A DNA stretch of 64,000 nucleotides, taken from contig NZ_FRCQ01000016.1 of assembly GCF_900142965.1 (NCBI RefSeq), positions 62,001 through 126,000 on the forward strand, given 5' to 3'. The position numbers and the translations under genes are program-made. The notes under the pieces were generated by a model. It saw nothing but the letters and a program-made list of their open reading frames with translations. It was not told the origin of the DNA and did not search any database. The stretch is from Rhizobacter sp. OV335 (lineage in GTDB: Bacteria; Pseudomonadota; Gammaproteobacteria; Burkholderiales; Burkholderiaceae_C). This document shows positions 1 to 64,000 of the stretch, piece by piece. The stretch's first letter is position 1. The number at the start of each line of letters is the position of its first letter.

Positions 1-580
1 ACGTGCTTTGCTTCTTCGCACGCTCGGTGCCGAACCATTGGAGATACGGCTCATCGGTCAGTACGCGTTGGGCATCGGTGCCTGCGGATTGGTCGCCTTC
101 GTAGCCGATGTCACTCAGCACGTCGTGATTGCCAGCCAGGATCGAATACGGCAGCTTCTTGTCCTCCAGCACCTTCATGGCCCGATCCGCGACCTGCCAT
201 TGCTGCGGCTTCTGAACTTGATCGACGACATCGCCCACGTGGATGACGAATGGGATCTTCAGCGCGGCTGCGTTGTCGACGATCCACTGTGTCTGCGCCA
301 GGTAGGGCGTGCTGCCGTAGCGCTTGTCGAACTGGTTGCCGGTCTCCTCGGTTGCATAGCGCGAGTAGAACTGGGTGTCGGGCAGCACGACGAGCCCGAA
401 GCTGGAAACCTGCCGGGACGCAGGCGGCACGGTGTCCGTCGAGTCGGAACCGCCCCCGCATGCGGCAAGGAGCGAACCGGCGCTGAGGGCGGGAAGAGCC
501 AGTCCCATCTTGATCAACTTGCGTCGATCCGGGTCCAGTGGGCGCTGCGCGGTGTGGGGTCGAGTGGAAGAATCTGACAA
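1..580 (-). CDS. Tat-exported lipoprotein metallophosphoesterase (3' end outside window)
   Basis: Calcineurin-like phosphoesterase of the periplasm or outer envelope; substrate unknown. Read on the minus strand, the protein opens with a twin-arginine stretch (DRRKLIK) followed by a hydrophobic segment ending in a lipobox (LLAACGGG). Next come the metallophosphoesterase motifs: PDTQ near the start of the domain, HVGDVVD, and AGNHD. The domain continues past base 1, so the C-terminal His motifs are not visible. I chose a TTG start at 580 because GGAG sits 6 bases upstream and the start keeps the whole Tat signal; an ATG at 508 would lose the two arginines. It is the last visible gene of the minus-strand xylan locus, 379 bases after the xylanase, so co-transcription is uncertain. 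The family call is firm; the role is open. Confidence 0.8.
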   Translation of the reverse strand, partial: MSDSSTRPHTAQRPLDPDRRKLIKMGLALPALSAGSLLAACGGGSDSTDTVPPASRQVSSFGLVVLPDTQFYSRYATEETGNQFDKRYGSTPYLAQTQWIVDNAAALKIPFVIHVGDVVDQVQKPQQWQVADRAMKVLEDKKLPYSILAGNHDVLSDIGYEGDQSAGTDAQRVLTDEPYLQWFGTERAKKQST

Positions 581-959
581 GCTTTGCTCCGTCGGGAGGG
601 AAAGCCGCAAGCCTATGCGGGCGCCATGTCGCCGCTGTGAACATGCCCCTGAAACGCGGGCACCGCAGCCTCGCGATGACAGATCAGTCCGTGACCCTGC
701 TTCGCGGCCCCGCGTTCAACCGGCCCAGTACGTTCAGGACGTGCTCGACGCTCACTCGCCCGCGTCGCGTGCCCTCCAGCGCCACCAGCACCGCGGACAG
801 GTCGCTTCGCATGAGCGAAACGACACGAACAGTCGGCGGCCGTCACGGGACCTTCTGCCAGCGGGCCGTCCAGAAGCGAAAGCACCCGATGCAGAGTACC
901 GGGTGTCCCCACCGGCTGAACCGGCCACTACTGCCCGCATCTCCACGCGCCAGGACCAC
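581..959. other. Intergenic region between xylanase and metallophosphoesterase
   Basis: No reading frame here has a recognisable domain, a ribosome binding site or believable codon use on either strand. The frames that cross it are antisense extensions of neighbouring genes. It could carry a terminator for the xylanase or a promoter for the phosphoesterase, but I see no strong stem-loop with a T-run. Confidence 0.5.
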
Positions 960-3752
960 TCACCGACAGTGCATGTGCGGCGGAAGCAGCTGCAGAACAG
1001 CAAGCACATCGCGCATCTCCACGAACCCATCCTGATCCAGGTCGGCGTTGCGGAGATAGCCATGCTGACCCGCGCGCTTCCAGAGCGAGCTTGCCGCGGC
1101 CGATGCATCGGCGCACGTCAACTGGCCGTCACCGTCCACATCGCCCGGAAGGTACGGCTGGATCTCGAAGGCGTACAGCTTGACGCCGCTGCCCTCCTGC
1201 GTACTTCCCGCCTGCAGGGCGACGAACCCGCCCACCGAGCCCTGCCGTTGGCTGATGGCGTTGTTCGCGTCGCGGTTCGGCGTGGTGCCGTCAGCCACTT
1301 CGTTCAGCACGTAGTGCTGCGGGCTGGCGCTGCTGCCGGCGTACTGGAACATCTTCATCTCACCGGTTCTCGGGTCGACAGGCGTGTTGAACCACACCGC
1401 CTGGTCCAACACCCGTTCGGCGATCTGCGAACCCTCCTGGCCGTTCGTCTGTCGAGTGATCAGCGAATACTGGCCCGCCACCACCGTGCCAGTGGCGCCG
1501 TTGCCCCTGAATAGGAGGTGCGGGTACACGTTGGAGCCGTGGATGTAGCTTTCCATCGTGTGACCGGTCTCGGCCGCATACGGTCCGGCGGCGGGGCTCT
1601 TCGACTCCTCGAAGACGAACTTGTGGTTGTCCTGGGCCAGCGCCGGCTCGCTCGTCGGCGCATTCGAGTTGCGCAACGGAAGCAGCGTGTCGCCACGCAG
1701 CACGACGGGCGTGCGGGACAGCGATTCGGGCGAGGTGCTCGTCGCCGGCTTGCTCCTGTTCGTCAGCACGTTCGTCCGGAGTTCTCCGGTGTCATGCGGT
1801 GCCGTCGTCGCGGACGCCACCATGTAGGTCCTGCCGGGTTCGAAGCGCTTCACGAGCCGCCAGGCCTTCTCGGTCGACGGGTCCTTGGCCAAGCGAAGTC
1901 CCAGGGGCCCGGAGATGGGATCGTGCGGCGACAGGATGAGCGTCTCGCGACCGTGTTTCTGCACCACTATCACGTCGCGCGCACCGGATGCCCGTGCCAT
2001 GCCGTCGGCTGCGTAATAGGTCTTGTACTGCTTGAACCGGGTGTCGCCATCGCTGAACCGGACTTCGGCATAGGACAAGGGCGACGCCAAGGCGTTCGGC
2101 GCGTCCATCCACGAAACGGTCATGTGCCCGAAGGACAGGACGAAGGTGGCGGTGTTCTCCACCCCCACGTTCCGATAGGCAGCGGCTGGCGCCGGGCCCC
2201 GCGCGGTCACCGTCACATGGCAAGGCTTGCCGGGCACCACCGCGCAGTCGGGCGGGTTGAAGGTCATGTTCTCGACGGCGTACCCAGGAGGCAGGGAGAC
2301 ATCGCGCGCGCCGAAGGCGACGTGCCGCGTTCCCACCGGCACGTGGATGTCGAGCATCGCGTGCGCGCTCTTGCCGCCCCAGGTCCTGGCCTCGAAGATC
2401 TCCCCGCCGTAGCGGAAGGTCGCCTTCACACCGTTCGGCGGCAAGCCTGCATCGATGAGGTACTGCTCCGGGTTCGTGGTGGCCCAGTACGCTTCCTTGG
2501 GCTGGCCGACGGCCGACCACGGATAGCCGTTGGTGTGGTACCCCGGGTCCGTCATGCCCCACCAGGTGACCCGGTGCACGCCGCCCTTGTAGTGCGGGTG
2601 GCGACCGCCCGGGCCGGCGGCGTACTCCTTGAGCAGGCTGAAGAGCTTCGCGTACTGCACGCCCTGCTCAAGAAACAGCGCGTTCATCTCGGGGCCGTTC
2701 TGGATGCGCTGGGCCTTGTCCAGGCCCAGGGTCGGCGCCAGGTCGAGTTCGGTCAGGTCGACGCTCACGCCGAGCTCGAGATAGGTCTTGAGGGTCCTCT
2801 CGAAGGCGTCCAGGTTGAGCCTCATGTCCCAGTGGCCCTGGGTCCCGATGACATCGACCAGCGGCCTGGGCTTGCCCCTTTCGTCGTACAGGACCCGGCC
2901 CCTGCCGGCAGCCGACTCGGCGGCGTAGCGTTCGTTGAACTCCTTGACCATCGACGCGATCGCGGTGGCCTTCGAGGCCCGCTCGTTGTCGTTGAAGTCG
3001 TTGTAGTTCAGCAGCGCCGTCGTGTTCTGGCGGGCGTGGAAGAACGCGTCGTACATGTAGTCCCAGCTCTTGCCGCCCTTGGCGTAGGCCTGGGCCCAGC
3101 GGGAAGGCCGCTCTTCCGGGTTGTAGCCGGTGCGCAGCGCGTTGCGCCAGTCCGCCGGGTTCTCGGGGTTGTCCTTGAACGCCTCGTTGACGACGTCCCA
3201 GGCGTAGGTCTTTTGGGGTGACCGATCGAAATGGCCGGCCACGATCCGGATGTAGTACTCCAGGCTCGTCCTGGCCATGGCGTAGTCCCACGGTGTCTCC
3301 CATCCACCGTTCGGGGTCAGGACGTTGGCGGCGGGCCATTGCGCCGACTGGTTGTGCCACAGGAGCGTATGGCCGGTCACCTTGACGCCGCGCGTGTTGG
3401 CGGCACCGATGTCCACATTGATGCCCGAGGTGAAGTTGGTCAGGAAACCCGGGGCGGGGTCGGCGATGCCGCCACTCCAGAACTCAGGCTTCATCGCGTT
3501 GCTGGGCGTCACCGCGTTGAAGTGCTTCACGGTCATGGCCGCGACCGAATCCTCGCCCGGCACGACGTTCGCGCCGAAGTTCGCGGCGTTGAGATTCGTG
3601 CTGCCGATGAGGAAGTGGTTCTTGTAGACCTCCTTCAGCGCCGGCCAGTCCGCGGGATTCGCGGGTCGGTCAGCCGCCAGGGCGGCGGCCGCCATCGTCA
3701 GTGCCGCCGGGAGGGCCGCGAGGCCATTGAAGATCAGGCTGCTGGAGTTCAT
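960..3752 (-). CDS. Secreted GH10 endo-1,4-beta-xylanase with C-terminal dockerin-like domain
   Basis: Predicted to cut internal beta-1,4 bonds of xylan outside the cell. About 930 residues. An N-terminal signal peptide ends near residue 28 (Ala-rich, cleaved after ALA). The GH10 barrel spans roughly residues 35-430: GHTLLWH near 130, WDVVNEAF near 190 with the acid/base Glu, and LTELDL near 337 with the nucleophile Glu. About 440 residues of beta-rich sequence follow, probably accessory or carbohydrate-binding domains I cannot name. The last ~60 residues hold two EF-hand-like calcium loops (DVDGDG and DLDQDG) spaced like a type I dockerin. I chose the second Met at 3752 for its better spacing from AAAGGA; a Met at 3758 is possible. 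It lies 67 bases after dctM on the same strand, so it probably belongs to the TRAP/xylonate operon. Confidence 0.93.
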   Translation of the reverse strand: MNSSSLIFNGLAALPAALTMAAAALAADRPANPADWPALKEVYKNHFLIGSTNLNAANFGANVVPGEDSVAAMTVKHFNAVTPSNAMKPEFWSGGIADPAPGFLTNFTSGINVDIGAANTRGVKVTGHTLLWHNQSAQWPAANVLTPNGGWETPWDYAMARTSLEYYIRIVAGHFDRSPQKTYAWDVVNEAFKDNPENPADWRNALRTGYNPEERPSRWAQAYAKGGKSWDYMYDAFFHARQNTTALLNYNDFNDNERASKATAIASMVKEFNERYAAESAAGRGRVLYDERGKPRPLVDVIGTQGHWDMRLNLDAFERTLKTYLELGVSVDLTELDLAPTLGLDKAQRIQNGPEMNALFLEQGVQYAKLFSLLKEYAAGPGGRHPHYKGGVHRVTWWGMTDPGYHTNGYPWSAVGQPKEAYWATTNPEQYLIDAGLPPNGVKATFRYGGEIFEARTWGGKSAHAMLDIHVPVGTRHVAFGARDVSLPPGYAVENMTFNPPDCAVVPGKPCHVTVTARGPAPAAAYRNVGVENTATFVLSFGHMTVSWMDAPNALASPLSYAEVRFSDGDTRFKQYKTYYAADGMARASGARDVIVVQKHGRETLILSPHDPISGPLGLRLAKDPSTEKAWRLVKRFEPGRTYMVASATTAPHDTGELRTNVLTNRSKPATSTSPESLSRTPVVLRGDTLLPLRNSNAPTSEPALAQDNHKFVFEESKSPAAGPYAAETGHTMESYIHGSNVYPHLLFRGNGATGTVVAGQYSLITRQTNGQEGSQIAERVLDQAVWFNTPVDPRTGEMKMFQYAGSSASPQHYVLNEVADGTTPNRDANNAISQRQGSVGGFVALQAGSTQEGSGVKLYAFEIQPYLPGDVDGDGQLTCADASAAASSLWKRAGQHGYLRNADLDQDGFVEMRDVLAVLQLLPPHMHCR

Positions 3753-3819
3753 TCCCATCCTTTCAATGATTCGGTGGAACGGGGAAGCGCTCGTGCGAGC
3801 GCAGGGTTGAACCAGGACT

Positions 3820-5097
3820 TCAATAGAACCAGCGCAGCGGCACGAGCACCGTCTGCGGGAAGAGGACCATGACGAACAGCATCGCGAACTGGGCCACCAT
3901 GAACGGCAGCACCCCGCGCGTGACCTCGTCCATCTTCATGCGGCCGACACCGGCCACGACGTTAAGGATGGTGCCCACCGGCGGCGTCACCAGGCCGATG
4001 GAGTTGTTGATGATGAAAAGCACGCCGAAGTAGACGGGATCGATGCCGGCTGCCTTGATCAGAGGCATCAGCACCGGCGTCAAGATCAGGATGGTGGGCG
4101 TCATGTCCATGGCCGTGCCCACCAGCATCACCAGCAGCATGATGGCGATCAAGAGCAGCGTCTGGTTGTCCAGCAGCGGGCGCAGCAGGTCCACCACCTG
4201 CGTGGGCAGGTTGGCCACCGTGATCAGCCAGGCCGACACCATCGCCGACGCCACCAGGAACATCACCACCGCCGTGGTGCGGGCCGCCGTGACGAAGATG
4301 CGCACCAGCGCCTGCAGCTTCAGCTCGCGGTACACCACCGTGGAGACGAACAGGGCGTAGACGGCCGCGACAACCGCCGCTTCGGTGGGCGTGAACACGC
4401 CCATGCGCAGGCCCACCAGGATGAACACGGGCAGCATCAGCGCCCACAAAGACTCGCGTGCCGCCATCAGTATCTCGGCCCGGGTCTTTCGCTGGGGGAG
4501 CACCAGCGCCTCCTTGCGGCCCACCCACCACCAAGTCAACGCCAGTGCCAGGCCGATCATGATGCCGGGGACGATCCCGGCGATGAACAGCTTGCTGATC
4601 GACACGTTGGCGGCAACGCCGAAGATGACGAAGCCGATGCTCGGCGGAATGATGGGACCGATGACACCCGACGCCGCGATCAGCCCGCCCGAGACCCGCT
4701 TGTCGTGCCCCGCCTTGATCATCATGGGCAGCAGCAGCGCCGTCAGCGCGGCTGCGTCGGCCACGGCCGAGCCCGACAAGGCCGACAGCAGGCAGGCCGC
4801 GAGGATCACCACGTAGCCCAGCCCGCCCTTGACGTGGCCGACGAGCGCCAGCGCGAAGTTGACGATGCGCTGCGACAGCCCGCCGACGTTCATGATCTCG
4901 CCGGCCAGCATGAAGAAGGGCACGGCCAGCAAGGGAAAGCTGTCGGCACCGTTGATCAAGTTCTGCGCCAGGATCTGCGCGTCGAACAGGTCCAGGTGCC
5001 ACATCAGGGCCACGCCGCTGGCCAGCAAGGCGTAGGCGATGGGAATGCCGAGCGCCATCGCGCCGAGCAGACTGCCGAGGAAGATGAAGACGGTCAT
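3820..5097 (-). CDS. dctM: TRAP transporter large permease, DctM family
   Basis: The 12-helix permease subunit of a tripartite ATP-independent periplasmic transporter, driving Na+-coupled uptake of an organic acid through the inner membrane. At 425 residues it has the usual DctM length, with many hydrophobic helices and family-typical stretches such as PFFMLAGEIMN and the late VTPPVGTILNV. Its start overlaps the dctQ stop in a four-base ATGA, a sign of translational coupling. With a XylX-like dehydratase in the same operon, the cargo is likely a pentonate such as xylonate or a related sugar acid; that is inferred from context, not from this sequence. Confidence 0.95.
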   Translation of the reverse strand: MTVFIFLGSLLGAMALGIPIAYALLASGVALMWHLDLFDAQILAQNLINGADSFPLLAVPFFMLAGEIMNVGGLSQRIVNFALALVGHVKGGLGYVVILAACLLSALSGSAVADAAALTALLLPMMIKAGHDKRVSGGLIAASGVIGPIIPPSIGFVIFGVAANVSISKLFIAGIVPGIMIGLALALTWWWVGRKEALVLPQRKTRAEILMAARESLWALMLPVFILVGLRMGVFTPTEAAVVAAVYALFVSTVVYRELKLQALVRIFVTAARTTAVVMFLVASAMVSAWLITVANLPTQVVDLLRPLLDNQTLLLIAIMLLVMLVGTAMDMTPTILILTPVLMPLIKAAGIDPVYFGVLFIINNSIGLVTPPVGTILNVVAGVGRMKMDEVTRGVLPFMVAQFAMLFVMVLFPQTVLVPLRWFY

Positions 5098-5699
5098 GCG
5101 CGTGGCCCGTGGGGTACGTCACCAGGACGGGGGTGCGCAGGCTGCGCGTCGTTGCGCACCAGCTCGGCCTGCAGGGTCTCGAGTTCGGCCTGCTCTTCCG
5201 ACTCCTTGATCCTCACGAGCTCGCCCTCCGAGAGGTGGCCCGTCAGCAGGCGCGCGAGCTGCAACAGCAGCAGGATGCCGGCGCAGACCGAGAAGATCAC
5301 GCCCGAGGCATAGAAGACCGCCATCGGTGTACCGGTCACGGGCGCTGCCACGTCGAGGTTGATGCGGGCCTGCCGCCAGCTGCCGTCGAGGAACAGCCAG
5401 GTCACGTACAGCATGAGCAGGTGGCCCAGCAACAGGCAGGCCTTCTTGCCGGCCACCGGAAGTCGCGACACCAGCATGTCGGTGCCGAGGTGCCCACCTT
5501 CCTTGAGCGCCACCACCGCGCCCATGAAGCACAGCCACACGAAGAGCCAGCGCGAGACTTCCTCGCTGACGGCGATGCCCGAGTTGAAGGCGTATCGCAG
5601 CACGACGTTGCCGAACACGAGCACGACCATTACTGCGAGTGCCGCTGCGATCAGCAGGTCCAAGGCGCGGCAGAACCGATCGATGGTGCTGTCGATCAT
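5094..5699 (-). CDS. dctQ: TRAP transporter small permease, DctQ family
   Basis: The four-helix small membrane subunit that partners DctM. Of 201 residues, about 150 form the DctQ domain, with hydrophobic segments near residues 15-35, 50-70, 90-110 and 130-150 and the conserved EEVSRW motif after the first helix. The charged C-terminal tail of ~50 residues is longer than in most DctQ proteins and looks cytoplasmic. It overlaps dctM by four bases and starts 28 bases after the dehydratase gene, so all are probably one transcript. Confidence 0.93.
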   Translation of the reverse strand: MIDSTIDRFCRALDLLIAAALAVMVVLVFGNVVLRYAFNSGIAVSEEVSRWLFVWLCFMGAVVALKEGGHLGTDMLVSRLPVAGKKACLLLGHLLMLYVTWLFLDGSWRQARINLDVAAPVTGTPMAVFYASGVIFSVCAGILLLLQLARLLTGHLSEGELVRIKESEEQAELETLQAELVRNDAQPAHPRPGDVPHGPRA

Positions 5700-5727
5700 G
5701 GCGCCGTCCCGAGGTACAGGGCGGCCA

Positions 5728-6942
5728 TCACAACCGGGCCCCCTGCAGCAGGCCGCGAGCGGCCAGGTTGCCGAAGAGCGCGCGCAGGCCGAAGCGCCAG
5801 GGCGGCGCGGCCTCGCAGTGCGTCACCCGGTTCTGCAAGCCGCCCAGCCAGTGGCTGTGGATGGTGACCACGTCGCCCAACTTGTGGGTGAAGCCGCCGC
5901 CCGGCTCATCGCGGTCTTCCGTGGGCGCGAACAGCGTGCCCAGGAACAGCATGAAGCCGTCGGGGTACTGGTGGCAGGCCGTCGTCTGCGCCACCAGGTC
6001 GACCGGGTCACGGCTGATGCTGGCCATGGTGTTGATGCCGCGCAGCGTGAAGCCGTCATCACCCACGACATGCAGGTGGACGGTCTCGCGGCGCAGCTGG
6101 TCCAGGCCGAAGCTGTCGTCGAACAATCGGATGAACGGGCCGATGGCACAGGACGCGTTGTTGTCCTTGGCCTTGCCGAGCAGCAGCGCGCTGCGGCCCT
6201 CGATGTCGCGCAGGTTGACATCGTTGCCAAGCGCGGCCCCGGCGATGCCGCCGCGGCTGTTGACGGCCAGCACCACCTCCGGCTCCGGGTTGTTCCATCG
6301 CGAATCGGCGCGGATGCCGATGTCCTGGCCGTGTCCCACCGCCGCGAGCACCGGGGCCTTGGTAAAGACCTCGGCATCGGGCCCGATGCCGACTTCCAGG
6401 TACTGCGACCACAGCTTCTGCTGCTGCAGGAGTTGCTTCAGCGCCTGCGCCTGCGGCGAGCCGGGGCGGATGTCGGCCAGGCTGGTGCCGATCAGCGCCA
6501 ACACCTGGCTGCGCAGGCCCTGTGCACGGCTGGGGTCGCCACCCGCCTGCTCCTCGATCACGCGCTCGATCATGCTCGAGGCGAAGGTCACGCCAGCGGC
6601 CTTGACCACCTGCAGGTCGCACGGCGCCAACAGCCAGGGTGCCGAGTCGTCCCGGCGAGCGGAACCGCTGTTGTCGAGCAACCCCTCGACGCTGCAGAGC
6701 AACTCCCCGGGCACCGACCGAACGGCTTGCGCCGGCTGGGCCGTGTCGAGCAGCGTGCTCATGGTGGGGAAGTGCCGGCTCAGGTCGAAGACACCCTCCG
6801 GCCGCAGCACCACCACGGACGGGCCGGCCGGCGCGCCCGCGCGCCAGACACGCCCTACCAACGTGCCGGCCAGGCCGTCCTGTGGCAGCACGGTGTGCAT
6901 GCCATCGGCGCGCACCGGCAGCGCCGTTGTCGTTGAACTCAT
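5728..6942 (-). CDS. xylX: FAH-superfamily sugar-acid dehydratase, XylX-like (2-keto-3-deoxyxylonate dehydratase)
   Basis: Probably dehydrates 2-keto-3-deoxy-D-xylonate (or the arabinonate analogue) to alpha-ketoglutarate semialdehyde in the oxidative (Weimberg) pentose pathway. The 404-residue protein has the fumarylacetoacetate-hydrolase fold in its C-terminal two thirds. Recognisable blocks are VKAAGVTFA, LWSQYLEVGIGPDAE, WNNPEPEVVL (metal-binding Glu residues), GNDVNLRDIEGRSALLL and KDNNASCAIGPF. From memory these match Caulobacter XylX almost block by block, so I prefer this to a generic FAH annotation. A GAGGAA Shine-Dalgarno precedes the ATG. It sits between dctP and dctQ, and a remnant of the next enzyme of the pathway, an aldehyde dehydrogenase, lies beyond the LysR gene at 9192. 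Confidence 0.82.
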   Translation of the reverse strand: MSSTTTALPVRADGMHTVLPQDGLAGTLVGRVWRAGAPAGPSVVVLRPEGVFDLSRHFPTMSTLLDTAQPAQAVRSVPGELLCSVEGLLDNSGSARRDDSAPWLLAPCDLQVVKAAGVTFASSMIERVIEEQAGGDPSRAQGLRSQVLALIGTSLADIRPGSPQAQALKQLLQQQKLWSQYLEVGIGPDAEVFTKAPVLAAVGHGQDIGIRADSRWNNPEPEVVLAVNSRGGIAGAALGNDVNLRDIEGRSALLLGKAKDNNASCAIGPFIRLFDDSFGLDQLRRETVHLHVVGDDGFTLRGINTMASISRDPVDLVAQTTACHQYPDGFMLFLGTLFAPTEDRDEPGGGFTHKLGDVVTIHSHWLGGLQNRVTHCEAAPPWRFGLRALFGNLAARGLLQGARL

Positions 6943-7029
6943 TCTGGTTTCCTCGGCGTTGGCCGTGGTCGTGGCCGCGAGAGAGAAGCGTGGATGGAGG
7001 GTGGCTGCGCCGCCCCCACGAGGAACGGG

Positions 7030-8049
7030 CTACTTCGCGGCAGTCGTGCCGCCGCGCACCTTGGCCAGCTCACCGTTCAGCTCGGCCGTCGTGTCCTCGC
7101 CGAACTCCTTGCTGAACTTGGTCAGCACGGGCTGCAGCTTGGCCTGCATCTTCGCGTGTTCAGTCGGCGGCAGCTCGGTGACCTGCATGCCGGCCTTCTT
7201 GAGGTCGGCCAAGGCCGTCTCGGAAAATGCGCGGATGGTCTTGCGCTCATGCAACGTGGCGTCTCGGGCCGCGTCCTGAACGATCTTGCGTTCGTCGGCC
7301 GAGAGGCCGTCCCAGGTTTTCTTGGACAACAGCAGCACCCAGGCGCTGTACATGTGGCGCGACAGCACCATGTGCTTCTGCACCTCGTAGAACTTGCTGG
7401 CGAGGATGGTCGCTGCCGGGTTCTCCTGCCCATCCACCGCCGCCTGCTCCATCGCGGTGTACAGCTCCGTGAAGGGCATGGGGGTTGCGTTGGCACCCAA
7501 GGTGTTGAAGGTGTCCAGGAACAGCGGGCTCTGGATGACGCGCAGCTTCAGGCCAGCGAGGTCCTCCGCGCGCAGCACCGGGCGGCGCGAGTTGGTGACA
7601 TGCCGGAAGCCGTTCTCCCAGAAGCCCAGACCAATCAGTCCCTTGTCCGGCAACGTGGCCAGCAGCTTCTGGCCGAAGGGTCCGTCCAGCACCGCATCGG
7701 CCTCCTTCTCGTTGTTGAAGGTCAAGGGCAGGTTCAGCACGCCGAAGGGCTTGATCAGCGACACCAGCGTGGAACTGTCGGGGATGGTCATCTCGAGCGT
7801 GCCGCCCCGCAGCGCGGACGTCATGCTGATGTCGTTGCCCAGCGAGCCACTGGTGAAGACCCTCGCCGTCATCTTGCCGCCGCTCTTGGCCGCCAGCTGG
7901 TCCGCGAAGTACTTGAGCCCCTTTGCCTGGGGGTGGTCTTCGCTCAGGCCGGTACCAACCTTGAACACGTGGTCCTTGACCTGTGCCGAAGCGGGGCCCG
8001 CCAGAGTGGCCAGCAATGCTGCGGCCACGCAAAGTGATTGCATTTTCAT
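7030..8049 (-). CDS. dctP: TRAP transporter substrate-binding protein, DctP family
   Basis: Periplasmic binding protein that hands the organic-acid substrate to DctQM. I place the start at 8049 (GGAGA four bases upstream), giving 339 residues with a signal peptide cleaved after PASA near residue 22. A start at 8157 would put 36 extra residues ahead of that signal peptide. The mature chain begins with the fold's typical FKVGTGLSEDHPQAKGLKYF. Other DctP hallmarks are the conserved arginine in GLKLRVIQSP, which usually binds the substrate carboxylate, and the YTAMEQAAVDGQENP segment. It is the first gene of the minus-strand operon and faces the LysR gene. Confidence 0.93.
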   Translation of the reverse strand: MKMQSLCVAAALLATLAGPASAQVKDHVFKVGTGLSEDHPQAKGLKYFADQLAAKSGGKMTARVFTSGSLGNDISMTSALRGGTLEMTIPDSSTLVSLIKPFGVLNLPLTFNNEKEADAVLDGPFGQKLLATLPDKGLIGLGFWENGFRHVTNSRRPVLRAEDLAGLKLRVIQSPLFLDTFNTLGANATPMPFTELYTAMEQAAVDGQENPAATILASKFYEVQKHMVLSRHMYSAWVLLLSKKTWDGLSADERKIVQDAARDATLHERKTIRAFSETALADLKKAGMQVTELPPTEHAKMQAKLQPVLTKFSKEFGEDTTAELNGELAKVRGGTTAAK

Positions 8050-8191
8050 GATGTCTCCGAAAGGTTGTACGTCAGGCGCGCCCACCCTGCTGTGACGCGC
8101 CGGCCCTCTGTCGGGCGGTTCTTGATGGGGCTGAAGGCTAGGAGAGTCCCCGTTCACGGTCCACTGACTTTTTCGCTAGCATCCATTCCAA
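8050..8191. promoter_or_regulatory. Divergent control region between dctP and lysR gene
   Basis: This 142-base gap separates two genes transcribed away from each other, the usual place for a LysR regulator to bind and control both itself and its target operon. I see no convincing T-N11-A operator or -35/-10 pair, so the regulatory role rests on gene layout alone. Confidence 0.5.
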
Positions 8192-9163
8192 ATGCTGATG
8201 AGTTCAGACAAGCCTTCTGGGAAACCCTTGGCGCTGGCGCAGGTCTCGCGACTGCGTTTCAGGCACCTGCAGTTCCTCGACATCCTCGGAAAGACGCGAA
8301 ATCTGCGCCTGACGGCCGAGCAGATGCACATCACCCAGCCGGCCGCGACCAAGGTGTTGGTGGACATCGAGGAGATGCTGGAGTCGCGCCTGTTCGATCG
8401 GCTGCCGCGCGGCATGCGGCCGAATGAGCTGGGCCTCTTCACCTTGCGCTATGCGCACGCGGCCCTGGACGGCCATCGCAAGTTCGTCGACGAGTTCAGC
8501 ACGCTCAAGCAGGGTGGCCATGGCCACTTGTCGATCGGCGCCATCTCGGGTTCGGCCGCACACCTGCTGATTGCCGCGGTTGCCGAGCTCCAGCGCCTGA
8601 GGCCGCTGCTCGTCGTGAAGGTGCTCGAGCAGAGCAGCGACCAGCTGATCACCTGGCTCGCCGAACGCAAGATCGACATCATGATCGGCCGCTTCACCGA
8701 CGAGTCGCAGCGCGCCCAGTTCCAGTATGAGAAGCTCTCCGACGAGGGCCTGCAGATCACGGCGGGTGTGCACCACCCACTGCGCGGAAACCACGCACCT
8801 GGGTGGGTGGAACTGTCGCACTGGCCCTGGATCCTCTATCCGATGTCTACGGCGCTGCGCAGGGTGTCGGATGACATCTTCAGCAGCACCGGCCTGTCGC
8901 TCACCTCCGGGATCGTGGAGACCCCGTCATTCCTGTTCGCGCTGGAGCTCCTGCAGAGCACGAACATGCTGTCGCTGCAGCCCGCAGCGCTTGTCGACAA
9001 GTACGTGCGGCGTGGGCTTCTTACGCGCATCGCCTCAGAGCTTCCAGACCGCATGCCCGACTTCGGGATGATCACACTGCAAGGTGAGCAGCCCAGCACC
9101 TCAGTGCAGGCCTTCATGTACGTCATCCGCACCCTCGCAGGCCAGGCTGCAGACAGCGTGTAG
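8192..9163 (+). CDS. LysR-family transcriptional regulator
   Basis: DNA-binding regulator of 323 residues, the usual LysR size. The N-terminal winged helix-turn-helix (about residues 12-75) reads FLDILGKTRNLRLTAEQMHI then TQPAATK, and a linker and periplasmic-binding-like effector domain follow. LysR proteins normally control the divergent neighbour, here the dctP-xylX-dctQM-xylanase operon, in response to a pathway metabolite; the effector cannot be read from the sequence. A start a few codons later (MSSDKPS) is possible. Confidence 0.92.
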   Translation: MLMSSDKPSGKPLALAQVSRLRFRHLQFLDILGKTRNLRLTAEQMHITQPAATKVLVDIEEMLESRLFDRLPRGMRPNELGLFTLRYAHAALDGHRKFVDEFSTLKQGGHGHLSIGAISGSAAHLLIAAVAELQRLRPLLVVKVLEQSSDQLITWLAERKIDIMIGRFTDESQRAQFQYEKLSDEGLQITAGVHHPLRGNHAPGWVELSHWPWILYPMSTALRRVSDDIFSSTGLSLTSGIVETPSFLFALELLQSTNMLSLQPAALVDKYVRRGLLTRIASELPDRMPDFGMITLQGEQPSTSVQAFMYVIRTLAGQAADSV

Positions 9164-9191
9164 GGCGCGGCCTCGAGGTCCGGGTGCGATC

Positions 9192-9295
9192 TCAGGCCAC
9201 GCGGTCGCGCGTCTTCTCGCCGTTCACCAGTCGCTCGATGCCCAACGGGTTCTCGTTCTCCAGTGCATCCGGCAGCAGCGCATCCGCCATCATTT
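9192..9295 (-). pseudogene. 3' remnant of an NADP-dependent aldehyde dehydrogenase (alpha-ketoglutarate semialdehyde dehydrogenase type)
   Basis: Only the last ~35 codons remain. On the minus strand they read ADALLPDALENENPLGI followed by ERLVNG and then a TGA at 9192-9194. This pattern (LLP..L...NPLGI.RLV.G) is how I remember the C-terminus of 2,5-dioxovalerate dehydrogenases, the enzyme that follows XylX in the Weimberg pathway. Upstream of about 9295 the frame runs straight into the end of an unrelated Asp-box gene, so the rest was deleted or displaced. Its position beside lysR/xylX supports the call, but the match is short and from memory. Confidence 0.5.
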
Positions 9296-10063
9296 GGTGA
9301 CCATCCGCCAGAGGCCGTCGCCGGTGGCGCCCACAAGCAGCAGGCTGTGTCCGGCGTCGTACGTCATGCTGGCAATGCGTTTGGGGTTGTTGGTGGGAAG
9401 CGGGAATGCAGTCCATGCGCTGGTGTTGTTTTCGAACGTGACCTGCATCTTGGGGTTGTTGTCGTCCCAGGCCGTGAAGATGCGCACGCCATCTCCGGCG
9501 ATCACGTCTCCACTGGGCGCGCCGTGAGCGGGTGTCCAGTCGCGCCAGTTCTTCGTGCGATTCATGCCGCGGATGCCGGGCAGGTAGGTGTAGCCGTCCT
9601 TGGCGGTGTAGGGCACGGAGTACCCATCGATTCCGAGCGAAGACCAGTTCTTGCCGCCGTCATTCGTGTAATACATCCCGTCCAGCCAGGTGCGGAACAC
9701 GAGCTCCTTCGCATTGAGCACGATGGGGCTGGCTCTCTCGGCCCAGCCCTGGAGTTGTGGCGGGCCCTTGATCGCATTCCAGGTCGTGCCCCCGTTGAAA
9801 GTCTCCATCAAGCAGATCGGTGCGAACTCGTGTGCGCAGTTGTCGTGGATCGAGGCAACGATGTGCAGGTGGTCGGTCGGGTCGATTGACAGTCCCTGAA
9901 AAAACGGATTCGGCGCTGCGTAGGCAATCGCCGGCTGGTTGGCGAAGGTGGAGAACCAGTCGACACCGCCGTTCACCGATTTCAGCAGACCGATGTCCGG
10001 GCCATAGAGGCTACCGGCGTAGACGATGTTCGATAACCGGCGACTGCAGGAACAGCTGACCTC
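9290..10063 (-). pseudogene. 5'-truncated sialidase-like (Asp-box/BNR repeat) protein
   Basis: An open minus-strand frame of ~258 codons with no start: upstream it runs to a TGA at 10064-10066 without a ribosome site or signal peptide. The protein has three Asp-box-like turns (NGGVDWF, NGGTTWN, DGGKNWS) of the kind found in BNR beta-propellers and exo-alpha-sialidase-like proteins, and ends LLLVGATGDGLWRM. Full-length relatives usually carry a signal peptide and over 330 residues, so the N-terminal third seems lost. Its 3' end abuts the aldehyde dehydrogenase remnant, and its 5' end abuts a remnant on the other strand. An internal ATG at 9976 exists but would start in mid-repeat. Confidence 0.7.
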
Positions 10064-10190
10064 TCAGCGCGAGCAAATGCTCCAAGCTTCAGCTCAGGCC
10101 CAAGCCACCAGAGATCTGCTGGATCAGTTCAGGCCCAACGCAGGCACGATCCGAACCAAGAAGCCGAAGACCATCCGAGCGACGCCTTGA
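10023..10190 (+). pseudogene. 3' end of a coiled-coil protein gene
   Basis: The plus strand is open from just after a TAG at 10020-10022 to a TGA at 10188-10190. It codes for a Gln-rich coiled-coil tail (RRLQEQLTSQREQMLQ, later ATRDLLDQF) ending in a basic segment KKPKTIRATP. No ribosome site precedes the only early ATG (10026), and the first 40 bases overlap the truncated sialidase frame. This is therefore best read as a gene tail joined to foreign DNA. KfrA-like or transposon-accessory coiled coils would fit, but I cannot name the family. Its last codons lie inside the 45-bp repeat described at 10166. Confidence 0.4.
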
Positions 10191-10210
10191 GTCGGCCCAC
10201 ACGGATCTCT
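10166..10210 (+). repeat. 45-bp direct repeat, copy 1
   Basis: Matches 28478-28522 in the same orientation with two C/T differences in 45 bases (first block GAAGACCATCCGAG, last block CACACGGATCTCT). It lies 48 bases beyond the stop of the last giant gene of the cluster. Similarity ends abruptly on both sides. The repeat spans a shared in-frame KTIR(A/V)TP-stop plus about 20 bases downstream. Confidence 0.85.
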
Positions 10211-10258
10211 TCGCTCGTGGTCGGCGGCATGGTCGCTGCGCCGCTGCTGTCGACGTGG

Positions 10259-12775
10259 TCATTCCTGCCGCCTGGCATCCACTGCGTCGAAGGTGAGCCC
10301 GCTCGACCCTTCGCCCTGGCCCACGCGGTTGCGCAGTGAGGTCCACAGCCAAGTCGAGCCGTCCGACCAGCGCGTCAGCCGGCGCTGGCGCGTCACGCGG
10401 GTGCCCTCGCGCGGCACCTCTTCGTCGTACAGCAGCAGCGGCGTGGCAGCGTTCAGCACCTCGCCGACCGAGCTGTGCACCGTCCTCGTGCCGTCGGGCT
10501 GCAGCACCGCGCCTTTTTGCAAGCGCGAGATTACCTGCGCCGGGTTGTTCGGGAACAGCGGGTTCGGCTGCTCCACCGGCAGTAGGGGCACCCAATTGAA
10601 GGGCACGGTGGTGGACAGCCGGTAGTGCGGCCACGCGCTGGTCGGGGCGACGACCGGCGGCGTCGCGTCGGCCGCCTCGTCGCGCTGCGCCGGCTGCTCG
10701 ATCGGGTTCTCGACGCTGCGCTCGACCGCCCAGGCGAGGTTGGCCATTTCGTCGCGCATGAACAGCACCTCTTCGAGCGGCCCGCTGTCGAGGCTGCGGC
10801 CCAGCGATGACGGCAGGAAGAAGCGGTTCACTGCGGTCTTCAGCGCCGAGCCGGCCGGCGGCTGCGCGTAGCTCGGCTGCCACATCGAGAAGTACGGCGG
10901 CGGCAGCGCCGCGTCGCCGATCGCTCGCACCAGGCTGCGCACGCCGAAGGTGTCGGTCACGACGAGCGACTCGACGCGCGTGACCGAGCCGACCGGCAGC
11001 GTCAGCGGCACCGCGAACCAGTCGTTACCGTAGCTGCTGGCGTACTCGATCATCATCAGGTGGGCCAAGTCGGTGGGCCCCACCGGCACCAGCCCGTAGG
11101 CGACCTGGCTGTCTTCCATCTCCCAGAAGCGCGGTGCCGGCGCACCGCGGAAGCTCACCGGTGCCGGGATCGTCGTCTCGACCACCGGCGCGAAGGCTGG
11201 CGACGCCGCGGTGCCCAGTGCCGCCTGCGCATGCACGTCGAAGCTCGCCCAGTCGACCGGGCTGCCGTCGAGTTCTGCGGCCACGTAGGTGATGTCGTCC
11301 TGCGCAGCGGCGGACAGGCGCGTGCCCACCGCCATCGCGTACTCCAGCCGCGACGGCAGCCAGGCATCGCCCGACGCGGAAGTGGGCTCGCTGCACACGG
11401 CGTCGTACCACGCAAGCCACGCCGTCGCGGCAGCCTGCACCTTGGGCTGGTCGACCGCGACGATGGCCAGCAGCGGGTCCGCCGCCAGCAGCGCCGCGCC
11501 GCCGGCGCTGCGCAGGCGGACGGCGAGCACGCGGCCGTCGGGCGCGCGGCCCTGCATGCTGTCGAGGTAGCGGCGCGTGGCCTCGTCGGTGGTCGCGCCG
11601 TCGGGTGGGCGCTGCAGCGCGAGCCGCGCGATGAAGGCGCTGCGGTAGTTCTTGCTCGGCGCCTGCAACTCCAGCATGCGCAGGAAGTGCAGGCCGGCCT
11701 CGACCGCCAGGCTCAGCATGCGGGTATCGCCGGCATCGGCCGGGCGCATGGCCCGCCGCTCGGCGATCACCTCCAGCGGCGTGCGTGCCGGGTCGTAGGG
11801 CGTGCCGGCCACGCTCACGGCGGCCGAACTCGGCGTGGCCGGCCGCGGCAGTTCGCCGACGAAGCTGCGCGTCAGCATGGCGTTGGTGGCGCGCACGCGG
11901 GCCATCGCCGGCGTGCCGGCATCCTCGCCCTGGAATTCGCCCATCTGCCACTGGCGCGTCATCAACCACAGCGGGTCGAACACGCGCGCGCTGGCGCTGA
12001 TGCCGATGTCGGCACCGTTGCTCTGCGGCTCCAGCCGCGTCCAGCTGGTGACCGACGAACTGGTCGGCGCGCCGCTGAGCGTGGTGCGCCCGCCCGGCGG
12101 CACGACGATCGGCGTCTTCGGCTGCACGACGATCGGCTTGGCGATGCTCGACGCCGTGCCGAAGCGGTCGATGGCGTTGACCCGCAGCAGGTGCTGGCCC
12201 GGAGGCACCGGCAGCGAGACGCTCCAGTTCCCGTAGTTGTTGCCGTTGTCGACCACCGACAGCGGGCCCTCGACCCAGCCGTCGACGGCGTACTGCACCG
12301 TCAGGATGGGCGCGTCGATGCCGACGGCCGTGCCGCTGAAGTTCACGGTCTTGGGCAGCTCGTCGGTCACGATCGTCAGCGGTGAATCGGGCGGCGCGAT
12401 CGTCAGCGCAGGGCCCACGGGCGGCGGCAGCACGACCGACACGCTGGCCGATCCGCCGACGTCCTCGATGTCCCACGAGCGGTCGGCCGGGATGAAGAAC
12501 TTGAACGATGCCGAGGCCGACGCGGTGATCGTGATGGGCGTGCTCGGATGGATGCCGGCGGCCGGCGATCCGGTGCACACCCAGCTGGAGTCGGCGGTCA
12601 CGGTGGCGGCCACCGTCGGCCCGTTGATGCCGAACGAGACCGACACGCTGGCATGGCCCACCAGCGTGTGGCCGCCGCTCGGGTGCAATGTGAGGCCGCC
12701 GCGGACCGTGATGCTGCGCGAGCCCACCGTGGTGTTGGGCCCGGGAGAGGTGATGGTGACTGTCAAGGTGGACAT
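10259..12775 (-). CDS. Uncharacterised 838-aa protein with N-terminal Ig-like region (cluster gene 5)
   Basis: Not recognised as a named family. Residues ~1-240 are Val/Thr/Pro-rich beta sequence resembling two or three Ig-like or fibronectin-type domains. The remaining ~600 residues are a different, mainly helical domain opening with a striking stretch, DPLWLMTRQWQMGEFQGEDA near residue 270. I recall similar wording in uncharacterised giant proteins, so it may be a family signature. There is no signal peptide and no membrane segment. The start at 12775 avoids a long overlap with the upstream gene and begins cleanly with the beta domain; only a weak GGA precedes it. It is the last of five minus-strand genes, 23 bases after the 1512-aa gene, so it is probably in the same operon. 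Confidence 0.8.
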   Translation of the reverse strand: MSTLTVTITSPGPNTTVGSRSITVRGGLTLHPSGGHTLVGHASVSVSFGINGPTVAATVTADSSWVCTGSPAAGIHPSTPITITASASASFKFFIPADRSWDIEDVGGSASVSVVLPPPVGPALTIAPPDSPLTIVTDELPKTVNFSGTAVGIDAPILTVQYAVDGWVEGPLSVVDNGNNYGNWSVSLPVPPGQHLLRVNAIDRFGTASSIAKPIVVQPKTPIVVPPGGRTTLSGAPTSSSVTSWTRLEPQSNGADIGISASARVFDPLWLMTRQWQMGEFQGEDAGTPAMARVRATNAMLTRSFVGELPRPATPSSAAVSVAGTPYDPARTPLEVIAERRAMRPADAGDTRMLSLAVEAGLHFLRMLELQAPSKNYRSAFIARLALQRPPDGATTDEATRRYLDSMQGRAPDGRVLAVRLRSAGGAALLAADPLLAIVAVDQPKVQAAATAWLAWYDAVCSEPTSASGDAWLPSRLEYAMAVGTRLSAAAQDDITYVAAELDGSPVDWASFDVHAQAALGTAASPAFAPVVETTIPAPVSFRGAPAPRFWEMEDSQVAYGLVPVGPTDLAHLMMIEYASSYGNDWFAVPLTLPVGSVTRVESLVVTDTFGVRSLVRAIGDAALPPPYFSMWQPSYAQPPAGSALKTAVNRFFLPSSLGRSLDSGPLEEVLFMRDEMANLAWAVERSVENPIEQPAQRDEAADATPPVVAPTSAWPHYRLSTTVPFNWVPLLPVEQPNPLFPNNPAQVISRLQKGAVLQPDGTRTVHSSVGEVLNAATPLLLYDEEVPREGTRVTRQRRLTRWSDGSTWLWTSLRNRVGQGEGSSGLTFDAVDARRQE

Positions 12776-12798
12776 GATCGATCCGTGCTGGAAGCGGC

Positions 12799-15700
12799 TC
12801 AGGCCGCGGGAACCGTCAGCGGCTTGAAATCGGTCGACACCGCGTGGTCGACCGGGTTGAAGGCGAGGTACAGGCCGGGCAGGTGCTGCGCGGCCGCGCC
12901 GAGCGCGCCGGTGTCGACTGCGCGCAGCTTGGACAGGTCCAGTGTTTCCACCAGCACGCGGCGCAGCGTCTCGGTGGTCCAGTCCTGCCCCGGCACCGGC
13001 GGCACGGCGATCAGCACGCACTGCGGCGCAGCCGCGTTCGGCGTGTCGTACTGGAAGGCGAGGCCGGTAGTCTCGCGCGTGGCGGGCACCACCTCCACCC
13101 ATTCGTCGACCAGCAGGCCGGTCAGCACCTGCGCCGGTGCGACCGGGCCGACGGTGTGGACCACCAGCGACAGCTTGCTGGGCGGCAGCGTCGCGCCGTC
13201 CGGCACCGGCAGGCCGACCCAGCGTTCGCCGTTGACCCACGGCAACTGCGCCACGCTGAGCGCGAGCCGCGCCGGCGCGCCGAGCACCTCGGCGCGCTGC
13301 AGGCAGGCGCCCAGCCGGGCGACGCCGTCGCGCACGCGCTCGCTGCGCGCGAACCAGGTGTTGGCGGCCAGCGCATCGCCGCCCTGGGCCTGGGTGCTGC
13401 CGGCCAGCGCGCTGGCCATCTCGGCGGCTCCCGCCGCGGCCAGGCTGAAGCGCGGCAGCACCACGAACGAATTGCCGAACACCGCGCGCAGGCGTTCCAC
13501 CAGCTGGTCGCGTCGCGCCCGCGGATCGGCCGCCACCGGTTGAGAGCGCAGCGCCAGGAAGCGGTCCATGCGCACGCCGCTCAGCTTGAGCAGGGCACGC
13601 GCCTGGTTCGACAGCGCCGCGATCGCGGCCGGGTCTTCGCCGGTCACACTCACCGGCACGGCCGGGTCGAGGCCGAAGGCGCCCAGCTTCACCAGGCCGG
13701 CGCGCAGCTGTTCGGCCGTGGTGGCCGACTTGCCCAGCAGCGTGTCCAGCCCCTTGTGGGCGGCGTTCAGCGCGTTCTCGGCCTGCACCGCGCGGCTCTC
13801 CAGGTCGACCAGGTCGACGCTGCCCTGGCCGCTGCGCTCCGGCGGGTTCAGGTCCTCGGGATCGGCGCCGCGTGCCACGCTGAGCAGGCGACGCACGCTG
13901 CGCGCCTGCTCCAGCAGGTCGAACAGCGTGATCTCGCCGGCCGCCAGGTCGATCGGCCGCGCATGTTGCAGCCGCAGTTCAGCCTGCGCGTCGAAGCCGC
14001 CGGGCTTGCGCCGCACGTAGTACAGCAGCTGCTGCTCGATCACGCTGAGCGCCGCGGGCTGGCCTGCAGCGGGCGTCGCGACGCTGTTCGGCGCCTCGAC
14101 GCCGTAGACCATGTCCAGCGCTGTGATCGACACCGTCGACAGCTCGCTCAGGGGGAGCCGGCGTGTCTCCACGACCTGTCCGGCGGCGTCCAGCCGCTCG
14201 ATGGTGCAGCGCACCTTGGCCGCGTCGCCCAGCAGCTTGCCCACCCAGAAGTTCAGCAGCTTGTCGGCGCGCGAGCGCATGCCGGCGTCGCCGGCCTGCC
14301 AGCCGGGCGTGCCCAGGTTGGCGGTGCCGCTCATCAGCACCAGCAGGCGGTGCGTGAGCGCAGTGCCGGTGCGCGGCGTGCGCGTGACGTCCAGCTGCGG
14401 CGGCGGGGCATTGCCGTCGGCGATGGCCGCCAGCGTGCCGGCCAGCCGCGTGGTGTTGCCGCGCACCATCTGGTAGGCCGTCTCGGCGGTCAGCGCGTCG
14501 CCCAGGCCGTCGATGCTGTCGCCGATCCGGTCGAGCAGCGCGCTCAGCGCGGCGAGTTCGCCGGCGCTCGGCGCCAGCGCCGTCAGCACGTTGAGCACCG
14601 TCGCGCGCTCTTCCTTCCAGCGCCGGCTCAGCACCTGGCCGTCGACCACGTTGGCGGCCGCGATGGTCTCCAGCGGCGCGCTGCTGCCGGATGCGGGCCG
14701 CGCCACCAGCGGCGCCAGGCGGCGCAGCGGCGCGATGAAGCGGTCCAGGTGCAGGCCGGCGTCAACCACCGTGTCGTGCAACGCGCGCTCGAAGCGGTAG
14801 CCGAGCAGCGCACCCAGCGGCTGGCCCTGGCGCATGCCGTCGAGCAGCCGGTTGGCCTCTCGCACGCGGCGCGACGAGAGGTCGATGGCGAACGGCCCGT
14901 CGGCCGCCGGCACGCCGGTGGTGCCCAGCTGCGCATTGCGCAGCAGCGCGGCGGTGGCCGCATGCGTCAGCGACGGAGCGTGGATGAAGCCGCTGTCGTT
15001 GGCTGCCGTCTGCAGCGGGCCGGGCTCGCCGGCGGGCAGCACGCTCACCGCCTTCACGTTGGCCGCCGGCATCGGCCGCAGGTTCTCGACCCAGCCGTAG
15101 GCGCCGACGGTCTGGCCTTCGGTGTGCATGGCCGCGAGGCGCTTGGTGGCGACCGAGGTCACCCAGGCATCGAGCCGGTGGCCGGACAGGTCCAGCGTGC
15201 CCTGCATCAGGTGCTGCAGCGCTTCGCTGTCCAGGTCCTTCAGCCGGCCGAGCGCGAGGCGCATGCCGCGCAGAGCGGCGAGCCCCGACGCGTCGAAGTC
15301 CGTCTGTGCGTCCAGGAAGGCGCGCAGCGTGCCGCTGCCTTGCGGGCTGTCGAGCAGGCGCAGGCTGTGCGGCGTGGCGGCCGCGCCGGCCACCAGGTCG
15401 ATCAGCTCGGCGTCGCGCAGCAACGGGCCCGGGTCCGCGCCGGTGGCGGCGGCCTGCAGCTGGGCCGCGGCCTGCACGATCTCGCGCAGCAGCGCATGGC
15501 GCAGCAGGGTCTGCAGCAGGCTGAAGCCGGCGCCGTCGCCTTGCGGGTCCGGGCGCATCGCGGTCAACGCATCGATCTTCGCGGCCAGCAGGTCGGCGAT
15601 GTAGTTGGGCGCCAGCGGCGCCCACGGCGAAACCTCGCCGGCCTGCACCAGCGGCACGTTGACGCGGAAGTTCCAGTTCGCGTTCCACAGGTGCGCCGAG

Positions 15701-17337
15701 CGCGGGCGCCACACCAGGCCCAGCCGCTGCAGCAGGCTGGCCTGCGCCGGGTCGCTGTCGGCGATGCTGGAGGCCACCAGCCGGTACAGGTGCGACAGGA
15801 AATGCCGGCCGAAGACGCTGCGCGCGCCGTAGGCGTTGGACAGCGCATCGGTGCGCATCACGTCGACCAGGTCGGCGTCCGGGTCGGGCGGCGCCTGGCG
15901 GCTGCCGATGCGCGCCGCCGATGCGGCGGCGGGGCGCCACACCTGGTCGCGCAGCGTGACCAGCATGCCCTTGAGCCAGCTGTCCTGCGCGGTGACGGCC
16001 TCGCCCGCGCCGGGCTGCCACAGGTCGAGCGAGGTCACGGGCAACAGGCCGTAGGGCTGCGGCCCGCAGCTCAGCGTGGGGAAGGGGCCGAAGCAGCGCA
16101 CGTGGTCGGTGAAATGCGTGCGCGCCCAGGTGATGTCCGGCGTGGTGAGACCGGACTCGCTGCCCATCATGTTGCCGAGGAAGTAGCCCCAGCCGACCTG
16201 CCACAGTGCGGTGTTCATGCAGCGCATGTCGGTGTCGTCGTGGGCCATGCCGCGGTCGATGCGCGCGAGCGTCGGCTCGATGCGGTCGAACGGCAGGCCG
16301 AGCGCGGTGCCCACCCGCAGGGCGTTGCTGGGCACGGGACTGGCGATGGCGGCGGTGCTCTGCGTCTGCAGCGCGAAGCTGCGCTGCTGGCCGGGATCCT
16401 TGCTGCTGTAGCCGGTGCGCCGGTCGTCCGAGTTGTTGGTCGGGGTGCCCGGGCGCAGGAAGGCCAGGCCGTCGGTGTAGTGGTGTGCATCCAGCAGGTC
16501 GGCCAGCTGGCGGGCGCTGTCGGCAACGCTCAGCGAGCCGGCCACGCCGAACACCACCAGGCTGTCGAGTCCGGCCGCCAGCATGGCCGGCGTGACCGTG
16601 ATGCGCAGCGCCATGCCGAGCTGCTCGGCGGCGCTGAAGTCGACCATCCAGTTCATCCCGGGGTCGATGGCGAGCTTCTCGCCCGCCTTGACGGCGGCCT
16701 CGGTCGCCGCGTCCATCGGCACGGCGTGCGGGTCGGGGTCGGGCCCGACCGCCAGCGAGCCGTGGATGTCGGCGCCGCTGACGCTCGCCACCACGCGGCC
16801 GCCCGAATGCAGCACCGCCATGAAGCGGTCCGGCAGCAGGCGGGCCTGCGGTGGGTGGCGCCAGGTGGCGTCGCTCGTGGCCAGCGCAATGACCGGGAAC
16901 AGCGGTGGCGTCGCGAGCGCCTGGCCGGCCGGCGTGGGCGCAGCCGGGCGCTGCGCCGCGTTGGTGGGCTGCAGCACGCGGGCGATCCACGCGGCGCGGG
17001 CCGCACCGACGCGGTCGGCGATCTGCCGCCACGCATCGGCGCGGGCCGCGTCCGCGTCGCCGGCCGACCAGTCCTGCACCCAGTAGTGCCGGCCCCAGGT
17101 CTGCTCGTCGGCGGTGAGGTCGCGCTCGTGGGTGTCGATGTGGATCTTGTCGGGGTACACGCGCACGCGCAGTTCGGTGCTGCCGTCGGCCTGCGGGAAG
17201 AAACGCGTCTCCAGCCGCACCGGCAGCAGCACCAGCGGCACGTCGCTGCGGCACAGCACGGCGGGCGGCGGGCCGTTGTCCGGCGCGGCGGGAGCGGCGG
17301 GGATCGCGAGGCTGCTGTCGAAGAGATCTTTGCTCAT
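12799..17337 (-). CDS. Uncharacterised 1512-aa giant protein (cluster gene 4)
   Basis: The largest gene of the cluster. The N-terminal ~120 residues hold the most distinctive sequence: [12 protein letters not shown] followed by [20 protein letters not shown] and then GRHYWVQDW. The rest is Ala- and Leu-rich, apparently helical, with no transmembrane segments, no signal peptide and no catalytic motif I can identify. Near residue 430 [20 protein letters not shown] may be a second conserved block. It lies 18 bases after gene 3 and 23 bases before gene 5, so the three are probably translated from one message. Such size without export signals suggests a cytoplasmic scaffold or part of a large assembly, which is a guess from composition. 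Confidence 0.82.
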
Positions 17338-17355
17338 GGGTCGGAGTCCGTCAGG

Positions 17356-20154
17356 TCAGGAGGAGGACAGGAGTTGCGAGGCGCGCAGCAGCACGCGCAC
17401 CGGCTGGCGCCGCGTCAGCCCGGCCACGTGGGCGGCGTTGCGGCCCCAGCTGTAGCCGGGCTGGGCCGGGATGCCGTCCGGCAGCGTGCTGCCGATCGGC
17501 AGGTGGGTGAGGCCGGGCGGCTGGCGCCCGTCGTCCAGGCCGAAGCGCGGCTCCGTCGGGTGCTCCTGGAACACGACGTAGTAGCCGGTGCTGCTGCCAT
17601 TGCCCGTGACCACGGACGACGCCAGCGGAAAGCCGAAGAAGGCGAGGTCCGGGTCCAGCGCGCCGTTGAAGATCGGGAACACCTCCGGCGTGGAGGGCGT
17701 GACCGCGCCGACCGGCGTCAGGTAGATCAGCGCGTTCGGGTAGCGGCGCAGCAGGCTGCTGCGCAACAGCAGTACGAACTCGTCGGCGGGCGCGCCGGGC
17801 GGCGGGCTGCCGAGCAGGCGTGTCGGCCGGTTGCGCAGGTCGTCGATGTCCACGCCCGCGGGGTTGCCGGCGTCCTGGCCCCAGAAGTTGCGGAAGCAGG
17901 TGCCCTGCTGGTCGGTGGGGAAGCCGCGCCACAGCAGCTCGCGGCCCATCTCGACGTTCAGACCGACCATGTAGGCCTCGACGAACGCGCGATTGGTGCG
18001 CAGGCCCAGCACGGTCTCCGGCTTCACCGCGTCGAGGCCGGGCAGCAGCAGCTCCTGGCCGAGTTCCTTCAGCGGCTCGTACATCGGCTGCGCGAAGCGG
18101 GGCGTCATCATCACCGTCTCCACGCCCACCGGCGCCACGCCGGCGGCGGCGGCCGGCAGCACGCGGCTGGCGTCGGTGGCCACCACGGCCTGGGCCAGCT
18201 TCTTCAGCGCCGCCCGCGGGTGCATCTGCGCAAGCACCAGGTCGGCGGCCTGGTCGAGCGTCAGGTGCGGCTTGATCGCCACCGCCTGCGGCAGGCGGAT
18301 GCGCGCCAGGTGCTCGACGGCCGCGGCGCGGAAGCGGCCCGGCCAGTCCCACGAGACCGGCAGCAGGTCGACCGGCGGCAGCGCCGCGAGGGCCTGGTTC
18401 TCGGGCGCCACCTGGAAGCCGCGGTTCCACAGCACGGCCGTCACGTCGGCCACGGACGGCAGCGCGGGCAGCGGCGCGTAGACCGGCGCAGGGGGCGGCA
18501 TCTTCGGGGCGACCATGCCGCCCTCGTTGAGCCGCGAGACCCAGGTGTAGACCGGCGAACGCACGAAGCCTTGCGCGAGGATGCGGCGCGTCAGCGGCCC
18601 GCGCTGCCGGCCGACGCGGCGCATCGCGGTACGCACTGCAGGTACCGGCAGCGGCGAGTCCATCATCTGCGCGTAGAGCGTGCGGCCGAGCGAGGGCGGT
18701 GCAGCGGCGGCACGCGACTGCAGCGCGGCGACCGGCATGCGGATGCGGGCCATCGCCGGTGCCGCGATGCGCAGCATGCGCTCGGTGGTCGCCGGCGTCG
18801 CGAGCCGCGCCAGGTGCCGCGCGTGCAGGCTCTCGCCGACCGCGAGGCTCATCTGCAGCTGGCGCAGGCGCTGGTTCACGGGCTGCATCTGCGCGGCCTG
18901 CTCCCAGGCCGAGGCCATCAGCGCCTCCTGGTGCTGGCGAATCACCTGCGTTCCGATGCCGGCGGCCATGCGCCAGCGCGGGTCGAGGTTCAGCGTGTCG
19001 AGCCAGTTCGCGGCGCCGGGTGCGACGGTGTTGCGGCCGGCGTACCAGCGACCGTACAGCGGCGGCGCGAGCAGCGGCTGGTCGCGCGGGTGCAGCGCCG
19101 GCTGGTTGACGATGTCGGCCAGCGCCTTCTCGAAGCGGGGGGCCGCCGCATCGGCCCACAGCACCGGCGCGGCGGTGGCGCCGACCGGCTGCAGGGCCCC
19201 TTCGACCTGCACCAGCACCGGCGCCTCGGCCGGCGTGTCCGCGGGCAGGTCGGCGGGCCAGTCGAAGCCCGGGTGGCGGATGTCCACGCTGCGCTGGCCG
19301 AGGCCGGGCGGCACCACGTGGGTGAGGCGGGTGGCCAGCGCGACGAAGTCGCCGCCCGGCCCGGTGCGAAAGCGCCATGAGTGGTAGACGGGCAACTGCA
19401 ACGTCCGCAGCGGCGACACCGGGGCCACGCTCCACGCCGGCGCCAGTGCGTTGGCGGCGGCGATCTCGGCGTCGGTCACCGGCTGGCCCAGCCCGACCCG
19501 GCGGCCGAGGTCGAAGGTCGGCACCACGCAGGCGATGTAGTCGGTGTCCGGCGTCAGCAGGCGCGGGCACACCAGACGCGACAGTGCGAGCTCGGGCGCG
19601 CCTTCCAGCGCCGCGCGCATCGCGCCTTCGGTGGCGTCGCCGGAGGCGGCCTGCGCATGCGCCCAGGCCCAGCTGTCGGCCAGGTCGGGCAGCTCGGCGA
19701 AGTACCGGGCCGGCGGCGCGATCGTCAGCGTGGGCAGCGGCGTGCCGGGCGTGCTGTCGAGCGCGACGCCTTCCTGCTGGCGCACGACCACCAGACACAG
19801 CCACGGGCGCAGCTTCGAGGCCTGGGCCGGGTTGGCCGCCGCGGGCGTGAACAGCCAGGGGAAATCGGCCCTGTCGAACTCGATGGTCGGGAAGAAGTTC
19901 GACTCGAAGTCGGTGCTGTTCGCCCGCGGTTCGGTGCGCACGACCTGGTGGGCGTCGATGCCGACGACATCGGCCGGACCGCGCAGGCGTATCGTGGTAT
20001 CGGGCACCACGGCCTGACCGTTGACCGCGAGCGTGAGCTTCAACTGCACGGCGCCGGGCATCGCCCCCAGCGAATCGGCGTTGCCGATGGCGGCAGCGAC
20101 ACCCTGGCGGACCCAGGGCAGGAAACTCAGGTGGGCTTCTGGAACGTCGGGCAT
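17356..20154 (-). CDS. Uncharacterised 932-aa protein (cluster gene 3)
   Basis: Not a family I can name. The N-terminus has a conserved-looking opening, LSFLPWVRQG, then a beta-rich stretch LKLTLAVNG, then VGIDAHQVVRTEPR and FPTIEFDRADFPWLFTPA. The C-terminal ~200 residues are rich in Gly, Pro and aromatic residues and end near the motif GYSWGRNAAHVAGLTRRQPV. There is no signal peptide and there are no membrane segments. It starts only nine bases after the stop of gene 2 and ends 18 bases before gene 4. The mixture of short beta motifs and Trp/Phe-rich patches resembles structural proteins more than enzymes. Confidence 0.82.
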   Translation of the reverse strand: MPDVPEAHLSFLPWVRQGVAAAIGNADSLGAMPGAVQLKLTLAVNGQAVVPDTTIRLRGPADVVGIDAHQVVRTEPRANSTDFESNFFPTIEFDRADFPWLFTPAAANPAQASKLRPWLCLVVVRQQEGVALDSTPGTPLPTLTIAPPARYFAELPDLADSWAWAHAQAASGDATEGAMRAALEGAPELALSRLVCPRLLTPDTDYIACVVPTFDLGRRVGLGQPVTDAEIAAANALAPAWSVAPVSPLRTLQLPVYHSWRFRTGPGGDFVALATRLTHVVPPGLGQRSVDIRHPGFDWPADLPADTPAEAPVLVQVEGALQPVGATAAPVLWADAAAPRFEKALADIVNQPALHPRDQPLLAPPLYGRWYAGRNTVAPGAANWLDTLNLDPRWRMAAGIGTQVIRQHQEALMASAWEQAAQMQPVNQRLRQLQMSLAVGESLHARHLARLATPATTERMLRIAAPAMARIRMPVAALQSRAAAAPPSLGRTLYAQMMDSPLPVPAVRTAMRRVGRQRGPLTRRILAQGFVRSPVYTWVSRLNEGGMVAPKMPPPAPVYAPLPALPSVADVTAVLWNRGFQVAPENQALAALPPVDLLPVSWDWPGRFRAAAVEHLARIRLPQAVAIKPHLTLDQAADLVLAQMHPRAALKKLAQAVVATDASRVLPAAAAGVAPVGVETVMMTPRFAQPMYEPLKELGQELLLPGLDAVKPETVLGLRTNRAFVEAYMVGLNVEMGRELLWRGFPTDQQGTCFRNFWGQDAGNPAGVDIDDLRNRPTRLLGSPPPGAPADEFVLLLRSSLLRRYPNALIYLTPVGAVTPSTPEVFPIFNGALDPDLAFFGFPLASSVVTGNGSSTGYYVVFQEHPTEPRFGLDDGRQPPGLTHLPIGSTLPDGIPAQPGYSWGRNAAHVAGLTRRQPVRVLLRASQLLSSS

Positions 20155-20163
20155 GGCATGGCC

Positions 20164-23100
20164 TCAGGCGAGGAGTTCATGGGCGGGCAGGAGCTGGTAA
20201 AGCGCCTTGCCGCGGTTGAGGGTGGAGAGGGCGGCGTGCTGCTCGCTCCAGGTGGCGGCACCGGCGAGCGCGGGCAGCGCTGTGCCGCCGGTGTTCGCGG
20301 CGATGCGCCACTGGGGGGCCTGCAGCGTCGCCGCCGGTGCAGCGACGCTGCTGCGGAAGCGGGCCCGCCCGACCTGGCGCACCGGCGCGCGCGCGGCCGA
20401 GCCGCTGCGGCTGAAGGCCGGCAGTTGCGCGGCGGGCAGCACATAGGGCGCGGACACGGCGGCCTCGCCGACCACGACGGTGCGGTAGCCGAGCGTCGCG
20501 GCCACGCTCTGCGGCGCATCGATCAGCAGGGCGGTGCTGCCGAAGACGCAGCCGGCATCCATCGTCTCGAAGGCGGGCGCGGCGAGCCGCTGGTCGTCGG
20601 TCATCGTGAAGTACTGGGCCGGCGCGAAGGCCGCCGCCCGGGCCGTGCTGGCGAGCGGCGCGCCATTCATCGAGGCCGTCACCGCGAAGCGCCGTGCCCC
20701 CAGCACCGGCGCTCCACCGAAGGTGTCGATGTCGCGCGCCGTGTTCAGCGGCACCACCTGCTGCGTGACCGACAGCCGGCCCAGCGGGTCCAGCACCAGC
20801 GCGCTCGACGGCGGCAGGCTGCGCAGCGCGACACCATGCGGATGGTCGGCGCTGCGCTCGATGCGCCACGCGCTCGGCGCCACCAGGGCCTGCTTCAACT
20901 GGGCAAGCACGTCCACCGCGTCGGGCAGTGGAGGCGGCTCGCCGCTGACCAGCGTGGCATCGAAGTGCACCGAGAAGTGGAACCAGAAGATCTTGAAGCT
21001 GGCCTTGCCGCTCAGGCGCAGCGGACGTGGCCCCTCCAGCTCGCCGGCCAGCTCGACCATGAACAGGTTGTACGAGCCGCGCTTGAGCTGCAGCCTGGCG
21101 TGGTAGTCGGCGATGAAGTGCAGCGGCGCCAGTTGCACCAGCACGTCGAAGCCGACATCGCCCTCGACGCTGAAGCCCGCGGCGCTGGCATACAGCGACG
21201 CATGCGCACCGAACTGCACCGTGTTCGACGTGATCGCGAAGTAGGCGTCGCACACCAGGCGCGGGTTGTTGCCCGAGCTGAGCGCGATGGCCACGCGGTC
21301 CAGCGCGGGGAAGCCCGCGGGCGGTGCGAAGTGCGGGTTCAGCCCGCCCACGGCCAGCACGAAGCTCGGGCCGGAGGCGAAGCCCGCGCGCAGCGCGGCC
21401 GACCCGGTGATCGCGAACTTGTGCGCCAGCCGCGAGTCGACGAGCACCGCATCGACCGCGGCCGTGCCGGCATCGAAGTCGATGACGCCCATCGCTTCCA
21501 TGTTCAGGCGCACGAGGTCGTTGGCCGCCGACGGCAGCAACGCGCTGATGCGCCCGAGCGCAAGCAGCCGGGTGCGCGAGCCGAACTCCAGGATCAGCGC
21601 CAGGTCCATCAGCACCAGCGTCGGCGTGAACCAGCCGATGCGCGCCAGCAGCCCCAGCAGGTAGCTGCCCCGGCGGGCCGGGAAGGCGGCCGCCAGCGAG
21701 CGGATCAGCGCCGGTGCATTGCCCACCGGATCGCGCGGGAACAGCAGCGTGGCCAGCGTGCCGTTCCTGAGGCCCTGGCGCATCACGTCCTGGTCGAAGC
21801 TGCGGTTCACGCCCACCATGCCGCCGATGCCCAGCAGCGTGAAGCCCAGGCCCAGCGGGATCGGCTGGAAGTCCTCGGCGGTGATGAACACCAGCAGCGA
21901 GTAGCCGCGGCTGCCGTCGGGCAGCCGCGTGGCGATCAGCCCGAAGGCCTTCAGCGTGATGCGCTCGTGCAGCGACAACTGCATCGCGCCGGCGTACAGG
22001 CCCTGCGCCTCGTCGTGGAACAGGAAGCCACCGCCCGTCAGCACGCCCTGCGCGTCGACCGTCAGGCCGATGCCGCTCGGGGGCTTGAAGCCGAGTCCGA
22101 CGTCCAGCGGTCCGAGGTTGCCCACCGGCGGATCGGGGAAACGGGCTGCGAGCCGCAGGCCGGTTGCATCGGCCAGCACCCGCACCGGCCCGAGCCGCCC
22201 GCGCACCGACGCGCCCACATCGAGGTCCAGCCCCTGCGCGTTCGGTGTCAGGCCGAGCGTGACCGCATCGATGTCCAGCGGCCCCAGGCGCAGCCCGACC
22301 GGGAAGCGGCCTTGCAGCCCGCCCGAGCCGCTCAGGTGGAAACCGCTCAGGCTGGACAGGCGCAAGCCCACCGAGAATTCGGCCGAAATCCCGTCGGGCC
22401 CGAGCAGGCTGGCCATGAACGAATCGGTGTCGTCGGCCGACGGCTTCACCGCCAGGTGCAGCTTTTCGAGGCCCAGTTCGACGAACGCATCGAGCGCACC
22501 TGCCGACGCCACGCCGGCCGACAGCGTCACGCTGCGCATCGCCAGCCGGCTGCGGTCGGCCGCACCCAGCAGCACGCGCTCCGCGTCGCCCGCGGGCGGC
22601 GGCACGCGCAAGTCCAGCTGCAGGCGCGTCGGCGACGCAGCGGCGGGTGGATTGCGCAGGAAGCCCGCATCGACCTCCAGCGCGCGACCCGGCGCCCAGG
22701 TGAGCGCGAAGCCCTGCGCGAGGTCGGCGTCGCCGCTGATTGCCAGCGAGATCTGGCTGTCATCAGTGCTCGCCGTGCCGGCGCCGAGCGTCGCGAACGG
22801 CAGGACTGCGAGGGCCTCGCCGCGCTGGGCGGTGGCCGGTCGCAGCAGCAACTGCAGGCCGGCCTCGCTGCCGGCCTGCAGGCCCAGCGTCTCGTTGAAG
22901 TCCAGCCGGACACCCAGCGCTTGCGCCGGCCCTTGCGTGGATCCGGCAGATGCAAAGGCGAGCTGCCCGGGGTCGAGTTTGAAATAAGAGAGGTCCAGCC
23001 CGGCGCCTTCGATCACCGCCGCGATGTCGCCGAAGGCCTGGGCCCGCTGCGGCGCCGCCGAGATCCAGGCGTGGCTGTCGCGGAACCCGGCCACCGGGTC

Positions 23101-23607
23101 GGTGAGCAGCGCCCCCACGCGCGGCCAGTCGATGCGCCGCTGCGTGAAGGCCAGCCGCCGCCCGCTGGCAGGCTGCGCGACCAACTGCACGATGCCGGCC
23201 AGCTTGAGCCAGCGGCCGATCCGGTAGCGGCGCCCCAGCAGGTGCTCGACGATGACGTGGTTCAGCAGGTCGCGTGCGATGGTGGCCTTGAACGCGGCGA
23301 TGTCCACGCTGTCGGGAAAGGCGCTGTCGGGCTGCGTGCCGATGGCCTGGAGGGCGTTCACCAGCGGCGCGATGGACGCGAGCAACCCGGCGCCCGAGCG
23401 CTCGCCGGGCTCCGCGGCCAGGGCATCCAGCAGGCCGGCACCAGCGGCCGCAAGGGCCTGCAGCGGGGCCGGAACCGAGGCGGTGGCCCAGCCCAGTTCG
23501 CGCAGCAGCGCGATGCAGGCGTCGGGCTCGTGCGCCGCCTCGACCAGCGGGGCCAGCGCCAGCACCACGTCGTCGATCAGCCCGCGCAGCAGTTCGGTGT
23601 CGTTCAT
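20164..23607 (-). CDS. DUF6603-like giant protein, 1147 aa (cluster gene 2)
   Basis: Probably a DUF6603-type protein, judged from memory of recurring phrases: LGLGFTLLGIGGMVGVNRSF, then a stretch with GYSLLVF, and LSVTQQVVPL near the C-terminus. The first ~200 residues are helical; the middle is a long run of beta-repeats (alternating LxLGxLDVDAV-like strands) suggesting an elongated beta-structure; the end has an FTMTDDQRL..PAFETMDAG segment. No signal peptide or membrane helix is visible. Its ATG overlaps the stop of the serine-hydrolase-like gene as ATGA, so the two are translationally coupled. Function unknown. Confidence 0.8.
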   Translation of the reverse strand: MNDTELLRGLIDDVVLALAPLVEAAHEPDACIALLRELGWATASVPAPLQALAAAGAGLLDALAAEPGERSGAGLLASIAPLVNALQAIGTQPDSAFPDSVDIAAFKATIARDLLNHVIVEHLLGRRYRIGRWLKLAGIVQLVAQPASGRRLAFTQRRIDWPRVGALLTDPVAGFRDSHAWISAAPQRAQAFGDIAAVIEGAGLDLSYFKLDPGQLAFASAGSTQGPAQALGVRLDFNETLGLQAGSEAGLQLLLRPATAQRGEALAVLPFATLGAGTASTDDSQISLAISGDADLAQGFALTWAPGRALEVDAGFLRNPPAAASPTRLQLDLRVPPPAGDAERVLLGAADRSRLAMRSVTLSAGVASAGALDAFVELGLEKLHLAVKPSADDTDSFMASLLGPDGISAEFSVGLRLSSLSGFHLSGSGGLQGRFPVGLRLGPLDIDAVTLGLTPNAQGLDLDVGASVRGRLGPVRVLADATGLRLAARFPDPPVGNLGPLDVGLGFKPPSGIGLTVDAQGVLTGGGFLFHDEAQGLYAGAMQLSLHERITLKAFGLIATRLPDGSRGYSLLVFITAEDFQPIPLGLGFTLLGIGGMVGVNRSFDQDVMRQGLRNGTLATLLFPRDPVGNAPALIRSLAAAFPARRGSYLLGLLARIGWFTPTLVLMDLALILEFGSRTRLLALGRISALLPSAANDLVRLNMEAMGVIDFDAGTAAVDAVLVDSRLAHKFAITGSAALRAGFASGPSFVLAVGGLNPHFAPPAGFPALDRVAIALSSGNNPRLVCDAYFAITSNTVQFGAHASLYASAAGFSVEGDVGFDVLVQLAPLHFIADYHARLQLKRGSYNLFMVELAGELEGPRPLRLSGKASFKIFWFHFSVHFDATLVSGEPPPLPDAVDVLAQLKQALVAPSAWRIERSADHPHGVALRSLPPSSALVLDPLGRLSVTQQVVPLNTARDIDTFGGAPVLGARRFAVTASMNGAPLASTARAAAFAPAQYFTMTDDQRLAAPAFETMDAGCVFGSTALLIDAPQSVAATLGYRTVVVGEAAVSAPYVLPAAQLPAFSRSGSAARAPVRQVGRARFRSSVAAPAATLQAPQWRIAANTGGTALPALAGAATWSEQHAALSTLNRGKALYQLLPAHELLA

Positions 23608-24950
23608 AGCGTCAGCAAGGCGTTGTGGACGGCAATGCCCAGCGCCTCGCTCTTCTGCGAAGCGCCCAGCGCGGCGTCGGAAATGAGCCCGACGGCGACC
23701 ACCGCGTACTTCATGACCGAGCGATGGGGCGCCGCGGGGGCGGGGTTCTGCAGCGTCTCCACGTAGACGAACTCGGCCACCAGCGGCGACTTGGCACCGT
23801 CCGACTTCTTGAGGATGCCGATCTTGTTGAGCTGCCGGGTGACCCGTGTGGCCGGGGTGCCTTTGATGCCGCCCAGTGTGTTCGACGGGTCCGCGCCGTC
23901 GACGAGAAAGCTGACGATCGCCTGGGCGCCGCCATCGGAGAGGTTGGTGCGGATGTCCTCGCAGGCATCCAGCCCGGCGACCAGTCCGCCGGCGTCGGCG
24001 AAGGCGTCGGTCATCAGCGCGGTCATGAAGGCGGCCAGCGCCGCGGCCGAGCCGGGCACCCACGACCTGTTGTCGGTGAAGCCGCCGGCGCCGTCGCGCC
24101 ACCAGTCGTTGACCTTGATCGGGTCGACCCCAGTGAGCGGGCGCGGCGGCGAGGGCGGCGGCGGCTTGCGGCGGTCGGGGTAGGGCGCGTACCCGCTGGT
24201 CGGGTACAGGCTCATGCCGTGCGCCAGGTCCGCCAGCCCGTAGGAGCGCAGCACCGCCTTGATGTAGGGCACGCCGATCTCGGCCGCGCAGGCGGTGGCG
24301 GCCACGTTGTCCGACAGGCTGCCGGTGAGCCAGAAGCGTTCGGAGAAGGCGAAGGTCGAGGCCTTCTCCCATGTCAGCTCGCCGCCGGTGGCGGTCAGGC
24401 GGCTGGTGATGGCGGTCTTGTGGGCGGGCAGGTTGGCCTGCTTCGGATCGGGGCCGAAGAAATCCACCGGGTGCTTCGCGAAGTCGAAGATCTTCGAGAT
24501 CTGCGGTGCAGCGGCCGGGTCGGCGATCTCCAGCATCTCGCTGCGCGGGCTCTTGCTGCGCGACCACAGCTTGCGGTTGCTGAACAGTGCATCGAACTCG
24601 GCCGGCGTCGAGACGATGTGCAGGTCAAGGATCTTGCGCACGTCCAGCCGCAGCTGCACTGCGGCCAGCATCATCGCGATCTTGCTGGCGCTGCCGATGC
24701 GAAACGGCAAGTCGCCGTTGTGCATCCAGACCAGCGGGTGCATCGGGTCCGCGGTGAAGTCGATCACGCCGATGCCGGCGGCCCCCAGGTCCGGGTCGGT
24801 GCCGATCCAGTCGAGCGCGGCGCTGAGCTTGGCGGCCGCGGGCGACCCGGTGCTCGTCACCGGCTTGGGCAGGCGCGTGGTCTTGCGATCGCGCATCACG
24901 AAGATGACATCGGCGATCTGGTCGAGCTGGGCATCGGTCGGCGTGGCCAT
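23604..24950 (-). CDS. SxxK serine-hydrolase-like (beta-lactamase/PBP fold) protein (cluster gene 1)
   Basis: First gene of the five-gene unit, 448 residues from the ATG at 24950. The likely catalytic motif is SASK at about residues 87-90 within PFRIGSASKIAMML, which matches the SxxK serine/lysine pair and following helix of the penicillin-binding/class A beta-lactamase fold. A partner SxN/YxN and KTG-type motif could not be assigned with confidence. There is no signal peptide, which is odd for this superfamily, most members being exported. A start ~29 codons upstream exists but adds only a Pro/His-rich leader. The stop overlaps the next start in ATGA. It could be an inactive or repurposed member. 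Confidence 0.7.
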   Translation of the reverse strand: MATPTDAQLDQIADVIFVMRDRKTTRLPKPVTSTGSPAAAKLSAALDWIGTDPDLGAAGIGVIDFTADPMHPLVWMHNGDLPFRIGSASKIAMMLAAVQLRLDVRKILDLHIVSTPAEFDALFSNRKLWSRSKSPRSEMLEIADPAAAPQISKIFDFAKHPVDFFGPDPKQANLPAHKTAITSRLTATGGELTWEKASTFAFSERFWLTGSLSDNVAATACAAEIGVPYIKAVLRSYGLADLAHGMSLYPTSGYAPYPDRRKPPPPSPPRPLTGVDPIKVNDWWRDGAGGFTDNRSWVPGSAAALAAFMTALMTDAFADAGGLVAGLDACEDIRTNLSDGGAQAIVSFLVDGADPSNTLGGIKGTPATRVTRQLNKIGILKKSDGAKSPLVAEFVYVETLQNPAPAAPHRSVMKYAVVAVGLISDAALGASQKSEALGIAVHNALLTL

Positions 24951-25089
24951 GGGTCGGCGTGGAGGATGATGAGGCGTGGGGAAGGTCTTTTGCGGCTGTC
25001 CTGGGTGAAATCGGAAAGCACGGACATTTACTGCCACGATCCCCTAGTTTTAGGATGAGCCCGCCGCGCTGACTCAGCACAATCGGTGC
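24951..25089. promoter_or_regulatory. Divergent intergenic region between the giant-protein operon and sigma/kinase genes
   Basis: The only gap from which both the minus-strand operon and the plus-strand sigma-kinase pair can be transcribed (139 bases). It is less GC-rich around 25045 (CCCTAGTTTTAGG). Neither start codon has a good Shine-Dalgarno. An ECF-type promoter recognised by the adjacent sigma factor would be expected here, but I cannot define its -35 and -10 elements by eye. Confidence 0.5.
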
Positions 25090-25626
25090 ATGAGCGACGC
25101 CACGAACATCCTTTCCGCGCCCGCGCAGGACCAGCAGTTCCATGCGCTGTACGCCGAGTTGCACCGGCTGGCGCGCCGCGAGTCGCGCCGCTACGGCGAT
25201 GCGCAGGGCATGGGCCCGACCACGCTGCTGCACGAGACCTACCTGCAGATGTCGCAGCGCCGGTCGCTGGTGTTTCCCGATCCGCAGCACTTCATGGCCT
25301 ACGCGTCGCGGACCATGCGCGGCCTGGTCATCGACCGCCTGCGGGCCGGCCAGGCGCAGCGGCGGGGCGGTGCCTTCAGCATCACCTCGCTGGACACCCA
25401 GACCGCCGAGGCGGTGCAGGATCCCGACACGCTCGACAACATCAGCCGCGTGCTCGACGAGCTGGCGCAGCTCGAGCCCGAACTGGCCCAGGTGGTGGAC
25501 CTGAAGTTCTTCTGCGGCTTCACGATGGCCGAGATCGCCGGGCAGCTGGGCCTGTCCGAACGCACCGTGCACCGCCAATGGGAAAAGGCGCGCGGGCTGC
25601 TGTACCTGCGCCTGAAGGAAGATTAG
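25090..25626 (+). CDS. ECF-type RNA polymerase sigma factor (ECF43/TIGR02999-like)
   Basis: Alternative sigma factor of 178 residues. Region 2 is visible as PTTLLHETYLQM and FMAYASRTMRGLVIDRLRA. Region 4 ends with a helix-turn-helix, MAEIAGQLGLSERTVHRQWEKAR. This wording (HETYL..., ASRTMR..., TVHRQWEKAR) is typical of the subgroup encoded beside Ser/Thr kinases rather than anti-sigma factors. The kinase gene begins at the base after this stop codon, so the two are surely co-expressed. It likely directs transcription of the divergent giant-protein operon; that is inference from layout. Confidence 0.92.
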   Translation: MSDATNILSAPAQDQQFHALYAELHRLARRESRRYGDAQGMGPTTLLHETYLQMSQRRSLVFPDPQHFMAYASRTMRGLVIDRLRAGQAQRRGGAFSITSLDTQTAEAVQDPDTLDNISRVLDELAQLEPELAQVVDLKFFCGFTMAEIAGQLGLSERTVHRQWEKARGLLYLRLKED

Positions 25627-28398
25627 GTGGAATTGCCCGACCAGGCGCGCTGGCAGCGCCTGAGCGCCTGCCTCGACGAACTGATGGACCTGCAGGACGG
25701 TCCGCGGGCCGAGCGCCTGCGCGCGATGCGCCGCGAGGACGCGCTGTTCGCGACCGAGCTCGAAACGCTGCTGGCCGCCAGCGACCGCTCAGGCGCCCTG
25801 CGCTTTCTGACGGGCACGGCTAGCGGCCCTGCCCGTGACGTGCCGCCGCCGCTGAAGGGCCAGCGCATCGGTGGCTATGCGCTGCTCGAGCCGCTCGGCC
25901 AGGGCGGCTCTGGCAGCGTGTGGCGGGCACGCAGCCTGCATGGAGGCCAGGGCGAGGTGGCGGTCAAGCTGCTGCACCTGTCGCTGCTCGGACGCAGCGG
26001 TGCGCAGCGCTTCCAGCGCGAAGGCGAGATCCTGCGGCGCCTGTCGCACCCTTGCATCACGCAGCTGTCAGCCACGGGGGTAACCGAGTTGGGCCAGCCC
26101 TACCTGGTGCTGGGCTTGGTCGAGGGCGAGCGCATCGACACCTATTGCGACCGGCTGCGGCTGGACGTCGAGCAACGCCTGGCCTTGTTCGGTCAGGTCC
26201 TGTCGGCCGTCGCCTACGCGCACAGCCACCTGGTGATCCACCGCGACATCAAACCCACCAACGTGCTGGTCACCCGCGAAGGCGAGGTGAGGCTGCTCGA
26301 TTTCGGCATCGCCAAACTGATCGACGAAGCCGATGCCAGCGCGTCGACGGCCACGCCGCTCACGCACGAGGGCGCCCATCCGATGACCCCCGAGTTCGCT
26401 GCGCCCGAGCAGATGCGCGGCGACGCGGTGACCACAGCGACCGACGTCTACGCGCTGGGCGTGCTGCTGTACTGGTTGCTGACCGGCCGGCATCCCATGG
26501 TCACCGGGCACGCCACGGCACAGCAGGTGCTGCAGGCGGTGCTACATGACGAACCGGCGCCGCTGACCGCCACCGAATACCACGGCGGCGGCGACGCGGC
26601 CCTGGCCGCTGCCCTGCAGCGCGGCACGACGCCAGCCGGCCTGAAACGCCAGCTGTCGGGCGACTTGCAGAACATCGTCGCACGGGCGCTGCAGAAGGAT
26701 CCAGCGCGCCGCTACGCCACGCCAGAAGCACTGCACCAGGACCTGCAGCGCTTCCTGGCGCACCAACCGGTCAGTGCCCGGCCGGACTCGTTCGCCTACC
26801 GCTGCGGCAAATTCGTGCGGCGCCACCAGCGCTACGTGGCCTTGTCCGCGGCCCTGGTGCTGAGCCTGGTTGCGGGCCTCGCGGGCACGGTCACGCAGGC
26901 CTGGCGCGTCCACGAGCAGGCACGGCAGGCTCGCATCGAGCGCGACCATGCGCTGCAGGACCTTGCCTTCGCGTCGGCGGCGCAGGAACTGCTGACCTTC
27001 GTCGTCAGCCAGAGCAGCGAGCAGGCCTTGACGGCCGCCCAACTGCTCGAACGCGCCGAGGCCATGGCCGACCGGCAGTTCGCCGGCGATGCGTTGACGC
27101 GCGGGCGGCTGCAGCTCGCGCTCGGCGTGGAGTACGCCAACGTGCGCGACATGGCGCGCTACAAGGCATTGCTGCTGAAGGCCCAGGCGTCCGCCCGCAT
27201 TGCCGGCAACGTGCCGCTGCTGGCGAATGCCGACTGCCTGCTGGGCCGCGTGGTCGGCGAGCAAGGCGAGCCCGAGCGTGCGATGGGCCTGCTCGGCGAG
27301 GCCCTACGGCGCATACGGGCGATGCCAACTCCCGACACTGGCGCGGTGATCGACTGCCTGCACGCGCGGGCCGACCTCGAGCTGGTGCTGGACCGGCCGC
27401 AAGCCGCGCTGGCGGATGCGCAAGCCGCGCTGGCCTTGCTGCCGGCGCCGCGGCCCGACCAGCGGGCCGTCCTCAACACGCTGCGCATCTCGATCGGCGA
27501 GGCTTACGGCAGGCTCGGGCAGATGGCCGACGCCGTCGCCGCCTACGAAAACGCGCTGGCCGACATGGCTGCGCTGGGTCTACAGCAGACGCCCCGCACC
27601 GCCGTGCGCTACAACAACCTGGGCCGCATGCTGAACCTTGCCGGCCGACCGCGGCCGGCGCTGGCCGCGCTGGAACAGGGGTTGCTCATCGCGCGCGGGG
27701 TGTCGCCGCAGAGCGAGCTGTTGAGCATCCTCGAAGGGCACCGGGTGCGCTCGCTGATCGAATTGGGCCGCCACGACGAGGCGCAGGCCGTCACCGAGCA
27801 GGCGCTTGCCGCCGCGGTCCAGCGCCAGGACGTGCTGCGAGAGGGCACGCTGGCGCTGTACGGTGCGCCCGCCTGGTGCGAGAGGGGGGAGCTCACGCGC
27901 TGTGCAGCGATGCTGGCGCGGGCCCGCGACCGGCTCGGCTCGGTGCTCAAGCCGGCGCATGCCACCTGGGGTGTGGTCGACTGCGTGGCGGCGCAGTTGT
28001 CGCAGGCCTCCGGGCAATGGGCGCTGGCAGGCGCGCAGCTGCGGCACGCCGTGGCGGTGTTCGATGCTGCGGCCGACGGCAACCCGCTGCGCATCCGTGC
28101 GCTGGCCCGGCTGGCCGACGTGGAGCGCCATGACGGGGACTTGCCCCAGGCGTCGCGCCATGCCGAGCAGGCTGTCGCCCAGGCGCGCGAGGCCGCGAAG
28201 GGTTTCGCCAGCACGCAGTGGCTGGGCATCGCACTCGGTGCACTGGCCCAGGTGCGGCTGGCACAAGGGCAGGGCAATCAGGCGCGCGCGATGCGGGAGG
28301 AAGCGGCGGTGCAGTTGGCAGGCGCGCTTGGGCTGAACGCGGCCGAGGTGTCTGCCGGATACAGCGGTCTTCGAGATCGATCGCAACCAAGTCGTTGA
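25627..28398 (+). CDS. Membrane-anchored Ser/Thr protein kinase with TPR-like C-terminal region
   Basis: PknB-type (Hanks) kinase of 923 residues with a GTG start directly after the sigma-factor stop. The kinase domain covers about residues 85-375: glycine loop GQGGSGSV near 91-98, VAVK near 111-114, catalytic HRDIKPTN at 205-212, DFGIAK at 225-230, and an APEQ-type activation segment end. One transmembrane helix follows at about 400-420 (ALVLSLVAGLAGTV). The last ~480 residues are helical repeats resembling tetratricopeptides, predicted outside the cytoplasm. The ~80-residue N-terminal extension before the kinase is usual for the ECF43-linked group. Expected to phosphorylate the sigma factor and so activate it. 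Confidence 0.93.
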   Translation: MELPDQARWQRLSACLDELMDLQDGPRAERLRAMRREDALFATELETLLAASDRSGALRFLTGTASGPARDVPPPLKGQRIGGYALLEPLGQGGSGSVWRARSLHGGQGEVAVKLLHLSLLGRSGAQRFQREGEILRRLSHPCITQLSATGVTELGQPYLVLGLVEGERIDTYCDRLRLDVEQRLALFGQVLSAVAYAHSHLVIHRDIKPTNVLVTREGEVRLLDFGIAKLIDEADASASTATPLTHEGAHPMTPEFAAPEQMRGDAVTTATDVYALGVLLYWLLTGRHPMVTGHATAQQVLQAVLHDEPAPLTATEYHGGGDAALAAALQRGTTPAGLKRQLSGDLQNIVARALQKDPARRYATPEALHQDLQRFLAHQPVSARPDSFAYRCGKFVRRHQRYVALSAALVLSLVAGLAGTVTQAWRVHEQARQARIERDHALQDLAFASAAQELLTFVVSQSSEQALTAAQLLERAEAMADRQFAGDALTRGRLQLALGVEYANVRDMARYKALLLKAQASARIAGNVPLLANADCLLGRVVGEQGEPERAMGLLGEALRRIRAMPTPDTGAVIDCLHARADLELVLDRPQAALADAQAALALLPAPRPDQRAVLNTLRISIGEAYGRLGQMADAVAAYENALADMAALGLQQTPRTAVRYNNLGRMLNLAGRPRPALAALEQGLLIARGVSPQSELLSILEGHRVRSLIELGRHDEAQAVTEQALAAAVQRQDVLREGTLALYGAPAWCERGELTRCAAMLARARDRLGSVLKPAHATWGVVDCVAAQLSQASGQWALAGAQLRHAVAVFDAAADGNPLRIRALARLADVERHDGDLPQASRHAEQAVAQAREAAKGFASTQWLGIALGALAQVRLAQGQGNQARAMREEAAVQLAGALGLNAAEVSAGYSGLRDRSQPSR

Positions 28399-28402
28399 TT
28401 CA
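28389..28402 (+). repeat. 14-bp direct repeat, copy 1 (AAGTCGTTGATTCA)
   Basis: Identical to 28859-28872, in the same orientation. This copy overlaps the end of the kinase gene (its TGA lies inside). The two bracket ~456 bases that look like debris. It may be a short-homology scar or chance. Confidence 0.5.
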
Positions 28403-28477
28403 AGGTTTACCTCTGGCGCTGGTCAACATCAGCCCCGGAAGAAGCCCATGGGAATCACATCGACGGCCCATCCTTCA

Positions 28478-28522
28478 GAAGACCATCCGAGTGACGCCTT
28501 GAGTCGGCTCACACGGATCTCT
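28478..28522 (+). repeat. 45-bp direct repeat, copy 2
   Basis: Partner of 10166-10210, with two differences in 45 bases. It begins 80 bases after the kinase stop, so the two copies bracket the whole 18-kb giant-protein/sigma/kinase block. The frame here also ends KTIRVTP-stop, but upstream sequence does not resemble copy 1. Confidence 0.85.
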
Positions 28523-28858
28523 AAGCCGATGATCAGCACGACCTCGGTCTACCTGCTCACGGACAAGGCGCGCCGAGCCCGCCAGATGCTCAACACCCGC
28601 CAAATTCTTCATGACCTGGCCGATTCGGTGACCGACGTGCTGACTGCTTCAGTCGCAGCCCGAGACTGCATGCATGATTAAGCTGACTCGCTCGAAGCGC
28701 CAGCAGTCCAACTTCACTTGAAGGCAAGGCCGCCCATCCAGGGAGGACTGCATTTCCTCCGGCCGGGATGCCTCCGGAGCGAGCTGGCGTCCTGGTCAGC
28801 CAGCTGCCGCGCGGGTGATGGATGCCGGAAGTTGGAATGATCCAGCCGGCGCATCGCT

Positions 28859-28872
28859 AAGTCGTTGATTCA
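28859..28872 (+). repeat. 14-bp direct repeat, copy 2
   Basis: Identical to 28389-28402. It lies in a gene-poor stretch, just before unassigned minus-strand frames. Confidence 0.5.
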
Positions 28873-29226
28873 TGCGGGCCCAGACTCGCGAAAGACATCG
28901 TCCAACTGCCAGTGCCTCGCAGACGCTCTGATCCGTGGGGAGCGTGTTGCAGACGCTGTGATCAACAGGCCGCCATACGGCAGAAGGAATGCTCCTTCGG
29001 CAGCCAGCGCGTAGAAGACTTGTTCCATACGCAGCCAGCGTCTGGATGCCGTTCCTCCGGCTGCACTGCATTGAAGGTGCGCCCGTGTTCGCGCCACCTG
29101 CGACCGGTCGATCTCTCGGCCGCAGACAGCGACCCATGGCGGTCGGATCGAGCCACCGCTCGCCCAACGCTGGCCAATCACCCGCCAGATACTGTTCCGG
29201 CAGGCTACAGCATATTGAATATCTTA

Positions 29227-29250
29227 TACACGGCTCACCAGTTCCGTGTA
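29227..29250. repeat. Inverted repeat TACACGG-N10-CCGTGTA
   Basis: Seven-base perfect arms around a ten-base loop, followed by TTTC, within an AT-rich stretch upstream of the small helix-turn-helix gene. It could be an operator for that protein or a weak terminator; the sequence alone does not decide. Confidence 0.45.
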
Positions 29251-29397
29251 TTTCTACGACGCTCATATTAGCCGACCGACTTGCAGTCCGGCAAATACCA
29301 ATGGAAAACTGCTTCGGATTGCCTGAAACTCGGCGACTCGTGCGGATTTAACTGGTTTGGATGGTTTCTCGCTCCTTCCGCACGTATTGGGAAGTTG

Positions 29398-29646
29398 ATG
29401 GCGACGTCCGCTGAAAAGCGAGAAGAGATCAAGCGGTGGTTCGAGGACAACGGGGTGTCCTTGACGGATTGGGCCGCCGAGCGCGGCTTCAAGCGAAACC
29501 AGGTGTACGACGTCCTCAATGGCCGCGCCGCGGGTCGCCGGGGCATGGCTCACCACATCGCCGTGGCGCTAGGCCTCAAGCCCGGCGCGGGCACGCCAGA
29601 TCCCACGACCCCGGCTTCCAAGCCGGATCCGGATCTGGACAGCTAG
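29398..29646 (+). CDS. Small helix-turn-helix DNA-binding protein (82 aa)
   Basis: A compact putative DNA-binding protein. Residues ~5-60 form a helix-turn-helix pattern (IKRWFEDNGVSLTDWAAERG, then FKRNQVYDVLNG), followed by HIAVALGLKPG and a disordered Pro/Asp tail. Similar short regulators occur on phages and integrative elements. GGGAAG three bases before the ATG at 29398 supports this start; an upstream ATG at 29281 would add 39 unrelated residues. It lies just left of the Tn7-like transposition genes and may be its regulator or a flanking host gene. Confidence 0.7.
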   Translation: MATSAEKREEIKRWFEDNGVSLTDWAAERGFKRNQVYDVLNGRAAGRRGMAHHIAVALGLKPGAGTPDPTTPASKPDPDLDS

Positions 29647-30026
29647 TAGGGGAGCGGGACAACCGCCAGTTCAACGAAGCAGCGCCACGCGGCGCAGAAA
29701 GGTACCTATGGTCTGACCAAGCAGCTGCATTTCCGCCTCATAGCGGCCCAGAGGAGGGGGTCGTACGCCAATACGACACTCCCTCTTAGGCACAGAGCTT
29801 CAGATTAGGAACCTGAGCTTTAAGTGTCGACGGCAATAACTCCTTTTGTCAAGGGGGTTGGTGCTGGACTGGGCCGTCCCTTTCATTTGGGACTGGCTGA
29901 GCCAGGCCCAGTTTGACGCTTAAGGACAAACATGAACCGAAAACCCGTCTGCCCGGCTCGGGCAGAGTTTTCACGCGCCCGGTCGCACCAGACCGGCCAG
30001 CACATGGCGCAGGAGGGACCCTCGTC
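29647..30026. other. Presumed left-end region of the Tn7-like element
   Basis: No gene is supported. In Tn7-like elements the transposon end with its TnsB-binding repeats lies just upstream of tnsA, so the end should be here. I found no clear set of 20-22-bp repeats or a TGT terminus by eye. One stem is visible: ACTGGGCC (29868-29875) with GGCCCAGT (29905-29912), in the leader of tnsA. Confidence 0.45.
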
Positions 30027-30686
30027 ATGACACTCCGCCATTACGACCGCTACGGGGGCCGCAAGGGCCGCTACAAGCTGGGCTTCAAGCGCATCCTGGA
30101 GCTCTTCGATCCCTGGGAGCACAGGACGCTGCAGTTCCGCGATGAATGGTCGCAAGACCTCTGGCTGCTGCGGCGCTCCGATCTCACCGTCAAGAGCATC
30201 GTGGTCGACCCGAAGCCGCTGGAGTACCTGAGCCTCGGCATCCGTCGCCGCGGCGTGGCCGACCTGGCCATCGAAGTGCCCCGCGGGACGGTCTACGAGG
30301 CCCTCGGCCGTGGGCCTGACGCGTCCGACGCCGAGTGCCACGCCGAACTCCACCGCGCTGCGGAACTTCATGGCGTGCGCAGCAGCGTTGTGCCACTCGC
30401 GGAGCTTCGGGGCCGCTCGAACCTGATCCAGAACATGGAGCATGTGCGCCAGGTCCTCGTGATGTGGCACGACCGCGACCTCAGCGCGGTCCAGCACGGC
30501 GTGCTTGATGCGTTGAAGGGCGGCGCGCTCACGCGGGTCGCTCTGCGCGCCGAGCTGTCCGAACAGGCGGGCGAGGCCGCGGTCCAGGGGCTGGATGCCG
30601 CGATCTTCCGGCTCCATTTCTCGCGGCAGGTCCGCGTTGATCTTGACGGGAGGTACGACGATGACTGCGTCATCCATCGCCTCTAG
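30027..30686 (+). CDS. tnsA: TnsA-like transposon endonuclease, possibly catalytically degenerate
   Basis: First gene of the core, 219 residues from an ATG with a strong AGGAGGGA site eight bases upstream; an earlier ATG at 29913 would add 38 residues and lacks such a site. Position and pattern fit TnsA, the 5'-strand nuclease: FRDEWSQDLWLLRRSD resembles the helix with the catalytic Glu (E40), and GVADLAIEV carries a possible Asp (D79). Where TnsA normally has a VxVK-type strand with the catalytic lysine, this protein has TVYEALG. The nuclease may thus be inactive, or the alignment wrong. The last 26 bases overlap tnsB. Confidence 0.65.
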   Translation: MTLRHYDRYGGRKGRYKLGFKRILELFDPWEHRTLQFRDEWSQDLWLLRRSDLTVKSIVVDPKPLEYLSLGIRRRGVADLAIEVPRGTVYEALGRGPDASDAECHAELHRAAELHGVRSSVVPLAELRGRSNLIQNMEHVRQVLVMWHDRDLSAVQHGVLDALKGGALTRVALRAELSEQAGEAAVQGLDAAIFRLHFSRQVRVDLDGRYDDDCVIHRL

Positions 30687-32745
30687 TCGGGCACTCGGTC
30701 TGCGCCTGCCGGTGGATATCACCACCTGGGCCACGGTTGAAGAGAGCGACATCAAGGCCGCGAAGGACCGGGCGAAGTACAAGCGGCGTCGAGACGCGGT
30801 GAGCGTCTACGGCAACACCCAAAGCTTGAAGGAGGCCGCGCGCATCGTCGGGACCAGCGAGCGCAACTTCCGACGACTCTGGGGCCGTTGCTGCGCGCTG
30901 GCACCTGACGGTCGGCCGTGGGGCTTCCGAGCGTTGGTCCCCAACAAGGTCACTAGAAAGGTCAGCCGCAAGGAGCTGTTGCGATCCCTGAAGGGCGTCG
31001 CGACCAAGGGCTTCCCCGGATCGTTCGAGAAGCTGCTGATCGACTTCCCGTCCATCCGCACGGAGCTCGTCGCGGCGCTGGGCCGCCTCGGTCCCGAGGC
31101 CCACCGGCCCGTCACGATGAAGGGCCGGCAACTCCAGCTGCAGTTCGAGCGGCTGTGCTTCGAGGCGGGGCTGACCCAGGACGACTACCCGTTCAACACG
31201 CGGGAGCGGTGCCGCCGCTCGCTGCCGGAGTGGGTCAAGCGTGTCTACCTCCCACAATACGCCTTCGCCTACGTGAAAGGTGAGCATGGGCAGGACGCGG
31301 CCACGGGTTTCGACTTCCAGAAAGAGGGTGACGCGCGGCGGGCTCCCGCAAAGGCGTGGGACGAGTGGCAGCTCGACGAGGTCAAGATCGACGTGTACGC
31401 GAGGTATGAATTCCTCAGCCCGGACCTTGTGCCGATCAGCCTGGAGCTCCCGCGCATCGTGGCCGTGGTCCTCAAGGACACCGGAAGCGGTGCCGTCCCG
31501 GCCTGGAAGCTGGTGATCGGCCGCGAGGTCAATGTCGGCGACCTGCTCGAAGTGCTTTGGACAGCGGTCTCAGGGCCGCCCAAGGTGCAGCCGAGCGTCC
31601 CCGGCAGTGACTACCAGGACGGGGCGGGCTACCCATCCGTCGTGCTCGAAGGTCTCCGATGGGCCTGGCCGCGGGTGCTTCCCCTCGACAACGCGCTCGC
31701 CCACTTGGCCAATGACCTGCGCAACGCGGTGGAGAAGATCGGCGGCAGCAAGGTCCTCCTCGGAAAGCCGAAGACGCCGCTCGCGCGTGCGGAGATCGAG
31801 TCCGAGTTCAGCGCACTGGCGCGCAAGGTGCTGCACCAACTGCCGGGCACGACCGGTAGCGGCCCGACCGATCCGAGGCGCAAGAAGGCGGCTACGCCGC
31901 TGGAGGGGCTCATCCGCGTCGAGGATCTGGAGCACACGCTCGATGTGTACTTCGCCAATCGCAACGGACTCCCTCACGCGGCATCCAACTACGTCGCGCC
32001 GCTCGAGCGGCTTCGCCACAACCTCGAACGCGGCCTGCTGAGCGTCGCGGTGCTGCCGCCCGACAGGCGACACGCCCACGTCTTCGGCTTGCGGCGCGAA
32101 GTCACGGTGCGCGCGGACTTGCGCAAGGGGCGTCCCCCGTTCGTCAACTTCATGAAACTCCGCTATCGCGGCCCGGCGTTGACCCCCTTCACCGGGTACG
32201 TCGGCAAGCGGCTGGTCGTGCGCGCGAGCCCGATGGACCTGCGCACCATCGTGCTCTACGACGAGCAGGGCTGCGAACTCGGGGTGCTGCGGGCGGAGGG
32301 GAAGTGGGGCGCCTTGCCGCACGACCTGCGCATTCGTCGGCTGTTTCTTAAGCTGCGCCGCGAGAACAGCTTGGGCAAGCAGGCGGAGGACGACCCCCTG
32401 AGGGCGCTCTTCGCGCACCTGAACAAGGGCGCGCAGCGCGATGCGACGCAGGCCGGCCAACTGGCCTACCTGATGCGCTATCTGCGGGGGTATAGCGGCG
32501 AGCTCAGCCCCAGCCTGCTCAGCGACATCGGGGCACGCGTCCACCTCGAGAAGGCGGCCAACGACATTTCGGAAGTGGCCTTGCTCCCGCCGCCCGAGGG
32601 TCGGACGCCATCGGTGCCGAAGCTGCTCGCGCCCGCGCCCAACCCGCAGCCGCCTACCCCGAAGTCCCCGCAGCAGCCGGCGGCGCAAACCATCACCTCC
32701 GCACGTCCTGTTTACGTGCTGGCCCAAAAACGTGTGCGGCGCTGA
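30661..32745 (+). CDS. tnsB: TnsB-like DDE transposase
   Basis: Retroviral-integrase-fold transposase that cuts and joins the 3' ends of the element; 694 residues. A GGGAGG site precedes the ATG at 30661. N-terminal helix-turn-helix-like segments lie near residues 50-75. The likely DDE triad is D239 (WQLDEV), D343 (LPLDNA) and E380 (AEIESEF followed by LPGT). A Mu-type C-terminal barrel follows around 500-560, then a Pro-rich tail near 650-680 that usually contacts TnsC. It overlaps tnsA by 26 bases and precedes tnsC by 21. Confidence 0.85.
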   Translation: MTASSIASSRALGLRLPVDITTWATVEESDIKAAKDRAKYKRRRDAVSVYGNTQSLKEAARIVGTSERNFRRLWGRCCALAPDGRPWGFRALVPNKVTRKVSRKELLRSLKGVATKGFPGSFEKLLIDFPSIRTELVAALGRLGPEAHRPVTMKGRQLQLQFERLCFEAGLTQDDYPFNTRERCRRSLPEWVKRVYLPQYAFAYVKGEHGQDAATGFDFQKEGDARRAPAKAWDEWQLDEVKIDVYARYEFLSPDLVPISLELPRIVAVVLKDTGSGAVPAWKLVIGREVNVGDLLEVLWTAVSGPPKVQPSVPGSDYQDGAGYPSVVLEGLRWAWPRVLPLDNALAHLANDLRNAVEKIGGSKVLLGKPKTPLARAEIESEFSALARKVLHQLPGTTGSGPTDPRRKKAATPLEGLIRVEDLEHTLDVYFANRNGLPHAASNYVAPLERLRHNLERGLLSVAVLPPDRRHAHVFGLRREVTVRADLRKGRPPFVNFMKLRYRGPALTPFTGYVGKRLVVRASPMDLRTIVLYDEQGCELGVLRAEGKWGALPHDLRIRRLFLKLRRENSLGKQAEDDPLRALFAHLNKGAQRDATQAGQLAYLMRYLRGYSGELSPSLLSDIGARVHLEKAANDISEVALLPPPEGRTPSVPKLLAPAPNPQPPTPKSPQQPAAQTITSARPVYVLAQKRVRR

Positions 32746-32766
32746 TGCCGCGAAGGAACCAACATC

Positions 32767-33768
32767 ATGAACCAGTCTGAAACCCTGACCCCCGAGCGCC
32801 CCGACGTTCAATCAGCCGCGGCCGAACTTGTTTCGGAAGTGTTCGATTCCGACATCCTCGGGGATACCGATGTCTGGACTCCGGCCATCGACCGGCTCAT
32901 CTCTTCGGTATCCCGATGGATCCGCATGGACAGCCCTGGGGCTGCTGTGTACGGCCCGCAGCGCACCGGCAAGACGCACGCGTGCCAGTTCTTGCAGGCG
33001 GCGCTTCCCACCTTATTCGGCAGCACGATCACCGTATTGCTGCTGACGCTTGGGGGTGGCGTCAAGAGCGAGCGCGCGTTCCTGCAGCACGTGATGGCGA
33101 ACGTGAAGTGCAAATCCTACTTGTCGCGCGATGACGAGGTGCTTCGCGACCGGCTTGGAGAACACCTGTACGACACCGCGATCGCCAACGGATCCAAGCG
33201 CATCGTGCTGGTCTGGGATGAGGCGCAGAAGCTCACCGAACCGCAGTACGGGTGGCTCATCAGCCTGTTCAACGAGCTCGAGCATCGCAAGCTCCGACCC
33301 TTCTTCCTGCTGGTGGGGCAACCTGAGCTGCGGGACGTCTCGCAGGCGTTCCGCTCTATCGGTTCGCAGCACGTGATCGGCCGATTCTTCAGCAACCAGG
33401 TTGAGTTTGCCGGCATAGAGGACTCCGAACTTCGAGAGGTACTGCGCGCCCTCGACACCGAGGACGCCGATGGCGCGGGCCCGCGGCGCTACATGCCCAC
33501 GCAATACGCCGAAGGCTTCGAGCTGGAATCGCTTGCCGAACCGCTCGCTCAGGCGCTGGATGTGCTGCGCAATCGCCATCAGTTGGTTCAAGGGGTGCGT
33601 CTGCCGATGCAGTACCTGCGCTCGGCCGTGCTGGTCGCGCTCATGAAGATCATGCACGGGGAGGTCGACCATCGCAATGTCAGTTCCGCAACCATGCTCG
33701 ACTGCCTGAAGGAGACCGGTTTCCTCAACGTCGTGGTGGTCTACGCTGAACTGATGTCGGAACTCTGA
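32767..33768 (+). CDS. tnsC: TnsC/TniB-like AAA+ ATPase
   Basis: Regulatory ATPase linking target choice to the transposase; 333 residues. Walker A is GPQRTGKT at 63-70, and Walker B is IVLVWDEAQ with D151/E152. A sensor-like stretch FFLLVGQPELRD follows, as in TniB. The C-terminal ~100 residues are helical. It is 21 bases after tnsB, and its stop overlaps the tniQ start in TGATG. Confidence 0.9.
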   Translation: MNQSETLTPERPDVQSAAAELVSEVFDSDILGDTDVWTPAIDRLISSVSRWIRMDSPGAAVYGPQRTGKTHACQFLQAALPTLFGSTITVLLLTLGGGVKSERAFLQHVMANVKCKSYLSRDDEVLRDRLGEHLYDTAIANGSKRIVLVWDEAQKLTEPQYGWLISLFNELEHRKLRPFFLLVGQPELRDVSQAFRSIGSQHVIGRFFSNQVEFAGIEDSELREVLRALDTEDADGAGPRRYMPTQYAEGFELESLAEPLAQALDVLRNRHQLVQGVRLPMQYLRSAVLVALMKIMHGEVDHRNVSSATMLDCLKETGFLNVVVVYAELMSEL

Positions 33769-35090
33769 TGCTGTCCGACCGACGTTCGCCTCCGCCGTCA
33801 GTTCCACTCAGGCACCAGTGGCGACCGTCGGACTGGCCCAATGCATCTCTCTACTGCCTTGTGGCCAGGGCAGTCCATCTGAACCCCGCGATATCAGGTG
33901 GACTGTCCACCTTGTATGACTTGACGACCAGGAAATCAGAGCCTCTACGGTGCATGAAGGGGCAGGGGAGTTCCCTCGTGCGCCATCTCCTGGAGCAGGA
34001 AGTCGACATCGATCATCGGTTGGGGAAAGACTTCAACGGCGGCTATGGGCGAGAGATGCCCGTAGTGGACGAACTCCGATACTGCCCGGTGTGTGTGCGC
34101 ATGGGCTATCACTCGACCCTGTTCCAGTATCTGGGGCTGTCAAGTTGTCCCGAGCACAAGTGCTTACTGCAGGTTGGGTGTGCGGCATGCGCTTATAAGG
34201 TGGTGCCGACACTTGCGAACACGGTGGCCGACCCGTTTGCGTGTCCCAGATGCAGGAAGTCCTTTGTGAGTTCTGTTGCCGCAGCGTGCGACGGTGGAAC
34301 GCTCAAGACACTGGACCAAAGGCTGGGAAGCATGCGGTTCTGGCTGAGCAAGCCTGTTGAGTGCAAGAGTCCGCGTAAACCCCTGACAACTTCTAGGTCC
34401 GCGGAAGCCGCCAAAGCGGCCCGCCGCTTTACGAGCTGGCACGGAGGGCATGTTTGGGGCGATTTCCGAGAGGATCGTCGGCTCGAGGGCCCCACCCCTT
34501 CTTGGTCGCAGATGGACGACCAGGCAACTGAGGCAGGAACCTGTGCCGCGCTCAATGCGTTGCAAAGGCTCTTTCAGGACTGCTCGGAGTTCTCGCGCGA
34601 GGCGGACGCGCTTCGATGGCGTGTCGGGAATTCCGATTCCGGTGTGCGCCTTGAGGGTCGAGCTTCGGCCATAGCCGCCGCGCTGTGCAAGACCTGTCAC
34701 GTTCTGAGGGTGGGCGGGCACCTCATGAACTCGGACATTCCTTTGCGGTCTTCTGACGCCCTGGAGAAGCTAGCCTCATGGATCAACGAGGACGTCACAA
34801 AGGTCTCGCCTGCAGCGTTTGCGCGATTGCGCGAGCTTGAGGTCCTTGGGCTATTTGCAATTCATCTAGTTGAGGCGGTGAAGGCGCGGCACCTCAAGGA
34901 CTTCAGTTGGCGGCCCAGGAGGCCTGAGGTTAGCTTCATCGCTGCGTGGTGCAGGCAGCACGATGCCGATGGCGCGCTGTTCCTGCGTATCCGCCCGCGC
35001 ATCGACGAGGTCGGAGTCGCCCGGCTGATCAGGCGATACCGCACGCACTGCATGGCATTTGAGGATGACGACGCCGTGGCAAAAGCCTAG
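33768..35090 (+). CDS. tniQ: TniQ/TnsD-family target-selection protein
   Basis: Target-recognition subunit of 440 residues, between short TniQ (~300-400) and long TnsD. The N-terminus has the family's spacing of aromatic residues (SLYCLVARAVHLNP). Zinc ligands are visible as CPVC at 106-109 with H115, CPEH at 127-130, CAAC at 138-141 and CPRC at 159-162. The C-terminal half is helical and could bind DNA; its target is unknown. One-base overlap with tnsC. Confidence 0.85.
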   Translation: MLSDRRSPPPSVPLRHQWRPSDWPNASLYCLVARAVHLNPAISGGLSTLYDLTTRKSEPLRCMKGQGSSLVRHLLEQEVDIDHRLGKDFNGGYGREMPVVDELRYCPVCVRMGYHSTLFQYLGLSSCPEHKCLLQVGCAACAYKVVPTLANTVADPFACPRCRKSFVSSVAAACDGGTLKTLDQRLGSMRFWLSKPVECKSPRKPLTTSRSAEAAKAARRFTSWHGGHVWGDFREDRRLEGPTPSWSQMDDQATEAGTCAALNALQRLFQDCSEFSREADALRWRVGNSDSGVRLEGRASAIAAALCKTCHVLRVGGHLMNSDIPLRSSDALEKLASWINEDVTKVSPAAFARLRELEVLGLFAIHLVEAVKARHLKDFSWRPRRPEVSFIAAWCRQHDADGALFLRIRPRIDEVGVARLIRRYRTHCMAFEDDDAVAKA

Positions 35091-35411
35091 TAGCGCTTGC
35101 GGCGTAAACAATCCGACAAGAGTTGGTGACTGACCATGGATTGGCTCACGACCCACCGCTTTCTTCCCTTTCAGTTTGCCGCCGAAGGTGCTGCTTGTTC
35201 TTGCCCATTGAACCGCTTTGCGCTCAAAGCCATGGATGGCCACGCAGCGGACCGCAAACTCGCTCCAAAACTTCCGGGCCGAGCCCGGGTCGTTCTGTAT
35301 TTCCAAGTGCTCCCGACCAGTCGCTGAGATGGAGCATTGCGGCTGATCCATTGGCCGGATCGTCCGACACATGGGTCAACGCTTGCAACTGAATCCATCG
35401 CCTCGGTCCAA
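35091..35411. other. Gap between tniQ and the HAD gene
   Basis: Holds one weak plus-strand candidate, 35136-35327 (63 codons, starting MDWLTTHRF), with no good ribosome site and no domain. Minus-strand frames here also lack support. The plus-strand tniQ and minus-strand HAD genes converge on this gap, so a bidirectional terminator is expected, but no clear hairpin with a T-run is seen. Confidence 0.4.
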
Positions 35412-36455
35412 TCAAAGTCCCTCGCTTGCCGCCAGCGCCAAGATCCTCTGCACCGACTCGCCCTGTTCAAGCGCCGATCGCGGCGCGCGTCCCTCTAGTG
35501 CGCCGAGTGGCGTCTCCAGCCATGCCAACATCGCTGGGCCGTTTCCCTGCAGAGCTCGCGCCAACTGCTCGACAACATGCCGAGCGGCAGGCTCAAACTG
35601 CCACCGGGGATACCGTAAACCGAGTACCGAGTGGCGCAAAGCGATGACTCGGGGAGTCCTCATCGTCGCGAAGCGGCGCAACTGCGCCGTCGTCATGCGG
35701 GCCAGGGCCGCCGCTTCCTCCGGGCCCGCCATGTCGGCGCGAAGCGCGCGGACGTCGACATAGTTCGATGGCGTCGACAGCAAGTGACTTTCGAACGCTA
35801 CCCGAGCAAGGCCACCCGCAGCTTCACCTGTACCGGTCGCGCCGATCTCTGACCGCGTTGCATCGATGCGCGGATCGATCTCCGGCCACTTTGAAGGGGG
35901 AGTCTTGATAACTTCATCAGGAAGCGGTCGAAGCATCCGCCGCAGTTCGGGTCGCAGTGGTGTGCCGTTGATCTCGTTGCTGGCGTGACGCTCGGGCTCC
36001 TCCCTCTGAAGTTCTTCGAGCCTTTCCCAGGCTCGGTCGAGAACATCCTGCGTCAGGCCGGCGGCCGGGTCGCATACCAGAAGATGGTCACGCGCGTCTG
36101 GTGAGAACCGCTCAGATTGATCGTCGATCGCGAGCCAGGCCGAGAAGTTGTGGCCGTGGTCGCGGAGCCAGAGGCGACACTCGGCGGATCGCTCATGTTC
36201 GGCGTGTATCCGATCCATGTTTGAAGTGACGCCAACAAGGCGCTCCTTCAGGTCCGGCACGTCATGGAAAAGAAGTTCGCGCAGCTCGGCAAGCTTGTAG
36301 ACCTCGCGCCAGCTGCTGCTCACCACCAACTGGATGTTTGGATGTGACCAGAGCCAAGCACCCAAGAGCTCGGCGTGCTCGAAGTAGCGGTCGATATCTC
36401 CCTGCGTGCGATGCAGCACGCCGTCAAAGTCAACGAAGACAAAGACGGGGTTCAC
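35412..36455 (-). CDS. HAD (SAK-type) phosphatase-like domain fused to ParS/DUF2384-like C-terminal domain
   Basis: 347 residues in two parts. The N-terminus is a HAD domain like those of 'Swiss army knife' RNA-repair proteins: VDFDGVLH with nucleophile D9 and D11, SSSW near 46-49, and AIDDQSE near 126-132. The last ~100 residues end with AWLETPLGALEGRAP then ALEQGESVQRILALA, which resembles the toxin-binding domain of MbcA/ParS/Xre antitoxins, preceded by a helix-turn-helix-like TTAQLRRFATMR stretch. This is an unusual combination. The gene is third in a minus-strand triad, its ATG overlapping the previous stop as ATGA. Function is inferred only at domain level. Confidence 0.75.
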   Translation of the reverse strand: MNPVFVFVDFDGVLHRTQGDIDRYFEHAELLGAWLWSHPNIQLVVSSSWREVYKLAELRELLFHDVPDLKERLVGVTSNMDRIHAEHERSAECRLWLRDHGHNFSAWLAIDDQSERFSPDARDHLLVCDPAAGLTQDVLDRAWERLEELQREEPERHASNEINGTPLRPELRRMLRPLPDEVIKTPPSKWPEIDPRIDATRSEIGATGTGEAAGGLARVAFESHLLSTPSNYVDVRALRADMAGPEEAAALARMTTAQLRRFATMRTPRVIALRHSVLGLRYPRWQFEPAARHVVEQLARALQGNGPAMLAWLETPLGALEGRAPRSALEQGESVQRILALAASEGL

Positions 36456-36721
36456 TGTTCACCCTCACACTCGGGGCGAGCTTGGTCGAGTTTTCCAGGC
36501 AGAAGGGCCGACCAAGACCCGTTCGGCGTGTCGAGCACACCAAGCATGAGGATGGCCCGCTTGCCGCCGACCGCACTGCGTTTCTTCGCCCAGTGCTTCG
36601 AGTTGCGTCCGTGACGGTGGATGTCGACGGCCCGTTCTCCCGCGTCGCAATCTACGCTCCTCGGCCGGGTCGCCCGCACGACGAACTCGAGGTGGGGTTC
36701 GCCGAACACGAGGAGCCTCAT
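36452..36721 (-). CDS. Unknown 89-aa protein in phosphoesterase/HAD triad
   Basis: Short protein starting MRLLVFGEPHLEFVVRA, with a His/Lys-rich middle (HRHGRNSKHWAKK) and a strand ILMLGVLDTP. I do not recognise it. It is supported by its position: its start overlaps the phosphoesterase stop and its stop overlaps the HAD start, each by four bases (ATGA). It may be a partner or specificity subunit for the two phosphatase-like neighbours. Confidence 0.65.
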   Translation of the reverse strand: MRLLVFGEPHLEFVVRATRPRSVDCDAGERAVDIHRHGRNSKHWAKKRSAVGGKRAILMLGVLDTPNGSWSALLPGKLDQARPECEGEQ

Positions 36722-37521
36722 TCTGATGCCCTCAGTTGTCGCCGACGTGCATCGTCGATCTCGCCCGGCATGACAACCTCCCACCGCCCGTCGGGCCACA
36801 GCGCCGAGACGCCACGCAGTCCTACTCCATGGCTTTCGAACTTTTGCTGTACCCAGAATTCAGAGCTGTCCTGGTTGTCGTGATGATGTCCGTGGATTGC
36901 ATACCGCGCGCCGAGGAACTGTGCCAGCTCGTCGATGGCTCGAAAGCCCGTTCCCTTGCCGCTGAAGTCGCAGTGGTAGGAAGGTGCCTCGTGCGTCACC
37001 AGAATGTCCGCCTGCATTTCTGCCAAGGCGTCGTACTCCTCTTCGAAGATGCTGGCCCAGTGCTTGTGGTGCACCTTGGGTGCCGCAGCATCGTACGGGT
37101 TGAAGCGGTACTGTCGCGGGGTCACGCGCTCGAGATCTAACCGAGAGTAGTGCGTTGATCGGCCTCCATTCTTGTCTCCGACCTGCGGGTACCACACGTC
37201 GCCCCTGAACACGCCGGCGAGGCCGGTCAAGCGTAGGCCTCCTTTCAACGTGACCACGCGTCCGTGGATGTTGTGCGGCTCTGTATTTCGGTTCCAGACG
37301 CGGCGAGCCAACGCCTGGCTGTCGGCATCGTGGTTGCCCGCGATGTAGTACCACTCGGTGTCGCTCTGATGCAGCGCAGTCATCTCCTCTTCCAGAGGAC
37401 GCGAAGGCTCCATGTCCCCGAGAAGAACGACGGTTGCTGCGCGAGTGCGACTCGCGCTCTCAACAACTTGCCGAAACCTGGAGTGCGGATCCCCGCAGAA
37501 CAAGACGGGCCGCAACGTCAT
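36718..37521 (-). CDS. Metallophosphoesterase, first gene of the triad
   Basis: Cytoplasmic calcineurin-like phosphoesterase of 267 residues. The five family motifs are visible: FCGDPH near the start, LLGDM, AGNHD, THEAP and GHHH. No signal peptide. I chose the ATG at 37521 (GGGAG seven bases upstream) because the domain begins within a few residues of it. Substrate unknown; nucleotides, nucleic acid ends or phosphoproteins are all possible for this family. Coupling to a HAD domain suggests two phosphatase activities on one substrate or pathway. Confidence 0.85.
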   Translation of the reverse strand: MTLRPVLFCGDPHSRFRQVVESASRTRAATVVLLGDMEPSRPLEEEMTALHQSDTEWYYIAGNHDADSQALARRVWNRNTEPHNIHGRVVTLKGGLRLTGLAGVFRGDVWYPQVGDKNGGRSTHYSRLDLERVTPRQYRFNPYDAAAPKVHHKHWASIFEEEYDALAEMQADILVTHEAPSYHCDFSGKGTGFRAIDELAQFLGARYAIHGHHHDNQDSSEFWVQQKFESHGVGLRGVSALWPDGRWEVVMPGEIDDARRRQLRASE

Positions 37522-37756
37522 GATTCGCTCCCGAACGGTCGGAACCGTCCCGGTACGGGCGCATGCGAATTGGTTTGGACTGCCAAAATGGGCTGAAGAG
37601 CGGTGGGCATGGCGTGGAATTGCTGCGTGGGCGCGAAATGTCGCCCAGCGGCTTGAAAAATCGCGTTGGCTAGAGCGCTTGAAAACGCTCCCTGTGTAGG
37701 GCGAGAACCGCGCGCCCGGATCGCTGACGGCCAGCCGCCGCGGGCGACATGCGGCA

Positions 37757-38122
37757 TCACACCCCAATCGTGGCGACGAGACGTCGCTCGCCAACGATCG
37801 GCGGTTCGTCGCTGGGAAACGTGCAGTAGAACTGGGTTCCTCCCACGTCCTCCACGATCACGACCGGCTCGTTCGACGGGACCTCGTTCGCAGCCCACAC
37901 GCTTCGAATGTCGCGAACCGTCCAACCGGTGCCATGAGCATGCGGCACGACCTGCTGCAAAGAGGCGAGCGCGTGCCGTGCTGGTGGCGATGTCTCGCCA
38001 GCATGTGCCAGCGCCTGGGCGTCGATCAGATCGATGAGGTCATTCTCCCAGCTGCAGCACACGGAGCGCACGAAGCTGCTCTCGTCTTCCTGGACCAGGA
38101 AGGTGATGATGAACCAAGGCAT
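37757..38122 (-). CDS. Hypothetical protein, 121 aa
   Basis: Unrecognised protein beginning MPWFIITFLVQEDESSFV. It has an acidic helical middle (ENDLIDLIDAQALAHA) and a C-terminal beta-rich part (VVIVEDVGGTQFYCTF). Starts at 38122 or 38218 are both possible; neither has a strong ribosome site, and I prefer the shorter one. It lies 235 bases upstream of the phosphoesterase on the same strand, so co-transcription is possible but unproven. Confidence 0.55.
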   Translation of the reverse strand: MPWFIITFLVQEDESSFVRSVCCSWENDLIDLIDAQALAHAGETSPPARHALASLQQVVPHAHGTGWTVRDIRSVWAANEVPSNEPVVIVEDVGGTQFYCTFPSDEPPIVGERRLVATIGV

Positions 38123-38396
38123 TTGAAGCGAGAGTTCGACTGCCCTGTAGTAGCCCGACCCGGGCGAGCGAAGGAACGGCGGAACGGGGAATTCGAACGA
38201 TTTGTGACAGACGAACATCGGCTGGTGGGCGTCGCCGGACTGGATCCGGTGGCTTGAGTCTTTTATAAGCGGAAGTATCCGCAGGTCTTCGCGATCTGGC
38301 GAGCGCGATGCCGTTTGTACGACTGCGCAGCCCGTGGTTAGATTCCCTTTCGGAATACGCCCGGGATGCGGCTACCGTGGCTGGCGAAGGGTCGTC

Positions 38397-38732
38397 ATGT
38401 TCAAGTCTCTAAACAGCCGTCATCAACAAATCTTCCTGGAGCTCCTGCGAAGCAATCGCGAGTCTGTCAGGCTGCGTCAGGCCGACTTGGCGCAGCGGCT
38501 CGGCCGTGGCCAAGCAACGGTCAGCAAGGTCGAGAGCGGTGAACGCCGGATCGACGTGATCGAGTTGCGCGCCTGGCTGCGCGCGCTGGAGGTCGATTTC
38601 GTTGCCTTCGCCGTCGAACTGGATCGACGTCTGCAGGCTCATCCGGTGTCTGATGGCCGGTTCCGCGGCGCGCGCCGGAAGGATGCCCCTGCGATCTCAC
38701 AGGGCACCGCACCACCTCGGCGACGAACGTAG
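38397..38732 (+). CDS. Xre-family helix-turn-helix regulator A
   Basis: 111 residues. The HTH lies at about residues 27-52 (LRQADLAQRLGRGQATVSKV), followed by the subgroup motif RRIDVIELRAWLRALEVDFV. The C-terminal ~35 residues are basic and disordered. It resembles the convergent neighbour at 38982-39287 over ~65 residues. Likely a repressor; target unknown. Confidence 0.8.
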   Translation: MFKSLNSRHQQIFLELLRSNRESVRLRQADLAQRLGRGQATVSKVESGERRIDVIELRAWLRALEVDFVAFAVELDRRLQAHPVSDGRFRGARRKDAPAISQGTAPPRRRT

Positions 38733-38981
38733 ATTCGCTTGCCGTGCAGCTTCTGCACGAGAGACGCCAACTGCGGCTCCTCAGGAACCCAAAGGCCGCC
38801 AGCACGAAGACCGGCCGGTGGATTTGGTGGGGGGCTGGCGACGAGGCTCGGCCATGTATGTCGGGCCCAGCTGCTGGTGGGAACTCACGACTTGGGACAT
38901 CGTTCGACCAGCGCCGCAGTTGCCGCCCCTCGGAATGGTCGACGACGTCGGAGGGAAGGGCGTATCCGGCGGTGTATGAAC

Positions 38982-39287
38982 TCAGTCGGGCTTCCTCGTG
39001 CGTCGACGGACGCCTCTGGACTGCTGTGCTTTGAGAAGCGCCATGGTCGTAAGCCGCTCATCAAGCTCCTGAGCGAAAACAACGAAGGAAACACCCAGAG
39101 CCGCAAGCCATTCATGCAGCTCGATCACGTCGAGGCGGCGAACGCCGCGCTCGCTCTTGCTGATGTCGGTCTGCCGCATGCCGGTTCGCTCGGCCAGCTG
39201 GACTTGCGTTACTCCCGAGCGCTCGCGAGCAGAGCGCAGAAGCTCCAGCAACACGTTCTCGGGCGCGATCTTGATGGTTCGAGGCAT
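38982..39287 (-). CDS. Xre-family helix-turn-helix regulator B
   Basis: 101 residues with the HTH VTQVQLAERTGMRQTDISKS and then RRLDVIELHEWLAALGVSF, paralogous to regulator A but in the opposite direction. The basic tail (RGVRRRTRK) also matches in character. It is divergent from the membrane-protein gene at 39408 across 120 bases, so it may control that gene. Confidence 0.82.
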   Translation of the reverse strand: MPRTIKIAPENVLLELLRSARERSGVTQVQLAERTGMRQTDISKSERGVRRLDVIELHEWLAALGVSFVVFAQELDERLTTMALLKAQQSRGVRRRTRKPD

Positions 39288-39407
39288 AGGTCACACGATC
39301 GGAGGCGTGGACGATGCATGCGAATCTGGAATATGCGAAATTCGACTAGTATTCGTTGGAAGCGTGTACGCAGAGGCGGACTACGCGCAGGGCAGAAAAG
39401 AACTCCG

Positions 39408-40058
39408 ATGGCAGAAAAAACCACGCACACACTCTCGAACGGCCAGGAACTCTGGCTCTGTACCTTCACCGGCGAAGTATTGGATCAGAGCAAGACTTCG
39501 ACCACGACGGTGTCGCAGCAAGCACCAACCGTCCTCAGCAGCAAGATGGTGATTCCAGGGCGAATCGAGACCACCACGACGTCAGAGCACGAGATGTGGC
39601 TGCGCTCCGCTGATGGTCGAGAGCACCCAATCCGCATGTCGGACATCGGCTTGGCTGCGCGTCCAGGACATACCGTCACGGTGCTGTGGGGCAGCACCGC
39701 CGGAAACGAGGAGGGGCAGTATTTCGCGGGTCGCAACCACACGACCGAAGAGGTTCGCAGCGATGTGCTTGCGCTGGGCCCAGAACTGCGAAGCTGGCAC
39801 CTCAATGTCGGCGCCGGCGCGAACTTCCTTCTCTGGGTCTCGGTCACCGCGATCGTTCTGGGGCTCCTCGGATTTGTGCTGACCGGCGGTAGCCTGGAGA
39901 ATCGCCTGTCCTTGGCATTCGGCGGACTGATTGCCGGGGCCGTTCTTGGGTTCATCGCATGGGCTGTTGTCGGCAGCAATCTGGGGCCGGAGAGAAGGGC
40001 TCGCGCGATCGCCGACGAGATCAACCGTCTTGCTGAGCAGCGCTTGCTTGCCGCGTGA
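39408..40058 (+). CDS. Hypothetical protein with two C-terminal membrane helices
   Basis: 216 residues. The first ~135 are soluble, mostly beta (an SGQEL-like start, VTVLWGSTAG in the middle). Two membrane helices follow at about 145-165 (LLWVSVTAIVLGLLGFVL) and 175-197 (AFGGLIAGAVLGFIAWAVV), then a short charged cytoplasmic tail. No family recognised. The start has AACTCCG upstream rather than a clear Shine-Dalgarno. Confidence 0.65.
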   Translation: MAEKTTHTLSNGQELWLCTFTGEVLDQSKTSTTTVSQQAPTVLSSKMVIPGRIETTTTSEHEMWLRSADGREHPIRMSDIGLAARPGHTVTVLWGSTAGNEEGQYFAGRNHTTEEVRSDVLALGPELRSWHLNVGAGANFLLWVSVTAIVLGLLGFVLTGGSLENRLSLAFGGLIAGAVLGFIAWAVVGSNLGPERRARAIADEINRLAEQRLLAA

Positions 40059-40374
40059 CGGAATTCGGTTCTTGGGCGACGTGGTGGTCGCAGCCGCCGA
40101 CCACCAGGGCCAAGCGCCAAGCTGATGTCGCACGGAATGACGTTGGTGATCGAGCCACGGCCATCAGCGGTCTCCTAGTTCGGTTGAGCTTGGTGATCAT
40201 GCTTGCCCCACCGAAGGGCTTGGTTCGGCGCCAGCGCGAAGCGGATCTGGGCTGCTTCGTCAACAGCTTGGCGGCGACTTGGGCACATCTCCTGGCAACC
40301 CAGCTTCCTCCGCAGTTCGCCGGCATCTTGGGACGCGGTGCGTGGACCAATGCGCCCGCGTGCACCGGTTTGAT
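40059..40374. other. Gap between membrane protein and ParB-like gene
   Basis: No supported gene. A plus-strand frame of 137 codons (40055-40468) and a minus-strand frame of 114 codons (40021-40365) cross it, but neither has a ribosome site, a domain or coherent codon use. The flanking genes converge here. Confidence 0.45.
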
Positions 40375-41325
40375 CTACGGCTGCAGCGTTGGCGAAGGGC
40401 TCGTAAGCATTACATCGTCGGAGGATGCGTTGAGACCGGCCGGTTCGGAGAACTCTACCAGTCGCTGAAGTTGCTCCGGGCGATGGATTGCTAGCCATCG
40501 AACCAGTGACGGGCTGGTAAGGAGCTTGCGGATGTGGGCAGACAGGATGCTTAACTCCATTGTCGCGTTGGCATGATGAGCGGCAAGTCGCCGAGTCTCC
40601 GCAGCGGATGCCGCAAACGACCCGCGCAATGCCTTTGCTGTAGCCCGCTCTGCGTCATTCCATGCGAAGCGCGGCTTGCGAACGAACTGCTCCCTTGACG
40701 TAGAGCGAACTAGCGCAAGCGCGACCCGCGCGGAGAAGTCTTCAAGATCGAGCATGGCCCTCGCAACTTCGACCTGTCGCTCGGGCACGAGCCTTCTCAG
40801 GCAGCGATAGACCCCTTCGGACACAGGCGTTTCGCCGATGATCTGTTGTGCGTCAGCGCAAATCCGATCGAGCATGCCAAGCCGCAGTGTGATGTCGGAA
40901 ACCTTGATACCGAAGACTTCGGCGAGGTACTGGCCGCCCATCCCGAACTCTGCCGCCCGCGACAGGATCTGCTGTTCTCGCGCGATCGAAGGTACGTTGA
41001 AGCGCTCCGCCGGTCTCAGACGCTTGGCTACCGGTTGAAGGCAGATCGCCGACTGTGAACGCAGGAGTTGCAAGGCAGACACTCGAAGCTCTCCGTCCGC
41101 AACGAAGAACTGATCGTCGTTCGACTCGCGCATTCCTGGAGGAACGGGTATGACCACTATCGCGGTGAGCTGACCGAACCGCTTGATGGACTGGCGAAGT
41201 TGCCGAAGACGACCGCTTCGACGCTCGTCCGGTGCTGTCTGCCCGCGCAACCGCAGCTGCTCCAGTCGAACTGGCGCAGGGAAGCTAACGAAGTTGAGTT
41301 GTCGCTCGAAGGTGCGATGGTTCAT
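40375..41325 (-). CDS. ParB/RepB-like DNA-binding protein paired with serine recombinase
   Basis: 316 residues. The N-terminus resembles the ParB nuclease-like fold (IKRFGQLTAIVVIP, then a DGELRVSALQLL stretch equivalent to the usual DGxRR box), followed by a helix-turn-helix around 145-165 (GGQYLAEVFGIKVSDITLRL). The rest is helical, like the RepB C-terminal domain. Its ATG overlaps the recombinase stop as ATGA, so the two act together. Such recombinase/RepB-like pairs occur on genomic islands; the role of the ParB-like partner is not established to my knowledge. Confidence 0.75.
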   Translation of the reverse strand: MNHRTFERQLNFVSFPAPVRLEQLRLRGQTAPDERRSGRLRQLRQSIKRFGQLTAIVVIPVPPGMRESNDDQFFVADGELRVSALQLLRSQSAICLQPVAKRLRPAERFNVPSIAREQQILSRAAEFGMGGQYLAEVFGIKVSDITLRLGMLDRICADAQQIIGETPVSEGVYRCLRRLVPERQVEVARAMLDLEDFSARVALALVRSTSREQFVRKPRFAWNDAERATAKALRGSFAASAAETRRLAAHHANATMELSILSAHIRKLLTSPSLVRWLAIHRPEQLQRLVEFSEPAGLNASSDDVMLTSPSPTLQP

Positions 41326-43217
41326 GCATTCACCTCTGCATGATGACCCCAAGCGCGCAGCACCTCTGGCACGGTGGGAGAAGAACTGCCGGCGATGAGG
41401 ACGCTGCAGTCCGGATTGTTCAGGAGCTCAAGCAACTCGGACCTGGTGGCTTGAAGGCGAGCCAGAGAGAGCGCGCCCTTCGCATGAAACCGCTGATGTT
41501 CCACGAGCTTTCGGCCGTAGAGCTCGAACAGTTCGACAGGCGCCATTCGGAAGGTGGACGTCCGTGCGGGTGGATCCTGATTGCCGGAGGGTGGGTTCAT
41601 GGAGGGTCTCTGCGCGAATGGTGCAAAGAGCTCGATGCTCGACTGATGTGACGGCCCCCGTGCGTCCACCGGAACGCGTGACATGAGCGCGAAGAACAGG
41701 CAGAGGTCTTGGCAGCGATAGACGTCTAGCTCCCGGCTATTCGCCTCGCGCAGCGGCCGCTCGGAGGGTGGACGATCAACGGCAGGAATGACGTAGTAGT
41801 CGAAGGGACGCTCGTTGGCTTCGTCGAGCCGCACGTAGATGCTGATGTCCGCAGCATCGGGGTCCGGTTTCTGCAGGCGCCAGCCACGATGTCCGTCGAT
41901 TTGGCCAGCAGTGAGGATCACGATGGCGACCTGCAGTTCGCCATTCACCACCAGCATGGAGGTCACTTGATCCATCACCGCGAAGCCCCCTGCGGTGTAG
42001 ATGCCCTTGATGACGGCTCCAACGATCAGGGAATGAAGTTGGCGGGCTCGTCGATTGGCGTCGACGAACTCCATGTCGCGGGCAGGCTCGAAGCCGGCAA
42101 GACGGAAAGCATTCTTCAGCGAGCCGAAGTGCTGGACGTAGGTCGTGCGCGAGGGGATCCCATTGCGCGCGGTGAGCATCTCCGATGACAGGCGGGAGCG
42201 CTCCGCCAAGAGCTCTCGCAGGGCTGCCACCATTCGCTCATCGTGGTACTGCTGTGACCGTCGGCCGAATACTGCTTGCGCCTGCTGGAATCGTTCGGGC
42301 GTGACGAGGGGCTCGAAGGCATTCGGTCGTCGGATCCACGCCTCCGGCGGATTGCGTTTTGCTGGCGTGTGGAGGCGAGATGATCTGCGGTTGTAGAGGA
42401 TCGTTCCGATGTACTTCTCGTTCGTCAGGACTTGCATCACCGTGTGCCAGGTCCAGGGGCGTCCTTGCTTCCAGAAGACACCACGCTTGTTCATGCGCCT
42501 CGCAATCTCTTTGACAGGGAGATCGTCGTCGATGAAGAGCGAGTACATCAGGTTGACCAACTGACGGTGTTCCTCGGATTGCGGAATCAGCACCACGCGA
42601 TCCGCCTGCAGGTACTTGCGTTGCCCTGGCTGAAGAATGGCCTTCGGCTTTCGAAAGGGGTCGACCAGCTGTCTGCTGAGTCCGAACCCTGGGCGACCGC
42701 CTTGGTGAAACCCTTGCTCGATGGAGTAGCAGTGCCCGGCGAAGACTTTCTCCGACAGCTCCCGGCTGTATTCCGCGGCCATGCTGCGCTTCATTGCTAC
42801 CAGGATGTTGGCAACCATTGAACCGTCATTGGCGAAAGGCTCGGCGCAGTACAAGACGCGCACGCCGTTGCGGCGACAAGCCAGCTCGTAGGAGGCCGCC
42901 TCATCGGGATCCTGAAAGCGCCCCCATCTGCTGATGTCGTGAACCAAGACGGCGCGGTATGGGACCGGCGGGTGCTGAACGTCGTGGAGCAGCTGACGCA
43001 AACCTGAGCGGTCTCGGATATCGAGCCCACTTTTGCCGAGGTCCTCGTACGAGCACACGACGTTCATCCCGTGCTCGTGGGCGTATCTGGCGATTGCGCG
43101 GGACTGGTTGGTGATCGAGTAGCGCTGATGCTCTGTGGACATGCGCACGTAGCGTGCGACGGGGATCAGCTCCGACGCCGCTGCGATCTCGGCGCCGCCG
43201 GTGTGCGTGTCGGTCAT
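41322..43217 (-). CDS. Large serine recombinase
   Basis: Site-specific recombinase of 631 residues. The resolvase domain starts at ~18: VARYVRMSTEHQRYSI with catalytic S27 and arginines R22/R25. VLVHDISRWGRF follows around 95, and then the long helix with MAAEYSRELSEKV. The 'Recombinase' domain lies at ~200-300 (TWHTVMQVLTNEKYIGTILYNRR). The C-terminal ~280 residues replace the usual zinc-ribbon/coiled-coil and are not recognised, with no Cys4 cluster. GAGGTG precedes the ATG at 43217. Likely catalyses integration or excision of the surrounding island. Confidence 0.9.
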   Translation of the reverse strand: MTDTHTGGAEIAAASELIPVARYVRMSTEHQRYSITNQSRAIARYAHEHGMNVVCSYEDLGKSGLDIRDRSGLRQLLHDVQHPPVPYRAVLVHDISRWGRFQDPDEAASYELACRRNGVRVLYCAEPFANDGSMVANILVAMKRSMAAEYSRELSEKVFAGHCYSIEQGFHQGGRPGFGLSRQLVDPFRKPKAILQPGQRKYLQADRVVLIPQSEEHRQLVNLMYSLFIDDDLPVKEIARRMNKRGVFWKQGRPWTWHTVMQVLTNEKYIGTILYNRRSSRLHTPAKRNPPEAWIRRPNAFEPLVTPERFQQAQAVFGRRSQQYHDERMVAALRELLAERSRLSSEMLTARNGIPSRTTYVQHFGSLKNAFRLAGFEPARDMEFVDANRRARQLHSLIVGAVIKGIYTAGGFAVMDQVTSMLVVNGELQVAIVILTAGQIDGHRGWRLQKPDPDAADISIYVRLDEANERPFDYYVIPAVDRPPSERPLREANSRELDVYRCQDLCLFFALMSRVPVDARGPSHQSSIELFAPFAQRPSMNPPSGNQDPPARTSTFRMAPVELFELYGRKLVEHQRFHAKGALSLARLQATRSELLELLNNPDCSVLIAGSSSPTVPEVLRAWGHHAEVNA

Positions 43218-43341
43218 GATGCACCTCGCGAGCAAGCTCAGGGGCGCAGTATGTGACCGTGACGGAGTCTCGTCCACCAGATGGCCGAGCTGTCACCAGC
43301 AATTGGTACTTCGAGCGCTGCGGGCGGCGTTGTTGGCTGGG

Positions 43342-44052
43342 CTAGTGGAGGGTGGGGTCCGAAGGCAGCAGAGAGACCTCGACCAGAGACGAGGCGTTCG
43401 CCGGGCGGTCGGAACCGAATACTGCGTCGAGGACACACTCCTCAACTCCAAACCACACCTGTGCGGCATCGAACTCCGCATTTGACGGCAGCTTCTCTGG
43501 AGGAAACCCCTCGGCGTCCCAGCGCTTCAGCTTATGGGCCGAACGGGCAGCGAACGCAGGTGGCAACTCGGCCGCCGCGAACAGCGCGTGAAGGGCGGCG
43601 AGGGCGCGCTCGATCTGCTGCGGTGATGCGCCGACTACGCTGAGCAACCAGTTCTGTCGCGGCAGGACAGGTGCTGGACTCTGCCCTTCGGTCATCGGTG
43701 GCAGATTCATGCCCATGAGGTGGTCTGCGGCTTGGCTTGCCGGGCGCTCGCTTTGGATCGGGTCGGCCACCGCGGTTTCCCACAGATCCCAAGCATCCAT
43801 CAAGCTGAGCCTGGGCTCCAGTTCGAACACACGCTCCCAGAAGGCAAGACGCCACTGCCGATCGGAAGCATCCGAATTGATCTGCAATCGAAAATAGCGC
43901 TCCGCCCAGGCCTCAGGCGTGCCGGAATCGGTTGCAGCGAAGGAGTCCTCCGCCACCTCCTTCAGCTGCTCGATCGTCGCCTTGGCATCCAGCTTGCTGA
44001 GCTCGGCAAACACGCGGTCGACCCAGGCGGCTTTCTTCAGGGCAGTCGACAT
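43342..44052 (-). CDS. Hypothetical protein, 236 aa, upstream of recombinase
   Basis: Soluble, mostly helical protein starting MSTALKKAAWVDRVFAELSK; GGAAAG precedes the ATG. Trp-rich segments (RQWRLAFWERVFELEP, MDAWDLWET) are distinctive but match no family I know. It is transcribed toward the recombinase with a 124-base gap and may be part of the same module. Confidence 0.6.
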   Translation of the reverse strand: MSTALKKAAWVDRVFAELSKLDAKATIEQLKEVAEDSFAATDSGTPEAWAERYFRLQINSDASDRQWRLAFWERVFELEPRLSLMDAWDLWETAVADPIQSERPASQAADHLMGMNLPPMTEGQSPAPVLPRQNWLLSVVGASPQQIERALAALHALFAAAELPPAFAARSAHKLKRWDAEGFPPEKLPSNAEFDAAQVWFGVEECVLDAVFGSDRPANASSLVEVSLLPSDPTLH

Positions 44053-44198
44053 GATCTTTCCAGTACTGCGGGGGGGTTTGAGGCTCGGACGAACTCTACG
44101 ACGGGACGAGACGGCTGACGAGAGGGCTTGTCATGGCCAGCCCGACAGAGGTTCGAGAGTAGGCTGCTCGCGTTCAACGCATCCAAGGAGACGACAGC

Positions 44199-44453
44199 AT
44201 GGAGCAGTTCGATGAGGCAGGCGATGTCGCCAAGTACCTTCACGGCGAAATCATGGCGTTGACCGCGCTGATTGCGGCGGTGGTCAAGGTTTCCGTGCCG
44301 AAGCCGCTGTTCGAACAAGCGGCACTCAGGGAGCTGCAGCTGCTGCGAGATGCCTTCCAGCCCAATCCGGAGGCGGCAGTCCAGCTGCGGGCCGTCGAGA
44401 TGACCCAGAAGTGGTTGTTGGACTTCACTCGGGGCGGCGCCCCGACGAACTGA
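44199..44453 (+). CDS. Hypothetical small helical protein, 84 aa
   Basis: Starts MEQFDEAGDVAKYLHGEIMA with a strong AAGGAGA eight bases upstream. It is two or three helices with no cysteine or charged motif. It resembles no family I can name. It points toward the tRNA remnant and the repair block. Confidence 0.6.
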   Translation: MEQFDEAGDVAKYLHGEIMALTALIAAVVKVSVPKPLFEQAALRELQLLRDAFQPNPEAAVQLRAVEMTQKWLLDFTRGGAPTN

Positions 44454-44863
44454 TCGGGGCGAGCTATGGAGGTGGCCGGACTACTGGATATGAGACACCG
44501 CCTCACACACGTCTCATCGGGCGCCACTGACAAAGGGCCCGCATCGCTGCGCGCCCCGTCAATACTGGCTCATCGACCTGGGCTCGAACCAGGGACCTAC
44601 GGAATAACAGGCCGCCGCTCTCGTCATGCGTTGCCCGCTTCGCCGCCAGTGCCTTGCGAATCTGCGTCGATGTTCGGGCTTGCTCGCTCCACGGTCTACC
44701 AGATCGTCGGCCAACGGGACCGCGCATAGAAGCACCCGGGCGAGCGAGGTGAAGTGCCGTGGATCCTGTAGGCGTTCACCTGCGAGAACGTTGGTGGTTC
44801 TCTGGCAGATCCAGGACGGCTGCCGCAAGAAGATGGAAGAACATCGGTGTTTCGGAGACCGCA
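44454..44863. other. Intergenic region with tRNA remnant
   Basis: No protein gene is supported. Its main content is the tRNA-Asn-like fragment at 44566-44612. The frames crossing it are accidental. The promoter for the DUF3606-ligD pair should lie in its right half. Confidence 0.55.
44566..44612 (-). pseudogene. 3' fragment of a tRNA-Asn gene (possible attachment-site remnant)
   Basis: On the minus strand the sequence from the anticodon loop to CCA matches tRNA-Asn closely. It has CTGTTAT (anticodon GTT), TCCGTAGGTC, a perfect T-arm CCTGG-TTCGAGC-CCAGG, then TCGATGA-G-CCA. The 5' half is absent: the 76-base span gives AAGCGGG where TCATCGA is needed to close the acceptor stem, and there is no proper D-arm. 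A 3' tRNA fragment is the classic footprint left by an integrase at one end of an island. By orientation the intact gene would lie to the right of this site. Confidence 0.6.
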
Positions 44864-45049
44864 ATGGACGACAAGAGCAAGGCTGGCGGGCAGGACCGCA
44901 CCAGGATCAACGCCAACGAAGACTACGAGGTACGCAACTGGTCCAAGAAGTTCGGCGTGAGCGCTGAGCAACTGCGGGCGGCGGTGAAGGCCGTTGGATC
45001 GAATGCGAAGGATGTGGAAGCGCATCTGAAGCAGGGTAAGTCGAGCTGA
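44864..45049 (+). CDS. DUF3606 family protein, 61 aa
   Basis: Small helical protein: residues ~18-55 (EVRNWSKKFGVSAEQLRAAV then KAVGSNAKDVEAHLK) match DUF3606. A GGAG lies seven bases upstream of the ATG. The family is of unknown function and often found on plasmids and islands. It precedes ligD by 18 bases, so they are probably co-transcribed. Confidence 0.8.
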   Translation: MDDKSKAGGQDRTRINANEDYEVRNWSKKFGVSAEQLRAAVKAVGSNAKDVEAHLKQGKSS

Positions 45050-45067
45050 CGACGCGCTCACCACGCC

Positions 45068-47710
45068 ATGGCCGATAAGCCGAGTGCCCGCGGTGCTGAA
45101 GCACCCCTGGCGAAGTACAAGGCGAAGCGGAACTTCAGCGTCACGCCTGAGCCTACGGGTACCGGCTCGCGTCGAGCGGCAGGCCGGAAGCAGCAAGCGC
45201 CCAGCTTCGTCATCCAGAAGCACTGGGCCAGCCGGCTGCACTACGACTTCCGCCTGGAGCATGGCGGCGTCATGCTGAGCTGGGCGGTGCCCAAGGGCCC
45301 CAGCATCGATCCCGCCGTCAAGCAGATGGCGATCCACGTCGAGGATCACCCGATCTCGTACTCGGACTTCGAAGGCGAGATCCCCAAGAAACAGTACGGC
45401 GCGGGCACCGTGATCGTCTGGGACCGCGGTACATGGGAGCCGGTTGGCGATGTCGCTGAGGGTTTGGCGAAGGGAAAGCTGATCTTCCATCTGCACGGCG
45501 AGAAGTTGGCCGGACTCTGGGAACTGGTGCGGATCTCCAAGCCAGGCGACAAGAAGCAGGAGCAGTGGCTGCTGCTCAAGAAACGGGGCGACGGGTGGAC
45601 TCGAAGCACTGCGGACTACGACGTCATCGCCGCCTTGCCCGACAGCGTGATCGCCCACCCGTTGGGGCTCCTCGAAGACAGAGAGGCACCGGCAGCGACC
45701 GCCAAGCGCTCACCCGTTCAGGCGGACGGCGACGAGCCGGACCTGACAAACGCCGTCAAAGGGAAGATGCCCGAGGTGTTGGAACCTCAGCTCGCGACGC
45801 TCGTCAGCGCAGCGCCTGCTGGCGGCTCGTGGATCATCGAGAACAAGTACGACGGTTACCGCATGCTTGCTCGGATCGTCGGCGGCGACGTGCGTCTGTT
45901 GACCCGCAAGGGCAACGACTGGACTTCGAAGCTGAAGGAGCTGGCCAGTCATGTCGAGGCGCTCGGGATTGCCGACGCTTACCTCGATGGCGAAATCGTT
46001 GTACTCGACGAGAAGGGCGTTCCCGATTTCAACCGGCTGCAGAACGCGATCGACAACTCGCGCAGCAAGGACCTCGTCTACTTCGTCTTCGATGTGCCCT
46101 TCCTGGCCGACACTGACCTGAGGGCAGTTCCTCTGATGAGCCGGCGCGCAGTGCTCAAGCGGCTGATGGCGCAATCCGAATCAGAGCGTGTCCGGTTCAG
46201 CGAGGCCTTCGACGTTTCCCCGGATCAGCTGCTGGCAGCGGCGTGCCACATGGGGCTGGAAGGCGTGATGCTGAAACAAGCGACCGCGCCCTATGTCGAA
46301 GGGAGAACGGAGACCTGGCTGAAGCTGAAGTGCCAGAAGCGGCAAGAGTTCATCGTCGTGGGCTTCAACGATCGGAAGGACTCCACCACTGAGGTTGGCA
46401 ATCTGCTGCTCGGCTATCACGACAAGGGAAAGCTGCTGTACGCAGGCGCGGTGGGAACGGGCTGGAGCAATGCGACTGCGCGCGAGCTTCACCAACTGCT
46501 CGCCAAGCATGAAACGGATGTGCCGGCGGTCGACGCGTCAGCCGTGAAGCCTGGCCGCTGGTCGCAGCGCAGCGCCGGCGCCAAGCACTGGGTCGAACCG
46601 AAGGTGATTGTCGAAGTGGCATTCGGCGAATGGACCCCTGATGGCCACATCCGCCATGCGTCGTTTCGTGGCGTGCGAACCGACAAGCCCGCGGCGGAGG
46701 TTGATCGGGAGAAGGCAAAGGATGTGGCGGCCCCGAAGACCGCGGCGCTGAAGGCTGACGCTGCTGTGCCAGCGGCGTCCAAGCGCGGCTCGCGAGCTTC
46801 ACCGACCGCGGCCTCGAAGCTCAAGATCACGCATCCGGAACGGGTCATCGATCCTGCGTCCGGGACTACAAAGATTGAGCTGGTGCGGTACTACGAGAGC
46901 GTGGCCGACTGGATGCTTCCCCATCTCGCAGGTCGACCGGTGTCGCTCGTCCGGGCACCACAGGGCGTCGGACAGCAGCTCTTCTTCCAGAAGCACCCTG
47001 AGACGAAGATGCCGGGAATGGCAGCACTGGATCCGAAGCTGTGGCCAGGCCATGCAGCGCTCCTCACGGTGGACGGAGTGGGGGCACTGCTCTCTGCTGC
47101 GCAGATGAACACGATCGAGTTCCACACCTGGAATTCGACGGCGTCGCACATCGATCACCCGGACCGTGTCGTCTTCGACCTCGACCCAGGGGAGGGCGTC
47201 GGCTGGACTGAGGTGCAGGAAGCGGCCGTGTTGATGCGTGGCTTCCTGGAGCAGCTCGGCCTGCAGAGCTGGCTGAAGACCTCTGGCGGCAAGGGGCTGC
47301 ACGTCGTTGTGCCGGTGGCGCCGAAGCTGACCTATGACGCAGTGAAGGGGTTCTCGCAGGCGGTGGTCGTCCACGTGGCGAAGACCATCCCTCAGCGATT
47401 CGTTGCGAAGTCTGGAGGCTCCAATCGCGTTGGAAAGATCTTCATCGACTACCTTCGCAACGGACACGGGCAGACGACTGCAGCGGCCTTCTCGGCACGC
47501 GCTCGGCCGAGCATGGGTGTCTCGATGCCGATCGCCTGGGAGCAGCTGCCAGAGATCAAGGGCGGTGACCAGTGGACAGTCGCAACGGCCCGGGAGTACC
47601 TGTCATTCCAGAAAGAGGACCCCTGGGCGTCGTACACGAAGAGCCGGCAGACGCTGACGGAAGCGATGAAGACGCTCGGCTACAAGGCTCCGCGCGCGTC
47701 GAAGAAGTGA
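45068..47710 (+). CDS. ligD: Multifunctional NHEJ DNA ligase LigD
   Basis: Non-homologous end-joining enzyme that trims, fills and seals double-strand breaks. At 880 residues it has all three modules in PE-ligase-polymerase order. These are the 3'-phosphoesterase at ~45-185 (HYDFRLEHGGVMLSWAVPKG), the ATP-dependent ligase at ~235-540 with adenylation lysine K260 in ENKYDGYRM, and the primase-like polymerase at ~590-870 with FDLDPGEGVGW carrying the metal-binding Asp pair. Linkers are Ala/Lys-rich. LigD normally needs Ku; no ku gene is present in this window, so Ku must be elsewhere or absent. Confidence 0.95.
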   Translation: MADKPSARGAEAPLAKYKAKRNFSVTPEPTGTGSRRAAGRKQQAPSFVIQKHWASRLHYDFRLEHGGVMLSWAVPKGPSIDPAVKQMAIHVEDHPISYSDFEGEIPKKQYGAGTVIVWDRGTWEPVGDVAEGLAKGKLIFHLHGEKLAGLWELVRISKPGDKKQEQWLLLKKRGDGWTRSTADYDVIAALPDSVIAHPLGLLEDREAPAATAKRSPVQADGDEPDLTNAVKGKMPEVLEPQLATLVSAAPAGGSWIIENKYDGYRMLARIVGGDVRLLTRKGNDWTSKLKELASHVEALGIADAYLDGEIVVLDEKGVPDFNRLQNAIDNSRSKDLVYFVFDVPFLADTDLRAVPLMSRRAVLKRLMAQSESERVRFSEAFDVSPDQLLAAACHMGLEGVMLKQATAPYVEGRTETWLKLKCQKRQEFIVVGFNDRKDSTTEVGNLLLGYHDKGKLLYAGAVGTGWSNATARELHQLLAKHETDVPAVDASAVKPGRWSQRSAGAKHWVEPKVIVEVAFGEWTPDGHIRHASFRGVRTDKPAAEVDREKAKDVAAPKTAALKADAAVPAASKRGSRASPTAASKLKITHPERVIDPASGTTKIELVRYYESVADWMLPHLAGRPVSLVRAPQGVGQQLFFQKHPETKMPGMAALDPKLWPGHAALLTVDGVGALLSAAQMNTIEFHTWNSTASHIDHPDRVVFDLDPGEGVGWTEVQEAAVLMRGFLEQLGLQSWLKTSGGKGLHVVVPVAPKLTYDAVKGFSQAVVVHVAKTIPQRFVAKSGGSNRVGKIFIDYLRNGHGQTTAAAFSARARPSMGVSMPIAWEQLPEIKGGDQWTVATAREYLSFQKEDPWASYTKSRQTLTEAMKTLGYKAPRASKK

Positions 47711-47798
47711 GGGCGACGCTCTGTGCGCCTGCGTCGGCATAGCGCACGGCGCTGAAGCACCGTGCGACCGACTGCAGCCGGAGCGTCGAGACGAAGCG

Positions 47799-48164
47799 CT
47801 ACCGAATCTCCATCTCTTCCCGCGTGCGCCCGCTCTCGAGCTGCTCACTGAACCAGTTCGGTCGCTTGCCGCGTCCTGTCCATGTTTGGCTTGCGTCGGC
47901 GGGGTTCGCGTACTTCGGTTGGCCCGGCTCGCCGCTGCTCGAAGGCGTTTTCGCGGCCTTCGCGGGGAGGTAGGGGCGCAGAGCCTCGATCCCCTCGCTG
48001 ATACCGAAGCCACCCATCTGGAGCTTCTTCGCGTAGCCGTCGGCGAGCACCTTCAGCTCTTCGCTCCGCTTTGCGCCCAGTGCTGCTTCGGTCTGTTGCA
48101 GCAGGGCCCGCAGCTCAGCGTACGACAGGCCTTTGAGTTCATCTTTGCCGGGTATCTGCGACAT
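47799..48164 (-). CDS. H-NS-family nucleoid protein
   Basis: 121 residues from the ATG at 48164 (AAGGAA upstream). An N-terminal coiled-coil (LSYAELRALLQQTEAAL) is followed by a linker and a C-terminal H-NS DNA-binding motif, KYANPADASQTWTGRGKRPNWF, with the core TGRGKRP. Betaproteobacterial H-NS-like proteins bind AT-rich or foreign DNA; an island-borne copy may tune silencing of the island. It converges on ligD. Confidence 0.88.
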   Translation of the reverse strand: MSQIPGKDELKGLSYAELRALLQQTEAALGAKRSEELKVLADGYAKKLQMGGFGISEGIEALRPYLPAKAAKTPSSSGEPGQPKYANPADASQTWTGRGKRPNWFSEQLESGRTREEMEIR

Positions 48165-48229
48165 GATTCCTTGGTGTGAGGTTGGCGGCAACGCTCGCCG
48201 CAAGAGGTGGGATTGCTGTCGCCGCGGCG

Positions 48230-49168
48230 CTATGCCGCCTGGCGGTGCTCGTAGTAAAACGGCTGCTTGTCGTCGAGAATTTCTTGTTGACGTTGCAGGG
48301 CCCCGAGTGACGGCGAAAGCCAGTCGTCCATGCTCTCGGGCTTGATGGCGATTGGGCAGCGATTGTGCCCGGCCGCTGCGACTTCTGGCGGTGGCTCATC
48401 GGTGATCACCGCGAAGGAGAGCAGATCGTCATGGCCAGGTGCAGTCCAGTGCGCCCATACGCAGGCAACGAGCATCGGGTCGCCGGACTGCGGGCGGAAC
48501 TGCAGCACGGTGTTGGCCGGGGCTCCATCGGAACCGCCCACCGTAACGTTTTCATAGAACGCGTTCACGACCAGTACACCGTGCGATATGCCGAAAACCG
48601 GCTTCCAGAAGTTGTCCAATGAGTCGCGGCGTGCGTTGTAGGTGCCGGGGTACTTCGTGTCGTAGAAGACCGGCTTGTCAGGCAAGCGGCACAGATACCG
48701 CATCGGTACCAACTTCCGCTCGCCGTCGCGCATGACCATGACGGGTGCGTAGTTCGCCGGGTAGATGCGCCCGTCACGTGGCTCGATGTGGGTTCTCCGA
48801 AGATCGTCCAACTTTGCCTGGGCCCGCGCAATCTTGTTGTTCGCGATGCGCTCACTCTCCTGAGCGCTCTTCGTCACCTTCGTCACCAACTTGCGTTGCG
48901 CGTCGATCAGTCGCGTTCGCTGGGTGAAGAACTCGGTCTCGAACCTCGCGACCTGCTGCAGATTGAACTCGTCAATCAGCTCTTTGATCCTGAGCTCGTC
49001 GGGCGAGCCGGGCGAGGCGAACGGAGCCTCCATGCTCTTCGGGATCACGATCGAGGGGTCTGAGCGCCTTCGCCAGAAGATGTCGAAGTACTCTTTGATG
49101 CTCATGGTCGCACCCCACTCGCGGACGTACAGCTTGTACTCGGCTTCGACTTCAGCGCTGTAGCACAT
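48230..49168 (-). CDS. SOS response-associated peptidase (SRAP/YedK/HMCES family)
   Basis: Caps abasic sites in single-stranded DNA by covalent linkage through the N-terminal cysteine. It begins MCYSAEV with the catalytic Cys2. It has NARRDSLDNFW around 183-193 and the conserved GHNRCPI near 272. At 312 residues it is longer than YedK (~220) because of a ~90-residue charged helical insertion after the N-terminus. It faces away from the imu cassette, and the shared intergenic region contains a LexA box closer to imuA. Confidence 0.92.
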   Translation of the reverse strand: MCYSAEVEAEYKLYVREWGATMSIKEYFDIFWRRRSDPSIVIPKSMEAPFASPGSPDELRIKELIDEFNLQQVARFETEFFTQRTRLIDAQRKLVTKVTKSAQESERIANNKIARAQAKLDDLRRTHIEPRDGRIYPANYAPVMVMRDGERKLVPMRYLCRLPDKPVFYDTKYPGTYNARRDSLDNFWKPVFGISHGVLVVNAFYENVTVGGSDGAPANTVLQFRPQSGDPMLVACVWAHWTAPGHDDLLSFAVITDEPPPEVAAAGHNRCPIAIKPESMDDWLSPSLGALQRQQEILDDKQPFYYEHRQAA

Positions 49169-49473
49169 CCCGTGTCCTCCACACGCAAGGCCGTGGCCCG
49201 ATTGCTCCCTTGAGCGATCGTAGCGCCTGGTCGACGAGACGCGAACCGTGCCCTGATGTCCTAGGGGGAGCCGAGGAGGCGGTGTTGTCAGATGCCCGGT
49301 GACGCAAGGTCTCTCGCAAAAATATCTTCAGCGTCAAAAATCAACGGGCTCAACGCTTTACCGACCGAATGGTGCAAACGTCGCACGTGGACAGTGGACC
49401 GTCTCCTCCCGTGATGGCTGTATGGATGTACAGTGTTTGTATGAATTCGCGTCCAAGCCGACCAGTGTCTGCG
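49169..49473. promoter_or_regulatory. Divergent region between SRAP gene and imuA
   Basis: A 305-base region between two outward-facing repair genes. The only firm element is the LexA box at 49418-49433. The left part, next to the SRAP gene, has no LexA box; an AT-rich stretch (AAAATATCTTC) lies near 49320. Confidence 0.55.
49418..49433. promoter_or_regulatory. LexA binding site (SOS box) upstream of imuA
   Basis: Perfect CTGT-N8-ACAG (CTGTATGGATGTACAG), eight bases before one candidate imuA start and 41 before the other. LexA would block the promoter until DNA damage. imuA-imuB-dnaE2 operons are classic LexA targets. Confidence 0.88.
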
Positions 49474-50268
49474 ATGCCTCGCCTGCCAACGCAGGTGGAG
49501 GCCGCGGTTTGGCGCGCAGATCAGATTGGGAACGAGCGGTCGCGCGTGTTGCCTACCGGCTTTCAAGCCCTTGACCAGGCTCTGCCTGGAGGCGGATGGC
49601 CGTGCGCTTCGATCACTGAGGTGCTGCAACTTCAGCCGACCGTCGCGGAATGGCGGCTGCTCGGCCCGGCATTGAAAACCGCGATGGAGAAGGGCGTCGA
49701 GCTCGTGCTCATCGGTCCACCGAAACTACCCCACCTCCCAGGACTGCGCCTGGCCGGCATCGATGAACGGCGCGTGATCTGGGTGCAGGCTGAGTCGCCT
49801 GCGCAACGACTGTGGACCACGGAGCAGCTCATCAAAGCCAACACGATGGCGGTGCTGATGGCCTGGCTGCCTCAGGTGAGGCCGGAGCAACTGCGGCGGC
49901 TGCAGGTGTGTGCAGCCAGCGCTGACAGCCCCGTCTTCCTGTTCCGCCCGGCCTCCGCGCAGCACCAAGCCTCCGCAGCGCCGCTGAGGCTGATCGCCGA
50001 GGCCGATGTCGACTGGCAACTGCACGTGCGCGTGTTGAAGCGACGCGGCCCGACCATCGACGAAACGCTGACGCTGCGCTCTGTTCCTGCCGGACTGGAC
50101 GCGTTGATCACGCCTCGCATCGCCAAACCCTCGTCACTCTTCGCCGCACGGCGTCGTCATCAGCACGACCCGCTTCAAACCTTCCTTTCTCAGGCCGATC
50201 CAGATGTTGTGGGCAGCCTTCCTTCCGCAAGTAGCGTCAGTTTCGGACGTCGGGCACCAGCGCACTGA
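49474..50268 (+). CDS. imuA: Translesion synthesis-associated protein ImuA
   Basis: RecA-like accessory protein of the SOS mutasome, 264 residues. PTGFQALDQALPGGGWPCAS marks the RecA/SulA-like fold, and the middle VELVLIGPPKLPHLPGL is also typical. Two starts are possible: 49474 (used here, just before the conserved VEAAVWRADQIG) and 49441, eight bases after the LexA box; neither has a good Shine-Dalgarno. Its end overlaps imuB by 65 bases, implying coupled translation. Confidence 0.88.
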   Translation: MPRLPTQVEAAVWRADQIGNERSRVLPTGFQALDQALPGGGWPCASITEVLQLQPTVAEWRLLGPALKTAMEKGVELVLIGPPKLPHLPGLRLAGIDERRVIWVQAESPAQRLWTTEQLIKANTMAVLMAWLPQVRPEQLRRLQVCAASADSPVFLFRPASAQHQASAAPLRLIAEADVDWQLHVRVLKRRGPTIDETLTLRSVPAGLDALITPRIAKPSSLFAARRRHQHDPLQTFLSQADPDVVGSLPSASSVSFGRRAPAH

Positions 50269-51574
50269 CGTGAGCTCGCAAGCGCTGTCCGACGCGGTCA
50301 GCGGCTTGAGCACTTGGGCGCTGCAGTTCACCCCGCGCGTCGCAGTCATCGAACCCGAAGGGGACTCGCCGGCAGTCGTCATGGAGGTCGAAGCCAGCGT
50401 GCGACTTTTCGGCGGCAAGCGCCGACTGGTCGAACGTGTCCGCGAGGAAGCCAGTGCACTGGGCGCAGAGCAGGTCAGTTGGGCGCCCACCAGCCTGGGC
50501 GCCGTCGCACTCGGGCGGGCTCGGCAGTCCAACGGCTTTGCGGCGCCCCTCGGCACGCTGCTCGATGCGCTGCCCATCCACACGCTGACCTCGGTGGGTA
50601 CGCATCAGGCGACGCTTGCCCGACTTGGATGTCAGACGCTCGGGCAGGTGAGGGCGTTGCCTCGCGGTGGACTCAGCCGCCGCTTCGATGGACAGCTCCT
50701 CGCCGCGCTCGACCAGGCGTACGGCTTGCGGCCGGAGGCGCACGAATGGGTCGTCTTGCCCGACGTCTTTCGGGCGCGTCTGGAGCTGATGGCGCGCGTC
50801 GAGCTCGCCCCGGCGTTGCTGTTTGGTGCGCGTCGCCTGCTCCTCCAACTCAGTGCCTGGTTGACCGCGAAGCACAGCGGCGTCACGGCGTTCACCTTCC
50901 ACTGGTGGCATGACGCGATGCGGTCGCGATCAGCAGGCACCGGTGGCTCGTTGACGATTCGAACAGCGCGCCTCATGAGGGATGTCGAGCACCTGGGCAG
51001 TCTGCTGGCAGAGCAGCTGGCGAAGGTCGAGCTGCTCGCTCCGGTCGGGGACATCGAGCTGAGTGCCGATGAGGTCGAGCCGCTCGAAGAGGCGAGTCTC
51101 TCTCTCGTCCCGGACGTGCGCGTTGCAGGTGAAGGACTTGCGTTGGTGCTGGAGCGCCTGGCCGCCCGGCTCGGTCCTGAGCGCGTGCTTCGACCGCTGG
51201 CATTGGAGGATCACCGGCCGGAGTGGATGTGCCAGTGGCAGGCAGCCGACGTTCAGCGCCCGAAGCGCCTCGCACGCGCGCTCGACGTTCCACAGCCGAC
51301 GTTCATACTCGCGCAGCCGCTGCGACTGGCGATGCAGGGCCCGCATCCGATGTACCAAGGCGCGCTGCAACTGCTCTCTGGTCCGCATCGCGTCGAAGGG
51401 GGATGGTGGGACCGCATGGAGGGAGGCGGGTCACAGTGCACGCGCAATGTCAGTCGTGATTACTGGATCGCGGTCAGTGAGCACGCAGGGGTCCTGTGGA
51501 TCTTCCAAACGCGACTGGCCGAGAGTGAGTCGGCGGCTCAAACGGCCTGGTATTTGCACGGCACTTTCGCCTGA
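50204..51574 (+). CDS. imuB: Y-family polymerase-like protein ImuB
   Basis: Catalytically dead Y-family scaffold that links DnaE2 to the sliding clamp; 456 residues. It begins MLWAAFLPQV, a usual ImuB opening. LRFR-like palm remnants such as VVMEVEASVRLFGG follow, where active Y-family enzymes carry acidic metal ligands. A little-finger region lies in the second half. It is six bases upstream of dnaE2. Confidence 0.9.
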   Translation: MLWAAFLPQVASVSDVGHQRTDVSSQALSDAVSGLSTWALQFTPRVAVIEPEGDSPAVVMEVEASVRLFGGKRRLVERVREEASALGAEQVSWAPTSLGAVALGRARQSNGFAAPLGTLLDALPIHTLTSVGTHQATLARLGCQTLGQVRALPRGGLSRRFDGQLLAALDQAYGLRPEAHEWVVLPDVFRARLELMARVELAPALLFGARRLLLQLSAWLTAKHSGVTAFTFHWWHDAMRSRSAGTGGSLTIRTARLMRDVEHLGSLLAEQLAKVELLAPVGDIELSADEVEPLEEASLSLVPDVRVAGEGLALVLERLAARLGPERVLRPLALEDHRPEWMCQWQAADVQRPKRLARALDVPQPTFILAQPLRLAMQGPHPMYQGALQLLSGPHRVEGGWWDRMEGGGSQCTRNVSRDYWIAVSEHAGVLWIFQTRLAESESAAQTAWYLHGTFA

Positions 51575-51579
51575 CGGTC

Positions 51580-54500
51580 ATGCGCCGCATTCCTGCCTAC
51601 GCCGAGCTGCGCTGCGTCTCGAACTTCAGCTTCCTGCGGGGCGCGAGCCAGCCCGAAGAGTTGGTGGAGCGCGCGTACGAGCTGGGATATTCAGCGTTGG
51701 CCCTCACCGACGAGTGCAGCCTCGCTGGCATCGTGCGTGCGCACGTGGCTGCGAAGAAGTGCGGATTGCATCTGGTCGTCGGCAGTCAGTTTCACGTTCA
51801 CTGCGACGAGGCGGCACGTGCCGCCGTCCCTGCATTCGTTCTCACCGTGCTCGCGAACAACTTGAACGGCTATGGGAACCTCTCGCAGTTCATCACGAAG
51901 CTGCGGCGCTCTTCGGACAAGGGGACCTACCAGCTCGCGATTGAGGATGTCACCGGGGCCGAGCTGGCGGACTGTGTCGTGCTCTGCTCTCCGAAACGAA
52001 TGTGCGAGCAGAGACAGCTGGACGCCGCCGCCCGCTGGCTTTTGACGCACTTCATGGGGCGCTGCTGGTTCGGTGTGGAGCTCATCCGGGTGCTCGACGA
52101 CGAGGCATGGCTGCACCGGCTGAGACAGGCCTCAGAAGACAGTGCCATTCCTCTAGTCGCAGTGGGCGACGTTCACTTCCACGTTCGATCGCGAAAGCCG
52201 CTTCAGGACGTACTGACGGCCACGCGTGTTGGGCGCCCCCTGACCGACTGCGGCCTGGACCTGCAGCCGAACGCGGAGCGCCACCTGCGCACGCGCCTTC
52301 GGCTGGCACAGACCTACCCGGCGGACTTGCTCGATGAGACGCTCAACGTCACGGCGCGGTGCTGCTTCTCGTTGGACGAGTTGAAGTACCAGTACCCCGA
52401 CGAGGTCGTTCCCGCAGGGCACACGCCGGCGAGCTACCTGCGCAAGATCACCTACGAAGGCGCGGGGCAACGGTGGCCCCAGGGCATGCCGGCGAAGGTC
52501 CAACAGCTGATCGAATACGAGCTGTCCCTGGTGGCAGAGCTGCGCTACGAACACTACTTCCTGACGGTCGCCGACATCGTGATGTTTGCGAGGTCTCGCG
52601 GCATCCTCTGCCAGGGTCGTGGCTCGGCTGCGAACTCGGTGATCTGCTACTGCGTCGGCGTGACCGAGGTCGACCCGGCACGCATGTCGGTGCTGGTCGA
52701 GCGCTTCATCTCGAAGGAGCGCAACGAGCCACCTGACATTGACATCGACTTCGAGCACGAGCGGCGCGAAGAGGTGCTGCAGTACCTCTACAACAAGTAC
52801 GGGCGCGATCGTGCAGCGATCACCGGCGTGGTCATCTCGTACAGGCCGAAGAGCGCGATCCGTGACGTCGGGAAAGCGCTCGGCTTCTCGCTGGACGAGG
52901 TGGACACCATCGCGAAGGGGCATCAGTGGTGGGACGGCTCCGACATCGCCGACGACCGCGTACGTGAGGCTGGCCTCGAGCCCGACGATCTTCGCGTCCA
53001 GCAGCTGCTGCAGTTGACCAGGCAGCTCCTCGGTTTTCCGCGCCACCTGAGTCAGCACACTGGCGGCATGGTGCTGACGAAGGGGCCGCTGTCTCGCATC
53101 GTGCCGATCGAGAACGCTTCGATGGCCGATCGGACCGTCATCGAGTGGGACAAAGACGACCTGGACGCCATGGGACTTCTAAAGGTGGACTGCCTGGCGC
53201 TCGGGATGCTGACCGCCATTCGCAAGGCGCTGGATTTCATCGGAGAGCGGCAGCAGACCGTCTTCGGCATGCAGGACATACCGGCTGAGGACACCGAGAC
53301 CTACGACATGATTTGCAAGGCCGACACCGTCGGGGTGTTCCAGATCGAAAGCCGCGCTCAGATGAGCATGCTGCCGCGCCACCGGCCGCGTTGCTTCTAT
53401 GACCTGGTGGTTCAGGTCGCGATCGTGCGACCTGGTCCCATCGTCGGTGGCATGGTGCACCCGTACATCCGCCGGCGGCAAGGCCTTGAGCCAGTCACCT
53501 ATCCGAGCGCTGCGTTGGAAGAGGCGCTGGGCCGTACGCTCGGCGTTCCCGTGTTCCAGGAGCAGGTGATGCAGATCGCGATGCTGGCCGCTGGCTACAC
53601 GGCAGGGGAGGCCGACGGGCTACGCCGAGACATGGCCGCGTGGAAACGCAAGGGTGGGCTGGCCAAGCACTATGACCGCATCGTCGATGGAATGACGAGC
53701 CGCGGATATGAGAAGGCTTTCGCCGAGCAGATCTTCAAACAGATTCACGGCTTCTCGGAGTACGGCTTCCCAGAGTCGCACGCAGGCTCGTTCGCGCTTC
53801 TGGTCTACGCGAGTTGCTGGATCAAGCGGCACCATCCCGCAGAGTTCCTTGCAGCGTTGATCAACTCGCAGCCGATGGGCTTCTATTCGCCGTCCCAGCT
53901 GGTACGCGACGCAAAGGCACACGGCGTCGAGGTGCGTGCACCGGATGTTCTCTGCAGCGATGTCGACTGCACGCTGGAGGACCTTCCGCACCCACCGGCC
54001 GTGCGCCTGGGGTTGCGACTGATCGCGGGATTGGTGTCGGCCTCTGCGACGCGCATCGTAGAAGCGCGATCGGAGGCTGCATTTGAAAGTGCTGACGATC
54101 TTGCGCGGCGAGCCGGTCTGGAAGCGCATGAGATGAAGCTGCTGGCAGCCGCTGACGCGCTAGCCAGTCTGTCGGGCCACCGTCGGCAGCAGGTCTGGGA
54201 CGCGGCCGCCCTGCGATCCGCCCCGCCGTTGCTGACGGATGCACCGATCGAAGAAGAGCTGCTTGAGCTGCCGGCCGCGCCAGAAGGCGAGGAGATCTTG
54301 TTCGACTACGCATCGTTGGGCCTCACGCTGCGCCGGCATCCGTTGGCATTGCTGCGGGAGAGACTGACGCGTCGCGGCTTGTCGTCCGCCGCCGATCTCG
54401 CGACCGTCCCGAACGGCCGGCGCGTGGACTATTGCGGGATCGTCACCCTCCGTCAGCAACCGAGCACCGCGAGCGGAACGATCTTCGTCTCGTTGGAGGA

Positions 54501-54705
54501 CGAGACAGGCACGGTTCAGGCGATCGTCTGGAAGTCCGTGCGAGACCAGCAACGAGATGTGTTGCTTCGGTCCCGGCTCCTGGTCCTCAGGGGCACTTGG
54601 CAGCGCGAAGGGGATGTGTGCAATCTCATCGTGAGCGAGCTCGAGGACCTCACTCCGTTGCTAGGGCGCTTGGCCGAATCTACGCACAGTCGAGACTTCC
54701 ATTGA
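51580..54705 (+). CDS. dnaE2: Error-prone DNA polymerase DnaE2 (ImuC)
   Basis: C-family polymerase for damage-induced mutagenesis; 1041 residues, the normal DnaE2 size. The N-terminal PHP domain starts YAELRCVSNFSFLRGASQP. Palm motifs include GRGSAANSVICY and PDIDIDFEHERREEV with the catalytic aspartates. A helix-hairpin-helix and OB-fold close the chain. Third gene of the LexA-controlled cassette. Confidence 0.95.
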   Translation: MRRIPAYAELRCVSNFSFLRGASQPEELVERAYELGYSALALTDECSLAGIVRAHVAAKKCGLHLVVGSQFHVHCDEAARAAVPAFVLTVLANNLNGYGNLSQFITKLRRSSDKGTYQLAIEDVTGAELADCVVLCSPKRMCEQRQLDAAARWLLTHFMGRCWFGVELIRVLDDEAWLHRLRQASEDSAIPLVAVGDVHFHVRSRKPLQDVLTATRVGRPLTDCGLDLQPNAERHLRTRLRLAQTYPADLLDETLNVTARCCFSLDELKYQYPDEVVPAGHTPASYLRKITYEGAGQRWPQGMPAKVQQLIEYELSLVAELRYEHYFLTVADIVMFARSRGILCQGRGSAANSVICYCVGVTEVDPARMSVLVERFISKERNEPPDIDIDFEHERREEVLQYLYNKYGRDRAAITGVVISYRPKSAIRDVGKALGFSLDEVDTIAKGHQWWDGSDIADDRVREAGLEPDDLRVQQLLQLTRQLLGFPRHLSQHTGGMVLTKGPLSRIVPIENASMADRTVIEWDKDDLDAMGLLKVDCLALGMLTAIRKALDFIGERQQTVFGMQDIPAEDTETYDMICKADTVGVFQIESRAQMSMLPRHRPRCFYDLVVQVAIVRPGPIVGGMVHPYIRRRQGLEPVTYPSAALEEALGRTLGVPVFQEQVMQIAMLAAGYTAGEADGLRRDMAAWKRKGGLAKHYDRIVDGMTSRGYEKAFAEQIFKQIHGFSEYGFPESHAGSFALLVYASCWIKRHHPAEFLAALINSQPMGFYSPSQLVRDAKAHGVEVRAPDVLCSDVDCTLEDLPHPPAVRLGLRLIAGLVSASATRIVEARSEAAFESADDLARRAGLEAHEMKLLAAADALASLSGHRRQQVWDAAALRSAPPLLTDAPIEEELLELPAAPEGEEILFDYASLGLTLRRHPLALLRERLTRRGLSSAADLATVPNGRRVDYCGIVTLRQQPSTASGTIFVSLEDETGTVQAIVWKSVRDQQRDVLLRSRLLVLRGTWQREGDVCNLIVSELEDLTPLLGRLAESTHSRDFH

Positions 54706-54776
54706 ACGCGCGAATGCTCGATGGTGTACCAAGGCTGTCGAAGACCCTGAGCAGTCCGCGCAGGCGCGACCTCGCG

Positions 54777-55730
54777 TCATGCAGCTCGGAGCTGCGTGAC
54801 TTTGCCCGAGGACGGCGGGACCACGTTGGCTCCGTATGCATGCAAGGCCTCGAATAGCTGCCGGCCGTTCGCTTGCGCGAAATCCTCGGCGTTGTTGTTC
54901 ATGACCACCTGGAGGTGCAGGGACGGCGCATCGAGCGCCGCGATCTCGCCGGCCAAGCCTTCCAGTTCGGCGTCATCGTATTGGTAGTTGAAGCGCCCGG
55001 ACGACGTGTTGCTCCGCTTGTTCCAGGTGTGTTCGTTGCGCCCGTGCATGCGCACCAAGGCGTGGTCGTCGTGTGTCACCTCCCACACAGCCGGAACGCA
55101 GTTTGCAAAGCCCTGGGGCTCGTCGACGATGGTGTGCACGACCCTGAGCGACCGCTCGAACGCCAGGGTGTCGCGGGTGTTCGCCTCGTTGAACCAGCTG
55201 AAGTTTCGGAACTCGAGGCTGACCATGTGCCCCTGCATGCGCTCGACGCAGTGCTCGATGTGCGCCCGGCCAGCGGGGTTGCGCACGATCCAGGGCGCGA
55301 ACTGGAAGTGCACCAGCCCGAGCCTGCCCGCTTGCCGCAATGGGGCGATGCCCTCGACGAAGCGTGCCCACAGCGCGTCACGCAACTCGGGCGGCACGTC
55401 GCGGTAGTACAGGATGGACTTGTCTCGCAACGCGGCGGGAAGCGCCTCGCGCACCTCGGCGGGAAGGGCCTGCGGTGAGGTCTGATGCCCGGTGAAGAGC
55501 CGGAAGGCCTTCACGTTCATCACGAAGTCCTGCGGCGTGCGCTCGACCCACCGCTGCGCCATGCCGGGCGGCGTCATGGCATAGAAGCTGGAATCCACCT
55601 CGACCAACGTGAACTGAGTCGCGTAGAAGTGCAGGCGCTCCTCGGGGCTCATGTGCTCCGACGGGTAGAAGCGCCCCGTGTCGATGAGCGCTGGGTGCGA
55701 CCAGGATGCAGTGCCGATCCGGATGCTCAT
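54777..55730 (-). CDS. DUF72 family protein (YecE-like)
   Basis: TIM-barrel protein of 317 residues, opening IRIGTASWSHPAL like other DUF72 members. Conserved stretches include LVEVDSSFYAMTP, SLEFRNFSW and a VRMHGRNE motif. Enzymatic activity is unknown for the family. It is divergent from the helicase gene, with a LexA box between them, so it probably responds to DNA damage. Confidence 0.9.
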   Translation of the reverse strand: MSIRIGTASWSHPALIDTGRFYPSEHMSPEERLHFYATQFTLVEVDSSFYAMTPPGMAQRWVERTPQDFVMNVKAFRLFTGHQTSPQALPAEVREALPAALRDKSILYYRDVPPELRDALWARFVEGIAPLRQAGRLGLVHFQFAPWIVRNPAGRAHIEHCVERMQGHMVSLEFRNFSWFNEANTRDTLAFERSLRVVHTIVDEPQGFANCVPAVWEVTHDDHALVRMHGRNEHTWNKRSNTSSGRFNYQYDDAELEGLAGEIAALDAPSLHLQVVMNNNAEDFAQANGRQLFEALHAYGANVVPPSSGKVTQLRAA

Positions 55731-55747
55731 GGGGTGGGCGCCAAAGG

Positions 55748-55763
55748 CTGTTGATTCATACAG
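55748..55763. promoter_or_regulatory. LexA binding site between DUF72 and helicase genes
   Basis: Perfect CTGT-N8-ACAG (CTGTTGATTCATACAG) in the 59-base gap between two divergent starts (55730 and 55790). One box can control both genes. Confidence 0.85.
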
Positions 55764-55789
55764 TATATGATCGGGCCCGAGATTGAGCC

Positions 55790-57895
55790 ATGGGTGAGCA
55801 CTCCGTCCTTCCTGAACCGTCGCCAGCGCCCAAGCCTGGAGCGACGAAGGACGTCTTCGCCGACCTCAACGAGCAGCAGCGCGCCGCGGTCGAGCACGGT
55901 GTCGGCGACGGGGCGCACCGGGGTCCGTTGCTTGTCATTGCCGGGGCTGGCACCGGCAAGACCAAGACCTTGGCCAGCCGCGTCGCACGCCTGGTACAGA
56001 CGGGCGCGGATCCGCACCGCATCCTCTTGCTGACCTTTGCCCGCCGCGCCGCCGGAGAGATGGGGCAGCGTGTGGGCCGGATGCTCCATCGCCTGCTCGG
56101 TTATGGGACGACGCAGGCACCGCCGCACTTCCCGTGGTGTGGCACCTTCCACGGCGTCGGCGCGCGCCTGTTGCGTGACTATGCCGATCGCATCGGCTTG
56201 GCACCCAACTTCACCATACTGGACCGCTCGGATGCCGAGGACCTGATTGGCATAGTGCGGCAGGAGCTGGGCTTCGCCGAGACGGTGGAGCGCTTTCCGT
56301 TGAAGGCCAGTTGCCTCGCCATCTACTCCCGGGTCGTGAACAGCCAGTCACGGCTGGACGAGGTCCTGCAGACGCACTACCCATGGTGCTTCGGGGCGCA
56401 CGACGGCCTCAAGCAGCTCTTCAAGGCCTATGCTCAGGCGAAGCACCAGCAGCAGGTGCTCGACTACGACGACCTGTTGCTCTACTGGGTGCACATGCTG
56501 GCCGATGCCAGCGTGGCGGCAGACGTCCGGCAGCGCTTCGATCACGTGCTGATCGACGAGTACCAGGACACAAACCGGCTGCAGGGCGCCATCGTGCTCG
56601 GCCTCAAGCCGAAAGGCGAGAACCTCACGGTGGTGGGCGACGACGCGCAAGCGATCTACTCGTTCCGCGCCGCGAACGTGGGCAACATCCTCGACTTCCC
56701 CGATCAGTTCAATCCGCCAGCTCGCATCGTGGCGCTGGAGCAGAACTACCGCTCCACGCAGCCGATTCTCGCGGCGTCCAATGCGGTGATCGGCCTCGCG
56801 AAGAAGCGCCACGCCAAGGACCTCTGGTCGAATCAACCCTCGAGCGAAATGCCGCGCATCACGGCCATGCCCGATGAGGTGAGCCAGGCCACATGGGTGG
56901 CCGACCAAGTGCTGCTACGGCGGGAGGAGGGCATCCGGCTCATCAAGCAGGCCGTCCTCTTCCGGACATCGAGCCACAGCGCCCCGCTGGAGCTTGAGCT
57001 GACCCGCCGCAACATTCCCTTCCGCAAGTTCGGAGGCCTCAAGTTCCTGGAGAGCACGCACATCAAGGACGTGCTGAGCATCCTGCGCTGGGCACAGAAC
57101 CCACGCGGTCGCTTGGCCGGCTTCCGTGTGTCCCAGCTGCTGCCCGGATTTGGACCGGTCAGCGCCGGCAAACTGCTCGACGCGATGGAACGCCAGGCCG
57201 ACCCGCTCACCGTCATAGAGAACTTCAGCCCCCCGAAGGGGGCGGCAGGGGAGTGGACCAAGCTCGCGGTGCTGATCGCCAGCCTGAGCCGCAAGAGCGA
57301 GTGGCCGGCCGACCTCGAACGAGCCATCGAGTGGTACCAACCCCACCTCGACCGGCTCCACGATGACGCCGAGGTGCGCCTGGCCGACCTTGAGCAGATG
57401 GCACGGATCGCCCAGGGCTACGGTATCCGCGAACGCTTCTTGACGGAATTGACGCTCGACCCGCCCGAGGCCAGCAGCGATGAATCCGGAGCGCCGCACC
57501 TCGACGAGGACTACCTGATCCTCTCGACCATCCATTCCGCCAAGGGGCAGGAATGGAACGCGGTCTACGTGCTCAACGTGGTCGACGGCTGCATGCCCTC
57601 GGACATGGCGACGGGACGCGAGGAAGATATCGAAGAAGAGCGGCGCTTGCTCTACGTCGCGATGACTCGCGCCAAGCACCATCTGGCACTCATCACGCCA
57701 CAGCGCTTCTATGTGCGCCAGCAGAGGCGGGGAGGGGACAGCTACATCAACGCGACGCTGACACGCTTCATTCCAGGCAAGGTGGCCAAGCTGTTCGAGC
57801 AGGTAGTGCCCGTCACGGTGCGAGGCGATGCCCGCATCGCTTCCGATGTGCTGAAGGTCGATGTCGGCGCAAAGCTCCGCGCGATGTGGGACTAG
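55790..57895 (+). CDS. UvrD/Rep-type superfamily 1 DNA helicase
   Basis: 3'-5' helicase of 701 residues. Walker A is AGAGTGKTKTLASR near 50; LLTFARRAAGEM is motif Ia; VLIDEYQDTN is motif II; VGDDAQAIYSFRAA is motif III; STIHSAKGQEWNAVYV and LLYVAMTRAKHHL are motifs V and VI. It is shorter than UvrD (~720) and has no nuclease domain. Close to UvrD/PcrA but not the housekeeping uvrD by context. The LexA box 27 bases upstream suggests SOS control. Confidence 0.92.
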   Translation: MGEHSVLPEPSPAPKPGATKDVFADLNEQQRAAVEHGVGDGAHRGPLLVIAGAGTGKTKTLASRVARLVQTGADPHRILLLTFARRAAGEMGQRVGRMLHRLLGYGTTQAPPHFPWCGTFHGVGARLLRDYADRIGLAPNFTILDRSDAEDLIGIVRQELGFAETVERFPLKASCLAIYSRVVNSQSRLDEVLQTHYPWCFGAHDGLKQLFKAYAQAKHQQQVLDYDDLLLYWVHMLADASVAADVRQRFDHVLIDEYQDTNRLQGAIVLGLKPKGENLTVVGDDAQAIYSFRAANVGNILDFPDQFNPPARIVALEQNYRSTQPILAASNAVIGLAKKRHAKDLWSNQPSSEMPRITAMPDEVSQATWVADQVLLRREEGIRLIKQAVLFRTSSHSAPLELELTRRNIPFRKFGGLKFLESTHIKDVLSILRWAQNPRGRLAGFRVSQLLPGFGPVSAGKLLDAMERQADPLTVIENFSPPKGAAGEWTKLAVLIASLSRKSEWPADLERAIEWYQPHLDRLHDDAEVRLADLEQMARIAQGYGIRERFLTELTLDPPEASSDESGAPHLDEDYLILSTIHSAKGQEWNAVYVLNVVDGCMPSDMATGREEDIEEERRLLYVAMTRAKHHLALITPQRFYVRQQRRGGDSYINATLTRFIPGKVAKLFEQVVPVTVRGDARIASDVLKVDVGAKLRAMWD

Positions 57896-58442
57896 TGCGG
57901 GCGCTCGGGCCCTATCAGCAACGGTGCGGGAGCGATCAGTCAATTCCGCATGCCCGCTGCGTCGAGAGCTGTTATACGGCTGGGCGCGCTACGACCTTGG
58001 TCACTACGGTGCCTCCGCCCTCGACGCGGAGAGCAGCGTCATCGAGGCAGTCTTTCACGAGCGGTCCACCGGCGGCGCAGCCTAACCCTGTGGCGAAGCC
58101 GTTGAACGGCTGTTCCCGACGCTTGCTCGCCTGCGCCAACTTCCGCTCCAGACTGGTTGCGGTCGGTCAGGGACCGTCGCTCGAGCGACCGCTCTGACGG
58201 AGAGGAGTCCTTCGTCGCACAACGCGTTGGGTTTGCTCGGTCACGCCCGAATGGACGGGGCTGCATGCCGGCGCTGACCAAGTCGAACGGCTGCTACTGC
58301 GAGCCGCGAATCAGAGCTATCGACCCACTGCTGACATTCACGTTGCCGATCTCGAGGGCAAAAAGCGGTCGCTCATCGTTTGACATGAGCTGCATGACCC
58401 ATGCTTGCCGGGCACCGACCACATCGACCCGGCCTCATGCGC
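57896..58442. other. Gene-poor region after the helicase
   Basis: No supported gene in 547 bases. It contains a 14-base perfect palindrome (GTCGCTCGAGCGAC, 58176-58189) without a T-run. Plus-strand frames of 74 and 119 codons here lack ribosome sites and domains. It probably marks the right edge of the repair block. Confidence 0.5.
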
Positions 58443-58643
58443 TTATGAGCGCTGAGCATCGGCTCCAGTCGCCTTCTCGGCCCCGCTGGGCACAAAGCTC
58501 TCGCCGTGGGCGCTGAGGTACTCGCGAATGAGGCGGCGAACCACCTGGGATGGGGTGACATCCTGCTTCGCGCACAGGGCTTCGAAAGCCTTCTTCTTTG
58601 CCGGATCGATCAAGACTGTCAGGCGGGCAGTTTTTTGCTCCAT
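58443..58643 (-). CDS. Ribbon-helix-helix (CopG/Arc-like) protein
   Basis: 66 residues. A strand TARLTVLID is followed by helix AKKKAFEALCAKQ and a second helix TPSQVVRRLIREYLSAHG: the RHH layout. It has an ATG with GGAG six bases upstream; an alternative GTG lies two codons earlier. Could be an antitoxin or repressor, but no adjacent toxin is seen. Confidence 0.82.
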   Translation of the reverse strand: MEQKTARLTVLIDPAKKKAFEALCAKQDVTPSQVVRRLIREYLSAHGESFVPSGAEKATGADAQRS

Positions 58644-58807
58644 ACACACTCCATATGTTAATCAAATTATAATTGCAATCGTATGTGAAGCAAATTAGAT
58701 TAGAGCACCCTGAAATCAGCGACGCGTTGCAGGTCACACCGCCTCGTCAGCCAGGGCAACCCGATCCTTTCGTTCTTGACGGGCCATTGGCCCGCTCCTC
58801 CTCGACC
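58644..58807. promoter_or_regulatory. AT-rich control region with palindrome AATTATAATT
   Basis: Lies between the divergent RHH and DUF1275 genes. The first ~60 bases are far more AT-rich than the surroundings, and a ten-base palindrome at 58665-58674 is a plausible operator for the RHH protein. It also holds a TTG codon at 58673 that would extend the DUF1275 frame, considered unlikely. Confidence 0.45.
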
Positions 58808-59551
58808 ATGGCACTCCACTTCCTGCTGCGCTTGACCGGAAGCCATCGCACCCGAGCGGCCGATCGCCAGCTCGGCGGGATCCTCGCGTTCGTCGCCGGG
58901 GCGATCAATGCAGGGGGATTTTTGGCAGTGCAGCGCTACACCTCGCACATGACGGGCATTGTTTCCGGCGTCGCAGACGACTTGGCCACAGGCGGATTTG
59001 CGCTGGCACTGGTCGGCGCGGTGTCGCTGATGGCGTTCGTGTCCGGTGCCGCATGCACCGCCCTGCTGATCAACTGGGCTCGTCGACGTCAGATGGACAG
59101 CAAGTTCGCCTTGGCCTTGCTGTTGGAAGCCGGGCTCTTGTTGTTGTTCGGCCTGGTGGGCGCCAATCTCCAGTCGCTCGGGCACTTGCTCGTGCCAACC
59201 GCGGTGCTGCTCCTGTGCTTCATCATGGGCCTGCAGAACGCCATCGTCACCAAGCTTTCCCAGGCGGAGATTCGGACCACCCATATGACCGGTGTGGTGA
59301 CCGACCTGGGCATCGAACTGGGGCGGCTGATCTACTGGAACCGCATCAACACGGCCAACGAGATCCATTTCGTCCGGGCCAACCGCGAGAAGCTGTTCAT
59401 CCACGCGCTCGTATTGGGCTTGTTCTTTGTCGGCGGCTTGGTGGGTGCCGTGGCCTTCAAGCATTTCGGCTTTTCTGCCACGCTTCCTCTTGCGTTGCTG
59501 CTGGTCATCATGGCATCGCCGCCCTTGATCGTCGACTTCCAGCGGGCTTAG
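58808..59551 (+). CDS. DUF1275 (YoaK-like) membrane protein
   Basis: Inner-membrane protein of 247 residues with about six hydrophobic segments. Family signatures are GAINAGGFLAVQRYTSHMTG near the start and GLQNAIVTK with EIRTTHMTGVVTDLG in the middle. Function unknown for the family. I use the ATG at 58808, just before the first conserved block; no strong ribosome site. Confidence 0.85.
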   Translation: MALHFLLRLTGSHRTRAADRQLGGILAFVAGAINAGGFLAVQRYTSHMTGIVSGVADDLATGGFALALVGAVSLMAFVSGAACTALLINWARRRQMDSKFALALLLEAGLLLLFGLVGANLQSLGHLLVPTAVLLLCFIMGLQNAIVTKLSQAEIRTTHMTGVVTDLGIELGRLIYWNRINTANEIHFVRANREKLFIHALVLGLFFVGGLVGAVAFKHFGFSATLPLALLLVIMASPPLIVDFQRA

Positions 59552-59647
59552 GTCAGGGGCCAATTCTTCGAACCGACATGGCCCCATCCCCAGGCGCACA
59601 CATGCCGCTCTTCCGTCTCCCAGCATGCGCCCCCAGGCGCTCAGAAA

Positions 59648-60445
59648 ATGCCTGACTCCGCTGACAGCAACCAATACGTCAAGCCCTTCGTCTACGAAAC
59701 GCTGACCTCAAAGGCCTTGCACTTCACCATCTCCGAAATCCAGAGCCGCATGCAGACCTTGCGCCCGAATGCACTGGATCTCGCATACACGCGCACGATG
59801 ATGGGCTTCCTGCTGTTCAACCACGAGCCCGCCACCCTGGCCATGATCGGGCTAGGAGGCGGCTCGATGGCAAAGTTCTGCCACCGCTATCTGCCCACCA
59901 CCCGCATCAAGGTGATCGAGATCAATCCGCATGTGATTGCCTTGCGCGATGAATTCCAGGTGCCACGCGATGACGAACGCTTCAAGGTGCGCCGCGGCGA
60001 CGGTGCGGAGTTCGTTCGCTCTGCACCGTATCGGCTGGACGTTTTGCTAGTGGACGGTTTCGATTACGAGGGCCAGCCACCGGCGCTGTGCTCTCAGCGC
60101 TTCTACGACGATTGCTACGACGCACTGCAACCCGACGGCCTGATGGTGGTCAACCTGCACACAGGCCATCGCGACTTCAATTCGCAGGTTGCCCGCATCG
60201 AACGGACTTTCGGCAGTGAGGTGCTGCTGGTCGGCGATGACGAGTGCAGCAACACCATCGTGTTCGCATGCAAGGGTTTGCTGTCCAGGCAATTGAAGCC
60301 GTCCATCCCGCGCAAGCCCAAAGGCTTTGATCGGGAGACCTGGGACGAATTGGTGCCCGCATTCTTCAGTGTTGCCAGTGCGCTCGAGCGCGTGACGAAA
60401 GCCGACCTCCCGAGCGGGCGGTCAGCTGTCCGCTTTAAATCTTGA
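59648..60445 (+). CDS. Spermidine synthase-like methyltransferase-fold protein
   Basis: 265 residues with the Rossmann fold of polyamine aminopropyltransferases. The nucleotide-binding loop is AMIGLGGGSMAKF; then VIEINPHVIALRD with the acidic ribose-binding residue, GDGAEFV, and LLVDGFDYEGQPP. It lacks the full N-terminal beta domain of SpeE. It may be a spermidine synthase homologue with another role, so no gene symbol is given. Confidence 0.8.
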   Translation: MPDSADSNQYVKPFVYETLTSKALHFTISEIQSRMQTLRPNALDLAYTRTMMGFLLFNHEPATLAMIGLGGGSMAKFCHRYLPTTRIKVIEINPHVIALRDEFQVPRDDERFKVRRGDGAEFVRSAPYRLDVLLVDGFDYEGQPPALCSQRFYDDCYDALQPDGLMVVNLHTGHRDFNSQVARIERTFGSEVLLVGDDECSNTIVFACKGLLSRQLKPSIPRKPKGFDRETWDELVPAFFSVASALERVTKADLPSGRSAVRFKS

Positions 60446-60635
60446 ACCCTTGCACACGTCCTGGCGAATTGCCGGGCATTGCTTCTTTGTTCGTTTGCTT
60501 CGAGGTCGCAGAGCTGTCGGTCACCATTGTCCGGAGATGGCCGATTGCAGGTCTGCGCGCCGTGCGCAGCGAGCGACCGCTGATAGTTTCATTGATCTGT
60601 CGGCTCAACGCCAGTACGCAGCATCCGTCGTGCGC

Positions 60636-61346
60636 TCAGTCCGGCACCTCACCGCCGCAGGTCTTCCAGTTGAAGCGCGTGATCCGTACCATCGCCTGGC
60701 CATCGCCTTCATCAACGGGCGTGAAGGCACGGCTGGTGATTCGCTCATCTTCCACAAATGCGCGACGCAGCGGAGACAACACGCCGAGGCACGCAGCATC
60801 GTCGGACAGATGGTGATATGTCAGCGCCAAGTCGTTGCGCACTTGCGCCTCGTCGGGCAGCCAGTACATGAAGCGGCCGCAGCGATTCAGCAAGGCGCTG
60901 AGGGCCTCCGCGGCTTCCCGATACTTTCGGCCGCGGTACAGCGCAGTGAAACGGTCGCGCTCATGCTTCACAAGCACTGCACGGCAGGCTGGAGCTTCGC
61001 GGTAATAGTCGCCCTGGAAGAAGGCGCGAGATCCGCAAGGCCCCCTGCATGCGGCCTCGGTGGCCGGATCCGGGTTGATCGACACTCGGTCGAGGCTTCT
61101 TTCGAAGCTGATCTTGCATCCCTCCTGCGTCACAGCCTTCATGTCTCGAACGGTGGCCTCCAGTCCGCACGAGTGGCCGTTTGCCCCGATGGTGTCCAGT
61201 TGAAGCTTGCCATCCTTCTCAACGACCAACGCACCCCATCCTCCCTCGGTGATGTACGTGCCCGCAGGAATCGACTGGGCTTGAACGGCGTGTGTTGCAC
61301 AGCTTGCAGCCAGCACGATCGCAGCGTATCGAAGCATTGGAATCAT
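60636..61346 (-). CDS. Exported hypothetical protein, 236 aa
   Basis: Has a signal peptide (MLRYAAIVLAASCATHAVQA) cleaved around residue 25, so it is periplasmic. Eight or so cysteines in the mature chain (for example CRGPCGSRAFF and NRCGRFMYW) suggest disulfides. The C-terminal half is helical and TPR-like (YREAAEALSALLNRCG). No family recognised. Confidence 0.65.
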   Translation of the reverse strand: MIPMLRYAAIVLAASCATHAVQAQSIPAGTYITEGGWGALVVEKDGKLQLDTIGANGHSCGLEATVRDMKAVTQEGCKISFERSLDRVSINPDPATEAACRGPCGSRAFFQGDYYREAPACRAVLVKHERDRFTALYRGRKYREAAEALSALLNRCGRFMYWLPDEAQVRNDLALTYHHLSDDAACLGVLSPLRRAFVEDERITSRAFTPVDEGDGQAMVRITRFNWKTCGGEVPD

Positions 61347-61522
61347 TCTCTTAGAACCCCTCGAAAGGAACAACACCGGAGAGGCTTGCGAACTGTTCGA
61401 AAGCTGCCTGTCACGACCGACTGGTCGTGGACGGTCGCTTGCCTCGCCCGGTCGCCTGTAGACGACCCGTTGCTGTCAGTCGGTTGCCCCGACGATATGC
61501 GGGTGCGCAGTCGTTTGCCGGG

Positions 61523-61843
61523 CTACGGAGTTCGGTAGATTGGTGTCTGCACACTCGATGAAACGACTATCCATTCACCGTCTTTCTCCACGTATCGGAA
61601 CACGTCCTTGAATCGGTGGTCGTCACCGGTGCAGTTGCCCCATACGTCCACCCACAGGGCTCCACCTTCTGACTCACCACCCACGGCTCTGGTGAGCGTA
61701 CATCCCGAATGCAGCTTCGCAAAATCGGCTGCCACCTGCGCATCGGTGGGGCCGCTGCAGCCCAAGATCGATGCGCCGCAGAGAGCCGTAGCCGCCACTG
61801 CCAAGACACGACCGAGAACAGAGGGAAGCTGTTGAGGAGTCAT
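61523..61843 (-). CDS. Small putative lipoprotein, 106 aa
   Basis: Lipoprotein signal with lipobox SILGC near residue 29. The mature part is ~75 residues with two further cysteines and a small beta-domain (ALWVDVWGNCTG, DGEWIVVSSS). Function unknown. Confidence 0.65.
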   Translation of the reverse strand: MTPQQLPSVLGRVLAVAATALCGASILGCSGPTDAQVAADFAKLHSGCTLTRAVGGESEGGALWVDVWGNCTGDDHRFKDVFRYVEKDGEWIVVSSSVQTPIYRTP

Positions 61844-61980
61844 CCGCAGAGCTTGAATCGATATCGCGAAGCCAATGTGAAGTCTGCGTGCTCCGAGGCC
61901 ATATCGCTCGCCCGACAGCAGTAGTCCACTAGCGACAGGAAGTGGCCGGCTTCGGTCCTTCAGTGCTGACGACGCCTACA

Positions 61981-62571
61981 TCAAGAGTCTCGCTCGACAA
62001 CGGCTGCGGAGGCCGACAAGAAGCCTGGAGCTGCTTCTAGGAGAGCATCCCGCAGTTGCGTCGAGACAAAGTTGTAGCCTCCGGACAGCGCAGCCCGAAC
62101 CAAGTGCTGGCCTTGATAGGCACCCTCTCGCAGCCTGCCTTGTCGGCCCTGAATCGCTTTATCAACATCTGGAACAAGCTCCCAAATGGATCCCAACGCT
62201 GTTGCCAACCCGGCGTTGTGAGGTCGGGAGAGGATGTAGTCCTCCGGCTCGCCGCTATCAGGATACGCGGCGGGCTCGTCCTGGTCTGCATCCCACTCCG
62301 TCCAGTTGATGCGCACGCACTTCGCGAGCACTACTGGGCGAAACGAGACGCCACCCAGCGTCGACGCGACGAGCTGCTTCGCATGGTCGGTCAACACAAT
62401 GTCCGCAACGCCCGGGAAACTGATTGGTGGAGCGTATGGACCCGCACGCTCAAGCTGGAGAAGTCCATCCCGCCGAGGGAGGTGCGCGCTCATCCCGTGA
62501 ATGAGAATGTCCGCGTAGTCGCCCCAATGATCCCACCTCGTCGGCCCAGCCGAAAGAACGTACAGCGTCAT
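61981..62571 (-). CDS. Hypothetical protein, 196 aa
   Basis: Begins MTLYVLSAGPTRWDHWGDY. It has no signal peptide. Immunity-protein-like in size and acidity (WTEWDADQDEPA), but no partner toxin is seen. A start ten codons upstream is possible. It lies just left of the IS1182 element and appears intact. Confidence 0.5.
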   Translation of the reverse strand: MTLYVLSAGPTRWDHWGDYADILIHGMSAHLPRRDGLLQLERAGPYAPPISFPGVADIVLTDHAKQLVASTLGGVSFRPVVLAKCVRINWTEWDADQDEPAAYPDSGEPEDYILSRPHNAGLATALGSIWELVPDVDKAIQGRQGRLREGAYQGQHLVRAALSGGYNFVSTQLRDALLEAAPGFLSASAAVVERDS

Positions 62572-62728
62572 TTGCTGATCTCGCTTCCTTGAAGCGGACA
62601 TTCTCCATCGGCAGCTACTGGCCGACTGTGCCCCTTCGACCGTCGCCCTGCAAGCGGTCGCCCAGCGAGACGGAACGGCCCGCGACAGACTGGTCGCGAG
62701 CGAGGCGGCGAACATACACTGTCGGCCG

Positions 62729-64000
62729 AGGCTGTGTGAAAACCCCGATCCGCGTTCGGCCGCTTCTGCGTAGAGTTTGAAGGCATATCGAGAAGGAGTC
62801 GATATGCGCAGGTTCGTTGAAGGGCAGGATCGGCATCAGGTGACGTTGCTGCCTGAGTCGCTGGATGAGTTCATTGCCGAGGACAACGCGGTTCGCGTGG
62901 TCGACGCGTTCGTCGAGGAACTGGATCTTGCATCGATGGGGTTCGAGGGCACGACGCCGGCGGCAACAGGCCGCCCCTCGTATGACCCGGCGGTGCTGCT
63001 GAGGATCTACATCTACGGCTACCTCAACCGTGTGCAGTCGAGCCGGCGACTGGAGCGGGAGTGCCAACGCAACGTCGAGCTGATGTGGCTGACGGGTCGA
63101 CTGGCACCGGACTTCAAGACCATCGCCGACTTCAGGCGCGACAACGGCAAGGGCATCCGCGCGGTGTGCCGCCGCTTCGTCGAGCTGTGCCGCGAGCTGA
63201 AGCTGTTCTCGCAGGCCGCCGTGGCGATCGACGGCAGCAAGTTCAAGGCGGTCAACAGCCGTGACCGCAACTTCACGCCGGCCAAGATCGAGGCCCGCAA
63301 GAAGCAGATCGAGGAGAGCATCCAGCGCTACCTGGACGCCTTGGACTCGGCCGACCGGACGCAGCCTGGCGAGTTCGTCGCCAAGACCGACAGGCTCAAG
63401 GACAAGGTCAAGACGCTGCGCGAGCAGATGCGGCGCATGGATCGACTGCAGGAGCGCCTGGCGCGCCAGCCTGAGCCGCAGCTCTCGCTGACCGACCCGG
63501 ACTCGCGCTCGATGATGTCGCAGGCCAAGGGCACCGGCGTGGTGGGCTACAACGTGCAAGTTGCCGTGGATACCAAGCACCACCTGATCGTGGCGCACGA
63601 GGTGACCAACATCGGCAACGATCGGGCGCAGCTCACGAAGATGGCGACGGCGGCGCGCGAAGCCATGGGCAAGCCGAAGCTGCGCGCCTACGCCGATCGC
63701 GGCTACTTCAACGCGCCGCAGATCAAGGGGTGCGCCGACGCGGGCATCGTGCCGTTCGTGCCGAAGCCGCTGACCTCGAACGCGAAAGCCGAAGGCCGCT
63801 TCGACAAGCGCGACTTCATCTACATCGCCAAGGACGACGAGTACCAATGCCCGGCGGGCCAGCGCGCGATCCACCGCTTTACGCGAGAAGAGAACGGCCA
63901 GCAGATCCGGCGCTACTGGAGCAGCGCATGCCCGCAGTGCCCGATGAAGACGCAGTGCACGCCCAGCGACTACAGGCGGATCTCGCGGTGGGAGCACGAG
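62729..64000 (+). mobile_element. IS1182-family insertion sequence (right end outside window)
   Basis: Starts with a probable inverted-repeat end GGCTGTGTGAAAAC at 62729-62742, 62 bases before the ribosome site of the transposase. The right end is cut by the window. Confidence 0.75.
62804..64000 (+). CDS. IS1182-family transposase (3' end outside window)
   Basis: DDE transposase with 399 codons visible. GAAGGAG precedes the ATG. The N-terminal domain includes ATGRPSYDPAVLLRIYIYGY and LAPDFKTIADFRRDN. Catalytic Asp is in VAIDGSKFKAVNSRD, and the second Asp in RAYADRGYFNAPQI. Cysteines CPQCPMKTQC near 386-395 match the family's C-terminal zinc cluster. It appears full length so far. Confidence 0.92.
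   Translation, partial: MRRFVEGQDRHQVTLLPESLDEFIAEDNAVRVVDAFVEELDLASMGFEGTTPAATGRPSYDPAVLLRIYIYGYLNRVQSSRRLERECQRNVELMWLTGRLAPDFKTIADFRRDNGKGIRAVCRRFVELCRELKLFSQAAVAIDGSKFKAVNSRDRNFTPAKIEARKKQIEESIQRYLDALDSADRTQPGEFVAKTDRLKDKVKTLREQMRRMDRLQERLARQPEPQLSLTDPDSRSMMSQAKGTGVVGYNVQVAVDTKHHLIVAHEVTNIGNDRAQLTKMATAAREAMGKPKLRAYADRGYFNAPQIKGCADAGIVPFVPKPLTSNAKAEGRFDKRDFIYIAKDDEYQCPAGQRAIHRFTREENGQQIRRYWSSACPQCPMKTQCTPSDYRRISRWEHE

Follow-up and report, generated by a model that had tools for sequence, protein, structure and literature searches.

Organization of the locus

The window analyzed here is a 64,000-nucleotide stretch of the Rhizobacter sp. OV335 genome (contig NZ_FRCQ01000016.1, positions 62,001 to 126,000), and coordinates are given from its first base. 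Five open genes, designated A to E, lie on its minus strand with all frames intact; A and B join in an ATGA overlap, and the B/C, C/D, and D/E gaps are 9, 18, and 23 bases respectively. The coordinates and reading frames agree with a preliminary description of the locus, as do the positions of a sigma factor and kinase pair that diverges from the cluster across 139 bases. The features are as follows.

10259..12775, minus strand: E, 838 aa
10259..12055, minus strand: E core (~residues 241-838), conserved
12056..12775, minus strand: E N-terminal extension (~residues 1-240), weak Ig/CBM-like matches below cut-off
12799..17337, minus strand: D, 1512-aa chassis protein; weak ~100-residue domain in common with E
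17356..20154, minus strand: C, 932-aa chassis protein
20164..23607, minus strand: B, 1147 aa, DUF6603
20164..22122, minus strand: B constant half (~residues 496-1147), DUF6603, predicted long amphipathic beta-strand meander
22123..23607, minus strand: B variable half (~residues 1-495), presumed cargo-matched adaptor region
23604..24950, minus strand: A, 448 aa, exchangeable enzyme slot; here an SxxK serine hydrolase (Beta-lactamase/PBP-like; S87xxK90, SDN 213)
24951..25089, no strand: divergent intergenic region of 139 bases between A and the sigma factor gene
25090..25626, plus strand: ECF-type sigma factor, a local neighbour not kept with the system
25627..28398, plus strand: Ser/Thr protein kinase with TPRs, a local neighbour not kept with the system

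Of the five products, B alone could be named with confidence in searches of Pfam, NCBIfam, PHROGs, and PADLOC. It is a member of DUF6603 (PF20248; E 3e-124), as the preliminary description had suspected, and scores 415.7 bits where the cut-off is 27, over positions 2-501 of the 502 in the profile. The literature searched contained no mention of DUF6603 or PF20248 and no described function for the family, which may be treated under other names, in further journals, or in preprints. The reading of A as an SxxK hydrolase-like protein also stands. Serine beta-lactamases and PBPs are marked by SxxK, SDN, and a third motif, K[ST]G; in A the SxxK falls at residue 87 and SDN at 213, both aligning with the same motifs in a distant relative at locus L035, and the nearest approach to the third is a KSDG stretch at 382. 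Scores against Beta-lactamase2 (PF13354) are 21.0-21.3 bits for A, just under the cut-off of 22, and 33.6 bits for the L035 relative.

The four libraries give no match to sheath, tube, baseplate, or ATPase domains in A-E, and Pfam and NCBIfam none to RHS/YD repeats or Tc domains; A-E likewise have no recognized export signal, pore, ATPase, or sheath. None of them matches a PADLOC model, and identification as an anti-phage system by this means was dropped. Profile comparisons of B-E with PDB chains returned chance-level or coiled-coil and designed-helix matches only, and remote homology to solved chains was dropped as well. Profile-profile comparison found a weak ~100-residue domain common to D and E (E 1e-4, probability 54%) and no homology of C with either. 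The Ig/CBM-like matches of E lie far under cut-off, and its N-terminal extension is missing from most homologous E ORFs (525-690 aa). The odd motifs singled out in the preliminary description fall within conserved stretches of the alignments.

Distribution and gene order

Hundreds of genomes carry genes of this cluster, mostly as 'hypothetical proteins' where annotation is available, and a relative of C was confirmed with its profile in 540 of 569 candidate stretches of GTDB genomes. The best 80 of the 540 were used as loci, and we take these to represent Pseudomonadota, Bacillota, Nitrospirota, Actinomycetota, Chloroflexota, Verrucomicrobiota, Bacteroidota, Myxococcota, Cyanobacteria, Acidobacteriota, Gemmatimonadota, Goldiibacteriota, Ignavibacteria, and a Nitrososphaerales archaeon. 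Plasmid records with C (n=13) also come from haloarchaea, streptomycetes, Rhizobium, Nocardia, Paraburkholderia, and Gemmatirosa. Near the window lineage C is rare, being found in one of 60 relatives, which is the genome itself; across 299 genomes of the same phylum the only strong match is again in that genome, together with three weak partial ones. There are no confirmed C relatives in IMG/VR, and the single record in a phage collection, MT835531, is an UNVERIFIED faecal scaffold. On these grounds, and with no viral fold match for C (see below), a phage or virus particle was dropped as a candidate.

Gene order was surveyed with profiles of B-E in 93 loci, comprising the 80 genomic loci, 12 plasmid or phage records (11 of the 13 plasmid records were used), and the window, which yielded 91 B, 95 C, 98 D, and 86 E ORFs; 48, 64, 27, and 34 of these respectively were aligned. 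Of the 77 loci with a full set of these genes, 76 have B, C, D, and E collinear on one strand, counting L011, whose sorted order 'CBDE' is an artefact of over-long ORFs at a contig end. The sole exception, L038, has the order C-D-E-A-B, with the A-B pair 3' of E and a PhoD-like A still directly before B. The other 16 loci are incomplete, usually where a contig ends. Among 37 genomes picked for the presence of C, B lies within 10 kb on the same contig at all 43 C loci, weaker DUF6603-like matches far from C occur in three, and one genome (G389) has an additional full B ~14 kb from C. The window genome itself carries another complete cluster a little beyond the window, at C17:131619-147535, and its A is PhoD-like.

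The conserved chassis consists of B-C-D-E, and the five genes together are not one unit. The system is real, conserved, and uncharacterized, as had been proposed, its chassis homologues being linked and not scattered. The proposed co-occurrence of all five holds for B-C-D-E and fails for A, which is replaced elsewhere by unrelated enzymes and has one distant relative, at L035. The suggestion of a large assembly is plausible.

The divergent pair does not travel with the cluster. The sigma factor matches PF07638 and TIGR02999, and the 139-base region before it has no match to a sigma-70-like promoter or a terminator. A sigma factor is beside the cluster in none of the 92 other loci (flanks of up to 10-20 kb, many ended by contig ends) and is absent beside the second copy in the window genome; kinase matches occur in two of the 92 and are generic in kind. 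A five-gene unit with a dedicated sigma/kinase regulator, as first envisaged, was rejected on these counts, and the sigma factor is at most a local regulator.

An exchangeable enzyme gene precedes B

Conservation does not extend to the gene directly before B. A Pfam scan of this position, with 53 picks from the 93 available loci, gave PhoD (12), M64 (8), S8 (5), PLDc_2 (3), galactose-oxidase-like (2), and Beta-lactamase2 (2), with single matches to DUF2515, NAL1 domains, Trypsin_2, and a marginal AbiJ_NTD4; neither a nuclease nor a TIR domain is found among the 17 Pfam families of these 53 proteins. Clustering of 66 A proteins gave eight classes with at least two members and nine singletons, the largest class combining trypsin/NAL1-like and S8 proteases, which were split by motif for later tests. 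The catalytic motifs expected of such enzymes, HExxH for M64, DDHE for PhoD, and HxK4D for PLD, are present in 10 of 11, 14 of 16, and all five members of the respective classes. One pick is certainly in the wrong frame (L007, where the annotated upstream gene is on the other strand), and two more perhaps are (L023 and L095).

A is a swappable enzyme slot, filled by PhoD, M64, subtilase, trypsin/NAL1-like, PLD, or galactose oxidase proteins, and in the window by an SxxK hydrolase. The window enzyme has its distant relative in the same slot of L035, from Candidatus Goldiibacteriota (25% identity over 188 columns, E 5e-7). No immunity gene lies between A and B. The 36 downstream or inserted ORFs, in which 83 Pfam families were seen, show no recurring family among the 25 with the most members, the commonest being Por_Secre_tail with three, and a conserved downstream partner was dropped. 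Small ORFs are present 5' of A in several loci.

B has a variable and a constant half

The preliminary description had missed that half of B is constant and half variable, and that the variable half follows A. The boundary can be seen on another contig of the window genome (C62). It holds the end of a B gene matching the window B over 1730 bases at 99.5% DNA identity, followed by a PhoD-like A and then by the start of another B that joins the window sequence near residue 495 (218 bases, 94.5%). The window and C62 B proteins share 12-33% identity per 60-residue window over residues 1-480, and 98-100% from residue 541 onward.

A like division of B is seen in five Nitrospira loci organized as A-B-A'-B'-C-D-E tandem arrays. 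In all five, a C-half block of 1737-1860 bases, which begins around codon 519-523 in the first copy, is common to the two Bs with 86-99.9% DNA identity. Their N-halves have 15-39% identity per protein window and no DNA match at E 1e-10. Across tandem Bs overall, the N-halves are roughly 25% identical in protein. B is half variable and half constant, with the boundary near residue 500.

The variable half of B tracks the class of A

Association between the two genes was measured in 66 A-B pairs, including C62 and the tandem copies and omitting 12 of 78 Bs that had no assigned A. With trypsin/NAL1 and S8 enzymes as one joint class and relatedness controlled through the C-half only, pairs within an A class exceed the others by 5.4 points in N-half identity once that of the C-half is taken into account (2145 comparisons), and none of 2000 label shuffles reaches the observed residual. 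Among pairs with C-halves at least 70% identical, N-half identity is 73% for the same class (n=20) and 25% for different classes (n=24).

Two further tests used 62 Bs, omitting C62 and second tandem copies, with the trypsin/NAL1 and S8 proteases split by motif. The first compared 80-residue windows in 199 same-class and 1606 different-class pairs, after removal of pairs with at least 60% identity and with the C-half as covariate. Class association reaches z 3-9 over B residues 1-480 and stays between z -3 and 3 in the rest of B, C, D, and the E core, to which the analysis of E applies since residues 1-240 had too few sequences; the largest signals outside B 1-480 are at B 801-880 (z 3), D 1-80 (z 3), and C 481-560 (z -3). 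The second asked for the nearest neighbor of each of 51 loci for which some partner of the same class falls below 60% in C-half identity. The neighbor has the same A class in 46 of the 51 by N-half and in 17 by C-half, and shuffled labels give 14% on average and 33% at most. Within four classes, moreover, A identity correlates with B N-half identity given that of the C-half (partial r 0.54-0.96).

By these sequence comparisons, B residues 1 to ~500 follow the enzyme class and the rest of the chassis hardly does so. This furnishes a testable rule, that the first half of B predicts the kind of enzyme adjoining it. The N-halves of the window and L035, both of the SxxK class, are not mutually closest, that of the window being closest to M64-class Bs, so for the enzyme of the window itself the rule stays unconfirmed; at 25% identity the two enzymes may be too distant for it.

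Predicted structures of B and C

An AlphaFold2 model of C is confident (pLDDT 86.4, pTM 0.76) and matches no PDB fold at E <= 0.001 (best E 0.18) and nothing in a viral fold library (best E 0.16). The model of B is moderate (pLDDT 78, pTM 0.54) and has a helical N-terminus followed by ~30 strands, most with one face almost without polar residues. Its Foldseek matches are for the most part to large beta-barrels such as ushers, LptD, and SlpA, with a weaker one to ApoB, at TM-scores below 0.3, which indicates a common strand pattern only and not a fold. B is predicted to be a long amphipathic beta meander, to which Foldseek adds nothing further. An ordinary outer-membrane protein is unlikely, since Gram-positives and archaea have B as well and it shows no signal peptide.

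Comparison with known systems

Several systems combine one apparatus with many enzymes. T6SS effector-adaptor-VgrG modules serve one machine with many enzymes, phospholipase D effectors among them, through matched adaptors of the DUF4123, DUF1795, and DUF2169 families. Rhs systems retain a constant part, exchange the effector part, and keep extra cassettes in tandem. Tc toxin complexes and extracellular contractile injection systems (eCIS) are built of several giant proteins and have enzymatic cargo.

The A-E products appear to work in a manner like polymorphic effector systems, with a variable effector joined to a constant carrier; the defining parts of T6SS, eCIS, Rhs, and Tc systems were not found in A-E. 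Like the T6SS modules (on T6SS, see PMC6684961 and PMC10433429), the cluster would serve many enzymes, each of which has an adaptor or carrier of its own, but A-E contain no T6SS or phage-tail domain and the chassis is also present in Gram-positives and archaea. With Rhs and polymorphic toxins, for which C-terminal displacement is treated in PMC2935791 and PMC3967940, it shares a retained constant part, swapped effectors, and tandem cassettes; unlike in them, what is exchanged here is a gene lying upstream together with the N-terminal half of the protein that follows it, and A-E have no Rhs match. The resemblance to Tc and eCIS lies in several giant proteins, enzyme cargo, and target-binding-like domains on some members, whereas B-E have no convincing match to a solved chain, C has no fold match, and A-E have no sheath, tube, or ATPase domain. 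Apart from the T6SS and Rhs work, no such modular enzyme-carrier concept was found in the literature searched.

Proposed mode of action

We consider a modular enzyme-carrier system the best account of these data, and a reasonably probable one; the modular architecture itself we hold with high confidence. B-C-D-E would be a fixed chassis and A one of many swappable enzymes. B would act as the coupler, its first ~500 residues recognizing or housing its own A, presumably by physical binding, and its constant DUF6603 half docking on C-D-E. If the N-half fits its own A and the constant half docks on C-D-E, then A and the B N-half together form a swappable cassette, which may be exchanged when recombination occurs at the constant half of B, and one C-D-E set may serve multiple A-B pairs arranged in tandem.

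Where the assembly acts is suggested by several features. By a simple self-made rule, signal peptides are found in 0 of 30 B, 0 of 64 C, 0 of 34 E, 2 of 27 D, and 4 of 53 A-position proteins. Median cysteine content is 0.09% in B, 0.34% in C, 0.29% in D, and 0.32% in E, against 1.01% in other ORF picks, a noisy baseline; A proteins are not cysteine-poor (0.83%). Among 34 E proteins one carries LTD, another PA14 and F5/8C, and a third has a LamG-like match under cut-off. Few signal peptides, a cysteine-poor chassis, lectin- or adhesin-like extras on a few E proteins, and cargo of secreted type together argue that the system is probably used outside the cell, after non-Sec exit or lysis. The assembly would then be released by some other route or by lysis, with E as the target-binding part. 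Delivery to a target we judge a little short of an even chance. More tentatively still, we propose a new class of extracellular enzyme delivery in bacteria and archaea, built without a recognized phage-tail part, in which the DUF6603 carrier, a giant beta-sheet protein, is half chassis-docking and half cargo-specific and the enzyme is changed by homologous recombination between tandem cassettes. Were the carrier reading true, this would be a new cargo-delivery or enzyme-display system with natural cargo change; even without delivery, a chassis of four conserved proteins whose enzyme slot recombines calls for an explanation.

The strongest competitor places the assembly on its producer, with C-D-E as an extracellular coat or matrix layer to which B tethers the enzyme for feeding or envelope remodeling. 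It keeps the modular carrier and moves it to the producer surface, so that it overlaps with our preferred account and the odds we attach to the two do not sum to one. We regard it as unlikely, the scarcity of Sec/Tat-like signals fitting it poorly and a matched adaptor half seeming over-elaborate for display, despite cargo enzymes of the secreted, macromolecule-degrading type, the PA14, F5/8C, LTD, or LamG-like domains on a few E proteins, and a BGTF surface domain annotated on two haloarchaeal D proteins, which Pfam did not reproduce.

Slightly less likely again is an intracellular scaffold or store, in which B-C-D-E keep the enzyme in the cytoplasm and activate it when the cell is stressed, as would a megacomplex for defence or metabolism whose effectors vary. 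Anti-phage defence systems do combine one core with variable effectors, proteases and PLD among them, and signal peptides are few here; but PADLOC does not recognize the window A-E, the 53 A proteins offer one marginal AbiJ_NTD4 and neither nuclease nor TIR, and the lectin- or adhesin-like extras on a few E and the low cysteine of B-E point away from the cytoplasm.

That A genes are ordinary neighbors linked to the B N-half by shared ancestry alone is highly improbable and already contradicted by the sequences: the sample does not fully separate A class from lineage, but the link survives the C-half covariate and removal of pairs with at least 60% identity, near-identical C-halves in one genome have N-halves ~25% identical, and the two halves of the Methylocaldum B (M64 class) have different affinities. 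The N-half is closest, across phyla, to M64-class Bs of Verrucomicrobiota, Bacteroidota, and Nitrospirota, and the C-half to Bs that stand next to different enzymes (L027, the two clusters of the window genome, and L020).

Further clusters and cassettes in the Rhizobacter genome

The window's own genome (G000) carries two further stretches of this kind:
G000:C17:131619-147535 (L099:3620-19536), second complete cluster, E-D-C-B-A, with a PhoD-like enzyme
G000 contig C62 (L100:1-5877), tandem piece of the A-B cassette (enzyme-slot gene A, DUF6603 gene B)

The complete cluster starts ~5.6 kb past the window end. Both ends of the C62 piece join the window's B at one point (21903/21905), and the piece may be an additional cassette of the window locus, an excised circle or the product of a collapsed assembly.

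Variation among clusters in other genomes

Departures in gene order, copy number and gene content are found in the following loci:
L038:9992-22886, Leptolyngbya, rearranged cluster, C-D-E-A-B
G389:C9:138312-141722 (genome of L097), additional full-length B
G371:C14:38467-45188 (genome of L065), second cluster
L048:12644-13450, L049:2615-3421 and L053:4709-5515, Nitrospira, extra gene between C and D
L015:8462-11215 and L037:4385-6388, A class lacking a Pfam match

The A-B pair is still intact in Leptolyngbya despite the rearrangement, and the additional B in G389, which lies past E and ~14 kb away from C, is perhaps one more A-B cassette, placed downstream. The second cluster in G371 has a B match with three in-frame stops adjoining a C without stops, and is perhaps a copy in decay. 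The extra gene in the three Nitrospira loci encodes a coiled-coil-looking protein. The A proteins of L015 and L037, for which a Pfam search matched nothing, have long hydrophobic segments in their interior (KD19 values of 2.77 and 2.54) and are perhaps cargo that inserts into membranes.

A phage-labelled record containing B, C, D and E (MT835531.1, locus L011; B is cut) is titled UNVERIFIED 'Bacteriophage sp.'. A scan of the IMG/VR viral collection for C relatives gave 0 confirmed matches, and this record may therefore well be a scaffold of bacterial origin.

Other genes in the window

960-3758, GH10 glycosyl hydrolase
30595-35090, putative transposition module
41322-43277, large serine recombinase, Resolvase and Recombinase domains
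45068-57895, LigD (880 aa), DNA polymerase III alpha-type protein (1041 aa) and UvrD-like helicase (701 aa)

At 30595-35090, a gene with a Mu-transposase C-terminal domain (Pfam, run on this gene alone) precedes two ORFs that lie close together, an arrangement resembling a transposition module. The LigD, polymerase and helicase genes lie near one another, and the GH10 protein has a dockerin match at its C-terminal end, scoring 26.4 bits (cut-off 22.9).
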